Shown one piece after another: positions 1 through 64,000 of a DNA stretch of 64,000 nucleotides (its first letter is position 1; every line of letters begins with the position of its first letter). The notes beneath the pieces were generated by a model that worked only from the letters and a program-made list of their open reading frames with translations, searched no databases and had not been told where the DNA came from. Made by a program: the position numbers and the translations under genes. The stretch is from Aureococcus anophagefferens (taxonomy: Eukaryota > Sar > Pelagophyceae > Pelagomonadales > Pelagomonadaceae), in NCBI RefSeq assembly GCF_000186865.1, contig NW_008705565.1, forward strand, positions 2,029,244-2,093,243, written 5' to 3'.

Positions 1-1
1 G

Positions 2-1102
2 AACGCGCGCGGCCGGCCGCGTGCGGTCGCGCGGCTCCGGCTCCCGAAGCGCGAGCGCGCGGCGCTCGCGCGGCGGGACGCCGCCGCGGCGGCGGCGCTG
101 CGCAGGGACGAGGCCGCCGCCGCGGCCGCGGCGCTCCGGCGCCGCGGGGACGAGGCCGCGGCCGCGCGCGCGCGCGCGCGCGCGGCCGAGGACGGCTGGC
201 TCGACGGCGTCGTCCTGCCGGGCGACCTGCGGACGCGCGTGCTGCAGCTCGCCGTCGCGACGCGCAACGCGAAGCGCAACCGCGCGCCCTTCCGCCACAT
301 GCTCCTCCACGGGCCGCCGGGCACGGGCAAGACGCTCGTCGCGAAGCGGCTGGCGAAGGCGTCGGGGCTCGAGTACGCGCTCATGTCCGGCGGCGACGTC
401 GGCCCGCTCGGCGCGGACGGCGTCACGGCGCTCCACACGCTCTTCCGCTGGGCGCGGACGTCGGACACGGGCGTGCTCATCTTCATCGACGAGGCCGAGG
501 CGTTCCTCGCGTCGCGGTCGCGGAGCAAGCTCACGGAGCACATGCGCAACGCGCTCAACGCGTTCCTCTACCAGACGGGGTCGCCGACGAAGTCCTTCAT
601 CCTCGTGCTCGCCACGAACCGCGCCGAGGACCTCGACGAGGCCGTCCTCGACCGCGTCGACGAGACGCTCTACTTTGGGCTCCCGGCGCTGCCCGCGCGG
701 CGGAGCCTCGCGGCGCTCTACTACGCGCGCTACGTGACGAGCCTCGTCTACGCGCCGTCGCGATTTCGCGCGCTGCTCCGCGCGCTGACCTTCGCGCCCG
801 CGGCCCTCGCCGTCGCGCCGGACGTCACGGACGCGGTCCTCGACGACGTCGCCAAACTCACGGACGACTTCTCGGGCCGCGAGATCGAGAAGCTCTTCGT
901 CGCCGTGCAGAGCATCGCCTACGGCTCGGGCTGCACCCTCGACGCGGCGACGCTCCTCACCGTCGTCCAGGCCAAGCGCGACGAGCACGCGCACAAGGCC
1001 GCCATGAACGACGGCGCGTCCATCCGGTCCGCGCCGAACACGCCGCGGTCGAACCTCGCGACGTCGCCGGCCGTCAACTCGCCCGGGCGGCGCCGCAAGT
1101 AG
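2..1102 (+). CDS. ATAD3: ATAD3-like mitochondrial AAA ATPase, 5' end outside window
   Basis: The reading frame is open from the first bases of the window, so this is the C-terminal part of a longer gene. The N-terminal stretch is rich in Ala, Arg and Glu, like the coiled coil before the ATPase core. The AAA core follows: Walker A GPPGTGKT (about 308-333), Walker B LIFIDEAEAF (about 476-505), sensor-1 LATN and an Arg-finger-like DRVDET. The run VATRNAKRNRAPFRHMLLHG and the later SGREIEKL helix match ATAD3, a mitochondrial inner-membrane ATPase linked to nucleoid organisation and contact sites. The last ~40 residues are a basic Ser/Pro tail. It converges on the next gene with an 8-base gap. The family call rests on motif order and is fairly secure; mitochondrial location is from family knowledge. 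Confidence 0.85.
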   Translation, partial: NARGRPRAVARLRLPKRERAALARRDAAAAAALRRDEAAAAAAALRRRGDEAAAARARARAAEDGWLDGVVLPGDLRTRVLQLAVATRNAKRNRAPFRHMLLHGPPGTGKTLVAKRLAKASGLEYALMSGGDVGPLGADGVTALHTLFRWARTSDTGVLIFIDEAEAFLASRSRSKLTEHMRNALNAFLYQTGSPTKSFILVLATNRAEDLDEAVLDRVDETLYFGLPALPARRSLAALYYARYVTSLVYAPSRFRALLRALTFAPAALAVAPDVTDAVLDDVAKLTDDFSGREIEKLFVAVQSIAYGSGCTLDAATLLTVVQAKRDEHAHKAAMNDGASIRSAPNTPRSNLATSPAVNSPGRRRK

Positions 1103-1110
1103 GAGGAGCC

Positions 1111-2912
1111 CTAGACGTAGTAACTCCAGACGGAGAAGAAGATCCACGTCTTCAGCAGGACGGCGGCGGGGAAGAGCGCGCGCGCGGCGATGTCGCACCG
1201 CAGCGACAGGTCGAAGCCCATGACGCGGTCGACGACGGCGTAGCCGTAGCGCGCCTCCGCGCGCTCGAAGCGCGCGAGCTCGAAGCGCTGCTCGATGGTC
1301 GAGAGGAGCTCGAGGAACTCGGCGAAGGTCAGCCGGCCCGCGGCGTCCCTCGGCGCGCCGTCGTAGATGTGGTCGAGCACGCGCGACGAGCAGAAGACGT
1401 TGAACGACCGCAGGAGCCTCCGGCACCGCCGCGCGTCCAAGGGGTCCGTGGGCGCGTAGTAGCCGTCGGCCGTGTACTTCCGTCGCACGTAGTCGACGAT
1501 GGAGTGCACCTCGCGCGCGCGCGTGTCCGCGTCCGCGAGACGCCTCGGCCGCGACGCCTCGGCCGCCTCGGCGGCGGTCAGCCGGAGCGCCGGCGCCTCG
1601 ACGCCGTCGTCGTCGTCGACGTCGACGAAGACGGGCCCGGGCGCGGCGGCCTTGAAGGAGCGGACCGCGGTCTTGTGGCGCGCGAGGGTGAGCATGAAGT
1701 CCCTCGCCTCGTGCTCCTTGGCGACGCAGAAGCAGACGACGCCGTACTGGACCGCGCAGAGGAAGATGAGGATCTGCGACGCCGCGAGGAAGTCCGTCAG
1801 CCAACAGTTGTAGGAGATTTGCGGGATGGTCTCGAAGATGCTGTTGATCAGAGTCCGCTCGACGAGGAGGCCCATGGACACGATGGCGACGCGGCCCGGC
1901 ACGGAGTGGCGGTCGACGAAGAAGCCGAGGTAGACGAAGCCGAGGAAGATGAGGTCGGGGACGAGGCCGTTGACGACGTAGTAGTGGGGGTTCCGCCGGA
2001 ACTCGAGCTGGCCGATGACCGTGTCCCAGTCCTGGTCGATGTCGTCGAGCGAGTCCGGCCGCGAGGACATGAGACCGTGCGTTTTGCTCACGGTGTTCTG
2101 GCCGACGTGCTTGAAGCCGTCGACGTTATCCTCGACGATCCACGTCGTGTGCTCGAGCCTGCTCGTGGAATAGACGGAGACGCCGCTGTACTCGTCCCCG
2201 ACCTCGCCGCCCTTGGCGACGAGGTTCAGCTCCGTCGAGTCGTCCATGTACGTTTCGAACGAGATGTCGCACTTGTGCCGGTCGAACGGGAGCTTCCCGA
2301 AGTGGAGCGGGCACGTCAAGCCCATCGACAGCATGACCGTCCGCAACACGGTGCCGTCCGGGTAGAGCATGAGCGCCCCGCCGTCGATGTTCGTGAAATC
2401 GGGGAAATCGCCCATCTGCGTAATAATAACACCCGGATCCCAGATCAACGTTCGCAGTTCCCTGATCTCCGCGCCCACCGTGGAGCACGCCGCCTCGTCC
2501 GTGTTGAGCGCGAGCCGGGGGTCGTTCCACAGCACCTACGCGCGCGCGAAGCGTCGACGCGAGCGCCGGGCGGCGCGCGCGCGGACGAGGCGACGACGGA
2601 TGGGGATCCCGGATGGACGCGGGAGACGCCGACGCGAAAATAGCCCAGGAGCGTGAACGTCCGCGCGACGGTATCCACGCCCTTGAACGACAGCAAGCGG
2701 AGCTGTACTTGTATTTTATCCGGCGGCGGGTGCGTCACGGATAGGTTCGCCCTGCCTGGCCGGACCTGCCTGTCGTAGACCGCGGGATCCACGAGCGCCC
2801 GCAGGGCTGCCGTCGTCGTCGCGCTGCAGCTGCCCGCTGCCGCGCTGCACGCGGCGGGCAGCAGCAGGAGCAGCAGACATGACAGCATCTCCATTTTGCA
2901 GCTCCATTGCAT
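1111..2912 (-). CDS. Cys-loop (pentameric) ligand-gated ion channel subunit, 2 exons
   Basis: Exon 1 (2912-2634) encodes a Leu-rich signal peptide and the start of the extracellular ligand-binding domain. A 98-bp intron (2633-2536, GT to TAG) joins LLGYFR to VLWNDPRLAL, recreating the family's conserved W-x-D-x-R-L segment. The predicted protein is 567 residues. Cys168 and Cys182 are separated by exactly 13 residues with FGKLPFD between them, the canonical Cys-loop. M1 (~283-300), M2 (~306-325, after SVPGR) and M3 (~340-362) follow in order, and M4 forms the extreme C-terminus. The long M3-M4 cytoplasmic loop contains a D-x-x-G-R-L-T-F-x-E-F segment resembling an EF-hand. The ATG at 2894 is an alternative start. 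Ligand and ion selectivity cannot be told. Cys-loop receptors are common in animals and some bacteria, so one in an alga is uncommon. Confidence 0.85.
2536..2633 (-). other. Spliceosomal intron of the Cys-loop channel gene
   Basis: The intron begins GTCGGC and ends GCGTAG on the minus strand. It lies between codon CGC (Arg) and codon GTG (Val), phase 0. It lacks the introner core and has no flanking duplication. The donor is GTC rather than GTAAGT, as for most introns in this window. Confidence 0.75.
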
Positions 2913-2964
2913 TCTGCCGGAGCGAGCTACAATCAGACGATGTTGAAGGGAAAGCTGAGGGCTT

Positions 2965-3678
2965 GTGGCAACGGAGCGCCTGTCCACTATCGCATGGCGT
3001 CGTCGCCTCTGGGCTCGCCATCGAGACGCCGACAGCCCCCCCCCCTCGGCCGCCGACGTCAGCGCAGCGAGTGGAGTCCTGTCGAAGGCCGCAGATAAGT
3101 GCCAACAGGTCGGTCGAGGCGACGTGAACAAGGCGCTCGGTGTTTTACAGCTCATATGTGAAAGGGAACCGAAGAGCTCGCTCAGGAAGCTGGTCGACGT
3201 TTTGGACGCCTTCGTTCGCCGCGCGGAGCCGTGGGCGTGCGACGGCGCGAGTCGCGTTTCCGCGCTCAAGCTCAAAGCGCGACTGGAGACACTCGTCGCG
3301 AGGCCGCGGGTTCCCGACGCGCCGCTGAACCACGACTTTAGAGAAGATGCGCCGACGTCCAAGCCCTCGCCCCGGGGAGGAAACGCGTCCCCGAGGTCGC
3401 CGCGTTTCGCGCACGAGACCGTCGGAAGCCACCTCATGCCTTCCCTCCTGCCGGCGGACCCCCCGAGCCGCCGGCGCCGCTCGGAGGAAGTTCCGGAGTC
3501 GCCGAAGGCTTCGGCCAAGCCGCTGAAGTCCTCGTCGCCGAGGAGCCACTTCCCCCGGGATCGGGGCCGGCCGCCGTTGCCGTCGCTCCTGCCGGCGCCG
3601 GCGGCGGACCCCAGGGCCTCGGCCCGGCCGCTGAAATCGCCGGCGCCGAAGACCCACTTCCCGCGGCGGGACTGCTAA
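2965..3678 (+). CDS. Hypothetical basic Ser/Pro-rich protein, 5' end unresolved
   Basis: An open frame ends with TAA-type stop codons near 3678 and encodes about 237 residues, but it opens with GTG and has no early in-frame ATG. An upstream exon probably exists, and the reliable part may begin near 3050. The middle (about 3090-3310) is a helical segment with regular Leu spacing. The C-terminal half holds two degenerate copies of a module running from PSLLP through PLKS to HFPR, which argues for real coding. I recognise no family. It is divergent from the Cys-loop channel gene, whose exon 1 lies on the other strand close to the apparent start, so the two may share a promoter region. Confidence 0.4.
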   Translation: MATERLSTIAWRRRLWARHRDADSPPPSAADVSAASGVLSKAADKCQQVGRGDVNKALGVLQLICEREPKSSLRKLVDVLDAFVRRAEPWACDGASRVSALKLKARLETLVARPRVPDAPLNHDFREDAPTSKPSPRGGNASPRSPRFAHETVGSHLMPSLLPADPPSRRRRSEEVPESPKASAKPLKSSSPRSHFPRDRGRPPLPSLLPAPAADPRASARPLKSPAPKTHFPRRDC

Positions 3679-3703
3679 CGTGTATAGACGACGCGCGTCC
3701 CCC

Positions 3704-4636
3704 CTAGCGGCGGGCCTTCTGCTTGAGGTAGGCCTCGTAGCCGCGGAGGATGTCCTCGTAGGCGGGCGAGACGTGGGGCCGGACGGACTGGAGCTTGCGG
3801 TAGATGTCCGCCGCGTCCGCGGGCACGTGCGCGTGGCCGAGGACGTAGTGGCGGTAGAGGAACATGCAGGCGGCGATGCAGGCCGCGCGGTGGATGCCCG
3901 CGAGGCAGTGGACGGCGACGGTCCCCCGCTGGAGCGCGTCCCAGGTCGCCTCGTTGATGGCGTCGATCTTCGCGTTGATGTTCGCGCCGCGGCTGCTGTA
4001 CCACTTGTGGACGGCGTGCGCGACGACTTTCGGCGGCGACCCGCTCGCCCAGGGCGACCCGGCCTTGTAGGGCCGGCCCGGCCGGTCCTGGTGGCAGTTG
4101 ACGACGAGCTCCAGGTGGTGGAAGATGGGCTCCGTGGGCACGTCGCGGCAGAGCGTCTCCTCGTCGCTCAGCAGGAGCGCGCGCGTCCGGCCGAGGCTCA
4201 GCCAGGGCACGACGGAGTAGTTCGTCCAGGACCCGTGGGGCGTGAGGTCCGCGTGCTCCCAGCGCGTCATGGGCGCGCCGGCCGCCGGCGCGTCGGGCCG
4301 CGCGTAGAAGAGCCGCGGGCAGAACCGGCTCTTGACGTCGGCCTCGGCGAGGAGCGCGAGGGGCGCCGCGCCGGCCAGGACCTCGGCGAGGGCGACGAAC
4401 TCGTGCTGGCCGTCCTTCTCCTGGCGCACGGAGACGTAGACGGACTCGTCGCCGTCGCTCGGCCCGAAGCCGGCCAGGGGCACGGCCTTGCCGCCGCCCA
4501 CGGGCACGGCGGTCCAGGACCGGGCGTCGAGGGCGTCGCCGCGGATCGTCAGGCGCAGAATCTTCTCGTGCTCCAGGGCCGCCGTCAGCACCTCGCCCTG
4601 CGCCTTCTTCATCTTGTAGGCCTCGGCCGGGCGCAT
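3704..4636 (-). CDS. Dual-specificity protein phosphatase family protein
   Basis: The 310-residue protein has a C-terminal phosphatase domain with the P-loop VHCLAGIHRAA, the C-x5-R catalytic motif of Cys-dependent phosphatases. The Cys forms the phospho-intermediate and the Arg binds phosphate. A preceding KIDAINEATWDAL helix and a following ACMFLYRHYV helix fit the DUSP fold. The N-terminal ~150 residues are not recognised. Substrate is unknown. The gene starts close to, and divergent from, the SET-methyltransferase gene, so they may share a bidirectional promoter. The ATG at 4636 is the first in frame and gives a sensible N-terminus. Confidence 0.8.
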   Translation of the reverse strand: MRPAEAYKMKKAQGEVLTAALEHEKILRLTIRGDALDARSWTAVPVGGGKAVPLAGFGPSDGDESVYVSVRQEKDGQHEFVALAEVLAGAAPLALLAEADVKSRFCPRLFYARPDAPAAGAPMTRWEHADLTPHGSWTNYSVVPWLSLGRTRALLLSDEETLCRDVPTEPIFHHLELVVNCHQDRPGRPYKAGSPWASGSPPKVVAHAVHKWYSSRGANINAKIDAINEATWDALQRGTVAVHCLAGIHRAACIAACMFLYRHYVLGHAHVPADAADIYRKLQSVRPHVSPAYEDILRGYEAYLKQKARR

Positions 4637-4785
4637 CGCGGGGGCTGCGATTGCAAACGAATGCGATCGAACCGTCTGGGCAGCTCAGTGCGAATTTTGT
4701 TGAGGCAAACTTGCGGGTAACGTGCTTTCAGCGACTAGTGGCAGTACCGATGCCAAGCGACCTGCAACACCTTCGTGTGCTCAGT

Positions 4786-5919
4786 ATGGTCGAGATCGCC
4801 AAGCAGCGCGGCGGCACCGTCACGCAGTGCTGGGCCCACACGCGAGCGGGCCAGCGCTGCGCGTCCGCCGTCGCCGCCGGCGCCGTGCCCTACTGCGCCG
4901 CGCACCTCAAGGCCGGCGACGGCGCCCTCGAGAAGGTCGCGCACCCCGACGCGCGCATCGGCTTCTGCCTCGTCGCGCGGCGCGCGCTGCCCAAGGGCTA
5001 CAAGGTCGCGTTCTGGGGCGACCGGTCGCGCTGCCAGACCGTCGACGTCGACGACCGGTGCCTCCAGTACCTCAGCGGCGCGAAGCGCACGAACCCGAAC
5101 GGCGTCATCGACCCCGCGCCGCACCCGGGGAGCCTCGGCCAGTACATGAACGCGCCGTCGCCGCGCGAGCTGCCGACGGCGCGGCGCACGCGGACGTACT
5201 TCGGCGCGCACAACGACGGCGGCCTCGTGGGCCAGGCCTTCGAGACGACCGTGCCCCTGGCGCGCGGCGCGCAGCTCGCGTTCCCCTACGACAACGAGTG
5301 GTGGCGCATCCGGGGCCTGCGGCGCCTCGACGCGGGCTGCGGCGCGTTCCCGCTTCCGCGGAGGGACCCGGGCCGGCGCCGCGATGCCGCGCGCGCGCGC
5401 GAGGGCCGGCGCCTCGACGCGCTGCTCCCGATCCTGGCGCCCTTCCTCGACGAGGGGACGTGCTCGCTCGTGGAGCTGGGCTGCGGCAGCTCGGGGGGCC
5501 TGCCGCTCGCGCTCGCGGCGACGCGGCGCCGCTTCCGCCGCGCGGGCGTCGTCGGCGTCGCGAGCGCCGCGGCGACGCGGGCGCTGCTCGCCAAGGCCTG
5601 CGCGCGCGCGACCTTCGTCGCCAGCGCCGCGGCCGTCGCCGTCGTCGGCGCGGACGTCGTCGTCGCGCCGACGAAATCCGCCGCCGCGGACGCGCACGCC
5701 GCGCGACTCGCGCGGCGCGCCCTCCGCGACGGCGGCGCGCTCGTCGTCGAGGCGTCGGGCGACGACGACGCCTTTTTCGCCTGGGTCCGCCGCGCCGCGC
5801 GCGTCCTCGGCGGCGGCCGCGCGACGATGCACCGGTCCGCGCCGGACTGCGCGGTCTACGTGTTCGAGCGCGCCGGCGGCGCCGGCGGCGTCGACGTCGA
5901 GGTGCGCGACTACGACTAA
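4786..5919 (+). CDS. SET-like domain fused to a Rossmann methyltransferase-like domain
   Basis: The N-terminus has a Cys/His cluster (CWAHTRAGQRC then YCAAHL) that could bind zinc. It is followed by a SET-like region: R-A-L-P-K-G, then GSLGQYMNAP, then a closing LAFPYDNEWW segment. This resembles the small SET-like proteins common in algae. After an Arg-rich linker the second half contains VELGCGSSGG, a glycine-rich SAM-binding loop, with alternating hydrophobic strands of a Rossmann fold. Both halves are therefore SAM-dependent-methyltransferase types of unrelated fold. In-frame ATGs also lie at 4651 and 4750; I favour 4786 because the Cys cluster begins soon after it. Substrates are unknown. 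Whether the SET part is catalytic is doubtful because the usual N-H-x-C-x-P-N motif is not obvious. Confidence 0.65.
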   Translation: MVEIAKQRGGTVTQCWAHTRAGQRCASAVAAGAVPYCAAHLKAGDGALEKVAHPDARIGFCLVARRALPKGYKVAFWGDRSRCQTVDVDDRCLQYLSGAKRTNPNGVIDPAPHPGSLGQYMNAPSPRELPTARRTRTYFGAHNDGGLVGQAFETTVPLARGAQLAFPYDNEWWRIRGLRRLDAGCGAFPLPRRDPGRRRDAARAREGRRLDALLPILAPFLDEGTCSLVELGCGSSGGLPLALAATRRRFRRAGVVGVASAAATRALLAKACARATFVASAAAVAVVGADVVVAPTKSAAADAHAARLARRALRDGGALVVEASGDDDAFFAWVRRAARVLGGGRATMHRSAPDCAVYVFERAGGAGGVDVEVRDYD

Positions 5920-5926
5920 AGCGATG

Positions 5927-6616
5927 TTACAGGAGCCCGATGGCCTTCGCGTGGGCCGGGCAGTAGCGGCGGAGGTACGTCTCGAGCTTGCCGCCCGCGC
6001 CATCGCCGAGCCGCTCGCAGCCGAGCTCCGCCGCGGCGGCGTCGATCTCGGCGCGCGCCGCGGCGACGTCCTCCGGCGAGCCGTCGGTCATGACCTCGAG
6101 CTCGAGGACCCGGTGGCCGTAGGACGCCTCGTCGACGTCGACCCGCACGCGGCCGGGCAGCGCGTACGTGTCGCGGAACGTCGTGAACGCGGCGAAGACG
6201 TCGAGGCCCGGGAAGGGCAGCGTCTCGCCCGGCACGCCGAGGGCCGCGAGCTCGCCGACGATCTGCGCCTCGTCCTCGACCTCGCGGAAGACCGTCGTCT
6301 CGCCTCCGGACGCGACGCGGTCGCCGTGGGGGATCTTCAGCTCCCAGGCGCCGTCGCGCCGCCGGAGCCACGTGTCCTGGGACGTCAGGGCCAGCGCCGC
6401 CGTGTCGAAGTACTCGTCGTGGAATTCCACGGACGACGTCGCCGACCCGCCGGCGGCCTTGACGCGCGCGGCGAAGGCGTCGCGGTCGCCGCTCACGGCG
6501 AACTTCTCCTCGACCTCGACGCTGCCGGCGCCGAGCGTCGCCATGCGCGACCGGCGGATGGCGATCGGCGCGCGCAGCGCTGATGTGCGCACGGCTAGTA
6601 GCAGCACGGAGATCAT
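5927..6616 (-). CDS. CYTH-domain phosphatase, thiamine-triphosphatase-like
   Basis: The 229-residue protein carries the CYTH signature VEVEEKF (E-x-E-x-K) after a ~25-residue leader, then WLRRRDGAWELKIP and a late run of acidic strands including VDVDEASYGHRVLELEV. These residues line the triphosphate tunnel and bind the two metals in this superfamily. Length and layout fit eukaryotic thiamine triphosphatase, which hydrolyses ThTP to ThDP, although other CYTH enzymes (inorganic triphosphatase) cannot be excluded. The first 25 residues (MISVLLLAVRTSALRAP) look like a targeting peptide; a second ATG at MATLG would give a cytosolic form. It converges on the SET-methyltransferase gene with a 7-base gap. 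Confidence 0.8.
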   Translation of the reverse strand: MISVLLLAVRTSALRAPIAIRRSRMATLGAGSVEVEEKFAVSGDRDAFAARVKAAGGSATSSVEFHDEYFDTAALALTSQDTWLRRRDGAWELKIPHGDRVASGGETTVFREVEDEAQIVGELAALGVPGETLPFPGLDVFAAFTTFRDTYALPGRVRVDVDEASYGHRVLELEVMTDGSPEDVAAARAEIDAAAAELGCERLGDGAGGKLETYLRRYCPAHAKAIGLL

Positions 6617-6921
6617 ACGATCGATCCGAGAGCACTGCTAGGCTAGGAGAGGTTAACAGCTAGAGGGCCTACCCGGGGGGTTTGCGGCACCAGGCCTTGC
6701 GGCACTGGGACTCCAAGCCTAGCCGCGCACTGCAATTTGGGTGCAACGAGTTCAACGTCGCGCGCGTCGGCGCCTTCGGACTGCGTGTAGGGACTTCTTG
6801 CTACGCGAGTGCATCGACTTCAACGTCCGTGCCCGCGGGCGACTACGTGTACGGCGCTTTGTGCTGTTCAGTGGGATTTAGAGACGCGGGGCGCGCCGCG
6901 ACTCCGTTTTCGGGCCAGCGC
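6617..6921. other. Intergenic region, no gene seen
   Basis: This 305-base stretch is upstream of the CYTH gene and downstream of Rab2. It is less GC-rich than the coding flanks. A short direct repeat of the form TTGCGGCAC followed by C/T occurs near 6681-6708. I see no open frame with coding character and no tRNA-like motif. Confidence 0.5.
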
Positions 6922-7797
<876 letters not shown>

Positions 7798-7843
7798 CTA
7801 GCCGGCCGGATCCTCTCCCACTACAAGGCTATGTTACTCGAGA

Positions 7844-8992
7844 TTAAGAGCTCTCCTTGCGCTCCTCGATTTCGAGCTCCTCGAGCGCGCCGCGCATTGC
7901 GGCGTAATACGGGTCGTCGACGCCGCCGTTCTTCGCTTTGAACTCGTCCAGAATTTGCAAAAGGCCGGCCGCGCCGGTGAGTAGCTCCGGAGCCGGCGGC
8001 GGCGTCGCGGCGGGCTCGTCGGCCGGAGGCTCCGGCGGCTCCGCGGCGGGCTCGTCGGCGCGGTCGACGGCCCTCGCGGACTGCGCGCGGTACAGATCCA
8101 TCTCCTTCTCGTAGCGCGCCTTGTCCTCGTCGGCCAACGCCTGATACTTCTTCGTCGCTTCCGGCGTCATCTTGCGCCACAGCCTGCCGCATTTCTTGGC
8201 AATCTCGGGAAAAGACATGCCCTGTTTCTCCAGCTTCGGGCGCTGCTCGTCGACGAAGATGACATACGCACTCCTCCTCCCCTTGGGCTTCGCGGATGGA
8301 TCGTCGGCGCTGCGCGTCTGATGCAGCAGGATGACATGAATCCGGCGTCGGCCGAGGTACGGTTCAATGATTTCGGAGACTTTCGCGGAAGCGTCAACGC
8401 GTACGCAATTTTGAACTGCTAACATCTGGTACACCTCACTGGCATCCGCTGTGCTGTATCCCGACAATACAGAAGCTTCAAGGAACTTGAAAGGCGGCTT
8501 GGACTTGACCAGCTGGCGCGCGGTGGCTGCCATTTCCTTCAAACTTTCATTTTCATATATTTCCGTAGTTTTCGAGAGAAAGTTCTTCGCAAGACCCATC
8601 GCGCAGTCGTACGAATCGAGCTCGAGCATGGCCGGGGCGTCCGGGTCTATGAAATAGAAGCCACCCACTGCCTCAAGCGGAGTCTCATAATGCGCGTACA
8701 TGAATATCAACTCCGTTTCTGCCTCTGGAATTCGAGGGCGCAGGATCACTCTGGACGAATACGTGACAACGTCGTCAAGCGCGACGGGCGCGCCCTCCTC
8801 CTCGAGGTTGGAACCGATTGGTGCCAGAGACGCGACGATAGACCCGTGCTTCGAGATCCCGTGCACCTTGAAGAGCCGGGCCGCGTAATAACACACGGCC
8901 TTCCCCTCCGGCTGACCTGTAAATTCGCATTGCAAGCAGCGCACTGACGGTCTGCCCTCGTCTTCGAGCCACTGCACTTCGACGTCCACCAT
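7844..8992 (-). CDS. HMG-box protein with unknown N-terminal domain
   Basis: The protein is 382 residues from ATG 8992. A single HMG box lies near residues 255-320: KPKGRRSAYVIFVDEQRP, then MSFPEIAKKCGRLWRKM and KYQALADEDKARYEKEM. This is the L-shaped DNA-bending fold of chromatin proteins. The first ~240 residues are well-ordered in composition (few low-complexity runs) but I do not recognise them; they include a possible Cys pair CLQCEF. The C-terminus is Pro/Ala/Glu-rich, then an acidic helix. Parts of the 5' half are lower in GC than neighbouring genes. The longer open frame upstream begins at a TTG; an additional 5' exon is possible. A nuclear role is inferred from the HMG box. Confidence 0.75.
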   Translation of the reverse strand: MVDVEVQWLEDEGRPSVRCLQCEFTGQPEGKAVCYYAARLFKVHGISKHGSIVASLAPIGSNLEEEGAPVALDDVVTYSSRVILRPRIPEAETELIFMYAHYETPLEAVGGFYFIDPDAPAMLELDSYDCAMGLAKNFLSKTTEIYENESLKEMAATARQLVKSKPPFKFLEASVLSGYSTADASEVYQMLAVQNCVRVDASAKVSEIIEPYLGRRRIHVILLHQTRSADDPSAKPKGRRSAYVIFVDEQRPKLEKQGMSFPEIAKKCGRLWRKMTPEATKKYQALADEDKARYEKEMDLYRAQSARAVDRADEPAAEPPEPPADEPAATPPPAPELLTGAAGLLQILDEFKAKNGGVDDPYYAAMRGALEELEIEERKESS

Positions 8993-9183
8993 TAACGTCG
9001 AGGAGCACGATGCGATCAGCGCGCCGCGGGCGACGCTGTAGGGCAACTGTCGTTTCGAGTAAACCCGCGCGCCTCCTCGAGGCGTCGAGCTTTTTTTGAC
9101 ACTGCGTTCGGCGAGCAGGGGCCCTTACTCCGACCACAGTCCCTGGAAGGCGTCCTGGAGCCCTACGTTGAGAGAAACACAAC

Positions 9184-12100
9184 TTAGTCGTCCCAGTCGT
9201 CGTCGCCCTCATCGGACGCGAAGTCGTCGTCGTCGCCGCCCTCGATGGCGACGCGGCGGCGCTCGAGCATGCCGAGGAGGTTCGCGCCGTCGTCGAAGAG
9301 GTCGCGGACCTCGCCTTTGCCGTCGGGCGCGAGGCCGTGGTTCGCGCGCGCGCGGCGCCGCGCGGCCTCGCGCTTCGCGCGGTCGTCGGCGCGGCGGCCG
9401 CGCGCGTCGCCCGCGGCGAGGTCCGCGAGGCAGCGGTCGAAGGCCCGCGCGAAGTCGAGAAGCTCCGCGAGCCACGCGCGGTGTCGCGCGGCGTCGCCCT
9501 TGGCGTCGGCGCCGAAGAGCGCGAGCAGCGCGTCGGCGTCGCGCGCGGCCGTCGCCTCGGCGGCCACGAGGCCGCGGACCTGCGTCTCGAGCCACCGGGC
9601 GAAGTCGCGGAGCGGCGCGGCGTCGTCGGGCCCTTCGTTCGCCTCGGCCTCGGCGCGGCGGACGTCCGCGCGGAGCCCCGCGAGCGCGTCGCCCAGGGCG
9701 CCGGGCTCGTCCTTGGTCGCCCGGGCGAGCGGGGCGACGACCTCGAGGCCGAGGCGGCCGCAGGGCGCGAGGCCCGGCGCCGCGCGCGCGAGTTCCGCGA
9801 GGAACCGGAGCAGCGACGGCCGCGCGCCCGCGGAGCCCTTGACCTGCGCGAGCTTGTGGAGGTCGCCGACGCCGACGCCCGCGGCCTCGCGGCTCGTGCC
9901 CGCGTTGACGGCGTTGCCGACGACCAAAGCGAGGCGGAGCGTCGCCCTGAGCGCCGGCGAGCCCCGCGCGGCGTCGACGGCGGTCTTGAGGCGGTCGACG
10001 ACCGCCGCGGCCGCCGCGAGGCGCGCGGGCGCGGTCAGCCGCGAGAGGGCGACGTCGACGCGCTGGCGGAGGCGGGGCGTCGACGCCACCAACTCCGCGA
10101 CCCACCGGTCCGCGTCGCGGAGCGGCGCGGGCCGCCGGAGCGCGGCGGCGAGCGCGGCGCGCTCGCCGGCGTCGTCGGCCGCCTTGGGCGGCAGGCCGAC
10201 GCGGCGCACGAGCTCGAGCGCGTCCTCGTCGAGGCCGAGGTCCGCGCCGCGCTCGCCCCGGAGCGCCGCGGCGACGCGGGCCGCGTCGCCGAGGCCGGCG
10301 TCCTGGATCTTCCGCAGCGACAGCGCGGCCTGCTGCGCGCGCTTCGCGTCGAGCGGCGCCGCGAAGTTTTTTTGGGACGCCTCCTCGCGGAGCGCCGCCG
10401 GCGGGCCGTTTCGCGCCGCGCCCGCCTCCTGGCGGAAGTCGCGCGCGAGGTCCGGCAGCCTCGCGCGCAGCGCGGCGCGCGCGGCCTCGAAGTCCGCGTC
10501 GCGGCCGGCGCTCCAGAACGACTTCGCGTAGGCGGCCTGGTCCAGGGGCTCCCACCAGAGCGCCTTGAGCTTCTCCGTCGCCCGCGGCGCGGCGACGGGC
10601 TTGGGGTAGGCCCGCGTCGACCGCTCGCGCGCCAGCGCCGCGGGCGGCTCGAGGCCCAGCAAGGCGGGGTCGAGGCCCTCGGCGGCCATCTTCGTCGCGA
10701 TGCCGTCGCGCGGCATGCCCATCTTGAGCAGCTTGCGGTACTTGGCGACGGCCTTGTCCTCGCCGTCCTCCGCGGGCGGCGGCGCGTCGACTCGAAGGAC
10801 GACGGCGACGGGCGCGTCCGACTCGGCGGCGGCCGCGGCCGCGCGCTCGGCCGGCGCCGGCGCGTCGTCGGCGGCCTTCAGGTTCGGGAAGAAGCGCGTG
10901 AGGATGCGCGCGACGGCGCCCGTCGCCGCCGCCGTCTCCGCCTCGGGCGACGCGGCCGCGAGGGGCGCGCGTTCGGCGGCGAAGGGCGCGCGTCCGGCGG
11001 CGGCCGCGAAGGGCGCGGCCGCCGCCGCGGCCGCGAGGGCCGAGCGGGGCCTCCGCGGCGCGTCGCCCGAGGCGTCGAGCTGCTCCGCGGCGGCGTCGAG
11101 CGCGTCCGCGGCCGCCGCGATGGCGCGGACGTCGTTGCAGCCCGCGACGCCGCGGTCGACGCGCGCGACCAGGGACGCGAGGTGGTCGCGCGCGTCCGCC
11201 GCCGCGACGTCGGGCCGCCGCAGCAGCGCGGCGAGGTCGCCGTCCCGGGCGACGCGCAGCGCCTCGGAGTCGTCGTCGTCGAGGGCGACGCGGTCGAGCT
11301 CGTCGACGATGCGGACGACGTGGAGCCGCGCGGCGAGGCGCGTCATGCCCGGGTGCGCCGCCGGCTCCGCGGCCTTGGCGACGGGCTTCTTCGCGTCCGG
11401 CGCCTCGCGCGCGAAGAGGCCGCCCTTCGGCGTCAGCTCCTCGCGGAGCGACGGCGCCGACCGCCGCGACGGCGTCGGCGCGCCGCAGGCCTCGCGCAGC
11501 GCGTCTAACGCGTCCTGGACGCCGCAGGCGCGGAGCTCCGCGCGGAGCCGGAGCCGCGCGCGCACGGTCCGCGGCGCCTGGCCCCTGGGCCGCGCCGCGA
11601 GCGTCGCCACGAGGTCCGCGAGGCCCGCGCAGTACGCGCTCGCCCACGTCGGCGTCGAGTCGCGGCCCGCGTGGGCCCGGCCCGTCCGCGCGACGAGGTG
11701 CGTCGCCGCGTCGCGGAGCCGCGCCTCGACGCAGCCCCAGGGCTCGCACTGTAGGCCCCGCGAGTCCGTCCCGGGCCAGTGCTTCGCCGCGCCGAGGTCC
11801 CGCAGCGCGGCCGTCACGGCCTCGTGGCCCTCCGTCGACGCCGCGGCCGCGGACGCGAGGTTGAGCAGCACCGTCGTCGCGTACGCGGCCGCGTTCTCGT
11901 TCGTGGGCGCTAAGGAGTCGAGGTTCGCGGGCCCGTAGCTGAGGAGCGCCGCGTCGGCGAGGAGCAGCGTCGGCGCGACGATCTCGTCCGCGCCGGTGAG
12001 CGCCGCGCCGCCGCGGCCGCTCCGCGTCGCGCTGTAGGCGCTCAGCGCCTGCTGGAGCGTGGGCTCGCGCGCGAGGCTGCAGAGCACGCGCGTGCAGGCC

Positions 12101-13334
12101 GCGGCGCGGTCGCGCGCGTCGACGCCGGCGATCTTCAGGCCCTCGCCGACGGGCGCGCGGAGCGCGGACGCGGCCGCGGGGGGCCGCTCGGCGGCGAGCG
12201 CGACGCGGCGCCGGTGCGCGGCCTCGTTGAGCTTCATGAGCGACCGGCAGGCCTTGCCCGCGACGCCCTTCCCGAAGGCCTTGACGAGGTCGCGGTCCGT
12301 CGACGTCTCGAGGCGCGCCGCGAGGCGCTCGCCCGCGCGCTTCGCCGCGCCCGCCGCGCCGCCGTCGTCGCGGATCGCGCCCGGCGCGCGCGCGCTCCGC
12401 GCGGCCGCCGCGAGCGCCTCGCAGTCCTCCATCAGCGCGCGGAGCCGCCGGTCGAGCGCCGTCCGCTCGTCCCGGAGCTTCGCTCGCCGCCGCCGCTCGC
12501 CGCCGGCGGCCTCGTAGGCGCCGTCGAAGACGCCGTGCGCCGCCTCGCTCCGCCAGGCGCGGACCCTGACGAGCCACGCCTGCGTCGCGACGAGCGCCGC
12601 GACCCACGCGTCGCGCGCCTCGGGCGCGGCGCACGCGAGGCGCACGCGCGCGCCGGACGCGGTCTCGATGCGCAGCGCGTGGCGCCGGCCCTCGCTCTGG
12701 TCGCCGACGACGACGTGGGCGTTCGCGTCGACGACGTAGGTCGCGACCTGCGCGTGGACATCAAATCTTCAACCCGACTTCAATGTGAGCGTATTGACGC
12801 AAGCTCTTCGGCTCTGCTTCGAGAACTCGACGAGAGCGATCGATTCGTCCAAAAATCAGCCGAATCGACTTCGATGTGACCGAGCTAGAGAATTTCAAAG
12901 TTTGGTCGGGACGTCCCGAACCAGTGGTCGATTTCCACACAGGTCGCGACGTGGGGCCCCGGGCCGCCGCCCTCCGCGACCTCGAAGAGCTTGAGCTTGC
13001 CCGCGACGAGCGTCGCCTCGCGGTCGCGCCACGACCCGCCGCGCTTGCTCCCCTTGCGCTGGTACACGGGGCCCGCGTGGTCCTTGGGCGGCGGCACGGC
13101 CGCGCAGCGCTTCGCGTTGAAGTGGGAGCACTTGGGCACGCCGCACGACGCGCAGTGCCAGAAGCCGGCGACGGCGTGCTCGACGAAGATTTCGCAGGAC
13201 CGCGCGTCGCCGAACGGTTGCGAGCCGTAGAGCGATTTTGAGGACTTGCTCGAGATGAGCTTCGGGGGCGGTCCCTGGCGGCTCCGCGTGCTCGCCACGG
13301 CCCCGGTCGTCGCGGAAGTTCCACAGCAGGCCAT
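9184..13334 (-). CDS. Formin with N-terminal PH domain, intron is an introner
   Basis: Two exons (13334-12951 and 12747-9184) give 1,315 residues. The N-terminus has a Cys/His cluster (FWHCASCGVPKCSHFNAKRC), then a PH domain from about residue 82 to 190. The introner at 12748-12942 splits this PH domain; splicing GPH to VATYVVDANAH restores it, with the WVAAL helix closing it. A middle Ala-rich region contains a KYRKLLKMGMP segment (WASH/CCDC53-like motif). The FH2 domain starts near residue 850 with KLKALWWEPL and includes the LALVVGNAVNAG and SLLRFLAELAR signatures. FH2 nucleates and processively elongates actin filaments. A classical long FH1 poly-Pro tract is not apparent. The C-terminal tail is acidic. 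The ATG (MACCGTS) is the first in frame after a stretch opened only by GTG. Confidence 0.85.
12748..12942 (-). mobile_element. Introner element D (type 2 ends), intron 12748-12950 of formin
   Basis: The element is 195 bp. It is flanked by the 8-bp duplication GTCGCGAC at 12740-12747 and 12943-12950. Its right end on the plus strand is GATTTCCACACAG and its left end is a diverged copy (CTGCGCGTGGACATCAAAT). The core CGTCCAAAAATCAGCCGAA lies at about 12847-12865. On the gene's strand the upstream duplication supplies GT and the element's last bases CAG supply the acceptor. Splicing leaves one copy of the duplication in the mRNA and restores the PH-domain frame. Confidence 0.88.
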
Positions 13335-13885
13335 GCTCTCGTACTCGATCGATCGATCTGTCCCGGTCGTCGCCGTTTTCCACACTCAGGTAACATCGGC
13401 CGCGGGCTCTTGAGGCAAAAGCTTATGGTTCTGCGCGTATCGAGTGTGCGCGCGCGACGCGTGGCGCACGCCGACGGCCGGAGACGATTGCAGCAGCATC
13501 GCTACGACGTGCGCGACGCGCGACGCGATTGGGGCGACCCCGTTCGACCAGGGGGCGGCGCGCGACGACTTGCAGGACGGCGACGCCATGAAGAGCACGC
13601 CGTCGAGCGCTGGCGCCGCGACCGCCGCGCGGCACCGCTTCGACACCTTCTCCAGCGTCCGCGGGACCGAGATGCCCCCCGCTCGGGGACACGGGGCGCC
13701 CCCGCGAGCGCCACTTCATTTTTTGGCAAAGAAACGAATGCTCGCACCCACATGACCTGGAAACGAATGCTCGCACCGAGAGAGGTCCCGCGCGCGCTGC
13801 GATCCAGGCGCGCAGGCCGCGCCGGCTCGAGCCATCGTGCTCGCCGGTGCGCCGGTTCGCGCACCTTGGCCTCTGGTCGAGTGCT

Positions 13886-13937
13886 GCGCATGCGCGCACT
13901 GCATGGCGATGCAGTGCGCATGCGCGCGGTCAGCGGA
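13886..13937. repeat. Palindromic alternating purine-pyrimidine tract
   Basis: Two GCGCATGCGC-type tracts flank a short GGCG centre, with arms CACTGCAT and ATGCAGTG pairing around it. The inverted repeat is perfect for at least 11 bases per arm and is composed of alternating purine-pyrimidine steps, which favour cruciform or Z-DNA structure. Confidence 0.6.
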
Positions 13938-14099
13938 CGCGCAAGCGATGCCTCGCCTGGCTCAACGGTACACGCCCCGAGGAGGCTCTCCTCTGCGTTT
14001 TCCCTCGTGAGAGGTCTTTTCCGCGCGGTTTCTCGAAAAAGAGTTTCCGCAAATCTACGCGCGTCGTCACTCCACGACGCGCAAGCTCACGTCGCCTGC

Positions 14100-14520
14100 C
14101 CTGAGGTTGGCCTTCGGGTCTGGGCAGAGTGCGCGACGTCCCGAGAGGCTCCGGGCGTTGGGCTCCCCGCCGGACTGGGGTCAGCAGCCCCGCCTGCTGC
14201 CCTGGCCGCGAAACCCCGTTCGGTCGACCGAGCGGGGGGACGCGGCAGGTCCGGAGGCTTACCCGGCGTCACTCGGCCACGAGGCAGCGAGAGCGCTGGA
14301 CCAGCGCGCTCTTTGGGGTCCCTCACCCCGGACGTGGCGCGCCTAGGCGCTCCTCCCAGCGAGAGTCCGGTTCCCCCGTGGGTCTCGGCTAGGCCCGGGC
14401 TAGCAGTAAGCGACTCCAGTGAAGAGTAGACCCGAGGGGCAAGGAGTACCGTCCGAGGGCGCAGCCCGAGGACGGTGCGACGCAGCCTCGAGCGGTCTAC
14501 TCTGAGTGGAGTCACCCTTC
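14100..14520. ncRNA. Unclassified highly structured region, candidate ncRNA
   Basis: Several strong hairpins are nested here. Arms at 14412-14432 and 14494-14513 pair over about 20 bases with small mismatches, enclosing a second hairpin (ACCGTCC at 14448-14454 with GGACGGT at 14470-14476). Further stems are CCCCGTTCGGTC with its complement (14214-14237) and GCGCTGG-A-CCAGCGC (about 14293-14310). I could not match it to tRNA, 5S, SRP, RNase P, U-snRNA or a group II domain V. The pairing does not show which strand would be transcribed. A TATATATA motif near 14637-14646 and an A5 run at 14035-14039 would fit a minus-strand Pol III unit, but that is conjecture. Confidence 0.3.
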
Positions 14521-14739
14521 CGCCTCCTGCATTCTGCTGGTCATGTTTTCTCTCTGCCGTCGCTCTGTGAGGCGTCGTCGAAGTAGGGGCCCATCGTCGA
14601 CCCCCCTTATTTTAAATCTTAACTCTAGTTATTCGTGATATATATCCTTCCGGCGTTGTGTTAAACGCATACGTATGCGGGATCGAGTGGCTGTGAGAGC
14701 TCAGAAGCGCACTGACAGCCGGTTCCCAACCCACCCCGC

Positions 14740-15782
14740 ATGGCGGGCGACGAGGACTGGGCCCCGGGCCTGGTGCCGTGGGGCATGGAGCAGCCCTCCC
14801 CGGGCCCCTCCCCCTCTCGCCCGAGCGTGTCCGTGACGGACCGTGTCTCGAGCGCGCGCGAGAGCCTCGGGGGGCTCTCGCTCTTCGACGACGAGGACCT
14901 CGCGGACCTCGCGGGGTCCGACGACGGGCTCCTCGACTTCCCGGAGTTGCCCGTCGAGGAGACGTCCTTCGAGGACGCTCCAGCTGCTTCGAGGACGAAA
15001 AGGCTGAGGAAGCCGCGGACGCTCATGAACGTGTCCGACACCAGCGGCCGGAGGTACGCGTCCCAAGCCCCCCCCCCAGCCTCCCCACCCGCCCCGCGCG
15101 ACATCTCCAAGGGCGTCGCGCCCGCGCGGGGCCGCGGGGCTGGGCCTCCCGGGGCGCGCCCCGCCGGCCGGCCGGCCGGCCGGCCGGCCGGCCGGGGCCG
15201 GGGCCGGTGCCGGGATCGTCTCGGCGCGCCACCGCCGCCACGACCTGTACCCGCTCCCCAGCCACCTGTACCCGCTCCCGCACCTCCACCACTCCCTCGG
15301 GGCGCTCCTCCTGCTGGGCGAGGGCGAGGAGCCCCTCCTCTTCCCCACCCTCGACCATCGCTTCCTCGCACCGATGCGCCCCGAGTTGAATCGGTCAAAA
15401 ACGCCACTGGTGCGCCCACCCCCACCCCTCATCATACCTTTCACCACATCCCTCCCTCATAGGTCTGAACTCCTACGACTCTACGCTGAACAGAATTTTC
15501 TTTTCGGGCTACGACGGCGAGGACGTCGACCTGTTCCGCGTCGCATGCGAGGCCCAGGTCAAGGCCGAACTCCAAGCAGGCCGAGCTGTAGCGCCCGTTG
15601 ACGCGCTCTACATGGTCAACCACGCAGAGCGCGTCTCCTGTTTAATCCTCTACATGCAGACGGCAACGTGCCTCGACAACCCATCCCGGATGTATGCCCC
15701 CACCGGCATCAAAAAAAATCTTGACTCCATTCAGTCATATCTACGGTCGGGCCAGCGTCCCCCTTTTTTTTACACTTTTTGA
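14740..15782 (+). CDS. Unknown protein, about three exons, structure not fully resolved
   Basis: Three stretches look coding. Exon 1 (14740-15053) encodes an acidic segment with LFDDEDLADLAG and FPELPVEETSFED. A 58-bp intron (15054-15111) puts the next exon in a frame reading HDLYPLPSHLYPLPHLHHS and LLLGEGEEPLLFPTLDHRF. A last exon from 15463 reads IFFSGYDGEDVDLFRVACEAQ and ends at TGA 15780-15782. The frame does not close between exons 2 and 3 with canonical GT-AG sites (GT at 15394 is one phase off), so a sequencing error, a non-canonical donor or another exon is needed. A (GGCC)n tract at about 15163-15196 lies inside exon 2. No family recognised. Confidence 0.45.
15163..15196. repeat. (GGCC)n simple repeat
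   Basis: A run of about eight GGCC units lies in the second exon of the unknown gene at 14740. Its copy number would be prone to sequencing or replication error, which may matter for the frame of that gene. Confidence 0.85.
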
Positions 15783-15812
15783 CTTGAGAGTTCGCAACTT
15801 CGTGAAATCATC

Positions 15813-16328
15813 ATGCCCATCGACTACTCGAGATTTGACCGAATTGGTGATTCTGAATCCGACGAAGAGGTCGAAGGACAGGCTCGCCTCCCGAAGGGAT
15901 TGCAAGGGCTATCGGTCGAAGAATTATTGGATTACGCGAAGCGCCGCGAATCGCAAGCCGAAGCCGAGCGCGCGAACTCGAGCCCCCCCGACGCCGTCGA
16001 GCGCAAAGATGAACAGACCGCCGACGGCGTCGAGCGGGTGCCCCGTCGCCTGCGCTCGCTGTCCGGTATCCCGCAGTACGAGACGATGTACGCGGGCTAT
16101 CTGGGCGGGCTCTTTGAGTCTAAAGGGTCGATGGAATTCGACGAGGCTACGGGCCTGCTTGCGACGATCAAACACGAGCCCGAGCATCCGTTCGGCGATC
16201 TGGTTTTGAGGAACGACCAGGCGAAAGCGTTTCTCGAAGAGCTGTACGACTCGTGTTGGATGAAGAAGCAACTGATCCAGATTGCCTTGGAGTGGTACGC
16301 GTCCTGGTCAAGTACATACGCACCATGA
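15813..16328 (+). CDS. Hypothetical protein with Cdc37-like N-terminal motif
   Basis: The frame encodes 171 residues starting MPIDYSRFDRIGDSESDEE. This closely resembles the N-terminus of the MYND-Aha1 protein at 32421 (MPVDYSKFDSIEDSDEE) and the client-kinase-binding start of Cdc37 (DYS-x-(W/F)-D-x-I followed by acidic residues). The rest is helical, with GLQGLSVEELLDYAKRRESQ and AKAFLEELYDSCWMKKQLIQ. The C-terminus may be incomplete: a GTAC donor-like site follows LEW, and an open stretch near 16417-16617 (NGIIEPLSIAGYFR) could be a later exon. Function unknown; an Hsp90-related role is only suggested by the motif. Confidence 0.55.
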   Translation: MPIDYSRFDRIGDSESDEEVEGQARLPKGLQGLSVEELLDYAKRRESQAEAERANSSPPDAVERKDEQTADGVERVPRRLRSLSGIPQYETMYAGYLGGLFESKGSMEFDEATGLLATIKHEPEHPFGDLVLRNDQAKAFLEELYDSCWMKKQLIQIALEWYASWSSTYAP

Positions 16329-16601
16329 GCGGCGAAAATTGCTCGAGTAGTACCGCGGCGCGTAGATTAACAGCGCGCTGGCAGATGATCGCCGGCGGGG
16401 CTGCAGGAAGCCCTGGTTGCCCGCGGGCGCGGGGGGCAAACAAGCCAATGTTGAGGAGCAGTTGAGGAGCTGGCTCGGTCATCGACGTCTGGGAGCTCGT
16501 CGCCGCGCCCCGGCGCCCGCGGCTACCTGCGGCTTCGGGAGCGCCTGCGAGCCCACGGTCAACGGCATCATCGAGCCGCTGAGCATCGCGGGCTACTTCC
16601 G

Positions 16602-18221
16602 ATGTCGGCGCTCGTGACGCCGGCGCCGGCGCCGAACGCCGAGGCCTACGACCTCTGGCACGCGGCGAGCCCGAGCAGTCGCCTCGACTTCCTCGACGGG
16701 CCGGGCATGCGGGGCCTCGCCGTGGCGCTGGCGTGCTACGACCCGCAGCTCGTGGACCTCGAGCGCCGCGGCGCGGCCGGCGGCCCGGGCTCGCCGGAGC
16801 GCGCGCGCATCGAGCGGCGCAACGAGGTCCTCGCGTGCGCGGAGCTCCCGCGGCTCTTCTACGCGGCGATGCGGGCGCGCGACGACGGGCGCGCGCGCGG
16901 CGACGTCGACGCGGCGCTCGCGGACCACGACTTCCCCGGCGGCGCCGGCGCGGGCGCGGCGCCCGGCGGGTCGTCGTTCTTCTCGGACCCGGAGCCTTGG
17001 CGCGTCGAGACGGCCTACGACCTCTGGCGGCGGCGCGACGCGGTGCGCGAGGTCGCGGAGTGGTGCGGCGCGCGGACGCTGCGCACGTCGAGCCGGAGGG
17101 GCTTCTCCGCGGCGGAGCAGAACGAGAACTACTCGCTCGACAACCACCGGTCCATGGCCCGGGACCGCGCGCGCGTCGCGGGCTACGCGGGCGCGCTCCG
17201 CCGCGCGGCTTCGCGCGGCGGCCGCGCGCTCGACGTGGGCTCCGGGCCCTTCTGCCTCCTCGCGCGCCTCGCCCTCGCCGCGGGCGCCGACGAGGCCGTC
17301 GCCGTCGAGGCGAGCGGCCGAGCGGTCGCGGAGGCGCGGCGCTACTGCGACGACGAGGCCGCGGGCGGGCGCGCGCTCGCGCGCGAGCTGGAGAAGACCG
17401 CCGCGGCGCGCTGGGGCCGCGACGCCGCCGCCGCGGCGCCGCCGCGGGTGACGCGCGTCGACGCGACGGCGTCCGGCTTCGTCGCGGCGCTCGGGCGCGG
17501 GAAGACGCTCGAGGTCGTCGGGGGCCCGAGCGGCGGCGCGGCGCTCGCGGGCCGGCCCTTCGACGTCGTCGTCCACGAGATCCTGGGCCACGTCGCGTCG
17601 GCCGAGGGCGCCTGCCGCGCGATCCACGACCTCCGGAGCCGGGGCAAGTGCGCGCCGGGCTGCGCGTTCGTGCCGCGGCGCGCGGCGACGATGCTCGCGC
17701 CGACGTTCAAGCTCGACGCCACGGCGCTGGACGGCGTCGTGCACCGCGCGCTCAACGGCCACCGGACGCTGCGCAAAGACGTCAAGTACCACTGCCGCCG
17801 CTTCCCCCGCGCGTACCTCGCGGCCCCCGCCAAGCCGCTCGAGGTGCTCCGCTTCGACGCGCCGCGCGTCGACGACCTGCTCGCGCCCCAGGCGAAGACG
17901 CTCAAGTTCGACGTCTCGGGCGAGGGCGTCGTCGACGGCTTCCACCTCCACCTCGCCGTCGACCTCGACGACGCCGCGGCCATCGACACGCACGACCGGC
18001 TGACGTCGTGGTCGACGACCTACGTCCGCCTCTGCGACGAGGCCGACGGCGACGGCGCGAGCCGGAACCCGCCCGTGGCGCGCGGCGACGCGGTCCTCGC
18101 GAAGACGCGCGTCGTCTTCGACCGGGACCGGCCGTCCTACACCGTCCGCCTCGACATCCTGCGGAGCGACGGCTCCCGCACGTTCGTGGGCGAGTACGCC
18201 TGGGACGGCTGCGGGCCCTAA
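16602..18221 (+). CDS. PRMT-like SAM-dependent methyltransferase
   Basis: The protein is 539 residues. SAM-binding motif I is LDVGSGPFCLLARLALAAGA (about residues 210-230), followed by VAVEAS (motif II acidic end). FDVVVHEILGHVASAEGA (about 325-342) resembles the double-E loop that binds the substrate guanidinium in protein arginine methyltransferases. Upstream, YSLDNHRSMARDRARVAGY resembles the PRMT helix Y-x5-H-x-x-M-x-x-D-x-x-R that caps SAM. The C-terminal part has beta-barrel-like content. The N-terminal ~150 residues are not recognised and may be a separate domain. Substrate unknown. The start ATG follows closely on possible exons of the preceding gene. Confidence 0.7.
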   Translation: MSALVTPAPAPNAEAYDLWHAASPSSRLDFLDGPGMRGLAVALACYDPQLVDLERRGAAGGPGSPERARIERRNEVLACAELPRLFYAAMRARDDGRARGDVDAALADHDFPGGAGAGAAPGGSSFFSDPEPWRVETAYDLWRRRDAVREVAEWCGARTLRTSSRRGFSAAEQNENYSLDNHRSMARDRARVAGYAGALRRAASRGGRALDVGSGPFCLLARLALAAGADEAVAVEASGRAVAEARRYCDDEAAGGRALARELEKTAAARWGRDAAAAAPPRVTRVDATASGFVAALGRGKTLEVVGGPSGGAALAGRPFDVVVHEILGHVASAEGACRAIHDLRSRGKCAPGCAFVPRRAATMLAPTFKLDATALDGVVHRALNGHRTLRKDVKYHCRRFPRAYLAAPAKPLEVLRFDAPRVDDLLAPQAKTLKFDVSGEGVVDGFHLHLAVDLDDAAAIDTHDRLTSWSTTYVRLCDEADGDGASRNPPVARGDAVLAKTRVVFDRDRPSYTVRLDILRSDGSRTFVGEYAWDGCGP

Positions 18222-18607
18222 ATTCGACTCTTTTTCTAAAATCCGGCGTAGCCAAGTGCGTAGCCGCTGCCGTTAGAGTAGCGTCGAAGCAGGCCTCGAA
18301 GCGATACGAGTGCACCTAAAGCTTCGAGGTCGATGATGCTGGCGAGCGGCCGCCGGCCTGCTCGACCAACGTCGCGTCGTCGCGGTTGTTGGAGCGCGCG
18401 CGTATCTCGCGTCGACCGCGCCCCATGGCGGAGGCCGTTGTGGCGTGTTCGCAGCGTCCGGTCGGGGTCGCCTCGACGCGCGCACGACGCGCGCGCGCGT
18501 CGACGCGCGCGCGTCGCCGACGGTTTCTCGGGGGCTCGGAAGCCTTATGCGCCGCCGCGCGCCGCGCCGTCGCGGCTCCTTACCCCGCCCCTCGCGCCTA
18601 GGTGAAG
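18222..18607. other. Intergenic region, no gene seen
   Basis: This is a 386-base spacer between two plus-strand genes. It is moderately AT-richer at 18230-18260, then Arg-codon-like CGCGCG repeats. No open frame has supporting motifs. It presumably holds the promoter and 5' leader of the sorting-nexin gene. Confidence 0.5.
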
Positions 18608-20341
18608 ATGGACAGCGTCGAGCTCGGCGTCGAGGAGGAGGAGGCGCCGGACGCGTCGTCGCCGCGCGCGAACCCGTGCGACGCGCTCACGAATTTGGTA
18701 CAGCCCGACGGCGCGGCGATGCGGCTCGTCTCCCGGCTCGGCGGCGCCGCGGCGCGCGTGCGCGGCGCCTTCGCGGCGCCGGCCCTGGGCCGCGACTACG
18801 CGCTCGTCGAGGTCGTCGGCTGCGAGGTCGCGGCGGCGGCCGAGGCGGGCAAGTTCGAGCTCAAGGCGCGCGCGCGCTTCGACGGCTGCGGCCTCGAGCT
18901 CGCCGTCGGCGGCGGTAGCCTCGTGCGGTCCGCGCGCGACTTCGAGTGGCTCCGGGCGTGCCTGCGCGAGTCCTACGCGGGCTGCGTCGTGCCGCCCATC
19001 ACGGCGGAGGTCTACGAGCCGTCCGGCGGCGTCGGGTCCGCCGCGGACGCGCTCGAGCGCTTCCTCGGCCAGTGCCTCGCCCACGGCGAGCTCCACAAGG
19101 CGCCGGAGCTGAGCTGCTTCTGCGTCAGCGACGCGGCGGAGCTCGACGGCGCCAAGGCCGCCTTCGGCGCGGCCGCGGCCGCCGCGCGGAGCCCCTACCA
19201 CGTGCGCCTCGGCGCCGTCGTCCTCGACGTCGTCGGCAACGACACGCCCGTGGGCGCCGAGGACCTCGAGGGGTCGCCCGCGGAGCTCGCGGCGGCGAAG
19301 CGCAAGGAGAAGGACGTCCGCGAGCTCTACGCGTGGGCCAAGGAGCAGGTCTTCGCGATCGGCAAGGCCGAGAAGGACGCTTACTCGGGCGCGCGCGCGC
19401 TCCGGGCCTTCGACGAGGCGTCGTCGAAGACGCGCAGTGCGCTCGCGAGCCGCTTCGCCGACGAGCCCAAGCAGGGCGAGCTCCCCGGCGGCGGCGGGTC
19501 CGCCGCGTCGACGTCCGGCCCCGCGCGGGCCCTCGCCGCGCTCCGCGAGATGGTCGGCCTCGCCAAGGCGCTCACGGAGGCCGTCGAGGACCGCGACCGC
19601 GTGCGCCTCCAGTACGTCGCCGCGAAGAACGGGCTCGCGCTCAACCGCAAGTCGCGCGACGCGCGCGAGGCCATGCTCTCCGCGTCGGAGAGCCAGGCGA
19701 AGACGGCCGACGAGCTCATGGAGGCCGCGGCCGTCGCCGAGCCCGCGGCGGCCGCACCGGCGCCCGCGGCGGCGCCGCCGGCGCCCCCCGCGGAGGCCGC
19801 ACCGGCGCCCGCGGCGAGCCCGGAGACCGAGGACCCGAGCTCCGGCGACGACGGCTCGCGGGGCGCGCGCGCGCTCCTCGCGTACGGCGCGCTCCGCGCC
19901 AAGGTCGTCGCCGCGACGACGACGGCCTACGCCAAGGTCGCGGACCTCCACCTCCTCGACAAGCTCCCCGAGCGCGAGCGCGTCGCCGCGCTCGCGCGCA
20001 AGGGCGCGACCGTCGCCGCCGCGCTCGGCTCGCGCGTCGTCTCCACGGCGGCGCTCGGCGCGGCGAAGATCTCGTCCGACGAGGCCGACGTCGAGCGCTA
20101 CGAGAAGCTCATCGCCGACCTCGGCGAGGCCTTCGCCGTCGCCGACGCGCGGCTCCAGACCGACGCGCCCAAGCTCAAGAAGAAGTGGGACGACCTCCAG
20201 ATCGACGCCTACAGCGCCTTCGTCCGCGGCGAGGCGAGCCGCGCCGACGGCGTCCGCGCCGCCGCCGACGGCGCGGCCCTCCAGCTCGTCAACATGAAGG
20301 TCGCCCAGCAGAACGACGCCGGCGACCAGGTCCAGGTCTGA
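18608..20341 (+). CDS. Sorting nexin-like protein (PX plus BAR-like)
   Basis: From ATG 18608 the protein is 577 residues. The PX-like domain (about 60-195) contains SLVRSARDFEWLRACLRESYAGCVVPPIT, matching the R-x-x-x-(D/E)-F-x-x-L ... P-P-(I/L) pattern that binds phosphoinositides. The C-terminal half is largely helical with charged heptads (about 230-360 and 440-570), interrupted by an Ala/Pro linker (about 380-410). This is consistent with a BAR coiled coil that senses membrane curvature in endosomal sorting. The CDS converges on the ZNFX1-like gene. The longer reading that starts two codons earlier uses a GTG and is not preferred. Confidence 0.75.
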   Translation: MDSVELGVEEEEAPDASSPRANPCDALTNLVQPDGAAMRLVSRLGGAAARVRGAFAAPALGRDYALVEVVGCEVAAAAEAGKFELKARARFDGCGLELAVGGGSLVRSARDFEWLRACLRESYAGCVVPPITAEVYEPSGGVGSAADALERFLGQCLAHGELHKAPELSCFCVSDAAELDGAKAAFGAAAAAARSPYHVRLGAVVLDVVGNDTPVGAEDLEGSPAELAAAKRKEKDVRELYAWAKEQVFAIGKAEKDAYSGARALRAFDEASSKTRSALASRFADEPKQGELPGGGGSAASTSGPARALAALREMVGLAKALTEAVEDRDRVRLQYVAAKNGLALNRKSRDAREAMLSASESQAKTADELMEAAAVAEPAAAAPAPAAAPPAPPAEAAPAPAASPETEDPSSGDDGSRGARALLAYGALRAKVVAATTTAYAKVADLHLLDKLPERERVAALARKGATVAAALGSRVVSTAALGAAKISSDEADVERYEKLIADLGEAFAVADARLQTDAPKLKKKWDDLQIDAYSAFVRGEASRADGVRAAADGAALQLVNMKVAQQNDAGDQVQV

Positions 20342-20510
20342 GCGCCGGCCGACGCCCTCCCGCCCCCCCCCGCCCCTCCCAAGACCCCCGCGCATGTAAC
20401 CGCACGCTCCTCGAGCGAGCGCGAGCGCGCCGCCGTCCGGCGGTCGCGTCGCGCGCGGCGAGGCACGCTTGCATCGTGTCTCGCGTTAAGTTAGGTGGGC
20501 GCCGCCGAGC

Positions 20511-23500
20511 TCAGGCGAAGCCCGGGGGCGGCGGCGGCGGCGGCGTCGGCGCGCCCCCGCGCAGGCCGTCGAAGTCGCGGTCCTTGGCGACTTTGACGAC
20601 GGCGTCGTCGCCGTCGCGGAACCCGGGCTTCAGGGGCAGCGCGGGCCCGACGTCGCCGCTGGCGCGCAGGTCCGCGAGGATGGACCGCCAGAGGTCCGAC
20701 TTGGCGCCGAGGAGCGACGCGTTGCCGAAGACGAAGAGGCCGCTCCGCGCGCGCGTGAGCGACACGCACGCGCGGTTCGACACGGCGAGGAAGCCGACCG
20801 TCGCGCCGCCGCGGTCGCGCTTCGTCGCGTTGGCGCCGCGGCCGTCGTTGCGCACGAGGCTCAGGAGGATGACGTCGTTCTCCTCGCCCTGGAAGTTGTC
20901 GACCGACGACACGCGGACGTCGTCGAGCCCCCGCGCGGCGAGCGACCGCTTCAGCAGGCCGACCTGGGCGACGTAGGTCGCGAGCACCGTGACCCGGTCC
21001 GGTCCGTAGCGCGGCGCGCCGAGCACGAGGTACTCGGCGAGCCGCGCGACGAGCGCCGCCTCGCCGGCGTTCGACTTGGACCTGGGCAGGACAAGAGAGA
21101 TTCAACGTCGCTTCAACGTGAGTGTTCCGCGCGCGCGTTCCGGGAAAAGCATCCACGCTTCGAGACCGTTCCGAGAGATGATCGCCCGTCCAAAAATCAG
21201 CCGAAACGAGTGGAAAACGGCCGAGATATGAGCCTTTCAAGTTGGGAATTTCGCTCTCTTGTCCTGCCCTGACTTGGACGCGTCGCCCTGCTCGGCCATC
21301 GCGTGGTCGAGGAAGAAGACGTTCCGCGCGACGCCGCGCACGAGCGGCAGGTCGCCCGTCGACGGGTGGTCCGCGAGTTTCGGGTAGATGGACCGCACGA
21401 GCCGCGAGATGTTGGGCCGCATGCGCCGCTGGCTCGCGAGCGTCACGTGGTCGACGCCGTTCTTCACGAGGCGCTCGAAGAGCGACACGTCGAGGTTGTA
21501 GCGCGTCGCGAGGCGAAACACGGCCGTGCCGGGCCGCAGCTGCTCGTGGTCGCCGATGAGCACGAGCTGCCGCGTGTGGCGGCCCAGCGCCGCGAGCACG
21601 TGCGCCTCGAGCACCTCCGCGGCCTCCTCCACCACCACGACCTCGGGCTCGACGACGGCCAGGAGCTCGCGGCGCTTCGCGACGGCCGTCGTCGTCAGCC
21701 CGATGACGCGCGCGCCCCGCAGCGCCTCGGCGTCGACGTCGCGGTCCAGGCGGTCGAGCTCGCGCCGCGACCGGTCCAAACGGTCGCGGACCGACGCCAA
21801 ACCGGCGACGGCGTCGTCGTAGAGCGCGGCCGCCCATTGGAGGAAGAGGAGCCGCCGCTCCGGCGTCGGCAGCGCCCAGACGTCGTCCCGGTCCCCGGCG
21901 TCGCGGCGCGGCGCCCGGGCCGCGTAGCGCGGCGCGAGCGCGGGCGGCGACGCGACGCGGAAGACGCGCTCCGCGCGGCGGTCGGGCTTGCCGTCCGGGC
22001 CGTCCTCGCGCTCGTCGGCGCGCACGGCCGCGGCGTTTAACGCGTCGGGGTCGTCCTTCAGCGGCGCGTCGCCGTCGGCGCCGGCGTCGGCCCGGGGCTC
22101 GGCCCGCTTCGGCGCGCCGAGGAGCGCCGCCGGCGCGACGCCGAGCCACGCCTCGAAGACGCAGCCGTCGACGGGCCGCCCGTAGAGGCTCCGCAGCTGG
22201 CGCGGCGTCGCCAGGTCCTCGAGGTCGTCGACGCCCGGGCCCCGCGTCGCCGCCTCCCTGGCGTCCTCCGCGAGGCGCGCCGCGGTCTCCTCGAGCTCCC
22301 GCAGCCGCGCGAGCAGGCTCCGGCGCGCGCGGACGTGGACGGCGCCGAACATGGACCCGTCGCTGCACTTCTTGTCGAGCTCGCGCAGCTCCGCGGCCTT
22401 GTCCCGCAGGTTGTGGTCCGCGAGCTTCTCGGACTTGGACCGGCCGCCGACGCGGATCACGTTCGGCTCGAACTCGAGCACGCCCTCGAGGAACGCGTCC
22501 AGGGCGTGGTTCGTGTAGCACACGACGAGCAGCGGCTTCCCCCGCGCCCCCGCGCCGTTGAGCAGCAGGTGGCGCGCGATGGCGAGGCCCACGTGCGTCT
22601 TGCCCGTGCCCGGCGGGCCCTGGACGACGGCGAGCGACCGCGTGAGCCCGTGCTTGAGCGCGTCGAGCTGCGACGCGTCGAGCGTGCCGAGCGTCGCCGG
22701 CCACGACGCGTCGTCTAAGACGTCCTCGACCCGCGCCGCGGCGCCGTCGACGCGCAGGTCGTAGCTCTGGCCCCTCCGCAGGTACGTCGGGCGCGGCGAC
22801 GTCTTCGGCAGCTCCAGCAGCGTCCGCAGCAGGCCGTTCGACGAAAAAGCTTCTAAATCCAGGGACTGGAGGCTCGCCAGGACCCAGCGGTAGGCCTCGA
22901 AGTAGGTCGCGCAGCAGTCGATGACGGCGTAGGCGCCGCCAAATACCAACGCCTCGCCGTCGTCGTCGAGGCGCGCGTGGACGCGGAGCTTGCCCTTGTC
23001 GCAGCGCGTCTCCGCGACGACGCCGCAGGTCCAGGCGCGGTCGCCCAGCGTCGCCGCGTCGACGACGACGACGAGGCCGCCGCCCATGAGCCGGCTCTTG
23101 TTCATCGCGTCGCCCGCGCGCGACCACCGCGTCTTCCGCCACGGCTCGCGGCCCGCGTCGCACTCGAGCACGCTCAGCAGGCCGCTCCGCGACGGCGCCA
23201 CGCCCACGAGGCGCGCGTCCCGGTAGACGTCGACGTCCCGCGACGCCTCGCCGCGCCGCGCGGCGCGCACGCCGTCGCGGAGCGGGCCCACGAAGTCCGC
23301 GCGGAGCAGCTTGAAGTGCGTCCGCACGTAGCACTCCGCGGTCTGCGACCCGCTGACCTGATTCGGCGCGAGGTCGTCGCCGCCGTCGCCGAGCACGTCG
23401 TCCCGCGACGGGAAGAGCTTGAGGTAGCGGTAGTCGTCGCCGCCCGCGGCGTCGTCGAGGCGCGCGGCGTCCGCGCGGAGGCTCGCGCCGCGGTCGACGA

Positions 23501-24658
23501 CGCGCTTCGCGGCGCCGAGCGCCTCCCTCCAGGCCGGCGCCTTGTCGCGGCGCCGGTCCGCGACGAGGTCCTCCAGCGCCAGCAGGAGGTCGGCCAGCGC
23601 CACGTAGGCCGACCGGTCCCGGTCGAGGCACGCGGACACGACGCCCGCGACGGCGCCGACGGCCGCGGCGTCGTCCGGCGACGCGCCCTGGGACTTCCCG
23701 GGCGGCTTCCCCTTGGGCGGCCGCTTCTCCGTGCCCGCCTTGAGCAGTAGAGCCCGCGCCATCTTCGGCGACAGCAGAAGCGGCGACGCGAGGCACGCGT
23801 CGTAGACCGGGCCCGCGCCCGCCTGCGCCAGCTCGACGAGCTCCGGGTCCGCGAGCGCGCGGAGGAACGCCGCGACGCCGACGAGGGGCCAGTCGTCGCG
23901 CCGCAGGGCGTCGAGCACCTCGTCCTGGCGCAGCACGACGCCGTCGGCGCCGCGATCCGCGAGGCCCACGGCCCACCGCGTCGCCTCCGTGACGTCGCAC
24001 CTGGGCAGGAAAAGGGTGCGAAATTCCCAACTTCAAAGGCTCCTATCTCGGTCGTTTTCCGCTCGTTTCGGCTGATTTTTGGACGAGCGATCATCTCTCG
24101 GAGAGCTCTCGAAGCGTGGGTGCTGTTTCCGAAACGCGCGCGCGCGGAACACTCACGTTGAAGCGACGTTGAATCACCCTTTTCCTGCCCTGCGTCGCAC
24201 GCCGCGAGCCGGCTCCCCGCGCGCTCGACGGCCGCGCCGTCGTGGACCCGGAGGTTGGTGAGCACGCTGTCGACGTGGCCGTAGCGGCCCGGGTCCGCCT
24301 CCGTCGTGCGCACGAGGTCGAGCTCCACGTGGAACGCGCGCTTGCCGAACTTGCCGTCGTCGGGCGCGTCCGACGCCGCGAACGTCACGTCGTCGTTCTC
24401 CCGCAGCCGGCTCGCGTCGCAGTCGCAGTCCTCGAAGCGGAAGTAGAGGGGGCGCTCGCCGCGCTCCGCCGGCGCCTCGCGCTTGATGAAGCCGTACTTC
24501 TCCGCCTTCTTCAGCGCGACGACGCGGCCGCGCTCGCGCGCGGCGCCGACGGCGTCGCTGCTGCCGCCGCCCCCGGCGCCGCCGCCGCCGCCGGTCTTCT
24601 TGCCCCCGGGGCCAAGGGTCCGCCGCCCGCCGGGGCCCAGCACGCGCCGCGGCGGCAT
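20511..24658 (-). CDS. ZNFX1-like SF1 RNA helicase with N-terminal cold-shock-like domain
   Basis: Three exons (24658-24201, 24000-21280, 21081-20511) give 1,249 residues; both introns are introners. Exon 1 encodes a Gly-rich leader and a cold-shock-like domain (about 40-115: KKAEKYGFIKRE, YFRFEDC, DDVTFAASDAPDDGK). The helicase core has Walker A GPPGTGKTH (about 613), CYTNHALDAFLEGV, a VVVVEEAAEV Walker B (about 940), LIGDHEQLRP, ASQRRMRPNISRLV, SSVDNFQGEENDVI and LTRARSGLFVFGN. This motif set and the CYTNHALD box match the ZNFX1 branch of UPF1-like helicases, linked to small-RNA and antiviral pathways in other eukaryotes. Removing both introners gives the uninterrupted strings AACDVTEATRW and DASKSNAGEA. 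A zinc-finger array typical of animal ZNFX1 is absent. The C-terminus is poly-Pro. Confidence 0.85.
21082..21271 (-). mobile_element. Introner element A (type 1 ends), intron 21082-21279
   Basis: The element is 190 bp with terminal inverted repeats GGGCAGGACAAGAGAG. It is flanked by the 8-bp duplication acttggac (21074-21081 and 21272-21279; GTCCAAGT on the gene strand). The core CGTCCAAAAATCAGCCGAA is at about 21188-21206. Upstream GT comes from the duplication and the acceptor from the element's terminal CCCAG. Splicing yields GAC GCG TCC AAG TCG AAC, the presumed pre-insertion sequence. Confidence 0.92.
24001..24192 (+). mobile_element. Introner element B (type 1 ends, body reversed), intron 24001-24200
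   Basis: The element is 192 bp with terminal repeats GGGCAGGAAAAGGGTG. It is flanked by cgtcgcac at 23993-24000 and 24193-24200 (GTGCGACG on the gene strand). Its body is the reverse complement of elements A and C relative to the host gene: the core reads TTCGGCTGATTTTTGGACG on the plus strand. It still provides a terminal CCCAG acceptor on the gene strand, and splicing restores AACDVTEA. Confidence 0.92.
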
Positions 24659-24943
24659 GCGCGGGCGCGGCTCAGGCCGCGGGCAGCGGCGGCGAGCGAG
24701 GGCGTCTGCGGGCTGCGACGCGCCGACGAACTGCGGGGGTTCGCTGCAAGATGGATGCGGTTCCGGTTGCGCGTGGCGGAGGAGCCGTCGAGGATCACCC
24801 TGGACACGCTGGTTTCGCGGTGGGAGGGTCTCGTGTGTGTATTAAATCTCAAGCAAGCATCGTGCGCGATTGCCGGACTCGGCTGCGTCAAAAGGCGATG
24901 GTTGCCTGACCTTGCATTTCACGATGCTTGATGCAGCTCGGGT

Positions 24944-25134
24944 GGCAGCATGCTCGGTGCTCGACGGGTGCAGCGCGCAACTCGAGGGCAATCTCTCGGA
25001 CACGCAGCTCGGTAGGCGGCAGCATGGTGCTCGACCGCTGCAGCGCGCAGCCCGAGGGCGGCCTCTGAAGGCACGCAGCCTCTGAAGGCGGCAGCATGGT
25101 GCTCGACGGCTGCAGCGCGCAGCCCGAGGGCGTC
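24944..25134 (+). repeat. Three tandem copies of the 5' end of the next gene
   Basis: A unit of about 72-74 bp beginning GGCAGCATG starts at 24944, 25018 and 25090. Each copy carries an ATG followed by a version of the gene's first codons (GTGCTCGAC then TGCAGCGCGCAG). Copies 2 and 3 are the closest. Copy 2 is a 14-codon upstream ORF ending GGL-stop; copy 3 is the real gene start at 25096. Copy 1 is out of frame with the others. Confidence 0.85.
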
Positions 25135-25978
25135 GACGACGACCGGCTCGGCGTGCTCCTGAATTACGTTTGCAGCGCGGCGCTGCTCGCGGCGGCGTGC
25201 GCCCTCGTCCGCCGCTACGGCCGCCGGGGCCTCCGCGGCGCTTTGACGGAGCTCGGCATGTCGCTGGGCTACCTCCTTGGCGGCCTCGTGCACGACCGCT
25301 TCCCGAATCGCGCCGTGCGCGACGTCTGCGCGCACCGCGCTTTCTATCCGACGTTCGCCGCGAGCTACGCCGCGATGATCGCGAGCGCCTGGGCCTGGTC
25401 CGGCGCCGACGCGCCGGCCTCGCCGCCGCGGACGACGCTCGGCGCGCGGGCGCTCCTGGCCACACGTGCAGCGTTGCTGGCGAGCGCGCTGCTCATCGTC
25501 GGCGGCGCGCTCACGTGCCAGGCCGGCGGCGCGACGCTCGTCGACGACAAAATCGACGACTGCAGCGCGGGCCACCCAAAATGCGACGCGGTCATGCTCG
25601 GCGGGGAGGGCCTCTTCTACGTCGCGTGGATCTTCGCCTGGGCCGTCGCCGCGGCGCGCGTCGCGCCGCGGCTCAAGGGGCCCTGGGCGCGACGGCACAA
25701 CGCCGCGTCCGTGGGCTGGCTCCTGCTGGGCCCGGGCCAGATCTACTTCGTCTGCGCCCTGCCGCTGGCGCTCCACCCGGGCGACGCGGACGCGGCGGGC
25801 GCGGCGTCCATGCGCTGGTACTGCGCGCTCCGCACGGGCGTGACCTACATCCTCGCCGTGCTCCTGAGCCACCTCTCCACGTCCGGAGTCCGCGGTCTCG
25901 AGCCACCTCCTCGCGCGCGCCGACGTCGCCTACGAGCCCGTCGCCGCGGAGCTCGGGCCCATAGAAAGCGGCGTTTAG
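25096..25978 (+). CDS. Multi-pass membrane protein, unknown family
   Basis: From ATG 25096 the protein has six or more hydrophobic segments: LLNYVCSAALLAAACAL, LGYLLGGLVHD, ASYAAMIASAWAWS, ALLASALLIVGGAL, LFYVAWIFAWAVAAA, SVGWLLLGPGQIYFVCALP and TGVTYILAVLLS. An acidic loop (VDDKIDDCSAGHPKCDA) with two Cys is probably extracytoplasmic. Near the 3' end the frame with sensible composition (HLLARADVAYEPVAAELGPIESGV, stop TAG 25976-25978) is one phase away from the main frame. A near-repeat AGCCACCTC at 25867 and 25901, 34 bp apart, marks the switch. Either a very short (22-nt GT-AG) intron, a 34-bp tandem duplication or an assembly error explains it. I do not recognise the family. Confidence 0.6.
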
Positions 25979-26203
25979 CGGCAACCGAGCGTGTCGTCGA
26001 TTAAGTCGTCGAAGGCCCGCTTAGTCGAACGTAGTCGACGGTAACTTTGCTTCATCTTGAAAGTGAGGTGATTTGGTCGGCCAGCGATGAGTGGCCCTCT
26101 GCTTGCCGCTGCAGCTCACTAGCGCACCCGTTGCCCCGCGCAGCGCTGGGAGCAGCTCACTAGTCGCCGCCGCAGCTCACTCGTCGCTCCCGCTTGCACC
26201 GGC

Positions 26204-26524
26204 ATGGCGAAGAAGCAGCGGCGGCCGCCGGCGCGCAATGGCGGCGGCGCGGGCAAGAAGGCCAAGGTCGGCGGGCGCGAGGCGCTGGAGCAGGAGGCCC
26301 GCGCGACGTTCTTCGGCGGCGAGGAGGACGAGGAGATCTCGTCGAGCGACTCCGAGGCCGAGGGCGAGCGCGACCGCGGCGGCGACGGCGGCGAGGAGGA
26401 GACCGTCGAGCAGGCGCGCATGAGGTACGCGCAAAAGTATTTGGAGGAGGCGCGCGCCGACGAGCGCGCCGCGAAGAAGAAGCAGGGCTACCGCTACGAC
26501 GAGAAGCGCGACGTCCTCGACGAG

Positions 26525-26570
<46 letters not shown>

Positions 26571-27922
26571 GCGACGACGACTCCGAGGACGGCCGCGTCG
26601 GCGCGCGGCTCCGGGCCGCGCGCGAGGCCGAGGCCGCGTCGGCCTTCGAGCGCCTCGGCGCGCGCCTCGAGGCCCTGGGCTTCGACGGCGACGTCGCCGC
26701 GAGCCGGAAGACCGTGCTCGCCGGGCACCGGGGCCCCGTGACGTGCGTCGCGATCTGCGAGTCCTCCGGCCAGGTCTGGTCCGGGTCCAAGGACAACGCG
26801 CTGCTGCTCCACGACGCGGCCACGGGCGCGCGCGTCCGCACGCTGCTCCCGCGCTGGCCCCAGCGCGCGTCGGAGGACGTCGAGCACGCGCGGGCCCAGG
26901 CGAAGCGCGGCGGCGCGCGGCGGACCGACGGCGCGTTCGACGACGGCGACGGCGGCGCCCCCCCGGGGAACCTCGCGCCGCGCCAGGCGCGCGAGGCCGA
27001 GGTCCTCGCCGTCGCCTGCAGCGCCGACGGCCGGTACGCGGCGACGGCGGGCTCCGACGGCCTCGTCCACGTCTGGGACGCGCGGAGCGCGCGGCTCGCG
27101 CACAGCCTCCGGGGCCACAAGGGCCGCGTGACGTGCCTCGCGTTCCGCGACGACGCGCACGCGCGCCTCGGCGGCGGCGACGACGACGGCCTCGGCGGCG
27201 GCGACGCGTCGTCGCAGCTCTTCTCCGGCGGCGACGACGGCAGCGTGAAGCACTGGGGCGCCAAGGCCGGCGCGTACGTCGAGACGCTCTTCGGCCACGA
27301 GGCGCCCGTCGCGGCGCTGGACTGCGCCTACGAGGAGAAGCCGCTGAGCGGCGGCCGGGACCGCACGGCGCGCTGCTGGAAGATCCGCGACGAGTCGCAC
27401 CTCGTCTACCGGAGCCCGACGGCCGGCGGCCTCGGCTCGTCCGTCGACGCGTGCCGCGTGCTCGACCGGGACCGGTTCCTCACGGGCGGCGACGACGGCG
27501 CGCTGTCGCTCTGGAGCGCGCGCCGCAAGAAGCCCGTCGTCTCCGTCAAGCGCGCGCACGGCGCGGGCGCCGCGGCGCAGGCGCTCGGCGCCGCGGCGGC
27601 CGGCGACGTCTCCGCGCACGTGCCCCGCTGGCTCCAGAGCGTCGCGGCGCCGCGCCACGCCGACGTCGTCGCCTCGGGCTCCTGCGACGGCGCCGTGCGC
27701 CTCTGGACCGTCGACGACAAGGACGCGGCGAAGCAGGTCCTCGAGCCCTTCGCGGCGCTGCCCCAGCTCGGCTTCGTCAACGGCCTCGCCGCGCCGCGCG
27801 ACGCCGCGTTCCTCGCGGCCGCCGTCGCCAAGGAGCCGCGCCTCGGCCGCTGGGAGAAGGTCGCCAAGGCGAAGAACTGCGTCGTCCTCTACCCGCTCCT
27901 CAACAGCGGCTCGGCGCTCTAG
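26204..27922 (+). CDS. RRP9: U3 snoRNP WD40 protein RRP9/U3-55K
   Basis: The 572-residue protein has the RRP9 layout. A basic N-terminus is followed by an acidic linker, then EETVEQARMRYAQKYLEEARADE, the family's conserved helix before the propeller. Seven WD-type blades run from about residue 170 to 560, for example LAGHRGPVTCVAI, AGSDGLVHVWDARS, LRGHKGRVTCLAF, SGGDDGSVKHWG, LSGGRDRTARCWKI, TGGDDGALSLWSARRKK and ASGSCDGAVRLWTV. RRP9 binds the U3 snoRNA box B/C and is needed for 18S pre-rRNA processing in the nucleolus. An 11-residue Asp run and a Gly/Asp insertion in one blade are lineage additions. Upstream (26100-26185) is a short GCAGCTCACT repeat. Confidence 0.88.
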
Positions 27923-27931
27923 GGCGTTAAC

Positions 27932-27988
27932 ACATCTCTTCGGCCTAGTAGCCGCCGCAAACATCTCGTCGGCCTAGTAGCCGCCGCG
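27932..27988. repeat. Two-copy 29-bp tandem repeat downstream of RRP9
   Basis: ACATCTCTTCGGCCTAGTAG plus GCCGCCGC occurs at 27932 and, with one change, at 27961. It lies in the 3' flank of RRP9 and has no coding role that I can see. Confidence 0.8.
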
Positions 27989-28159
27989 CTCGACTACGTC
28001 GTCTAGTAGAGTCGTCAAGCTGCCACGCTCTCGAGCTCCATCGATTCAACACAGCTTCAAGCACCTTTTTCGAAATTGGGATCGATCGATTTGGGACGAG
28101 CCAACCCCGCGCCCGCGCTCTGCTCCTCTGCCCGGCGCCCGCCGAGATACGGGGCCGTC

Positions 28160-29893
28160 ATGGTCATCACCGCTACCCACGACCACATCAAGCAAGACTT
28201 GCTCGTGAAGTTCGGCACGTCGCAGCTCGACTGGCGAAACCGTCCGCCGTGGAACCCGACAGTGTGGCTCGCGACCCAACAGCAGAAACGCGCGCTGATG
28301 AGCCAGGCCGTCGTCAAGGACGTTCGGAGCGCCGTGCAGGCGTCATGCACGAACCAGGACTACTACAATGGCAACCCCGAGGACTGGGACTGGGACAGCC
28401 GCAACGGCAGCTCGGTGATCGGACTGCTCTGGGCCGTCGGCAAGGACGGCGTCCCCCAGCACGTCCTTGTATGGCAGAAACGCCTCCACTACCTCTACCA
28501 GCTCCACATGAAATACATGAGCTCTTTCGCCCTCCGCACGGCGCGGTACGCCTTCCTCGGTAAGGGGCTCGACGTCTACGGCGACTACGCCGTCTGCGTC
28601 GCGGACGCGCCCTACGAGTCCTGCTGCGAGGCCGGCGGCTACACCGCCATGGTGCTCGCGCTCGGGCCCGAGCGGATGTCCTTCGCGGTCCAGATGCCGA
28701 TCGGCATCGCGATCATGACCGCGGACGTGCGACAGGCGCTCGTCCACGTCGCTCGCCACCTGACCGGCGGCGACAAGGAGCGCGTCGAGCGTTGCCTGAA
28801 CGCCAAAGATGGCGCGCTCCTCGACGTGCCCGTGCCGAACGACGAGGTCCGCGAGGCGCACAAGCGCGCGACCAAGGACGCCCTGGACCGCTGCTCCGGC
28901 GAGAAGCGGAAGAACTGGGAGGCCCAATTGTTCGGTGCCTCGCGGGAGGGGTGGTCGCAGAAGAAGAAGGACGCGGCGGACGGCCTTGGCGGCTTCGCCG
29001 GCCTCGACCAGACGGAGGCGCAGGAGTACGGCCGCGAGATACCGCGGCGGGGCCACCAGGCCGCCAACGTCCTCATCGAGCACGTGAAATCCGGCGGCAC
29101 GCGGACCTACGACAAGGACGGCTGCACATACAAAATACACGGACGGCACCCCTTCATCATCGCCGACGGCGCGCCCCAGAAGGACGGCCTCTACACGGGC
29201 AAGGTGGGAACGCGCAAGAACGACTTCCGCGTCAACATCGAATGCGACGGCATCATCACTCCTACCATCTGCTACTACGTCGCCGAGGACCTCGGCCTGC
29301 TCCAGCCTACCTTCAAGCTCAAGCGCAAGATCCGCGACATGACCGTCGACAAATTGAAGCGCGAGTGCAAGACGTTGAAGATCGACATCGACGGCATGAA
29401 GAAGGACGCTCTCCGGCAGCTCCTCTACGACGGCATGCGCGATCCCTGGTCCCACAATGGCAGCAAGTATTTCGACGGCGCGGTGTGCCCCCAACTCCGC
29501 AAATGCAAGCAGCGCAAGCAGCGCTCCGACGCCGGCGTCCCTCGAGGCGGCGGCCGCAGCAAGCACGAGTCGTCGAGCGACGAGTCGTCGTCGAGCGACG
29601 AGTCGTCGTCGAGCGACGAGTCGTCGAGCGACGAGAGCGTCGAGTACGACGAGCGCAAGGTCGCGCGCATGAACTCGCGGCTCAAGGGCGTCGAGTTCGC
29701 GGACGACACGGGCGACATGTGGACGGTCTTTCTCGTGAGCTTCGACGCGGAGCACGAGAAGATGGTCTGCTTCTACTACGACGCGGCGCTCTGCGACTCG
29801 GACGACGTCACGGTCGAGGACTGCGAGTACAGCGGCGCCGACGAGGTCCTCAAGTGGATCTCGGCCCACCAGAAGCCCCACAAGCGCCGCTAG
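28160..29893 (+). CDS. Unknown protein with SAP-like motif and Ser-Asp-Glu repeats
   Basis: From ATG 28160 (MVITATHD) the protein is 577 residues; an in-frame ATG at 28076 would add 28. The first ~270 residues contain aromatic-rich segments (YYNGNPEDWDWDSRNG, HYLYQLHMKYMSSFALRTARYAFLGKG) and many Cys that I do not recognise. A SAP-like motif, MTVDKLKRECKTLKIDIDGM followed by KKDALRQLLYDGM, lies near residues 395-428. Then comes a 15-bp-period repeat encoding SSSDE units (about 29568-29640). The last ~80 residues (LKGVEFADDTGDMWTVFLV, VCFYYDAALCDSDDVTVEDCEY) are compact and could be a Tudor-like or other small barrel. A nucleic-acid role is suggested only by the SAP motif. It may belong to a lineage-specific or transposon-derived family. 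Confidence 0.6.
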   Translation: MVITATHDHIKQDLLVKFGTSQLDWRNRPPWNPTVWLATQQQKRALMSQAVVKDVRSAVQASCTNQDYYNGNPEDWDWDSRNGSSVIGLLWAVGKDGVPQHVLVWQKRLHYLYQLHMKYMSSFALRTARYAFLGKGLDVYGDYAVCVADAPYESCCEAGGYTAMVLALGPERMSFAVQMPIGIAIMTADVRQALVHVARHLTGGDKERVERCLNAKDGALLDVPVPNDEVREAHKRATKDALDRCSGEKRKNWEAQLFGASREGWSQKKKDAADGLGGFAGLDQTEAQEYGREIPRRGHQAANVLIEHVKSGGTRTYDKDGCTYKIHGRHPFIIADGAPQKDGLYTGKVGTRKNDFRVNIECDGIITPTICYYVAEDLGLLQPTFKLKRKIRDMTVDKLKRECKTLKIDIDGMKKDALRQLLYDGMRDPWSHNGSKYFDGAVCPQLRKCKQRKQRSDAGVPRGGGRSKHESSSDESSSSDESSSSDESSSDESVEYDERKVARMNSRLKGVEFADDTGDMWTVFLVSFDAEHEKMVCFYYDAALCDSDDVTVEDCEYSGADEVLKWISAHQKPHKRR

Positions 29894-30097
29894 AAGCGCA
29901 AGCGCGACGCGCTCGCAGCGCCCTAATACACGTGGCTGCCGGTCCAGAGAGTCGCGCGTCGCGAGGACTAGTAAGCCACTCGCTCCTTACGAAGCCCCGG
30001 CGGCCTTGTCCTGCTCCGCCGCGACGACGATGTGCGCTCGCCAAGCCCTGCCACAAAGTTTGCCCGAGCCAAGCGTTTGCTCGGCCGCTCGTGCACG

Positions 30098-31579
30098 ATG
30101 GACGTCGACGCCAAGGATGCGGCGCCGGCGATGAGCGGCCCGCTGGTCGCGCTGACGGTCTTCGCCGTGCTCGGCGGGTTCCTCTTCGGCTACGACACGG
30201 GCGTCGTCTCCGGCGCCGAGGTGTTCATCAAGGAGGACCTCAACCTCAGCGACGGCCAGGTCGAGGTCGTCGTGAGCATCACCGTGCTCTTCGCGGCGCT
30301 GGGGTCCCTCGTTTCCGGCCCGCCGATGCAGAAACGCGGGCGCAAGCCCGTCATCATGGTCGCGGCGTGCTTCTACGCCGGGGGCTCGGCGACGATCGCG
30401 GCCGCGCCGGGCTTCGGCGTCCTCGTGCTGGGCCGCGTGCTGCTGGGCCTCGGCGTGGGCCTGTCGTCCATGGCGATCCCCGTCTACGTCGCCGAGGCCG
30501 CGCCGCCGGAGATCCGCGGCCGCCTCGTGAGCTTCTACAACCTGTTCATCGTGCTGGGGCAGGCCGCGGCGTGCGGCGTCAACGTCTGGGCCGCCGCGGC
30601 GCTCGGCGTGTCCGCGCGGTGGCGCGCGTCCATGGGCGCCGCCGCCGCGCCCGCGCTGCTGCAGCTCGCGGGGTTCTGCTTCCTGCCGGAGAGCCCGCGC
30701 TGGCTCGCGCAGCGCGGCGACGTCGCCGGCGCGCGGGCCGTGCTGCGGCGGCTCCGGGGCGCGTCCGCGAGCGACGCGCGCGTCGACGCGGACCTGGGCA
30801 GCGTCAACGCCATGGCGCCCGAGGACATCGGCGACGTGCGGTCGACGCTCGAAGAGATCCGCGCGTCGCCGCACCTCCGGCGCATCTTCGGCGTCGGCCT
30901 GGGGCTCATGGCGCTGCAGCAGTTCTCGGGCGTCAACACGATCATGTACTACGGCGCGTCCATCATGATCATGTGCGGCTTCGAAGAAACCCAATCCGTC
31001 CAGCTCGCCGCGGCCCTCGCCGTCGCCCAGGGCCTCGGCATTCTGTGCTCCCTGCCGCTCTGGGAGCGGCTCGGCCGGCGGCGGCTGCTCGTGCCGTCGA
31101 CCCTCGCGTCCGCGACGTGCCTGCTCGTCGTCGCCGCGGCCTTCGCGCGGGGCATCTCGGCGCCGGCGAACCACTTCGCGGCCCTCGGCGGCGTCTTCTG
31201 CTACCTCCTGGCCTTTGGGCTGGGCCTGAGCAGCGGGCCCTGGGTCGTGAACAGCGAGATCTACCCGACGCGCGTCCGCGGCGTCGGCAACTCCGCGGCG
31301 TGCTTCGTCAACTGGGCGGCGAACTACGTCGTGTCCGCGACGTTCCTCTCGGCCTGCCGCGCCTTCGGCAACGCCGCGACCTTCGCGGGCCTCGCCTTCG
31401 TCGGCTACGCCGGGGCTTTGTGGATCCACCGGAGCCTCCCGGAGACGAACGGCCTCACGCTCGAGGACATCGAGGACCTGTTCCGCCGGCGCTGCGCGGA
31501 GTCGAGCGGCGGCCGCACGCGCGTCCCCACGGACGAGCCCCCCGACGACCGGCCGCTCGACGACCGGCCGCTCGCCTAA
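30098..31579 (+). CDS. MFS sugar/myo-inositol transporter (SLC2/INT type)
   Basis: The 493-residue protein has the sugar porter signatures in order: GGFLFGYDTGVVSGAE (TM1), RGRKP between TM2 and TM3, PESPRWL after TM6, QQFSGVNTIMYYG (TM7), ERLGRRRLL (TM8-9 loop), PWVVNSEIYPTRVRG (TM10-11) and PETNGLTLEDIEDLF after TM12. The NSEIYP-RG and closing ETNG-LTLE-IE motifs resemble proton-coupled myo-inositol/hexose transporters. Substrate cannot be settled by reading. A short DDRPLDDRPL duplication ends the protein. The ATG at 30098 leaves a short cytosolic N-terminus as is usual. Confidence 0.88.
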   Translation: MDVDAKDAAPAMSGPLVALTVFAVLGGFLFGYDTGVVSGAEVFIKEDLNLSDGQVEVVVSITVLFAALGSLVSGPPMQKRGRKPVIMVAACFYAGGSATIAAAPGFGVLVLGRVLLGLGVGLSSMAIPVYVAEAAPPEIRGRLVSFYNLFIVLGQAAACGVNVWAAAALGVSARWRASMGAAAAPALLQLAGFCFLPESPRWLAQRGDVAGARAVLRRLRGASASDARVDADLGSVNAMAPEDIGDVRSTLEEIRASPHLRRIFGVGLGLMALQQFSGVNTIMYYGASIMIMCGFEETQSVQLAAALAVAQGLGILCSLPLWERLGRRRLLVPSTLASATCLLVVAAAFARGISAPANHFAALGGVFCYLLAFGLGLSSGPWVVNSEIYPTRVRGVGNSAACFVNWAANYVVSATFLSACRAFGNAATFAGLAFVGYAGALWIHRSLPETNGLTLEDIEDLFRRRCAESSGGRTRVPTDEPPDDRPLDDRPLA

Positions 31580-31612
31580 TCTTTCGACGGACGGAAGCGT
31601 GGACCCCCGAGC

Positions 31613-32177
31613 TTAGTCGGCCTTGGGCCCGTCCTTCTTCGCGTCCTCGGCGCCGTCGTCGGCGGAGCCGGCGACGAGGCGGCTCCGGTACTGCTCGATC
31701 ATCTCGATCTGCTCGAGCTCGGCGTCGTCGAACTGGGCGTCGCCGCCGGCCTCGAGGTCGCACTGGCTCTCGAGCGCGCGCTTGAAGTCGAGCTCCTCGC
31801 GGTCGAGCTCGTGGCACACCTGGGCAGGAAAAGAGTGATTCAACATCGCTTCAACGTGAGTGTTCCGCGCGCGCGCGTTCCGGAAAAATCATCCACGCTT
31901 CGAGGCCGTTCCAAGAGATGATCGCTCGTCCAAAAATCAGCCGAAACGAGTGGAAAACGGCCGAGAGAGGAGCCTTTGATGTTGGGAATTTCGCACTGTG
32001 GCACACGCGCTCGTAGTTGTAGGTGCCCCCGCCGCGCCTGCATCTCCGGTAGCAGCGCTTGCAGAGGATGACGACGAGGGCCAGGGCCGCGAGGCCGCCG
32101 ACGGCGAGGCTCGTCAGCTCGAGGAACTGCAGGGGCGTGAGCACCCGGTGGGCCAACGCGCTCGCGAGGTCGCCCAT
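31613..32177 (-). CDS. Small single-pass membrane protein, intron is an introner
   Basis: Two exons (32177-32007 and 31819-31613) give 125 residues. The N-terminal part has one membrane segment (LELTSLAVGGLAALALVVIL) followed by KRCYRRCRRGGG, a positive-inside flank. The rest is acidic and helical. Without removing the intron the frame stops inside the element; splicing joins YNYER to VCHELDREEL and gives one continuous protein. No family recognised. It is divergent from the MYND-Aha1 gene with about 240 bases between the two start codons. Confidence 0.7.
31820..31998 (-). mobile_element. Introner element C (type 1, one terminal repeat lost), intron 31820-32006
   Basis: The element is 179 bp. 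It is flanked by the 8-bp duplication tggcacac (31812-31819 and 31999-32006; GTGTGCCA on the gene strand). The left end CTGGGCAGGAAAAGAGTGA matches elements A and B, but at the other end only CTG remains after the body. The core CGTCCAAAAATCAGCCGAA is at about 31928-31946. Loss of one terminal repeat would immobilise it, yet both splice sites are intact. Confidence 0.9.
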
Positions 32178-32420
32178 GGCGCCGTCCGCGCGACGGCGCG
32201 CGCTCGCGGCGTGCGGCGCCGCGGACGCGACGCGCTCGACGGAATGCGCGCGCGGCGTACGACGGCGCGGATGCGGTCGCGGTCGTCGGCGCGCGCGACG
32301 GCGGCGGCGGCGCGGACCAGCGGCGGCCAAGGACGCGCGAGGTTGGAATTGCCGCAAAGATTGAGTCAGCGACGGCTTGCGCAGCGGCGAGGGGACGGAC
32401 CAGCGTGCAAACCAAAAAAC

Positions 32421-33458
32421 ATGCCCGTCGACTATAGCAAGTTCGACTCCATCGAGGACTCGGACGAGGAGCGCGAGAAGGAGACCAAGGTCACGAAAAC
32501 GGCGGAAAAAAAAGCCGAGGCGCCCAAGGACCTCGTCTGCGCGAACTGCGGGCGCGCCGCGGAGAAGCTGAGCAAGTGCTCCGTGTGCAAGAAGGTGGGC
32601 TACTGCTCGGTGCGGTGCCAGCGCAGCGACTGGCAGTTCCACAAGCGCACGTGCAAGAAGCCACCGGCGGCCAAGGGCGACGCGAAGCGCGACGACGCGC
32701 CGTCGAAGCCCAAGCCCGCGCGGCCGCCGAGGAAGGCCGCCGTCGCCGAGTCGAGCGACGACGACGACGACGACGCGCCCATCACCTGGTACAAGCACCG
32801 CGAGACGAAGCTGCCCCCCTCGGCGGCGGGGCCGAGCAAGGTCGAGCCCGCGGCGGCGCCGCGGCCCGTCGCCGCGGCCGAGCCCGAGCGGCGCGCGTCG
32901 CAGGGCAGCGTGTGGAACACGGCGGGCACCTGGGAGGAGAAGGATGTGCTCGGCTGGGCGCGGACCTGGCTCGAGGCGTCGCTGCCGGGCCTGAGCCGCG
33001 ATCTCCCGCGTCCCGCGAAACCGGCCGTCCGATCGAAACTCTCGAACTCGTCCCTCCCGACAGGCGACTTCGGCACGGGCGTGCTCCGGGTGACGGCCGT
33101 CGCCAAGGTCGAGGGCGACGCGTCCGTGGGCGTCATCCGCGGCCGCACGCGCCACATCTTCGACCTCGAGCTCGAGGTGCGATGGGAGGCGCGCCTCGGC
33201 GGCGACGAGACCAAGTACAAGGGCAAGCTCAAGTTCGCGGACGTGACGCACGACCTCGGCGGCGACGACGCGGACGCCATTCCCTGCCAGTGCCTCTTCA
33301 CGGACGAGAAGAAGGCCGGCGCGGGCGCCGCGCGCATCAAGCAGCACGCGCTCGGGCCCAAGGCCGCCGTCGACCCGGCGCGCCTCGGCGCGACGCTCGC
33401 CGACGACGTCGTCGCGGAGCTCAAGGCCAAGTTCCTCCCGGCCTTCGGCGCGCTCTAG
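32421..33458 (+). CDS. MYND zinc finger plus Aha1-type Hsp90 co-chaperone domain
   Basis: The protein is up to 345 residues. It starts MPVDYSKFDSIEDSDEE, resembling the Cdc37 N-terminus. A MYND finger follows (C40 to C78: CANCG, CSVC, GYCSVRCQ, HKRTC). After a Ser/Asp linker, residues about 163-300 match the Aha1 N-terminal domain that stimulates Hsp90 ATPase: VWNTAGTWEEKDVLGWARTW, then GVLRVTAVAKVEGDASVGV, RGRTRHIFDLELEVRWEA and KYKGKLKFADVTHD. A 54-bp in-frame stretch at about 33009-33062 (GTCCCG to GACAG) is unlike its surroundings and falls in a loop of the domain; it could be an intron, which would shorten the protein by 18 residues without frame change. An Hsp90-related function is inferred. 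Confidence 0.75.
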   Translation: MPVDYSKFDSIEDSDEEREKETKVTKTAEKKAEAPKDLVCANCGRAAEKLSKCSVCKKVGYCSVRCQRSDWQFHKRTCKKPPAAKGDAKRDDAPSKPKPARPPRKAAVAESSDDDDDDAPITWYKHRETKLPPSAAGPSKVEPAAAPRPVAAAEPERRASQGSVWNTAGTWEEKDVLGWARTWLEASLPGLSRDLPRPAKPAVRSKLSNSSLPTGDFGTGVLRVTAVAKVEGDASVGVIRGRTRHIFDLELEVRWEARLGGDETKYKGKLKFADVTHDLGGDDADAIPCQCLFTDEKKAGAGAARIKQHALGPKAAVDPARLGATLADDVVAELKAKFLPAFGAL

Positions 33459-33510
33459 CCGCGATTTTAACGCCCGAGGCAGCTCGCGGTCGCTCCGCCC
33501 GCCCTCGCGT

Positions 33511-34816
33511 CTAGACGCAGGAGAAGCCCTGGTCCTTCTTCTCCCAGGCGACGACGAAGTCGGACCGCGGGTGGTGGCTCGACTCGAGGCGGAGCCCGCC
33601 GCCGCAGCCGCAGCCCGCGAGCGCGGCCGCGGGCGCCGCGGCGACGCCGCCGCGCTGCTGCTTGAAGTAGCGCCGCTCCGCGGCCGTGTCGAGGAGCTCC
33701 ACGAGCCGGTCCATCATGGGGTCCCAGTAGCGGAACTCGTCGACGAAGGCGTCGCGCTCGAGCACGTGGACGAGCAGGAGCTTCGACTGGGGGTCGAGGA
33801 GCTGGCGGCTGCGCTTGACCTGCCAGCGGTAGAAGTTCGTGAACGTGAGGATCGGGTGGTGCTTCGGCAGCCCCAAATCGTGGAGCATGCCCTCCCAGAG
33901 CACCTCGACCTCGTGGAGCGTCGCGCCGATGCCCTTGATGCCGAAGGACGCCATGACGTCGCTCATCATGATGCAGTTCTGCAGGTCCACGCCGTGGATC
34001 TCGTGGTCGGTGCCGACCGCGTTGCGGATCGCGTGCTGCGCGGCGGTCCTCGCGCGGAGCACGCGCGCGATCCAGCCGCGGCGCGTGCGGAGGTCGCCCT
34101 TCTTCGCGGCGTCGACGACGTCCCGCAGGTGGAAGCCGTCGCTGACGAGGTGGACGTCGTCCTCCTCGAGCTGGAGCGCCTCCCCCAGGTGCCAGACGTG
34201 CGTCCCGCTCGCCGCGATGCCGTCGAAGACGAGCTGGAGCCGCACGGACGTCTCCTCGCTCCGCGCGACGGCGGCGCGCTCGCGCCGCTGCTCGGACAGG
34301 AGCTCGCGCGTGCTCTTCCGGGGGCTCGCGCCGCCGCCGCGCGAGAGCCCGCGGACGAGCGACTCCGACCGGTGCGCGGACTTGCGCTCGTGCATGACGA
34401 GCCGCGCGGGGTCCATGACGCACTTGGCCGTGGCCAGGCCCTGGCGTTGCAGCTCCGCGTCGTGGCGGATCTTCTCGACCGTGATGAAGGTCTCGTGGCT
34501 GAACCCCTGGGTGAAAACGGTGGCCTTCGCCGTCCCGCTCACCTCGTCGTCGGCGCGCGTGAACTCGCAGGCGCTGTGGCACATGCTGTCGTGGGTCGTG
34601 TGGCCCTTGGACCGGCTCCGGAAGAAGCCGAGCCGCGCGAAGAGCTTGTCCCGCACGCCCGCGGTCTTGTGCCTAGGCGACGGGGGTCGGCGTTCGTCTC
34701 GCGCGTCCCGGCGCGAAAAAAAACGGGTTTGTCCCTCGACGCCGCGACGCGTGCATGTACTCGGAGTAGTAGACCGTGTCCTTGAACTTGGGCGCCTGCC
34801 CGTGGCTGGCCGGCAT
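33511..34816 (-). CDS. Unknown conserved-looking protein, 2 exons
   Basis: Exon 1 (34816-34749) encodes MPASHGQAPKFKDTVYYSEY plus MHA, a short intron follows (34748-34673, GTCGCG to CCTAG, 76 bp), and exon 2 (34672-33511) continues HKTAGVRDKLFARLGFFRSR. The total is about 409 residues. The body is well ordered, with features such as CMFHSACEF-like Cys spacing near the start, VRLQLVFDGIAASGTHVWHLGEAL, a helical ARTAAQHAIRNAVG and a block DVMASFGIKGIGATLHEVEV that may be EF-hand-like. The end has GCGCGGG and a final SCV. I do not recognise a family. The tail lies 53 bases from the convergent MYND-Aha1 gene. Confidence 0.6.
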
Positions 34817-34925
34817 GGCTTCGGCCACCTCGTGGGAGCTTAATTTGAGAGTGCAACACAGACGACCCGTATCCGACCATTTTCCCGTATCCGGCGGCTA
34901 ATCGAGTACGAGGCAGCCCCGCACG

Positions 34926-35282
34926 ATGAAGGTCGCCGTCGCATTCCTCGCCCTCGTGGCCGCGGCCAGCGGCGCCAAGCCCGTCGTGAACTCCCACTCG
35001 ACGGAGGAGGGCCAGGCCATCGCCCAGGAGCTCCTCAACGACGCGATGAACAAAATGGGCCAGACGGCCGAGGGCGCGAAGAAGCTGGCCGCGGACCCCT
35101 CCCTCTACAAAAAATTCATCGCGGGCCAGAAGCCGGAGCGCAAGCTCGCGGCCGCCGTGCCCCGCGCCCACGCCGAGGGCAAGGCGACCATGCACGCCTA
35201 CTCCCGCGAGCAGGGCCGCCTCAAGGGCGAGGAGGTCATCAAAGCGCGGCAGGCGCGCGAGAACCTCCGGGCGTCCTCCTAA
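34926..35282 (+). CDS. Small secreted helical protein
   Basis: The 118-residue protein begins MKVAVAFLALVAAASGAKP, a clear signal peptide with likely cleavage near Ala16-Lys18. The mature part has no Cys, is Lys/Ala/Glu-rich and predicted helical (GQAIAQELLNDAMNKMGQ). No family recognised. It is divergent from the unknown gene at 33511-34816 with about 110 bases between starts. It could be secreted or enter the endomembrane system. Confidence 0.7.
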   Translation: MKVAVAFLALVAAASGAKPVVNSHSTEEGQAIAQELLNDAMNKMGQTAEGAKKLAADPSLYKKFIAGQKPERKLAAAVPRAHAEGKATMHAYSREQGRLKGEEVIKARQARENLRASS

Positions 35283-35870
35283 ACGTCCCCCTCGCGTCCG
35301 CCCCCGCTCCCCCGCCCCCCCGCCCCCCCGCGCCCCCGACGCGGACGGTTTCGTGACGACGGATGCCGCGCTCCCCGGCCGCGAGACGCGGCCGGACGCC
35401 CGGCGGCGCCGACGCCCCGAAGCCGCCGCGGACGAGCGATCCCGCGAGAAGGTCCCTGCCCTTGGGGCCTGAGTGTGCCGTCGAACACTCGCCTAACACA
35501 TTTGACTACTTTCGATCGACGGCGGCGGGACGGCGGCGGCGGGACGGCGGCGGCGGCGGGACGGCGGCGGCGGCCGTTCGCCCGCGCCGCGGGGGTTTCT
35601 TCCGTTGGTGGCCCCGCCTTGGGGCGGCGAGCGCCGGAGTCGGCTGCGCGGCGTTGCGCTTCAGACGCGTCTGTCGTGCGGCCGCGTGCCGACGAGACCG
35701 CGTCGACGGCGCGCGGGCGGTGGGGACGGCATCCGACGGCAACACCGAAGTCCTCACCGAGTCCCTTGACTCTTCGGCCGCATCGCCATCTCCTGGTCGC
35801 GCCTCGCGCCGGCGCGCAGCGGTCGGCCGCGTCGCCATCTCCCGGTCGCGCCTCGCGCGCAGCAGCAGCG
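35283..35870. other. 588-bp spacer with C-rich and GGCGGGAC repeats
   Basis: Poly-C tracts (35290-35335) lie just after the secreted protein gene. At about 35515-35580 a GGCGGCGGGAC unit is repeated several times. A segment beginning CGCCATCTCC and running to CGCCTCGCGC occurs twice between about 35780 and 35860, in the leader of the RlmN-like gene. No gene is apparent. Confidence 0.6.
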
Positions 35871-37286
35871 ATGGCGCCGCGCCGCGCGAAGCCCACGGGC
35901 AAGCCGAGCTTCTTCAACGCGACGGCGCTGGAGAAGTTCGTCGTCGGCCGCGGCTTCCAGGCCGTCCACGCGTCGCGGCTCTGGCGCGTCGTCGTGCGCG
36001 CCCTGCGCGAGGTCGACGTGCCCGACGCGTCGACGCGGGGCGAGGCGCTCGAGCGGCTCGTCTGGGCCAAGGCGCTCGCGCTCTGCGCCGACGCGCGCCA
36101 GAAGCTGCCCCGGGCCGCGGTCGAGCTCGCGTCGCAGAATTTCCTCCTCTTCGCGTCGACGGCCGACGCCTTCGAGGAGTCCAAGGACGGCGACACGACG
36201 AAGCTCGTGCTGCGGCTGCGCGACGGCCACCGCGTCGAGGCCGTGGCCATGCGCCACGGGAGCCGGACGACGGTCTGCGTGTCGAGCCAGGTCGGCTGCG
36301 CGATGGGCTGCCAGTTCTGCGCGACGGGCACGATGGGCATCATCGGCGACCTCGACGCGTCGGAGATTCTAGAGCAGCTCGCGCACGTCACGTTGAACGA
36401 GTGCCGCCGGGGCCGGGCCGCGCCGCGGAACGTCGTCTTTATGGGCATGGGCGAGCCGCTGAACAACTACGCGGTCGTGCGGGCCGCCGTCGAGGCCATG
36501 TGCGACCCCTTCCACTGGGGGCTGCGCAAGAAGGGCGTCACCGTGTCGACGGTCGGCGTCGCGCCCGCGCTCCGCAAGCTCACGCGCGAGCTGCCGGACG
36601 TGAGGGTCGCGCTGAGCCTGCACGCGCCGACGCAGGCGCTCCGGGAGCGCCTCGTGCCCGCGGCGCGCCACTGGCCCCTCGACGAGCTCGTCGGCGCCCT
36701 CGACGACCACCTCGCGAAGACGGCGAAGCGCCACTCGTCGTCGTCGTCGGGCATGATGGTCGAGTACGTGCTCATCAAGGGCGTCAACGACGCGCCCGCG
36801 GAGGCCGACGCGCTCGCGGCGCTCTTCGCGCACCGCAACGTCTACCTGAACATCATCCCCTACAACCGGAACGTCACGGCGGAGATCCACGGCTTCGCGC
36901 CGCCGGACGAGGCCACCGCGCGCGCGTTCGGGAAGCGGATCATCGACGCGGGCGTCCGCGTGCGCCTGCGCAAGGAGTACGGCGCGGACATCGCCGCGGC
37001 CTGCGGGCAACTGGCGCTCGACTCCGCCGCGGCGAAGAAGTCGTTCAACGCCGTCGACATCGAGGACGCCGCGGGAGGCCCCGCCGCGGGGCCGGCGAAG
37101 CGACGGCCCCGGACCTTCGGGCCTCGCAAGGCCGCGCCGGAGGCCCGCGCGGCGTCGACCGCGGCGCCGACCGCGGCGCCGACCGCGGCGCCGACCGCGG
37201 CGCCGCGGGCGCGGCCCGACCTCGGCGGCTACCTCTTCGCGGCCATCTCCCTGACGTCCGCGGCGCTGCTCCTCTGCCCCGGGTAA
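35871..37286 (+). CDS. RlmN/Cfr-family radical-SAM RNA methyltransferase with C-terminal hydrophobic tail
   Basis: The protein is 471 residues. The radical-SAM cluster motif CAMGCQFC sits near residues 144-151, followed by GTMG, and VVFMGMGEPLNNY supplies the GEP SAM-binding motif. VTVSTVGVAPALRKL, VALSLHAPTQALRERLVP and NIIPYNRN follow, all in RlmN order. RlmN methylates C2 of adenosine in 23S rRNA and some tRNAs; a eukaryotic nuclear copy would be expected to act in an organelle. Unusual is the C-terminus: four TAAP repeats (from tandem ACCGCGGCGCCG, about 37159-37203), then LGGYLFAAISLTSAALLLC, a possible membrane anchor. The resolving Cys of RlmN late in the protein is probably the one in AAACGQ. 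No obvious plastid presequence is seen. Confidence 0.85.
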   Translation: MAPRRAKPTGKPSFFNATALEKFVVGRGFQAVHASRLWRVVVRALREVDVPDASTRGEALERLVWAKALALCADARQKLPRAAVELASQNFLLFASTADAFEESKDGDTTKLVLRLRDGHRVEAVAMRHGSRTTVCVSSQVGCAMGCQFCATGTMGIIGDLDASEILEQLAHVTLNECRRGRAAPRNVVFMGMGEPLNNYAVVRAAVEAMCDPFHWGLRKKGVTVSTVGVAPALRKLTRELPDVRVALSLHAPTQALRERLVPAARHWPLDELVGALDDHLAKTAKRHSSSSSGMMVEYVLIKGVNDAPAEADALAALFAHRNVYLNIIPYNRNVTAEIHGFAPPDEATARAFGKRIIDAGVRVRLRKEYGADIAAACGQLALDSAAAKKSFNAVDIEDAAGGPAAGPAKRRPRTFGPRKAAPEARAASTAAPTAAPTAAPTAAPRARPDLGGYLFAAISLTSAALLLCPG

Positions 37287-37410
37287 GGAAGATTTTTCGC
37301 ACGAAGCGACGTTACGCCGCGGCGCGCGCGAAGCGTGGGCGCCGGGGCGTTGCCGGGGGGATACGGGCACGGGGGCGTGCGCGTGGGGACGAAGCGGGCA
37401 ATTTCAGCGC

Positions 37411-38717
37411 CTAGGCGGCCTCGCGGAGGACCTTGACGACGGACTTGAAGGCGAACCACTCGGGGATGTCCTCGCCGCCGCGGAGCATCTTGCGGAACTT
37501 GGTGCCGGAGAGCTTGAGGGCCGTGAGGTTCTCCTCCTTGGCCTCCTCGGCCGTGACGTAGCCCTTCTCCTCCGAGTAGACGAGGTTGAGCGAGGGCACG
37601 GCCTGCATGCCCATCTTGGGCCCGTTCTCGAGCGCAAAGTCCTGGGCGTCGTAGGCGCCGTAGAAGTCCTCCTCGTCGATGGACGACTTGCAGCCCGCCA
37701 TGTCGCGGCCGATGATGAAGTGCGTGCACCCGAAGTTCTTGCGGATCATCATGTGGTGGATCGCCTCGCGCGGGCCCGCCATGTGCATGGAGTAGGGGAG
37801 GTAGGCCCAGAAGGTGCGCGGGTTCGCCGTCTCCTCCTTGAGCACCTCGTAGGTCTTGTAGCGCACGTCGCCGGGGATGTCGCCGGGCTGCGTCGGGCCG
37901 CACGTCGGGTGCACGAGCACGACGCCGTCGCCCTCAACGTTCGGCGCGTCGAGCGCGCGCGTGAAGAGCTCGTAGTGGGCGCGGTGCACGGGGTTGCGGC
38001 ACTGGAAGGCGACGATGTCGACGCCGTCGGGCAAGCGCTCGCGCACCTCCGCGGGCGTCTCGCACGGGAACTCGCGCACGGGCTTGTTGAGGCCGACGAG
38101 CTTGCCGCCGAGGTAGTACTTGCCGCGCTCCATGGCGACCATCTGCGTGCCCGGGTGCTCGAGGCTCGACGTGCCGTAGCAGTTCTTGCACTCGAGGGGC
38201 TTGTCCGGCGCGAACTTGGACGTGACCTCCATCGTCGCGACCGGCAAGTTGCCCTGCTTCAGGAGGATCTTCGCGCCGACGGCGACGGCCTCGTCGTCCG
38301 TGTCGAAGACGACGGGCAGCGAGAACATGAGGCCGGAAGGCAGCTCCATGGAGTTGACGACGGAGCCGTAGGTCGCCTCGTCCATGAAGCCCTCGAGCGG
38401 GCTGAAGCCGCCGTTGCAGAGCAGCTCGACGTCGCACGACTGGCGGTCCGTGAGCTGGAGCTCCATGGAGCACGACGCCACCTCGGACTCGATGTCCTCC
38501 GTGAAGAGGTTCACGAGCTTGCCGCCGTGGGGCTCCTGCTTCGACGCCGCGAGCGACCTAAGGAGGGTTCGTGTGTCTTTCAAGCTGCGGGAGATGACAC
38601 TCCCGACGCGCGACGCTAAGTTTTCCCGGACGCCGCCGGCGACGTGACGGGCGCGACCATGGGGCGCGGGGCCATGAAGGCCGCGGCGGAGCCGGCGAGA
38701 GCGAGAAGGCGGACCAT
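37411..38717 (-). CDS. Plastid-targeted ATP sulfurylase (sulfate adenylyltransferase)
   Basis: Exon 1 (38717-38632) encodes MVRLLALAGSAAAFMAPRPM, a signal peptide ending in an A-F motif typical of plastid import in secondary-plastid algae. A 74-bp intron (38631-38558) separates it from exon 2 (38557-37411). The protein is 410 residues and makes adenosine-5'-phosphosulfate from ATP and sulfate, the first step of sulfate assimilation. The active-site motifs are FQCRNPVHRAH (the Q-x-R-N-x-x-H-x-x-H loop), HPTCGPTQPGDIPGDVRY, and MHMAGPREAIHHMMIRKNFG with IIGRDMAG. There is no APS-kinase domain. The intron lies exactly between targeting peptide and mature enzyme. Confidence 0.92.
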
Positions 38718-38923
38718 GTTGATAAGCCAAGAGCGAGCTAGCAGTGCGACGTCGCAGTCACGTGTGCGTGGCCGATGGGGCAAGGTCAGCGAGGGGCGCG
38801 GCACCGTCTGCATCGCGATATCGACGACCTGTGGGAAAGGACGTGGAATAAGCCTGGTTTTATCAATTTTGCCCACCCACTTCATAGCGCACGCGCACAC
38901 AACGTTTCGAGCAACATTCGAAG

Positions 38924-39022
38924 CACGACCGCTGCGGCGAAACAGGAGAGAAGCTCTCCGACAGCGGCAAATCACGACCGCTGCGGCCAAACACCACAGA
39001 ACCGCTCTGCGACAGGACAGCA
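38924..39022 (+). repeat. Two-copy 49-bp repeat in leader of GNAT gene
   Basis: CACGACCGCTGCGGC then AAACA starts at 38924 and again at 38973, with similar AGAG and GCTCTCCGACA endings. It lies directly 5' of the ATG at 39027, in the 310-bp bidirectional spacer shared with the ATP sulfurylase gene. Confidence 0.75.
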
Positions 39023-39026
39023 ACAA

Positions 39027-40106
39027 ATGGGCGCCGCCATCACCACGGCCACGCTCGTCATCGGGCTGAGCGCGTCCTGCGGCGCCTTCTCCTCGACCGC
39101 GCAGCCGCGGCCGCCGACCGCGCTCCGGGCGAAGAAGGCCGACCCGTCGCGCGTCGCCGACGGCCTCGTGCTCGCGTACCGCGGCGCGCTGCTCGCGTCG
39201 GCGACGGCGCTCGCCGCGGGCACGGTGCGCGCCGGGCTGGAGGGTAGCGGCCTCGCCGTCGACGGCCCCTTCGACGGCCGCGGCGAGGCCGCGGCGTTGA
39301 GCGCGCTGGCGCTCGTCGCGGCCCCGGGCGCCGTCGACGCGGCGAGCGGCAGGGTCGCGGCCGCGGCGCGGCTCGCGCTCGCCGTCGCCGCCGCGAGCGC
39401 GTACGCGGGCGACGCGGACGCCGCGCTCGCCGCCGTCGTCCTGGCGTGCTGCTACCGCGAGGTCGCGTTCTTCGGGTTGGAGTACAAGGTCGAGGCCGCC
39501 GTCGCGGCGGCGCTCGTCGCCGCCGCGCCGTTCGCGCCGGCCGCCGCGCGGCAGGCGGTGGACGCGGGCGCCGCGGCGGCCTACGCGCTGCTCGCCGTCG
39601 CCAAGGTCCTCGAGCCCCTGGACGCGGACCGGCGGCCCGACGGGTCGGGCTTCCTGCTCGGGCCCTGCAGCGTCCGCGAGATCGCGGCCGAGCGGACCGT
39701 CGACGTCCGCGAGGCGGTGCTCTGGCCCGGCCGCCGCGACATGTGCGTGCTGGCGTCCGACGGCGACGGGACCCACTTCGGCGCGTTCTTCCCGGCGGCG
39801 GACAACGAGCGGCCCGTCGGCGTCATCTCGCTGTTTTTGGAAGGAGACGAGGCGACGTTCCGCAAGTTCGCCGTGCTCGAGGACTTCCGGCGCCGCGGCG
39901 TCGGCGGCACGCTGCTCGCCGCCTGCGAGGCCGCCGCCGCGGACCGCGGCGCGGCGGCCATCGCCTGCGACGCGCGCCGCGAGCAGGCCATCGCCTTCTA
40001 CGAGGCGCGCGGCTACGCGGCCGACGGCGCGCCCTTCAAGAAGTACCCCGGGAGCGACGAGGTCTACGTGCGCATGCGCAAGCCCCTGGGCAGCGTCGTG
40101 GATTAA
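39027..40106 (+). CDS. Plastid-type membrane protein fused to GNAT acetyltransferase domain
   Basis: The protein is 359 residues. The leader MGAAITTATLVIGLSASCGAF resembles a signal peptide with a C-G-A-F plastid cleavage motif. Residues ~45-200 are very Ala-rich with four or five hydrophobic segments (for example GALLASATALAAG and AALAAVVLACCYREVAFFG). The C-terminal ~150 residues are a GNAT domain: VGVISLFLEGDEATFRKFAVL, then DFRRRGVGGTLLAACEAAA (the R-x-x-G-x-G acetyl-CoA loop) and AIAFYEARGYAADG. Substrate unknown. Membrane-anchored GNATs in plastids are plausible acetylators of N-termini or lysines. It is divergent from the plastid ATP sulfurylase gene, which suggests shared regulation but does not prove it. 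Confidence 0.75.
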   Translation: MGAAITTATLVIGLSASCGAFSSTAQPRPPTALRAKKADPSRVADGLVLAYRGALLASATALAAGTVRAGLEGSGLAVDGPFDGRGEAAALSALALVAAPGAVDAASGRVAAAARLALAVAAASAYAGDADAALAAVVLACCYREVAFFGLEYKVEAAVAAALVAAAPFAPAAARQAVDAGAAAAYALLAVAKVLEPLDADRRPDGSGFLLGPCSVREIAAERTVDVREAVLWPGRRDMCVLASDGDGTHFGAFFPAADNERPVGVISLFLEGDEATFRKFAVLEDFRRRGVGGTLLAACEAAAADRGAAAIACDARREQAIAFYEARGYAADGAPFKKYPGSDEVYVRMRKPLGSVVD

Positions 40107-40192
40107 CACGCGGCGCGGGTGATACGGCGCGCCTGCTTCTTCTTCTTGTCGGGGGGAGTCGTCGTCGTCGCGAAGGGGCGGGGCGCCCTCCG

Positions 40193-41731
40193 CTACGCGA
40201 CGGCGCAGCCGCAGGCCGCGTCGGCCGCGGGCGCGTCGCGCGTCGCCTCGTCCTTCGGCGCGACGCGCGCTTCGACCTTCTTCTCCATCTTCGCCGCGGC
40301 GCCGGGCAGCGACTCGCGGAGCGCGGCGTTGGTCATCACCGCGCCGATGTCGACGGGGCCCTCGTCGACGCGGCGCGACCGCTCCGCGTCCGCCGCGGCG
40401 TCCGCGGCGCGCGCGTTCGCGGCCCGCTCGGCCTCCTGCGCGAGCGCGGCCTCGAGGGCCGCGAGGACGCGCGACTCCTGCTCGCGGTCCGCGAGGCCCC
40501 GGACGAGCACCGTGTTCGCCCGGGCCTCGAGCTCGACGCCCAGGGTCGCCGCCGCCGTCGGCCGCGGCGCCGTGCCGTGCTCGGCGACGCGCGCGGCCTG
40601 CTCCGCGGACGACGCGCGCCGCGCGCGCCGCACGTTCGCCTCGCGCTCGCGGCGCGCGTCGTCGTCCATGTGCTTGAGCTCGAGGAGCCGCTCCGCGCGC
40701 GCGGCGGAGGCCGCCGCGTAGGCCTTCTCCCGGTTCGCCGCGCGCTCGCGGGCCATGGCCGCCTCGAGCGCGGCGACGTCCCGGAGCTTCTCCGCGCGCG
40801 CCGCCTCCGCCGCGACGCCCGAGAGCCGCCGGCTCTGGCGCGACGCGACGCCGTCCGCCGTCGCCTCGAGCTCGCCCGCGTCGACCGGCGGCCGCGCGCG
40901 CCGCGGCGACGACACGCGCTCCGCGCGCTCCGCCTCCGCGGCCGCGGCGACGACCGCGCGCCGCTCGGCCCGCGCCGTCGTCTCCGCGGCGTCCGCGGCG
41001 TCCGCGGCCGCGACCTGCGACGGGTCGGATTGGTGCCTACGTAGCCCGCCAGGCCGGAGGCACCGACGCTGGCCGCGACGCGCTCCGCGCGCTCCAGCTC
41101 CATGGCCTCGACGGCCGCCTTGCGGTTCCGCTCGCGCTCGCGCTCCGACTCGGCCGCGAGGAGCGCGGCGGCGTAGACCTACCGAGGGTTTCCTTGAGGT
41201 CGCAAGCGGCGATCGAGGCTTCCGAAAAGCGACCAGTGCTTCGGGTCGCGAGGGGGCCACTTTCCGTCGTCGGACGCCGGGACGGACGCGCTCCGCCTGC
41301 TCGCGGTCCGCGAGGCCCTTGACGAGGATGCCCGTCGCCGTCCGCTCCGCGGCGGGGACGAGCGACTCGTGGACCTCCGCGAGCGACGAGCGCCGGGGCG
41401 AGCTCCCGTGCGCGCGGACCTGCGCCGATCGCGTCGCGCGGAATCGTCGCCGCGGCGCGACGCCGGCGCGCGACTCGTTGTTGTTGCTCCTGCTCCGCGA
41501 GCGCGTCGGCCAACAGGGCGCCGGCCGTACGCTCGGTGCGTTCTCGCCGCACAATCGCCTCTTCTTGTTCGAGCCGCTCGCGGAGCGCCGTCGCCTATTG
41601 TGACATTCTTCTCCCAAAAAAGTCGGGGAATTCTTCCTCGCCTGCGCCGCCTGGGCCAATGCTACGTTGCGCTGGCGCTCGAGGTGCGAGAACACCTCGT
41701 CCACCGGCGGGGAACGGCGCTCCTTAGGCAT
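40193..41731 (-). CDS. Coiled-coil Ala/Glu/Arg-rich protein, 5 exons with four short phase-0 introns
   Basis: Exons at 41731-41666, 41594-41475, 41419-41288, 41178-41068 and 41014-40193 give about 416 residues; every exon is a multiple of three. Introns are 71, 55, 109 and 53 bp. The protein is a long charged helix with internal repeats. LV(K/R)GLADREQ occurs twice, each followed by an Ala/Glu/Arg heptad block ending AERV or SRRV. The last residues are DAACGCAVA with no motif. The last intron (41067-41015) and the second (41474-41420) begin and end with GTC-like triplets. It is probably structural (cytoskeleton or flagellar matrix), but no family is recognised. The splice model rests on frame continuity; the long open frame through the introns is an artefact of GC richness. 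Confidence 0.6.
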   Translation of the reverse strand: MPKERRSPPVDEVFSHLERQRNVALAQAAQARKNSPTFLGEECHNRRRRSASGSNKKRRLCGENAPSVRPAPCWPTRSRSRSNNNESRAGVAPRRRFRATRSAQVRAHGSSPRRSSLAEVHESLVPAAERTATGILVKGLADREQAERVRPGVRRRKVAPSRPEALVAFRKPRSPLATSRKPSVGLRRRAPRGRVGARARAEPQGGRRGHGAGARGARRGQRRCLRPGGLRRHQSDPSQVAAADAADAAETTARAERRAVVAAAAEAERAERVSSPRRARPPVDAGELEATADGVASRQSRRLSGVAAEAARAEKLRDVAALEAAMARERAANREKAYAAASAARAERLLELKHMDDDARREREANVRRARRASSAEQAARVAEHGTAPRPTAAATLGVELEARANTVLVRGLADREQESRVLAALEAALAQEAERAANARAADAAADAERSRRVDEGPVDIGAVMTNAALRESLPGAAAKMEKKVEARVAPKDEATRDAPAADAACGCAVA

Positions 41732-41990
41732 TTTTGGCGCTCAGAATCTCAAGGGAGATTTTTTTTTGCCGCAAAATAGCGAGTGCGCAAGCCTCGGCAA
41801 CGCCTCGACCCCCTCCGCAGCCGCCCACGGGTGCGGGAGCCCGAGGCCTCGCCCTGGAGTTCGCCCTGCCGCACGATCCGTGGTGTTCGTTCGGTGGTCG
41901 TTACGCGGGAGCGCCGGGGCGTCGGTCCGGCGAGCGCCGTCGCGCGCGCGCGCGCGCGGGTGCGGCTCGCCGACGCCCGCCGCGCCGCGC

Positions 41991-42761
41991 TCAGGAGGCG
42001 GCCTGCTGGAGGCTCTTCATGGCCTTGCTGATCTCGTCCTGGAGGCTCTGGAGGTGCGAGATCGCGTCCGCCTTCATCTCCGGGTCCGCCTGGAGCGACT
42101 TGAGCGTCGCGTCGTCGTTGAGCGCGACGCAGCCGTCGGCCGACGGCAGCTCGACGAGGAGCGACGGCGCGGCCGTCTCGCCGGCGAGCTTGGACTTGGA
42201 GCCCTTGACCTTGATGGTCGCCGCGAGCTTGGCCGTCGACATGGGCACCGCCGCGAGCGGCGACCCGTTGACGGACATGATCGTCTCGCCGCAGCGCGGC
42301 GCGCGCGCGTTCGCCGGCGTCGCCGCGACGCGCGGGCCGCCGCCGCCGCCCCGGGGCGTCGCGCCCGGGCCGCGCGGCGCCGCGGGCGCCGCGATCGACT
42401 TCGACCGCGACGCGGACGTCGGCACGACCTTCTCGACCTCCCACTGCGCCGCCTTCTTCAGCGCCTCCTCCATGCACCCGCCGAACTCGCTCGAGAAGTG
42501 GTCCACCTTCATCTCGCGGATCTTCCGGGGGATCTTCAGGAGCTCGACCTGGAAGTGGTTGAGGAACTCCTGGCGCATGTCGCCCATCGCGCGCTTGAGC
42601 TTCTTCACTCGCCGCTCGGACTCGTGCTCGAGCTCGCCGATGACCGTCTCGAGGTACTCGGGCGACACCGTCTGGTTCTGCTCGGCCTTGTTCTCCGGCG
42701 CGTCCTCGGCGACGGCGGCGACGAGCGCCTTGCCGCGGCGCTTGCGCGTCTTCGGCGGCAT
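41991..42761 (-). CDS. Borealin-like chromosomal passenger complex subunit
   Basis: The 256-residue protein starts with a basic NLS-like MPPKTRKRRGK. Residues about 35-92 (LETVIGELEHESERRVKKLK, then FLNHFQVELLKIPRKIREMK, then VDHF) match borealin's N-terminal helix, which bundles with survivin and INCENP to localise Aurora B at centromeres. The middle is Ser/Pro/Gly-rich and ends CGETIMSVNGSPL, a segment also seen in borealins. The C-terminal 80 residues (LLVELPSADGCVALNDDATL and a final helix) fit the dimerisation domain. The level of identity is modest, so this is a family assignment by pattern. Confidence 0.7.
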   Translation of the reverse strand: MPPKTRKRRGKALVAAVAEDAPENKAEQNQTVSPEYLETVIGELEHESERRVKKLKRAMGDMRQEFLNHFQVELLKIPRKIREMKVDHFSSEFGGCMEEALKKAAQWEVEKVVPTSASRSKSIAAPAAPRGPGATPRGGGGGPRVAATPANARAPRCGETIMSVNGSPLAAVPMSTAKLAATIKVKGSKSKLAGETAAPSLLVELPSADGCVALNDDATLKSLQADPEMKADAISHLQSLQDEISKAMKSLQQAAS

Positions 42762-43366
42762 GTCGGCGCCTTTGGCGGCGAAGCGACGGCGGCGGGGACC
42801 GTGGCGGTTGTGGACGGCGTTTGGGGCGACGTCCGGGGCGCGGATCGGCGCGACGCGACGTGCGGCTGCGCGGGGGTCGACGCGCTGAGAAAAACGACGT
42901 TATCGCTTCTTAGCGTTGTCGCGCGCGACTCTCGGAGGTCTTCAGTGACGGGCGCGATCTCTCTCGACGCACTGCGACGACGAGCGAACTCTCAAAGAGC
43001 GCGAGGGGGCGGCAACTGACAAGAGGACGCGGCCATCGACTCCAACGACGAGAAATGTCGATTTTGTTGACGCGAAGTTGGCCTCCGACGGCCCGTAGAC
43101 ATCCGCGTTCACACTCGTGCCCGATTCCTCTCGTCATGCGCATGCGGTCCGAAGCTCGGGGGAGCGGCGTCGTCGTGGGTCGCCGACGTACTTCGCCATC
43201 CGAACGCGCGGCGCGGTCGGTCACAAGGGGGGGGGGGACAAGGCGCGAGCTGGCCGTTCGTCGACGCGCCCTTGCGCTGGTGAATGCCCGGGGTCGACGC
43301 GGCAGAGTCGAAGCGCGTTCACAGGAGACGACGGAGGCGCGAGCTGGTTGATAAGGGGGCCCTGCG
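42762..43366. other. 600-bp intergenic region, no gene seen
   Basis: This is the flank upstream of borealin. It is GC-rich near borealin, with a poly-G run at about 43230-43240, and then leads into the minisatellite. Open frames here change phase and carry no motifs. Confidence 0.5.
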
Positions 43367-43665
43367 CGACGGTGCGTGCCGCGGTCCCCGGCCACGTCCC
43401 CGGCCCGTGCCCAGGCCGTGCCCGGGGCCCCGTGCCGGGCCCGTGCCGGGCCTCCCCGGCCCGTGCCCGGCCCGTGCCCGGGGCCCGTGCCGAGTGCCGG
43501 GCCCGTGCCGGGCCGCGTGGCCCGTGCCCGGCCCGTGCCCGGGGGCCCGTGCCGAGTGCCGTGCCGCGTGCCGGGCCCGTGCCGGGCCGCGTGCCCGGAG
43601 CGCATTTACCGTGCCGGAACCCCCGTGCCCGCCGTCCCCGGCCCCCGTCCCGGGGCCGGACCGTC
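43367..43665. repeat. CCCGTGCCGGG-type minisatellite
   Basis: Irregular tandem copies of an 11-13 bp unit (CCCGTGCCCGG or CCCGTGCCGGG) fill about 300 bp. Longer higher-order units that include CCGAGTGCCG recur near 43486 and 43553. Frames through it read as Pro/Gly/Ala/Arg repeats with no gene start. The hAT-like element abuts its end. Confidence 0.85.
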
Positions 43666-43686
43666 GTGCAGGGGCCCGTTTGATAC

Positions 43687-44058
43687 CAGTGAAGTGATCA
43701 AAACTCGGATTCTGATAGCCTGGATTTAAAAGTCAACATTTTTGTTGAACTTCAGCACTTTTGTTGAAGTTAAATCTTGCGATTTCTTGACCCGAACCAG
43801 CGACCGCGCGCAAAAAGTCTTCGCAAACGTGCAATCAACGCGTGAGTATCATCAAGCTTGCTTTGATACGACCATTTAACCAATTTTGGCCGTGATTTCA
43901 GCCCGCGGACCTCCGCGACACCGCGCCCGCGCGCGCGGTCGACGCACAGCCTCTATGGAGGACTAATGACTCTGGCTCCGCCGGCCGGAATTCGATGATT
44001 GATCTTTATTAATTAATTTCCTATGGGCGTGTCTAGATGTACGTTGATCACTTCACTG
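43687..44058. mobile_element. Non-autonomous hAT-like element (MITE)
   Basis: The element is 372 bp with 15-bp perfect terminal inverted repeats CAGTGAAGTGATCAA. It is flanked by the 8-bp duplication TTTGATAC at 43679-43686 and 44059-44066. A CAGTG terminus with 8-bp target duplication is typical of the hAT superfamily. The interior is far more AT-rich than the genome and contains small palindromes (for example around TTTTGTTGAA, repeated near 43750 and 43770). It has no ORF, so it must rely on a transposase elsewhere. Its perfect ends suggest recent insertion. Confidence 0.85.
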
Positions 44059-44162
44059 TTTGATACCGTAAATCTCGCCGGGGTATTTCGGCTACCACGT
44101 ATCTTGTGCTGAGCACGGGCGTTCTCAGAGCCCAGGCCTGAGATCGGCGACATCCGCGCGTG

Positions 44163-44642
44163 ATGGCCGCATCAACAGCGTCCCCGCCCCCCTCCCCCTC
44201 GAAACCCGACCCGGGGTACTTCGTCGGCGTGCCCGCGTCGGCCCAGACGTGGCCCGGGCCCGGGGGCGACGCGGGGCGCCTGAGCCCGGACATGCTCCGC
44301 GCCTTCGAGAGCGCGCGCGACGGCGACACGGCGCCGCTCCCCGCGGCGGCGCCCCCCTCGTCCTCGAAGGGCGCGAAGGCCCTGTTGAGCATGTTCGAGC
44401 CTCCGGTGACCGCGGCGCCCTCGTCAAAACGGAATCCCTGCGCCCCGGCCGCGCCGGGGCTTCAACGCCAAAACCCGAAGCAGCTCGTTCCGGATACGGC
44501 CTTCGACGCGCTCGCCGGGCGCCCCATCGGGGCCTTCCGCGGCCACGTCGGGAAGCTCTTCTCGAGCTGGTGGACGGGCGCGAACGCCCACACCTACAGC
44601 GGCGCGGGCCTGCCCCGCATCGCCAGCGAGGAGTGGCGTTAG
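44163..44642 (+). CDS. Hypothetical small protein
   Basis: The frame encodes 159 residues from ATG 44163. The N-terminal 40 residues are Pro/Ser/Gly-rich; PGYFVGVPASAQTWPGPGG and LSPDMLRAFESARDGDTA follow. The C-terminal third (PIGAFRGHVGKLFSSWWTGAN then HTYSGAGLPRIASEEWR) has a more ordered look. No family recognised. The AT-rich right end of the hAT-like element lies 100 bases upstream and may influence its promoter. Confidence 0.5.
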   Translation: MAASTASPPPSPSKPDPGYFVGVPASAQTWPGPGGDAGRLSPDMLRAFESARDGDTAPLPAAAPPSSSKGAKALLSMFEPPVTAAPSSKRNPCAPAAPGLQRQNPKQLVPDTAFDALAGRPIGAFRGHVGKLFSSWWTGANAHTYSGAGLPRIASEEWR

Positions 44643-45200
44643 CTTACGCCCTCGGCGGCGCCGCGCGCCCCCGCGCGCCGCGCCGCCGACCGGGCCCAGC
44701 GAGCCCGGCTTCGCACGGTTTGCATCTGTTTGACGACCGGTGGCCCGTCGCCCCTCGGCAAGTAACCCAGGACGACGCGCCCCTCCCGCGCGCGCGCGCG
44801 AAAAGCGCCCGCGGCGGCGGCCGACCCCTAAAATAAATGTGATCTCCTATCCGCGCGGCTACGCGGCGCGGCGCGGAGCCCGCGCGCCGCCCGAGCGCGC
44901 GCGCGCCTCCCTGCCCGCGCGGCCGCCGCGCGCCGCGCGGCGTCGCGAACGGCGGTTTTGTGGGAACCGAGCGTCAGGATCGCATCAGTGGCCGTGCGCG
45001 TCCGGTCGTCCGCGAGTCATCAACTTCAAGACCGTGGATTACTTGGAAGCCGCGAGATCCGCGCTGTAAACTTCACCGAGCGTATCATCCTCGTCAAGAT
45101 TGCCAAAAAACGAGAGGTCATTCATCAGGGTGGTGCCGAGCCTCATTCATCAGGGCTCGTGCAGGGTGGGCAGCCACCCCAGACCTCAAGCACGACGGAG
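44643..45200. other. 560-bp spacer upstream of channel gene, no gene seen
   Basis: GC-rich with CGCGCG runs (44790-44810, 44890-44910), then a less GC-rich section (44950-45150) that likely holds the promoter and 5' leader of the channel gene. The channel frame is open through part of this, but no ATG is present before 45201. Confidence 0.5.
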
Positions 45201-47852
45201 ATGACGGAGAAAGCCCGTCCGCCCCCCGCGTCCCGTCGCCCGACCGCCCCCGCCCCCGCCCCGAGCCGCCCCCGCGCCGCAGGCTACAGGGCGGCGTCCC
45301 CGAACGGCGCCGCCGGCGCGTTCCTGTCCGTGGACGACGATGCCCCGGCCCTGGAGACGGGGTCGGGCCCCCTGGGCCCGACGCGGCTCACGGGCCGCCT
45401 GAGCAGCGCCCTGCAGGAGAGCTTCCGCGGGTCCGTGCGCATGAGCAGCCAGGAGGTCGACGCCATGCAGGAGAGCTTCCGGAAGCGCAAGGCGAAGCAG
45501 GGCGCCCTCGAGAAGGGCCAGTTCCCGGAGCAGAAGGGCGCGATGTTCCCCGTGCTCGACCCGGACAGCGACGCGCGCTTCTCCTGGGACTGCTACCTCA
45601 TGGTGCTCATCTTCTACGTCATGCTGGTGACGCCCTTCCAGCTCTCGTTCACGAACGCGCCGACGCACCCGAAGGACACGTTCACGCTCGGCAGCCCCTC
45701 GGGCTACAACAAGTACATCGGCCTCTGGGTCTCGAACATCTTCGTCGACATCGCCTTCATCTGCGACCTCGTCCTCGCCTTCAACACGGGCTTCTTCGAC
45801 CACAACGAGGGCGAGTGGGTCGTGTCGCGCGACCGCATCGCGCGCGGCGCCCGCGTCCCGGGGTTTCGGGGGGGCGCGTCCATGGGGGGACGCCCGCCGC
45901 GCTTTTTTAGGTGGGCCTACTTCCGGAGCTGGTTCTGGCTCGACTTCCTGAGCGTGCTGCCGTACAACGCGATCGGCGGCGGCAACGCGGGCTTCCTGAA
46001 GATGCTCAAGTGCGTGCGCCTCCTCAAGCTCTTCCGCGTCTTCAAGCAGCCGCGCATCATGGCGCGCATCGCCGCGCGGAACACGATGCGCGCGGGCCAG
46101 CAGGCCGTGCTCAAGTACATCGCGATCCTCTTCTTCCTGCTCCACTGGGCGGCCTGCGCCGTCCGCATGATCGGCTTCCTCACGCTCGACGGCTGCCACG
46201 CCAAGGACAACCTCGGCGACGACCCGGCCATGACCTGCGGCGAGACGATTTTAGCCAAGTACTGGAACCGGGGCATCTGGGCGCAGTACGTCAACGCGCT
46301 CGTCTGGGCGCTCGGCACGCTCCAGGGCGGCACGGACGCGACGACGGTGGCCGAGGAGGTGCTCTGCCTCGTCGTCGGCCTCCTGGGGTGCATCGTCATG
46401 GCCTTCCTCGTCGGCGACCTCTGCAACGTCGTCGGCAACATGGACCCCGTGGGCAACGACTACAGCCTGACCATGGACACGCTCAACAACTGGTTCGACG
46501 AGTCCCAGCTCCCCGTGCACCTGCGCAAGCAGCTGCGGGAGTACATGGGCCTCGCGGAGAAGTCGTTCCGCGACGCGCACAACAAGGCGACGCTCGAGCG
46601 GCTCTCGCCGACGCTCAAGGCCGTCGTCATGCACCACAACCTGGAGCGCGAGGTGGCGAACATCCCCTTCTACGCGGCCGCCGTGACGCGCGCCTACGCG
46701 CTCCAGCCGGGCCGCCGGCTCTCGATCACGCCGAGCGACAACTTCCAGCGCGGCGCGCCGCGCGGCGGCGAGCGCTGCGGCCAGCCGCGGACCGCGACGA
46801 TGATCGAGCTCGACTCCAACCTGGAGATGCTCGTCAAGTACGACGACGGCGAGACGGAGGAGGAGGTGCCCGTGAGCCGCGTCAACGTCCACGGCTACCG
46901 CCTCGGCCCCGCGTTCGAGCGCCAGATGGACGCGTTCATCTACCAGCACGACCGCTTCGTGCTCGCGCTGAGCACGCACGTGAGCACCAAGTTCTTCATG
47001 ACGGGCGACGTCATGGTCCACGCGAACCAGAGCCTCAACACGGAGATGTTCATCATCTCCACGGGCCGCGCGCTCGTCTGGGGCGACAAGTCGGCGAACC
47101 CCGTGTTCTCGTTCACGCGCAAGTCCGTCTACGACACCATCGGCGACGACATCTGCATGCTCACGGTCGCCGGCCGCAGCCCGACGCCGCGCCTCTACAG
47201 CGTGCGGTCGACGACGACGACGGAGTGCTCCGTGCTCGACGGCCCGCCGTTCGTCGAGACCGTCGGCAACGGCCAGTTCTCCGCGTTCTACCGGGGCATG
47301 CGCAAGTACGGCGCCTGGCAGCTCCTCCGCTACGCCATCCTCCGGTCCGTGCGCCTCAAGCAGCGCCTGGGCACGCCCTTCGAGGCGTCGCTGCCCGCGC
47401 TCGGCGCCGGCGCGTGCGAGCCCGACGCCGTCAAGGAGGCCGCGGCCGACGCCGTGCAGGTCCTGCTCAAGAAGGTGCTCGCGACGGACGCGGGCAAGCT
47501 CGAGGGCCTCGCCGAGGTCGCGGGGGCGACGCTCTGCCGGAGCCTCGAGGCCGTGAAGCAGATCCTCGCGGACCCGGCGGCCGCGGCGCTCGCGGAGCAG
47601 GAGGCCGTCGAGAAGGTCACGGCGTCGACGGCGCCCGTCGGCTCCCTCTCCATGTTCCTCGAGCGACCCACCTACCCCTCGGGCCGCTTCTACGCCCCCA
47701 ACCGCCCGAGCCAGGACCAGGACGCCCTCGCGAACCGGAGCTGCTTCTCCCTCGGCGCGGAGGCGCCCCGGGCCGTCCCGCTCCCCCCGGGCGTCAACAC
47801 CGACGGCACGCCCGTCGACCCCGCCGCGCGGCCCTGGCAGCTGACCTGCTAA
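45201..47852 (+). CDS. Voltage-gated-type cation channel with cyclic-nucleotide-binding-like domain and non-canonical pore
   Basis: The protein is up to 883 residues. S1 is near residues 132-150 (CYLMVLIFYVMLVTP), S2 has VSNIFVDIAFICDLVLAFNTGFF, S3 has WFWLDFLSVLP and S4 has LKMLKCVRLLKLFRVFKQPR with regularly spaced basic residues. The pore reads NALVWALGTLQGGTDATT, where potassium channels have T-x-G-(Y/F)-G. A C-linker follows (WFDESQLPVHLRKQLREYMG). The domain near residues 578-690 has the layout of a cyclic-nucleotide-binding fold (DVMVHANQSLNTEMFIISTG) but lacks the clear R-x-A phosphate cassette. A Tudor-like insert (VKYDDGETEEEVPVSRVNVH) precedes it. The in-frame segment at about 45855-45910 between S2 and S3 may be a small unspliced intron. 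Overall EAG/HCN-like; ion selectivity is uncertain. Confidence 0.8.
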   Translation: MTEKARPPPASRRPTAPAPAPSRPRAAGYRAASPNGAAGAFLSVDDDAPALETGSGPLGPTRLTGRLSSALQESFRGSVRMSSQEVDAMQESFRKRKAKQGALEKGQFPEQKGAMFPVLDPDSDARFSWDCYLMVLIFYVMLVTPFQLSFTNAPTHPKDTFTLGSPSGYNKYIGLWVSNIFVDIAFICDLVLAFNTGFFDHNEGEWVVSRDRIARGARVPGFRGGASMGGRPPRFFRWAYFRSWFWLDFLSVLPYNAIGGGNAGFLKMLKCVRLLKLFRVFKQPRIMARIAARNTMRAGQQAVLKYIAILFFLLHWAACAVRMIGFLTLDGCHAKDNLGDDPAMTCGETILAKYWNRGIWAQYVNALVWALGTLQGGTDATTVAEEVLCLVVGLLGCIVMAFLVGDLCNVVGNMDPVGNDYSLTMDTLNNWFDESQLPVHLRKQLREYMGLAEKSFRDAHNKATLERLSPTLKAVVMHHNLEREVANIPFYAAAVTRAYALQPGRRLSITPSDNFQRGAPRGGERCGQPRTATMIELDSNLEMLVKYDDGETEEEVPVSRVNVHGYRLGPAFERQMDAFIYQHDRFVLALSTHVSTKFFMTGDVMVHANQSLNTEMFIISTGRALVWGDKSANPVFSFTRKSVYDTIGDDICMLTVAGRSPTPRLYSVRSTTTTECSVLDGPPFVETVGNGQFSAFYRGMRKYGAWQLLRYAILRSVRLKQRLGTPFEASLPALGAGACEPDAVKEAAADAVQVLLKKVLATDAGKLEGLAEVAGATLCRSLEAVKQILADPAAAALAEQEAVEKVTASTAPVGSLSMFLERPTYPSGRFYAPNRPSQDQDALANRSCFSLGAEAPRAVPLPPGVNTDGTPVDPAARPWQLTC

Positions 47853-48059
47853 ATTTCCGTTCCGGCGTTCGTCGTGGCCGGTCTCCCGGAGCCCCGGCAG
47901 TGCCCCGGCGGCCCGCGACAACCCGCGACGAACGCCAACATCCCTGCGTTGTACCTCACGTTTCCCTCAGTTGAAGATTTAGAACATCCCGGCGCCATCA
48001 CGGCGGGCAGCCTTTTCTCGCGCGCGCGCGAGGCCCCTGTTACATACGCGCCGTCGGGC

Positions 48060-48962
48060 ATGACCATGTCCTACGGCAGCATCGCGGCGGCGGCGCCCGC
48101 GCCGCCGTCGCGGCTCCCGCCGCTGGGGCGGCTCCTGGCGGCGTTCGGCGCCGTCGGCGCCTGGGTCGTCGTCGCGGGCGCCGCGCGGTCGTCGCGGTTC
48201 CGCCCGACGCTCGCGGCGGCCGGCGCGGCCGACGCGGTGTCGGAGCCGGGCTACGCGGTTTCGCGCCACCCCGTGAGCGTCGACCAGGCCCTCGAGGCCT
48301 GCGCCGCGCTCCCCGCCACGCCCGAGACGTACCGCGACTGCCCCGCGGCGGACACGACGATGTGGTGCCTCCGCATGCGGAGCGCGTTCAAGTCCGGGGC
48401 GTTCGACCCGGCGGACTGCGACACGGAGATGTGCCTGAGCATGGCGACGTCGCCCTGCGCTCAGAGCTGCGTCGGCGCGGACGGATCCTTCGCCGAGGCC
48501 GGGTGGTTCGAGCCGTGCGCGTGGGACGCGATGGTCCACTTCGACGCCTTCTGCGACGGCACCTGGACGCCCGCGCTGCCGGCCGCCGTGGGCGCCGTGA
48601 AGGACGGCGACGACGACGCCGCCTACGCCGCCGCCAAGGCCCTGGGCGCGGACGGCGGCAACGACGTCGACGACCCGGACGCGCTCAACAAGTGCGACGC
48701 CAAGGCCTTCTGCCTGGCCTGCGGCGCCGACGACGCGTCGGCGGAGTCGTGCCGCGCGGCGCTGGCGCCCGTCGGCGGCGTGCTGGCCTCCTTGCCCTGG
48801 GGCGACGGGCAAGCGTGGGGCGGCGCGCCCGTCGTCCCAAACCGGCCCGCGGACGCGGGCTACGCGGACCCCGCCCGCCGCCGCCTCGGCCAGGGCGGCG
48901 AGGGCGGCGTCGCCGTGCTCCTCAACAAGGGCGACTTCTGCGGAAACGACGAACGCGCGTAG
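48060..48962 (+). CDS. Cys-rich single-pass membrane (type II) protein
   Basis: The 300-residue protein has one hydrophobic segment (LLAAFGAVGAWVVVAGAA, about residues 28-46) after a short cytosolic N-terminus. The lumenal or extracellular part has about 16 Cys in pairs (CAALP, CPAADTTMWCLRM, CDTEMCLS, CAQSC, CAWD, CDG, CDAKAFCLACG, CGND), suggesting a disulfide-stabilised ectodomain. No family recognised. An alternative ATG is at 48066. Confidence 0.65.
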   Translation: MTMSYGSIAAAAPAPPSRLPPLGRLLAAFGAVGAWVVVAGAARSSRFRPTLAAAGAADAVSEPGYAVSRHPVSVDQALEACAALPATPETYRDCPAADTTMWCLRMRSAFKSGAFDPADCDTEMCLSMATSPCAQSCVGADGSFAEAGWFEPCAWDAMVHFDAFCDGTWTPALPAAVGAVKDGDDDAAYAAAKALGADGGNDVDDPDALNKCDAKAFCLACGADDASAESCRAALAPVGGVLASLPWGDGQAWGGAPVVPNRPADAGYADPARRRLGQGGEGGVAVLLNKGDFCGNDERA

Positions 48963-49052
48963 GCGCCGCGCGACGTAAGGACGACTCGATCGACGTCCCG
49001 GCGGTGATCCCGGCGGCGACGCCCGCGCGGAGGCGCCTCCGCGGTGCGGATT

Positions 49053-50790
49053 TTAGGGCGCGGGGGGGGCGTCGAAGGTCGCGGCCGCGTAGGCGAAGGG
49101 GTCGGCGACGTCGGCGACCTCGCCGCGGGCCGTCGCGAAGCAGCCCGCGCCGCAGGCGAAGCCGGCGCAGGCGTCGACGACGGGCGCCGGGGGCGCCCCC
49201 CCGGCGAGCGCCGCGGCGGCGAAGCGGTCGACGTAGGCCGCGAAGGACTCGCCGCCGACGGTCTCGAGGTTGCGGTAGTTGCCGAGGAGCTCCGGCGCGC
49301 CGCCGCCGTCGCCGACGACGGCCGCGCCCTTGGTCAGCTGCTCGTGCATCCAGCACGACGGCGCGTAGACCGCCGCCGTCGCCGGAAGCTTCGCGAAGGC
49401 CGCCTCGTAGCGCGCGTGGACGCGAGCGCTCGCGGCGCGCTGCGCGGCGTCGAGCCGGCTCCGGAGGTACGACGCCTCGGAGCCGCGCCACGCGGCGAAG
49501 GCGGCCGCGTCGTCGGCGGCCATGGCGTCCGGGTTGATGTCCGACACGCGGTGGAGGAGGAACGCGTCGTCGAGGGCCTGGAACACGACGAGGGGCGCCT
49601 CGACGTAGGGCAGCGCGTTTTCGGTCACGTAGCACCGCCACGCGTCGGCGGCGGCGAATTCGGCCGCGCAGCGCTCGGCGACGCGCCCATGGGCGAAAGC
49701 GAGCTGGTTCCGCGCGTAGGTCTCGGCCCAGGGCGTCGGCGACCCCGGCGCCGTCCCGTCGACGGCGCGGCGCGCGTCCGCGGGCATCGGTAGATCGAGG
49801 TAGACGGCGCTGTCGACGACCTGTGTGGAAATCAAATCTTCAACCCGACTTCAATGTGCGCGTAATTGAACGGTTTAGACCAGACTCTTCGACTGCGCTT
49901 CAAGAACTCGACGAGAGCAATCGATTCGTCCAAAAATCAGCCGAATCGACTTCGAATTGGCCGAGATAGAGAGTTCTGAAGTTTGGTGGGGGGCCCCCAA
50001 ACCAGTGGTTGATTTCCACACAGTCGACGACGGCGAGGAGCGTCCCGCCGCAGGTCTCCCGGACCCGCTTCGCCAGCCGGTCCGCGTGCTGGACGACGCC
50101 GCGGCCGCCCGCGGACGACCCCGAGAACACGACCAGAGTCTCCGCGCCCGCGGCGCCGAGGCCGCGGTTCCGCTCGAGGTCGTCGAAGACGGCGTCGAGT
50201 ATGCGCGACCCGCGGAAGTGGCGCCCGCCCGTCGCGTCCGACGCGCCCCGGTCGCCGACCCAGGCGTCGGAGGAGCAGTACCAGACGTAGACGGCGTGCG
50301 CGTCGCCGAGCAGAGCGCTCTCGCCGTCGCTCAGGATCGTGCCCGGGGCCGCGCCGAGGTGCTCCTTCGAGGCCTTCGACGAGAAGTGCCAGGTCTGGCC
50401 CTTGGCGGCGTAGGCCGCCTCGTTGGCGGCGCACTCGTCCGCGCTCACGCAGGCGCCGCCGCCCTGGAGGTGGACGACCCACGCGGCGCCGCCGCGCGAA
50501 GCGGGCGCGTAGTAGTAGAGGGCCGGGGTGCCGTCGTTGCACACGGCCCGCGGGTCGCCGTCGAGCAGGTGGCGGTCGAGGACCCGCGCCCAGCCGCCGG
50601 GGGGACCGTCGGTGGCCGGGCCGTCGGCCTCGACGGCCAGCGCCGCGGGCGCGAGCGCACCCGCCGGGCCGCGCGCCGCGTAGGCCAGCAGGCAGAGGGC
50701 GGCGCTGACGACGGCGGCGCACCGCAGCGACGCCGTCGGCCGCGTCGACGCGAGCAGCGGCGCCGCCTCCGCGGGGGGCGGGCCGCACAT
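49053..50790 (-). CDS. Notum/pectin-acetylesterase-like hydrolase, intron is an introner
   Basis: Two exons (50790-50032 and 49820-49053) give 508 residues. The N-terminus is a signal anchor (AAVVSAALCLLAYAARG). The alpha/beta-hydrolase region has WVVHLQGGGACVS, CAANEAAYAAKG, FSSKASKEHLGAAPGTILSD, VYVWYCSSDAWVG, HFRGSRILDAVFDDLE and the nucleophile elbow VVFSGSSAGGRG. This layout is that of the pectin-acetylesterase/Notum family of carboxylesterases, which deacylate polysaccharides or lipid-modified proteins outside the cell. The introner joins LLAVVD and SAVYLDLP after splicing. The first ATG is MCGPPPAE; the longer frame upstream starts at GTG. Confidence 0.85.
49821..50023 (-). mobile_element. 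Introner element E (type 2 ends), intron 49821-50031
   Basis: The element is 203 bp with perfect 15-bp terminal inverted repeats CTGTGTGGAAATCAA. It is flanked by the 8-bp duplication TCGACGAC at 49813-49820 and 50024-50031 (GTCGTCGA on the gene strand). The core CGTCCAAAAATCAGCCGAA is at about 49927-49945, as in elements A-D. The GT donor comes from the duplication and the acceptor from the terminal CACACAG. This is the best-preserved member of its type in the window. Confidence 0.93.
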
Positions 50791-50971
50791 CGTCCGGAGC
50801 ACTCGATAGGGGGCTGCCTCTTTCCACGATCGCGTGATGTCATAAGAGCACGTTGCATGCACTATGGCGCCATCGTGGCCCCCTTCAATAACTCGTTAAC
50901 ATTGAGTAGTTGCAGCTCTGCGGCATGGCTTAGAGTGTTTGCGACTCGGTAGAACGCCTCCTCCGCGCGCG

Positions 50972-51433
50972 ATGGACGGGCTCGATGCGCTCTCCTTCGA
51001 CCACGTGCTCCGCCTGCACGCGGCCTGCTCCCTGGCCGTCGGCGCGTGCATGGTGCTCGTGCCCCACGCCCTCTTCGGGCGGCTCTCCGGCGAGCCCTAC
51101 TCGCACGTCGCCCACGAGCTCGCGCGCTGCTACGGCGGCCTGACGCTCGCGCAGGCCTGGTTCGCCTGGCGCACGCTGGGCATCGCCGACNNNNNNNNNN
51201 NNNNNNNNNNNNNNNNNNNNNNNNNNNNNNNNNNNNNNNNNNNNNNNNNNNNNNNNNNNNNNNNNNNNNNNNNNNNNNNNNNNNNNNNNNNNNNNNNNNN
51301 NNNNNNNNNNNNNNNNNNNNNNNNNNNNNNNNNNNNNNNNNNNNNNNNNNNNNNNNNNNNNNNNNNNNNNNNNNNNNNNNNNNNNNNNNNNNNNNNNNNN
51401 NNNNNNNNNNNNNNNNNNNNNGCGGCGCTCTAA
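50972..51433 (+). CDS. Membrane protein interrupted by assembly gap
   Basis: The visible N-terminus is 73 residues: MDGLDALSFDHVLRLHAACS, then LAVGACMVLVPHALFGRLSG and a Y-G-G-L-T-L-A-Q-A-W helix. It looks like the first two transmembrane segments of a small membrane protein of a family common in algae (conserved R-x-Y-G-x-L near the second helix). A run of Ns hides the middle; three codons (GCG GCG CTC) and TAA follow. The gap length may not be exact, so frame across it is unknown and no full product can be given. Confidence 0.5.
   Translation: MDGLDALSFDHVLRLHAACSLAVGACMVLVPHALFGRLSGEPYSHVAHELARCYGGLTLAQAWFAWRTLGIADXXXXXXXXXXXXXXXXXXXXXXXXXXXXXXXXXXXXXXXXXXXXXXXXXXXXXXXXXXXXXXXXXXXXXXXXXXXXXAAL
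51191..51421. other. Assembly gap (231 Ns)
   Basis: All bases are N. Single ambiguous bases also occur at 56664 and 56787 in the helicase gene. Confidence 1.
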
Positions 51434-51553
51434 TTGATTGTGGTAGACTCGCGCCCGGGAGAGCAGCGCTCTACGCACGTCCGAGCTCGAGAGTCCGAGC
51501 AGCGCTCTCCGCGCTCCCGAGCGTCGCTCGAAGTTCGCCGCTCGTCCGCGCCC

Positions 51554-54500
51554 TTAGAGCACGTCCGCGGACGGCGACCGCCCCCCCTCGGCGAAGAAGC
51601 GCGGCGGCGGCGGCGGCGGCGGCGCGGCGCCGCGGCGCCGGCGGAGGCACAGCGCGGCGAGCGGCGCGGGCCGGCCGAGCGCGGCGGCGCTCGTCCGGAG
51701 CAGGAGCGCGAAGGCGAGGAGCCGCGCGACGGCGCCGAGGCCCAGGAGCGTCGCGACGTTGATGTAGCGGAGCTTGTGGTGGTCCCAGTAGACCGACGCG
51801 TCCTCGACGAGGTAGCCGTAGTTGAGCATCTGCGCGAGCGCGGACGACGACGCGTCGGCGTAGAACGTCGGCGGCAGCCGGAAGGCCTCGGACATGCGCG
51901 CGACCTCCTCGACGAAGAGCGCCTCGACGAAGTAGCGGTCGTGGGACGCGTAGTGGACGACCTTGAGCGCCGCGGGCATGGCCGCGAGCGTCGGGTGCAC
52001 GCCCGAGAACATGGCGAAGAGCAGCGCGACGCTCAGCGCGCCGAGCTGGGCCGACGCCGGCGGCAGGCAGGCCGCGGCGACGTAGCCGAAGCCCGACGCC
52101 GCGAACGCGTCGCACGCGCAGAGGAGCGCGTAGGCGCCGACGCCCGCGCGCGGCCGCGCGAGCGGGTAGAAGCCGAGGACGAAGACGACGGCGAGCGCCC
52201 CGAGCCGCGGCAGGTCCGCGACGTACTTGGCGAGGACGTGCGCGCCCGGCGCGAGCCCGCCGCCGCCGAAGTCGCCGCACTCGCGGAGGAAGACCGCGCG
52301 GTCGCGCGCGAGCGTCGGCACGGCCGCGAGCGTCAGCGTCATGCCCAGCGCGATGGACACCATGAAGTTGACCAGCTGCAGGTTCTTGAACTTGAAGTCG
52401 ACGTAGAGCAGGCCGAGCCCGCCGCCGGCGAGGATCTGCGCGGCGACGTCGCCCGCGAGCGCGGCCGCGGACCGCCGCTGCTGGAGGCCCGCGCGGCCGA
52501 GCTGCAGCGCGAACTGGGCCGCGACGCCCGGCGCGACCCGCGGCGGCGGCGCCGCGCCGCCGCGCCGGCCCGGCGGCCGCCGGGGCCGGCCCGCGCGCCA
52601 CTCGCGCGCGACGTCGACGCGCGCGTCCGCCGCGTCGAGCGCTAAAATCTGCATGAAGAAGTCCGGCGGCGACCAGTCCGGCGGCACGCCGAAGCCGAGA
52701 TTTTCGAACCAGGCCGACGCGGCGCCGGGCGCGCCGAGGTACGCCGTGCGCCCGCCCGGCGCGAGGAGGAGCACGTCGTCGAAGAGCGTGTAGATCTGCA
52801 TCGACGGCTGGTGGAGGACGACGGCGACGGTCGAGCCGCGCCGCGCCATGGCGTGGAGCGCGCCGACGACGTCCAGAGACGTCGCGGAGTCCAGCCCGCT
52901 CGTCGGCTCGTCGGCGAATAAGAGCGTCGGGTCCGCGACGAGCTCGATGCCGACGTTGACGCGCTTCCGCTGCCCCCCGGAGATGCCGCGCCGCACCGCG
53001 TCCCCGACGACGGCGTGCCGCAGGCGCTCGATGCGGAGCACGCGGAGCACGTCGCGGACGACGGCCCGCCGGAACGCCGAGGACGAGGCGCGGGGCAGCC
53101 GCGTCGCCGCGCTGAAGAGCAGGATCTCGTTGACGGTGAGCTCCGTGCACATCGTGTCCTCCTGCGGAACGAAGCCGATCACGGACCGCAGCCCGCGCAG
53201 GCTCGGCGTCGTCTCGCCGTTCACGGAAAGCGCGCCGCTCACCGACGCGCGGACGTCGCCGCGGCCCGCGAGCACGCAGAGCAGCGACGTCTTGCCGGCG
53301 CCCGACGGGCCCATGACGGCGAGGACGCGGCCCGACCGCGCGTCGCCCGTCGCGCCGTCGAGGACCCGGAGGCGCCGCCCCTCCGCGCGGACCTCGAGGC
53401 CGAGGTCCGCGAAGCCGACGTCGATGCGCTCCGCCTCCGCCTTGCGCGGCAGCGACGGCAGGTCCCGCGCGCGGTCGTCGTCGTCGACGACGAACGGGTT
53501 CGTCGACGTCGAGCTCCGGTCGTCGTCGTCGCCGGCGGCCGGCGGCGCCTCGCCGAGGAGCGACGACCCGCGGGCCGCGGCGCGCCGGTCGAGGATCGCG
53601 TCGAGCCCCGCCTCGAGCGTCTCCCGCTGCCGCTCGCGGAACCGCCGGAGCTCGGCGCGGACGAGGCGGCTGCTGTGGTAGAGCATGAAGAAGAAGAAGA
53701 AGGACCCGAGGAACGCCGCCGCGGCCGCCGACGACACGTCGGGCGCCTCGAGGCCCTCCTCCCCGCAGCGCGCGATGAAGGGGCACCGCGTCGGCTCGAA
53801 GGAGCCCGTCGGGCAGTAGTGCTGCGCCGGGCAGCGCCGCGGGTCCACCGTGGGGTCCGGCGCGTAAAACCCCGCGGGCACGAGCGTCTCGAACATGACG
53901 CCCGGGCACGTCACGTTCGCGCCGCCGCGGTAGCCCCTCGAGCTCGGCGTGTGCTTGAGCGTCACGGCCCAGGCGCACGCGTCCGCGTCCGCGTCGTAGG
54001 TCGACGGCGCGCAGGCCGCGCCGTAGAGGCACGCGACGAAGCACGTGAAGCCCTCGGGGCAGAACATGCCCGGCGGGCACGCCAGCGGCGCGCCGTCGGC
54101 CGACGCGTCCGCGGGGTCCTCGTAGTAGCCCCCCGCGCAGCCCCGTCGCCGCCGGCTCCAGGGCCCGCAGCGCGCGTCGTCGTCGTCGCCCTCGACCAAA
54201 TCCGCGAGGCGCGCGCCGTCGCAGTGGCCCCGGGCGTAGAGCGGCGACGACGCGTTCATCCAGGGCCGGTCGCCGTCCGCGAGGCTCTCCCAGGGCACGA
54301 GGCCCCGGGGCGACCGGTGCACGAGCCAGCTGTAGGCGAAGGACGCCTTCGCGCGCGCGTCCGCGGCGATGTGTCGCGCCGTCGCGTTCGGCCCGACCTC
54401 GAGCGCGAGCTGCTCCCGGGACAGGATCGTCATGCGCGCGAGGTCCACCTGGAGCTGCACGACGACGCCGAGGCCCAGGGCCAGGACCGCGACGCCCAGG

Positions 54501-54676
54501 CACGCGCCCGCGCGCGCGAGCGCCGTCGCGGAGCAGCAGCGGCGCCGCGATGAGGGTTGCGGCGCCTCCGCGTTCAAGGGCGCGTAGCGCGCCTCCGCCG
54601 CCATCAAGCTGCGAACCGAACACAGGGAGCAACACCTCGAGAAGGCGCCTCGACCCCGAGGTTCGCCATGCATCAT
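51554..54676 (-). CDS. ABCG half-transporter with Cys-rich N-terminal ectodomain
   Basis: The protein is 1,040 residues (or 1,016 from the ATG at 54604). A signal-anchor-like segment (ACLGVAVLALGLGVVVQLQ) is followed by a ~230-residue ectodomain with CPPGMFCPEGFTC and CPAQHYCPTGSF modules, then a membrane segment (AAAAAFLGSFFFFFMLYHS). The ATP-binding domain has GPSGAGKTS (about 457), ISGGQRKRV (about 563), LLFADEPTSGLDS (about 585) and a switch His in VVLHQPSMQIY. The C-terminal domain has six hydrophobic segments starting at FMVSIALGMTLTLAAVP. This order (ATP-binding before membrane domain) is ABCG, and the Cys-rich N-terminus resembles plant ABCG24/28-type proteins. Substrate unknown. Confidence 0.88.
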   Translation of the reverse strand: MMHGEPRGRGAFSRCCSLCSVRSLMAAEARYAPLNAEAPQPSSRRRCCSATALARAGACLGVAVLALGLGVVVQLQVDLARMTILSREQLALEVGPNATARHIAADARAKASFAYSWLVHRSPRGLVPWESLADGDRPWMNASSPLYARGHCDGARLADLVEGDDDDARCGPWSRRRRGCAGGYYEDPADASADGAPLACPPGMFCPEGFTCFVACLYGAACAPSTYDADADACAWAVTLKHTPSSRGYRGGANVTCPGVMFETLVPAGFYAPDPTVDPRRCPAQHYCPTGSFEPTRCPFIARCGEEGLEAPDVSSAAAAAFLGSFFFFFMLYHSSRLVRAELRRFRERQRETLEAGLDAILDRRAAARGSSLLGEAPPAAGDDDDRSSTSTNPFVVDDDDRARDLPSLPRKAEAERIDVGFADLGLEVRAEGRRLRVLDGATGDARSGRVLAVMGPSGAGKTSLLCVLAGRGDVRASVSGALSVNGETTPSLRGLRSVIGFVPQEDTMCTELTVNEILLFSAATRLPRASSSAFRRAVVRDVLRVLRIERLRHAVVGDAVRRGISGGQRKRVNVGIELVADPTLLFADEPTSGLDSATSLDVVGALHAMARRGSTVAVVLHQPSMQIYTLFDDVLLLAPGGRTAYLGAPGAASAWFENLGFGVPPDWSPPDFFMQILALDAADARVDVAREWRAGRPRRPPGRRGGAAPPPRVAPGVAAQFALQLGRAGLQQRRSAAALAGDVAAQILAGGGLGLLYVDFKFKNLQLVNFMVSIALGMTLTLAAVPTLARDRAVFLRECGDFGGGGLAPGAHVLAKYVADLPRLGALAVVFVLGFYPLARPRAGVGAYALLCACDAFAASGFGYVAAACLPPASAQLGALSVALLFAMFSGVHPTLAAMPAALKVVHYASHDRYFVEALFVEEVARMSEAFRLPPTFYADASSSALAQMLNYGYLVEDASVYWDHHKLRYINVATLLGLGAVARLLAFALLLRTSAAALGRPAPLAALCLRRRRGAAPPPPPPPRFFAEGGRSPSADVL

Positions 54677-54714
54677 GACTTCATACTTGCTTCACACAAA
54701 GCTGTGACAAAAGC

Positions 54715-56093
54715 ATGGCGAGCCCTGGCTCAGTTATTTCCTTCGCATCAATGAGGGCTCAACGCCGCACCGTCGCCTCCTTCCGCGGCGTCTCCATCGC
54801 CTCCAACGCAGCGATGCGCGCTCAACGCCGCGCCGTCGCCTCTTTCCGCGAGAATTTCAAATTGCCGGCGCGGCTCTGGGAGCAGCGCGAGGTGCTGCGC
54901 TGCGTGGACCTGCACTGCGGCGGCGAGCCGGCGACGGTCGTCTTCGGCGGCGGCGGCGTCGCGGACGCGCCGGGGGCGACCATGTTCGCGAAGCGGGCCC
55001 ACGTCATGGAGCGCATGGACCGCTGGCGCGAGGTGCTGCTCCACGAGCCGCGCGGCTACCCCTGCAGCAACGTGGACTACCTCGTCGAGCCGACCCTGGC
55101 GGGCGCCGACGCCGGCTTCGTCATCGCCGAGCAGGCGAAGATCTACCCGCTCATGTCCGGCCACAACACGATCTGCGTCGCGACGGCGCTCGTCGAGTGC
55201 GGCGCGCTGCCCGAGGACCGGCGGGCGTCGTTCCTGCTCGAGGCGCCCGGCGGGCCCATCCCCATCGCCGCCGACGTCGCGGCCGACGGCCGCTGCGAGC
55301 GCGTCACCTTCGGCGGCACGCCGTCCTTCGTCGGCAAACGGGACGCGGTCGTACGACTCGACGCCGCCGCGTGCGCGGCGCTCGCGCTCCCGGCGACCGA
55401 GGTGCGCGTCGACGTCGCCTACGGCGGCATGTGGTACGTCATCGTCGACGCCGCGGACCTCGGCCTGACCCTCGAGCCCGCGGAGGGCGCGCGGCTCCGC
55501 GCCGTCGGCGAACTCGCGGACGCCGGCGCCGCGAACGGGCGATTCGACGCCGCTTCGCATTTGCGTTCCAGAAAACGCGTCCGAGGTCGCTCCGAGAGAC
55601 GATCGCTCGTCCAAGGATCAGCTGAAACGAGTGGCCGAGGGAGGGAGGACGTTCGCACCCTCGCGCCGCGCAGGTGAAGGCGGCGTGCCGGGACCAGCAC
55701 CCGGTCGACCACCCGGACTTCGACTACCCGGGCCCGGACATCCTCGCCTTCCGGGGCCCGTCGGCGACGCCCGGCGTCGACGCGAAGAACACGGTCGTCA
55801 TGAGCAACGGCTACAGCGGCATGCTCGACCGGTCGCCGTGCGGGTCCGGCACGTGCGCGATCATGGCGCTCCTGCACGAACGGGGCGAATTGCGCATCGG
55901 CGAGGACTTCGCCCACGAGTCCGTCGTCGGGTCCATCTTCACGGGGCGGCTCGCGGCGACGACGACCGTCGGCGGTTTTCCCGCCGTCGAGCCGACGATC
56001 GCGGGGTCCGCGTGGATCACGCGGTACGCCGAGGTCGTCGTGGACCCGACGGACCCGTTCCCGGCGGGGTACCGCGTCGCGGACATCTGGTAA
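54715..56093 (+). CDS. Proline racemase-superfamily enzyme with Ser/Cys active-site pair
   Basis: Two exons (54715-55515 and 55674-56093) give about 406 residues. The leader is Arg/Ser/Ala-rich with few acids, like a mitochondrial presequence, and contains a 63-bp tandem duplication that repeats MRAQRR(T/A)VASFR. The family core is DLHCGGEPATVV, MSGHNTICVATALVECG and DRSPCGSGTCAIMALLHERGEL, then IGEDFAHESVVGSIFTGR. The first catalytic position is Ser (M-S-G-H) where proline racemase has Cys, and the second is Cys. Ser/Cys members are associated with hydroxyproline epimerase or dehydratase activity rather than proline racemase. The intron is a decayed introner; the GC donor choice (55516) gives the best alignment (AVGEL to VKAACRDQHP). 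GT at 55504 is the alternative. Confidence 0.75.
54751..54876 (+). repeat. Two-copy 63-bp tandem duplication covering start codons
   Basis: ATG(A/C)G(G/C)GCTCAACGCCGC starts at 54751 and 54814, each continuing to GTCGCCTC and TTCCGCG. Both copies are in frame with the racemase-family gene, so they duplicate part of its leader peptide. Confidence 0.85.
55524..55673 (+). mobile_element. Introner F, decayed (type 1 body), intron 55516-55673
   Basis: The body aligns with introners A and C: GATTCGACGCCGCTTCGCA, GCGTTCCAGAAAA and GATCGCTCGTCCAAGGATCA then GCTGAAACGAGTGG. Terminal repeats are degraded. Its orientation relative to the gene matches element B. The sense duplication would be GTGAAGGC (55674-55681) and a diverged copy GCGGACGC (55516-55523), matching at 5 of 8 bases and changing the donor from GT to GC. 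The acceptor is CGCAG. Boundaries are inferred. Confidence 0.65.
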
Positions 56094-56263
56094 TGACCCA
56101 CTCCGGACCCGTTCCCGGCGGGGTACCGCGTCGCGGACATCTGGTAATTTCCCACGAGTTCCGGACTTGTTCCCGGCGGGGTCCCGCGTCGCGGACATCG
56201 GGTAATGTCCCGCGAGTTCCGGACCCGTTCCCGGCGGGGTACCGCGCCGCGGACATCGGGTAA
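56051..56263 (+). repeat. Four tandem copies of the racemase gene's last codons and stop
   Basis: The segment GGACCCGTTCCCGGCGGGGT, then ACCGCGTCGCGGACAT and (C/G)GGTAA starts at 56051, 56105, 56163 and 56221 (spacings 54, 58, 58). The first copy is the real C-terminus and stop of the gene; the next three lie in its 3' flank and each ends in a TAA. The last reaches the stop codon of the convergent helicase gene. Confidence 0.9.
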
Positions 56264-56264
56264 C

Positions 56265-58241
56265 TTACTTCCGCAGGTGGTAATACGACTCGCCGGCCGC
56301 GAGGAGCCACTTGGGGTCGACGCGGGACGCGTGCCGCGCGACGGTCGCGCCGTCGTCGTCGAGGGCGAAGTCGCAGAAGCAGACGTAGTCCGGCGGCGTG
56401 CCGAACTCGGCGTGGATCGACTGGGGGTGGAGGGCGACCTCGCGGTCCGCGCGGAGCGTGCGGTACGTCGCGTCCGGCGCGAAGCGGGCCGCGCGCGCGA
56501 AGAAGCCCGCGACGAGCGCGCGCCGCGGCGGGTCCGGGTCGTCGCCGCAGGACGCCAGGGCCGTGCCGTCGCTCGTGGCGAAGGCCGCGAGCCACTTCTC
56601 CAGCTTGGGCCGCACGCGCGCGGCGCCGCGGAGCGCCGATAGGTCGAGGCCGCGCGCGGCGCANAAGGGCAGCGGGTCTGCGCGCGCGTCCCGCAGCTCG
56701 AGGAACCGCCGCAGGCACGCGCCGTAGGTCGCGTGGTCGCCGTCGAGGGACACGAGGTCGTCGCGGAAGGCGCGCGTCTTCTCGTTNTGCGCGTCGCGCT
56801 GCGCCTGGGACCGCGGCGTCGGCAGCGACCGGAGCGGCCGGCCCGGCGCGAGCACCGCGGCGTAGTCGAGGACCTCGGACGCGCACCCTTCGTCGAGGGA
56901 TGCTAAAAGGACCCGCGCGAGGCGCGGCTCCGCCGGCGCGAGCGCGAGCCGCTCGCCGAGGGGCGCCGTCAGCCGCGCCTCCGCGTCGAGCGCGCCCAGG
57001 GCCAAGAGCTCCTCGAGCGCCAGCAGCAACAAGGTCTCCGGCAGGGGGCTCAGCAGGTCGAATTCCAGCACGTTGTCGACGCCGAGCGCCTTGAGCTGCA
57101 GTAAAGCCCAGCTCAGCTCGCTCCGGCTCGACGCCGGCGGCGTCCTCTCCGGAAAGAGGTCGCTCGCGAACGCCGCCTCGGTGTAGAGCCGGTAGCACTT
57201 GCCGGGCCCCGTGCGCCCCGCGCGGCCCGCGCGCTGCACCGCCGACGCCCGCGAGCAGACCGTGGTCGCCAGCACCTCGGCGCCCGCGGCCTCGTCGAAG
57301 ACCGGCAGGCGGCAGAGGCCCGGGTCGATGACGACGGCGACGTCCGGGATCGTCAGCGACGTCTCCGCGACGTTCGTCGCGACGACGACCTTGCGGTATT
57401 TCCCCGTGCCCCGCGCCAGCGCGCGCTTCTTGTGGTCGCCCGGCGACGCCGCGTGGAGCGCGCAGACGTCCGCGGGCCGGTCCGGGTCCCGGAGCGCCGC
57501 GCGCAAGAGCCGGCAGCACTCCTCGACCTCGCGCGCGCCCGGCAAAAATACCAGGATCGCCGCCTCGAGGCGCCGCTCGGAGGCGTGGGCGCGCTCGACG
57601 GCCTCGGCCGCCGCGGCGACGTAGTCGGCGCCCCGGGGCGCCTCGGCGAAGAGGACGTCGACGGCGTACTGGCGGCCGTCGACGACGGCGACGGCGGTAT
57701 CATCAACGCCGAAGAAGCGCTCGAAGGCGTCGGCGTCCGCCGTCGCCGACATGACGACGACGCGCAGCGCGTCGCCCCGCGCCGCGCGCGCGCGCATCGC
57801 CTTCTTCAGCAGGCCGAGGAGCAGGTCCGTCGCCAAGCTCCGCTCGTGCGCCTCGTCGACGACGACGACGCTGTAGTGCGCGAAGAGCGGGTCGAAGAGC
57901 GCCTCCCGCAACAGCCAGCCGTCCGTCGTGAACTTGAGCCGCGTCCGCTCCGGGCACCACCGCTCCTCGAACCGCGCCGCGTAGCCGACGGGCCCTCCCA
58001 CGCCGTCGCAGCCGAGCTCGCCCGCGACGCGCGTCGCGAGCTCGAGGGCCGCGAGCGCCCGCGGCTGCGTGCTCACGACGCACCGCGGCGGCGCCGCCCA
58101 GCCCGCCTCGATCAGGTACTTGGGCAGCTGCGTGCTCTTGCCGCAGCCCGTCTCGCCGACGACGACGAGCGCGCTCCGGTTCTCGAGCGCCCAGAGCAGC
58201 GTCTCGCGGTGCGCCGCGATGGGCACGTGCCGCGAGCTCAT
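56265..58241 (-). CDS. DEAH-box RNA helicase
   Basis: From ATG 58241 (MSSRHVPIAAHRETLL) the protein is 658 residues. Motifs run in order: VVGETGCGKSTQLPK (I), TQPRALAALE (Ia), FTTDGWLLRE (Ib), VVVDEAHERS (II), VVMSATADADAF (III), FLPGAREVEE (IV), VVATNVAETSLTIPDV (V) and QRAGRAGRTGPGKCYRLYTE (VI). The winged-helix, ratchet and OB regions follow (LQLKALGVDNVLEFD). It resembles the DHX8/DHX35 group involved in mRNA splicing; which member cannot be decided here. The N-terminus is short and starts right at the helicase core, so a specific N-terminal domain is missing. The two single-base Ns give unknown residues. It is divergent from the PX gene with about 210 bases between starts. Confidence 0.88.
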   Translation of the reverse strand: MSSRHVPIAAHRETLLWALENRSALVVVGETGCGKSTQLPKYLIEAGWAAPPRCVVSTQPRALAALELATRVAGELGCDGVGGPVGYAARFEERWCPERTRLKFTTDGWLLREALFDPLFAHYSVVVVDEAHERSLATDLLLGLLKKAMRARAARGDALRVVVMSATADADAFERFFGVDDTAVAVVDGRQYAVDVLFAEAPRGADYVAAAAEAVERAHASERRLEAAILVFLPGAREVEECCRLLRAALRDPDRPADVCALHAASPGDHKKRALARGTGKYRKVVVATNVAETSLTIPDVAVVIDPGLCRLPVFDEAAGAEVLATTVCSRASAVQRAGRAGRTGPGKCYRLYTEAAFASDLFPERTPPASSRSELSWALLQLKALGVDNVLEFDLLSPLPETLLLLALEELLALGALDAEARLTAPLGERLALAPAEPRLARVLLASLDEGCASEVLDYAAVLAPGRPLRSLPTPRSQAQRDAXNEKTRAFRDDLVSLDGDHATYGACLRRFLELRDARADPLPXCAARGLDLSALRGAARVRPKLEKWLAAFATSDGTALASCGDDPDPPRRALVAGFFARAARFAPDATYRTLRADREVALHPQSIHAEFGTPPDYVCFCDFALDDDGATVARHASRVDPKWLLAAGESYYHLRK

Positions 58242-58452
58242 CGGTGGCGTTGGCGCGCGCGCGGTGGACGGCTCTACGAGGTCGCCATGCTCTCGAGCGA
58301 CGATCGGCGCGCTGCGCCGCGATTGCGCGAACGTTGCCGCGGTTGAGCCTCGCGCCCGAGCCGCGGCGCCAACGTCGGTCGCCTCGCACGGCCCGCCGCG
58401 CCCCTTACACGACGTCCTAGAGCCGCACACTACCCTCTACAACATCCCTCCG

Positions 58453-59727
58453 ATGGCGAGCTTCAATCGTCGTCGCGTGCTGGGGGACAAGAAGAACGCG
58501 CTCATGGCGCTCCCGGAGGACGCGGAAGCGCAGTCCCCCGTCGTCGTCAAGCCCGCGACGCCGAAGCGCGCGCCGTCGGTGACGTCCCCGGTGAAGCCGA
58601 CGGCGACGGACATCGCGGACGCGGACGCGGCGCTCGCGCGCATGGAGGCGGAGCTCGCCGCGAAGCAGAAGATGCCGCCGCCGCCGCCGCCGCCGCCCGG
58701 CGCGCCCGGCGACGACGACGACGACGACTCGTCGTCCTCGGAGGAGGACGAGGCCGCGGCGCGCACGCGCAAGTCGACGAGCTGGCGCAATTCCGTCGGC
58801 CGCCGCGACAGCAGCTCGCGGCGGTCGTCGCTCGACCACGTGACGCCCGCGCAGCGCATGGCCCTGCGGCGCCTGTCGAACATCCTGCGGGACAACGGCG
58901 CGGGCCGGCGCGCGCGCGAGGCCGAGGAGTCGGCGGAGCTCCGGGCGACCCATGCCGAGAAGGAGGTCGAGCGGAAGCGGCTGTCGATGCGGCGCCGCCG
59001 GCTCCGGTCCATCGCCAAGCTCATGGACCTGAGCCTCGTCTGGGAGTGGCTCGAGACGGAGGACGGCGACGCGGCGGCGGGCGACGACGCCGACGAGCCC
59101 CTCGACGTCGCCGCGGCCGAGGACGACGCGGCGCTCCGCGTCGTGCAGGAGCTCGCGGAGCAGGTCGCGGAGCGGCAGGGCGCGAGCCTGCGGCTCACGG
59201 TCGCCGAGCCGACGCCGACGCGCAAGGGCCGCGAGGCGCGCACGCGCGCCTGCCGCGCGATCCGCGACCTGCGGAGCCTCGCGGCGCTCGCCGCGCGCGT
59301 CGCGTCCTACGACGAGGCGCGCGGCTTCTACCAGATCCGCGTCGCGCTGCCGCTGCCCGGCGCGGGGTCCCAGGTCGTCGTCGTCGAGCGGTCCTGGCGC
59401 GACCTGCTCACGCTCACGCGGGGCCTCACGGCGCGCCTCGCGCCCGGCCACGCGAAGCTCCTACCCAAGCTCCCGAAGCCGCGGCCGCTCAGCGAGCTCA
59501 AGCGCGGGCTCCGGAACCTGACGATGAAGAACCGCAAGGGCGACCGCAAGTGGCAGAAGACGAAGACGCCCAAGGTCGACGCCTGGCTCAACACGGTCCT
59601 CGCCCTCGTCGTCAAGGCCTCGGCGCAGGCCGACGCGCGCCGCGACGGCGCCGCGCGCCGCGACGCGGACGAGTACCTCGAGGACTTCCTCTTCAAGTTC
59701 GGCCGCGTCGTCGAGGCCGCGCCCTAG
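58453..59727 (+). CDS. PX-domain-like protein
   Basis: The protein is 424 residues. The N-terminal half is low-complexity with Pro (PPPPPPPPGAPG), an Asp run and a Ser/Arg segment, then a charged coiled coil (RRAREAEESAELRATHAEKE). Residues about 280-420 look like a PX (phox) domain: FYQIRVALPLPGAGSQVVVV, RSWRDLLTLTRGLTARL, then a basic LPKLPKPRPLSELKRG and a closing DEYLEDFLFKF. The Pro-rich loop and basic face would bind phosphoinositides. It may act on endosomal membranes. The family assignment is by pattern and moderate. Confidence 0.6.
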   Translation: MASFNRRRVLGDKKNALMALPEDAEAQSPVVVKPATPKRAPSVTSPVKPTATDIADADAALARMEAELAAKQKMPPPPPPPPGAPGDDDDDDSSSSEEDEAAARTRKSTSWRNSVGRRDSSSRRSSLDHVTPAQRMALRRLSNILRDNGAGRRAREAEESAELRATHAEKEVERKRLSMRRRRLRSIAKLMDLSLVWEWLETEDGDAAAGDDADEPLDVAAAEDDAALRVVQELAEQVAERQGASLRLTVAEPTPTRKGREARTRACRAIRDLRSLAALAARVASYDEARGFYQIRVALPLPGAGSQVVVVERSWRDLLTLTRGLTARLAPGHAKLLPKLPKPRPLSELKRGLRNLTMKNRKGDRKWQKTKTPKVDAWLNTVLALVVKASAQADARRDGAARRDADEYLEDFLFKFGRVVEAAP

Positions 59728-59815
59728 GCCGCCCCACCCCTCGCTCGCCCGAAGCGCCGCCGCGACCGCGGGCGCTCCGCCGAAATACCCCCCCCCCTCC
59801 GTTACGACATTCGAC

Positions 59816-60712
59816 TCAGAGCCGCGCGAGGAACCGCGCGAGCGCGGCGTCCGGCGGCGCGGCCTCGTCCCAGGCCGCGACCTGCGCGTAGAGCGCCGCG
59901 GCCTGGGCGACGCGGGAGCTCGTCGTCTCGCGCGTCGTCACCGTCGTGTGCTTCTTGCGCTTGCGGATCTCCTTCTTCGTCGGCGACGACGGTTTCTCGT
60001 CGCCGGAGCCCGCGGACCGCGGCGGGTGGAAGGGGTGCCAGCCCGGGTCCGGGTCGTCCGTGTGGTCCTTGAGCGCGCCCCGGTCGACGTAGACCCACTC
60101 GTCGTCGGCCGTCGTCGCCGCGCCGCCGCCGTGGAGCCACTTGTCGACGCAGTCGCGCGCGGGGACGAGCTTCAGCGGGGGCGCGTGGAGCGGCGCGGCC
60201 GCGGCGTACGCCGCGCGGCAGCGGCGCTTCAGCTCGGCGTCGGACGTCGCCACGAGCACGGGCGACAGGCCCGCGCGCGCGGCCGCGGCGACGTCGCCGA
60301 CGATCGCGTCGTCCGCCGTCCGCTCGGCGCCCGCGAACTGGACGACGAGGCCCGCGGCGAGGAAGGTGGCCGGCGCGTCGCCGTGGTCCACGACGGCGAC
60401 GACGCGCTGGTCGAGCCCCAGCGCGCGCGCCCAGCGGCACATGGCTCCGCAGAACGCGGCCGCGTCGCACGACCCGGGCCCCGCGCTGCCGCGGACGTTG
60501 TTGGCGTCCACGAGGACGAGGCCGTTGCGCAGCATGGCGCGGCTCACGCCGCAGGCCTTCTCGTCGGCGCGCACGGCCGTCCGCGGCGGCTTCTTGGCTT
60601 TCTTCGGGGCCGGCGCGGCTTTCATGGTCGTCTGCTGCGTCGCCGAGGACCGGTAGGCCCAAAACCCGAGGCCCACGACGACGAGCCAGAGGAAGCCCTC
60701 GAGCGAGATCAT
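59816..60712 (-). CDS. Membrane-anchored NYN/PIN-like protein
   Basis: From ATG 60712 the protein is 298 residues. MISLEGFLWLVVVGLGFWAY is an N-terminal membrane anchor, followed by a Lys/Pro linker. Residues about 65-190 resemble an NYN (YacP-like) PIN nuclease: LVLVDANNVRGSAG with a catalytic-type Asp and Asn, VVAVVDHGDAP, and AERTADDAIVGDVAAAA (the second acidic cluster), then PVLVATSDAELKRRC. Such domains are RNases. The C-terminal ~80 residues are basic and helical. The longer frame upstream starts from GTG. Cellular location is probably an organelle outer face or the ER, by inference. Confidence 0.65.
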   Translation of the reverse strand: MISLEGFLWLVVVGLGFWAYRSSATQQTTMKAAPAPKKAKKPPRTAVRADEKACGVSRAMLRNGLVLVDANNVRGSAGPGSCDAAAFCGAMCRWARALGLDQRVVAVVDHGDAPATFLAAGLVVQFAGAERTADDAIVGDVAAAARAGLSPVLVATSDAELKRRCRAAYAAAAPLHAPPLKLVPARDCVDKWLHGGGAATTADDEWVYVDRGALKDHTDDPDPGWHPFHPPRSAGSGDEKPSSPTKKEIRKRKKHTTVTTRETTSSRVAQAAALYAQVAAWDEAAPPDAALARFLARL

Positions 60713-60889
60713 CGTCGGCTGCGGCGGCCCGGGCGGCGCGCGCGGACCGGCGCCCGACGCACCCACGACGACGCGGGCAGCGCTGCCGAAAGAGACCACT
60801 TCAAATGCGAAAAACGACTCCGAATCTTTAGAAGTCTATGCTGCCGTGGAGCTCTCGGGCAGCCCCCTCGGTGTTCGCGGCCCCCACCC

Positions 60890-61858
60890 ATGGCGCCGCC
60901 GCCGCCGCCGCCGCCGCCCGCGGCGACGCCGCCGCCGCCGCCGCTCCCGCCGCCGCCGCCGCCGCTCCCGCCGCCGCCGTCGCTCCCGAGCCGGCCGCTG
61001 ACGGACCTCGACGCCCGCGAGCTCACCTTCCTGATCAACGAGCTGCGCGCCAAGCCCGCGGCCGTCGCCGCGGAGTACGTCGCGCCCATGCTCGAGGCCT
61101 ACGCGTCCCACGACGACGGCACGCCCGTCGTCGTCCGCAGGGACGGGCGGAGGCTCGCCGTGCGCGAGGGCCGAGACGCGTGCGAGCGCGCGATCGCAGA
61201 CCTGAAAGCCGGCGGCCTCGCGCTCTGGCCCTACGAGTTCGACGCGACGCTAAGCGAGGTGGCCAAGGGCCGCCTCCGGGCCTACGTCGACGACCCGGCG
61301 AGCCTCGGCGACGGCGCGGCGCTCGCCCGGGCCGTCGAGGCCGCGGGCGAGTGGAGCGGCGGACTGGCGGACTGCGTCGTCGACGGCGAGGCCGCGGCCG
61401 ACGAGATCCTGCACCACCTCGTCGTCGGCGACGGCGACCCGGAGCGCCGCGACCGGGCGAACCTGCTGAGCGTCGTCTACCGCAGGCTCGGGCTCGCGCT
61501 GTGCTCCTACGAGACGCCCCTCGGCGACGCGCGCACCGTCGCGAGCCTCGTCTTCGCGTCGGCCTTCGAGCCCCACCCGCCGCTCTACGAGGCCGTCTTC
61601 GGCGCCGACAGCGCCAGGTTCCTGGGCCTGCAGCTCGCGGCGCGCCAGGTCCTCGCGGGGCCCGCGGCGGGCCGCGAGGCCGCGGCCGTCCGGGCCCTCG
61701 CGCCGGGCGGCCAGGCCGAGACGGCGGGCGTCGTCGTCGGGAGCCGCCTCGTGTCGGCGAACGGCGTCCCCATCGCGGGCTACGACCACGCCATGGCCAC
61801 GGTGAAGCACCTCCCGCGGCCCCTCACGCTCGTCCTGGCGAAGCCGGCGGCGGCCTAG
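60890..61858 (+). CDS. CAP (SCP/PR-1-like) domain protein with C-terminal PDZ-like domain
   Basis: The protein is 322 residues. A poly-Pro/Ala N-terminus (about 40 residues) precedes a region starting LTFLINELRAKPAAVAAEYV, the usual CAP start N-x-x-R-x-x-P. YEFDATLSEVAKGRLRAYVD follows, then EILHHLVVGDGD and LSVVYRRLGLALCSYE, as in bacterial-type CAP proteins. The last 75 residues (AAVRALAPGGQAETAGVVVG, then SRLVSANGVPIAGYDHAMATVK) match a PDZ domain with a G-x-x-A carboxylate loop variant. No signal peptide is seen. CAP-PDZ fusions are not something I know well; function unknown. Confidence 0.65.
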   Translation: MAPPPPPPPPAATPPPPPLPPPPPPLPPPPSLPSRPLTDLDARELTFLINELRAKPAAVAAEYVAPMLEAYASHDDGTPVVVRRDGRRLAVREGRDACERAIADLKAGGLALWPYEFDATLSEVAKGRLRAYVDDPASLGDGAALARAVEAAGEWSGGLADCVVDGEAAADEILHHLVVGDGDPERRDRANLLSVVYRRLGLALCSYETPLGDARTVASLVFASAFEPHPPLYEAVFGADSARFLGLQLAARQVLAGPAAGREAAAVRALAPGGQAETAGVVVGSRLVSANGVPIAGYDHAMATVKHLPRPLTLVLAKPAAA

Positions 61859-62073
61859 GTCGGCGCGGTCCGGGAGCGTAGGGCACGCGGCGTGTTGGGG
61901 GGCAGGCGTGTTGGGGGCTGCTTCTTGCGGTTCTCCCCAGGCTCAACAGGTTCAAGGGGCCTGCAACCGCGCCTCATGAGATGTGAAGTCCTAGTTGAAC
62001 TCGCATTGACGCCAGTGGTGAAATTGAGCTTCGCAAAACCAGTCTGGGCCGGCCGCGCACAGAACGAGCCACG

Positions 62074-64000
62074 ATGCCGCTTTCGCTCGCCTACGAGGTG
62101 GAGATCCCCGGCGTGGACGTCGCCGCGTACGACGCCGCCTGGGCGTCGGACCCGACGATCACGGTGAACGGCGAGAAGCGGCGCGTCGACGCGTCTAAAG
62201 TCACGGGCTCGACGACGCTCCTCGATTTTCTGCGTTTAGAATGCGGGCTCACGGGCGCGAAGCTCGGCTGCGGCGAGGGCGGCTGCGGCGCCTGCACGGT
62301 CGTCGTGTCGACCTGGGACGTGTCGGCGCGCAAGCCCGTGCACCGCTCCATCAACGGCTGCCTCGCGCCGGCGCTCTCGTGCGTCGGCGCCGCAGTCACG
62401 ACCGTCGAGGGCATGGGCAGCGCGGCGGCCCCGCACCCCATCCAGAGCGCCCTCGCCGAGGGCCACGGCTCCCAGTGCGGCTTCTGCACGCCGGGCATCG
62501 CCGCGAGCATGTACGCGTTAATCACGCCCGAGACGACGGTGGCCGACGTCGAGGAGCACCTCGACGGGAATCTGTGCCGCTGCACGGGCTACCGGCCCAT
62601 CTGGGACGCGGCGAAGCAGCTCTGCGTCGACGCGAAGGACGCGGCGGCGACGAGCCAGCGCCAGGGGACCGTGCCCGCGCTGGAGCGCGGCCACCGGTGC
62701 GACACGTCTCGGAAATGCGCGAACGCGGAGCGGCCGGCGCTGCCCGAGATCCCCTTCCCGCCGGCGCTGGCGACGCCGCTGGGCGCCTTCCGCTGCGGCG
62801 ACTTCTGGCGCCCGGGCACCGTCGGCGACGCCTGCGCGCTGAAGAAGCACTTCGGGAGCGCGGCGCGGTTCGTCGTCGGCTGCTCCGAGGTCGCCATCGA
62901 GCAGCGGTTCCGGTCGCGCTACCACGCCCAGTACATCTCCCTGTCGGGCGTGCCCGCGCTCGTCGGCGTGGCCGCGGACACCGACTGCCTCGTCGTCGGC
63001 GGCGCGGCGCCGCTCAACGACGTTGTTGCTGCGTGCCACCTCCACGAGGCCGAGGAGCGCACGGCCGCGGGCCCGCTCCGCGCGGCGGCGCAGCTCCTGC
63101 GCTGGTTCGCGTCGACGCAGATCCGCAACGGCGCGTCGCTCGGCGGCAACCTGGCGACCGCGTCGCCCATCTCCGACATGAACCCGCTGCTGGCCGCGTG
63201 CCGCGCGACCGTGACCGTCGCGGCGGCCGGCGGCGCCCGGCGCGACCTCGACGCGTCGTCCTTCTTCCTCGGCTACCGCAAGACGAAGCTCCTCGAGGAC
63301 GAGGTCATCGAGTCGATCCGCGTGCCCTACGGCCGGCCCCTGGAGTTCGTGCGGCCCTACAAGCAGAGCCGGCGCCGCGAGGACGACATCGCCATCGTCA
63401 CGTCGACGCTGCGCGTGGTCCTGGCCGAACGCGACGGCGGCTACGTCGTGCAGGAGGCGGCCTTCGCCTTCGGCGGCCTCGCGGCGACGGTGAAGCTCGC
63501 GGACGCGACGGCGAAGTGCGTCGTCGGCCGGCGCTTCGACATGGACCTCTACGACACCGCGGCCAGGGTCCTCGGCGACGAGGTGCGCCTCGGCGCGTCG
63601 GCGCCCGGCGGCCAGCCCGAGTACCGCGCGGCGCTCGCCTGCTCCTTCCTCTTCAAGTTCTTCCTCGCGACGTGCGCGGACGTCGGCGTCGCCGTCGACC
63701 CGAGATCCGCGTCGGGCGCGCGGACCTTCGTCGACGCGCCGAAGCCGTCGATCACGGGCGCCCAGGCCTGGCCCGTGCTCGACCGCGCGGCCAGGGGCCT
63801 CGAGGCGACGACCTACGACACGCTCCACCGGGGCGGCGGGCCCCTGGTCTGCGGCGTGTCGAAGAAGCACCAGACCGCGCTGCTCCAGGTCACGGGCGAG
63901 GCGCGCTACACGGACGACCAGCCCGCGCCGGCGGAGACGCTCCACGCGTGCCTCGTGTTAGCCGGCAAGGTCGGCGCGATCCGCGGTGTGGATATGGTCA
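62074..64000 (+). CDS. XDH: Xanthine dehydrogenase, 3' end outside window
   Basis: The frame is open from ATG 62074 to the window end, about 640 residues. The first [2Fe-2S] cluster is GCGEGGCGACTVVV; the second is SQCGFCTPGIAAS with LDGNLCRCTGYRPI. The FAD domain has RFVVGCSEVAIEQRFRSRYH, ASTQIRNGASLGGNLATASP and SSFFLGYRKTKLLEDEVI. The start of the molybdopterin domain is seen as VTGEARYTDDQPAPAETLHA. This is the order of xanthine dehydrogenase, which oxidises hypoxanthine and xanthine to urate in purine catabolism. The V-G-N-T FAD motif reads V-G-C-S, a variation. The last bases read GGTGTGGATATGG; an intron or further coding cannot be distinguished. Confidence 0.92.
   Translation, partial: MPLSLAYEVEIPGVDVAAYDAAWASDPTITVNGEKRRVDASKVTGSTTLLDFLRLECGLTGAKLGCGEGGCGACTVVVSTWDVSARKPVHRSINGCLAPALSCVGAAVTTVEGMGSAAAPHPIQSALAEGHGSQCGFCTPGIAASMYALITPETTVADVEEHLDGNLCRCTGYRPIWDAAKQLCVDAKDAAATSQRQGTVPALERGHRCDTSRKCANAERPALPEIPFPPALATPLGAFRCGDFWRPGTVGDACALKKHFGSAARFVVGCSEVAIEQRFRSRYHAQYISLSGVPALVGVAADTDCLVVGGAAPLNDVVAACHLHEAEERTAAGPLRAAAQLLRWFASTQIRNGASLGGNLATASPISDMNPLLAACRATVTVAAAGGARRDLDASSFFLGYRKTKLLEDEVIESIRVPYGRPLEFVRPYKQSRRREDDIAIVTSTLRVVLAERDGGYVVQEAAFAFGGLAATVKLADATAKCVVGRRFDMDLYDTAARVLGDEVRLGASAPGGQPEYRAALACSFLFKFFLATCADVGVAVDPRSASGARTFVDAPKPSITGAQAWPVLDRAARGLEATTYDTLHRGGGPLVCGVSKKHQTALLQVTGEARYTDDQPAPAETLHACLVLAGKVGAIRGVDMV

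What the first reader, a model, noticed from the sequence alone, without database searches (positions are those of the whole stretch)
12748..50031. Five introners whose target duplication always begins with GT and whose last bases give AG
Introners at 12748, 21082, 24001, 31820 and 49821 each carry an 8-bp target duplication. On the host gene's strand these read GTCGCGAC, GTCCAAGT, GTGCGACG, GTGTGCCA and GTCGTCGA. All five begin with GT, which becomes the donor, and the element ends CAG, which becomes the acceptor. Removing element plus one duplication restores the reading frame in a formin, a helicase (twice), a small membrane protein and a Notum-like enzyme. Introner DNA transposons that co-opt a splice site from target duplications have been described in Aureococcus and Micromonas; here five independent cases show it directly, with mature mRNA equal to the pre-insertion gene. 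The GT bias may reflect target preference or survival only of spliceable insertions.
Basis: partly seen in the sequence, partly recalled or inferred. Interest (0 to 1): 0.88.

Follow-up and report, generated by a model that had tools for sequence, protein, structure and literature searches.

The report
Jumping DNA that becomes introns
Five short jumping DNA elements sit inside genes of the brown-tide alga Aureococcus and look built to be spliced out without trace; this is a known phenomenon in this alga, and the rule for where they survive turns out to be GT or GC at the start, not GT alone.

Summary
All five elements lie where stated, each flanked by an exact 8-bp duplication that begins GT on the host strand; each element ends CAG, and removing element plus one copy restores the frame. 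The window is from Aureococcus anophagefferens, where such introners are already described, so the mechanism is known.

What I add is quantitative. A conserved 19-mer of the elements occurs 2,184 times in the 49-Mb assembly. "Always GT" is a small-sample effect: of 1,187 family-B ends genome-wide, the duplication begins GC in 614, GT in 525, GA in 12, GG in 2, not G in 34 (six of eight fetched "not G" cases are clearly GY with the repeat slid). Per available coding site the order is GT > GC >> GA > GG, a splice-donor ranking, which favours survival of spliceable copies over a transposase motif.

Survival alone does not explain the near absence of copies with two non-coding flanks (0 of 118 resolved, 3 of 133 with unresolved ones; 10-21% of control positions). 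Targeting to exons is likely but not shown. GC donors would also explain this alga's unusual GC-AG introns. Splicing itself was not observed: no RNA data.

The parts
12748..12942 (-). introner, family A, 195 bp, in the formin gene; predicted intron on the minus strand is 12950 down to 12748
   Evidence: exact 8-bp duplications and frame continuity
12943..12950 (-). duplication copy that gives the donor, GTCGCGAC (palindromic)
12740..12747 (-). second duplication copy, kept in the exon
21082..21271 (-). introner, family B, 190 bp, in the helicase gene, inside the AAA_12 domain
21272..21279 (-). donor copy GTCCAAGT
21074..21081 (-). second duplication copy, kept in the exon
24001..24192 (-). introner, family B, 192 bp, in the same helicase gene; body inverted relative to the copy at 21082, same splice strand
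24193..24200 (-). donor copy GTGCGACG
23993..24000 (-). second duplication copy, kept in the exon
31820..31998 (-). introner, family B, 179 bp, in a small membrane-protein gene
31999..32006 (-). donor copy GTGTGCCA
31812..31819 (-). second duplication copy, kept in the exon
49821..50023 (-). introner, family A, 203 bp, in a pectinacetylesterase/Notum-family gene
   Evidence: relatives run uninterrupted across the junction
50024..50031 (-). donor copy GTCGTCGA
49813..49820 (-). second duplication copy, kept in the exon

Best explanation
The five are copies of two related families of short non-autonomous DNA transposons (introners) of Aureococcus anophagefferens. Each insertion duplicates 8 bp of host DNA. 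Where the upstream copy begins GT or GC on the gene's strand it serves as the intron donor; the element's own terminal CAG is the acceptor. Splicing then removes the element and one copy and leaves the original coding sequence. Family A has matching inverted ends (CTG...CAG) and so offers an acceptor whichever way it lands; family B has CAG at both ends of one strand only, so it can splice in one orientation only, and sublineages of both polarities exist. Shown from sequence: ends, duplications, donor and acceptor letters, strand, frame. Inferred: that splicing takes place, that a cut-and-paste transposase acting in trans moves the elements, and that unspliceable exonic insertions are lost by selection.
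For: Exact 8-bp duplications at all five. In a sample of 118 resolved copies, 101 have both flanks coding on one strand and 100 of these are frame-continuous after removing element plus one copy, where 1/3 is expected by chance; 114 of 117 with a host strand have GT or GC and 115 of 117 end AG. Genome-wide family-B ends: 1,139 of 1,187 GY. Family A lies 20 one way and 28 the other relative to the gene and its orientation changes 15 times on the tree, family B's 5 (poorly resolved tree, and about five rows carry the wrong family label of my simple rule). Three relatives of the Notum-like protein run across the junction without interruption. Published passages describe A. anophagefferens introners with direct repeats, constant-length inverted repeats and canonical splice motifs (PMC7789003), in both orientations (PMC10228655 citing Huff 2016), and give about 210 bp as their characteristic length (PMC9481584); the introns here are 187-211 bp.
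Against: No RNA data, so splicing is unobserved. L063 is coding on both sides but out of frame and lacks AG; L128 is a true exception with a CTCTCAAA duplication; L069 has flanks coding on opposite strands. 15 of 133 candidate cores could not be resolved or were dropped by eye. No mobilising transposase was linked to the elements. The named A. anophagefferens relatives of the Notum-like protein, P0003 and P0004, have gene models that skip the junction.
Confidence: 0.93

Rival explanations
1. The G[TC] start is a target-site preference of the transposase and owes nothing to splicing.
For: GY in 1,139 of 1,187 family-B ends genome-wide. A weak mirror-image excess at the far end of the duplication (RC in 39 of 117 against 23.4% expected, p = 0.016) leaves room for a mild palindromic preference.
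Against: The rule is one-sided and follows the gene strand. Family A, with equivalent ends, still has GY on the gene strand in both body orientations. Per available site the ranking is GT 1, GC 0.30, GA 0.015, GG 0.002, which is the order of splice-donor strength (recalled).
Confidence: 0.06
2. Random landing; only spliceable exonic insertions survive, and no targeting is involved.
For: Donor ranking and strand rule as above.
Against: This predicts 62-79% of surviving polar copies in non-coding surroundings; observed 0 of 118, or 3 of 133 with the unresolved ones, against 21.5% of random positions in the window and 10.2% in twelve arbitrarily chosen 1-kb stretches. It could still hold if insertions outside exons are strongly deleterious.
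Confidence: 0.3
3. The elements spread as RNA, by reverse splicing of excised introns, not as DNA transposons.
For: It would explain the restriction to exons in splicing orientation.
Against: It does not predict 8-bp duplications or inverted ends, and it keeps the polarity of the RNA, whereas family A bodies occur in both orientations intermixed on the tree.
Confidence: 0.03

Closest known systems
Introner elements of Aureococcus anophagefferens (Huff, Zilberman and Roy 2016, Nature 538:533; text not held, content recalled and from citing passages)
   Same: Same species; short non-autonomous elements with duplications and inverted ends; one splice site carried, the other taken from the duplication; both orientations (passage); length near 210 bp (passage).
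   Different: Nothing found that sets these five apart. I could not compare sequences with the published elements.
Introner family 4 of Aureococcus sp. TARA_AOS_82_MAG_00129 (Gozashti et al. 2022, PMC9860276, Fig. 2F legend)
   Same: Same genus, 8-bp duplication.
   Different: That family carries both splice sites and adds 12 bp to the transcript; here one site is borrowed and nothing is added.
Introners of Symbiodinium microadriaticum (PMC9860276, Fig. 2B legend)
   Same: Inverted ends, acceptor carried by the element, donor co-opted from the duplication.
   Different: 4-bp duplication; another lineage.

Membership tests
Introner elements | Many near-identical copies acting as introns at different places | tested here: met
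   2,184 exact 19-mer cores; ten bodies identical over the part compared, at different loci
Introner elements | Target duplication and inverted ends | tested here: met
   8-bp duplications, inverted ends
Introner elements | Splice sites in place so that removal leaves the reading frame intact | tested here: met
   100 of 101 frame-continuous; 114 of 117 GY, 115 of 117 AG
Introner elements | Spliced in transcripts | not testable with these tools
   no RNA-seq
Introners of A. anophagefferens as published in 2016 | Same species | tested here: met
   named relatives at 95 and 99% identity over 48% of the Notum-like protein
Introners of A. anophagefferens as published in 2016 | Sequence match to the published elements | not tested
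   paper not held
hAT superfamily | 8-bp duplication | tested here: met
   shared with other superfamilies (recalled)
hAT superfamily | Linked hAT transposase | tested here: inconclusive
   PF05699 and PF04937 found nothing, but rang in no control genome either
P-element superfamily | Linked P-like transposase flanked by the same ends | tested here: inconclusive
   PF21787 match on C25; introner-like stretch beside it but no introner ends seen, upstream reads N, adjoining 821 bp single copy; flanks of two relatives not obtainable

The most novel reading that the evidence does not exclude
These DNA transposons are delivered almost only to coding exons, and within exons their survival follows a splice-donor ladder (GT > GC >> GA > GG). 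Because GC is about four times commoner than GT in this alga's coding sequence, introner insertion would be the source of the unexplained 40% GC-AG introns of A. anophagefferens.
Probability: 0.4. Interest if true: 0.6.

Novelty: already known. Interest (0 to 1): 0.34.

Why it matters
Introners are a clear route by which genomes gain thousands of introns at once. The counts here separate two causes that are easily mixed: which landings can be spliced (a graded donor ranking) and where landings are found (almost only in exons). They also tie a long-noted oddity, 39.6% GC-AG introns in this species, called 'an enigma' in 2011 (PMC3033335, passages), to donors borrowed from GC-rich exons.

Tried and rejected
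hAT transposase: PF05699 and PF04937 found nothing in the assembly, but rang in none of the 14 control genomes either, so they say little.

P-like transposase as parent: PF21787 matches C25:178372-178818 (E 1.4e-9). In L130 the frame holds seven TAG (plus one TAA upstream of the query used). A diverged family-B-like stretch lies just downstream (2530-2601, 83-85% to the best copies), but no introner ends are seen, the upstream part reads N, and the adjoining 821 bp is found once in the assembly. An old introner beside the gene is at least as likely as a parent element.

Viral carrier: one IMG/VR contig holds the 19-mer, but it is 39% GC with no element around the match, so I take it as chance. 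A family-A end pattern found nothing there.

Reverse splicing: rejected for the duplications and family A's free orientation.

Rows dropped: 127 non-redundant candidates plus six cores without an end solution; nine of the 127 were dropped by eye for implausible ends, leaving 118. Of these 15, three have no flank over the coding threshold: L019 +1966, L085 +1113 and L062 -1344; the last does not look like an element. Sampling: 8 of 40 scored matches, 30 of 40, and the first 75 of the 100 places listed, of 2,184, along contig C1.

Full report
What is there. On the minus strand, which carries the host genes, each intron would be the upstream duplication copy (GT...) plus the element (...CAG), and the exon resumes with the second copy. 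Two families are present: A (CTGTGTGGAAATCA...TTTCCACACAG, about 203 bp) at 12748 and 49821, and B (CAGGGCAGG...CCTGCCCAG on the splice strand, about 192 bp) at 21082, 24001 and 31820. The spliced open frames are 1,332, 1,310, 299 and 543 aa. Pfam finds FH2 in the formin ORF, AAA_11 and AAA_12 in the helicase, AAA_12 spanning the 21082 junction, and pectinacetylesterase, the family of Notum, at 49821.

Where it comes from. Of 13 relatives of the Notum-like protein, the closest named ones are two 'pectin acetylesterase [Aureococcus anophagefferens]' records, 95 and 99% identical over 48% of the query. Their gene models skip the segment at the junction. P0001 (95%), P0002 (68%) and P0005 (53%), from unnamed contigs, run across it without a break; whether those contigs are genomic or transcripts I do not know. 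The assembly has 49,050,692 bases in 86 contigs.

How many. The 19-mer CGTCCAAAAATCAGCCGAA occurs 1,108 + 1,076 times; the reversed control pattern 0 times.

Sample. From 68 loci around matches, 40 stretches at further places listed along contig C1 (together with the loci the first 75 of 100 listed) and the window, I obtained 127 non-redundant candidates and six unsolved cores; nine candidates were dropped by eye, leaving 118. A codon model trained on the window was applied to 180 bp on each side. 101 have both flanks coding on one strand, and 100 of these are frame-continuous after removal of element plus one copy. 16 have one coding flank, one has flanks on opposite strands, none has two non-coding flanks. 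For the 117 with a host strand the duplication begins GC in 64, GT in 50, TG, GA and GG in one each, and 115 elements end AG. By my reading the TG case (L002) becomes GT with AG if its 9-bp repeat is slid by one; the GA case (L003) is frame-continuous; the GG case (L063) is out of frame and lacks AG. Phases of the 100 are 48, 20 and 32 for 0, 1 and 2. If retained, 83 of 100 would bring an in-frame stop.

Genome-wide donors. Patterns anchored on the family-B 5' end count GC 614, GT 525, G-A/G-G 14 (12 GA, 2 GG) and not-G 34: 1,187 in all, 96.0% GY. All 34 not-G cases begin with C or T, none with A, as expected if the repeat is mostly slid by one base. I could fetch nine of the 48 exceptions. 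Of eight not-G cases, six (L121, L122, L123, L124, L126, L127) are clearly GY with the repeat slid by one or two bases, L125 only loosely so, and L128 is a real exception. The GA case L129 is frame-continuous, though its two copies have diverged. One of the two GG cases is L038, which reads GT when its end is placed one base over. Against coding-sense availability in the window (GT 4.3%, GC 16.5%, GA 6.5%, GG 9.4% of 39,331 positions), the per-site rates are 1: 0.30: 0.015: 0.002. GT is favoured about three-fold over GC, yet GC wins in number because it is common. Availability rests on one window.

Target preference or survival. Three lines favour survival of spliceable copies. The ranking follows splice-donor strength. 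The bias is one-sided: the far end of the duplication has the mirror-image RC in 39 of 117 against 23.4% expected, a weak excess (p = 0.016) that leaves room for a mild palindromic preference. Family A, whose ends are equivalent, lies 20 one way and 28 the other relative to the gene, with 15 changes on the tree; family B needs 5 (the tree is poorly resolved, its bootstrap had not settled, and about five rows carry the wrong family label). Against survival alone: 0 of 118 (3 of 133 with those unsolved or dropped) have two non-coding flanks, against 21.5% of 3,762 random positions in the window and 10.2% of 384 positions in twelve arbitrarily chosen 1-kb stretches. In the youngest family-B group, 28 copies, 26 have both flanks coding and all 28 are GY. 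Random landing with loss of unspliceable exonic copies only would leave 62-79% of survivors in non-coding surroundings. So landing is biased to exons, or insertions outside exons are strongly selected against. I prefer the first; it is not shown. Enrichment of introners in genes is published for 161 of 175 genomes (PMC9860276, section 9).

GC-AG introns. A 2011 survey gives 39.6% GC-AG introns for A. anophagefferens and 22.2% for Micromonas pusilla, against 2.7% in Micromonas RCC299, and calls their origin an enigma (PMC3033335, passages). Donors that introners borrow from GC-rich exons account for this in kind. Five papers in the library hold both 'introner' and 'GC-AG'; in the passages I read of four of them none makes this link. 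PMC4770533 was not opened and Huff 2016 is not held, so the link may be in print.

Mobilising enzyme. Not found. A P-element-like RNase H domain lies on C25 in a frame with seven TAG, and two distant relatives (27% identity) with open 563-aa frames lie near the ends of C2 and C11. The link to introners is unproven.

Verdict. A correct observation of a known phenomenon, in the species where it was described, with the donor rule widened to GY and the selection question partly answered.

Noticed in passing
window about 55540-55673, + strand: A sixth, decayed family-B-like introner in a plus-strand gene: 87% over 53 nt to family B, core with 3 mismatches, coding on both sides and an acceptor-like CAG|GTG at 55673, no clear duplication left.
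   Followed up: partly
L130:1163-2455 (C25); C2:3449022-3449876; C11:1393826-1394680: P-element-like transposase genes: one on C25 with seven in-frame TAG, and two relatives with open 563-aa frames near contig ends, giving equal scores.
   Followed up: partly
L003 and L129: Frame-continuous introners whose donor would be GA (GA-AG introns); 12 family-B ends genome-wide begin GA.
   Followed up: partly
window 51191-51421: A run of 231 N, plus single N at 56664 and 56787.
   Followed up: no
window 56048-56275: Four tandem copies of a 58-bp unit, 83-100% alike to the reference copy.
   Followed up: no
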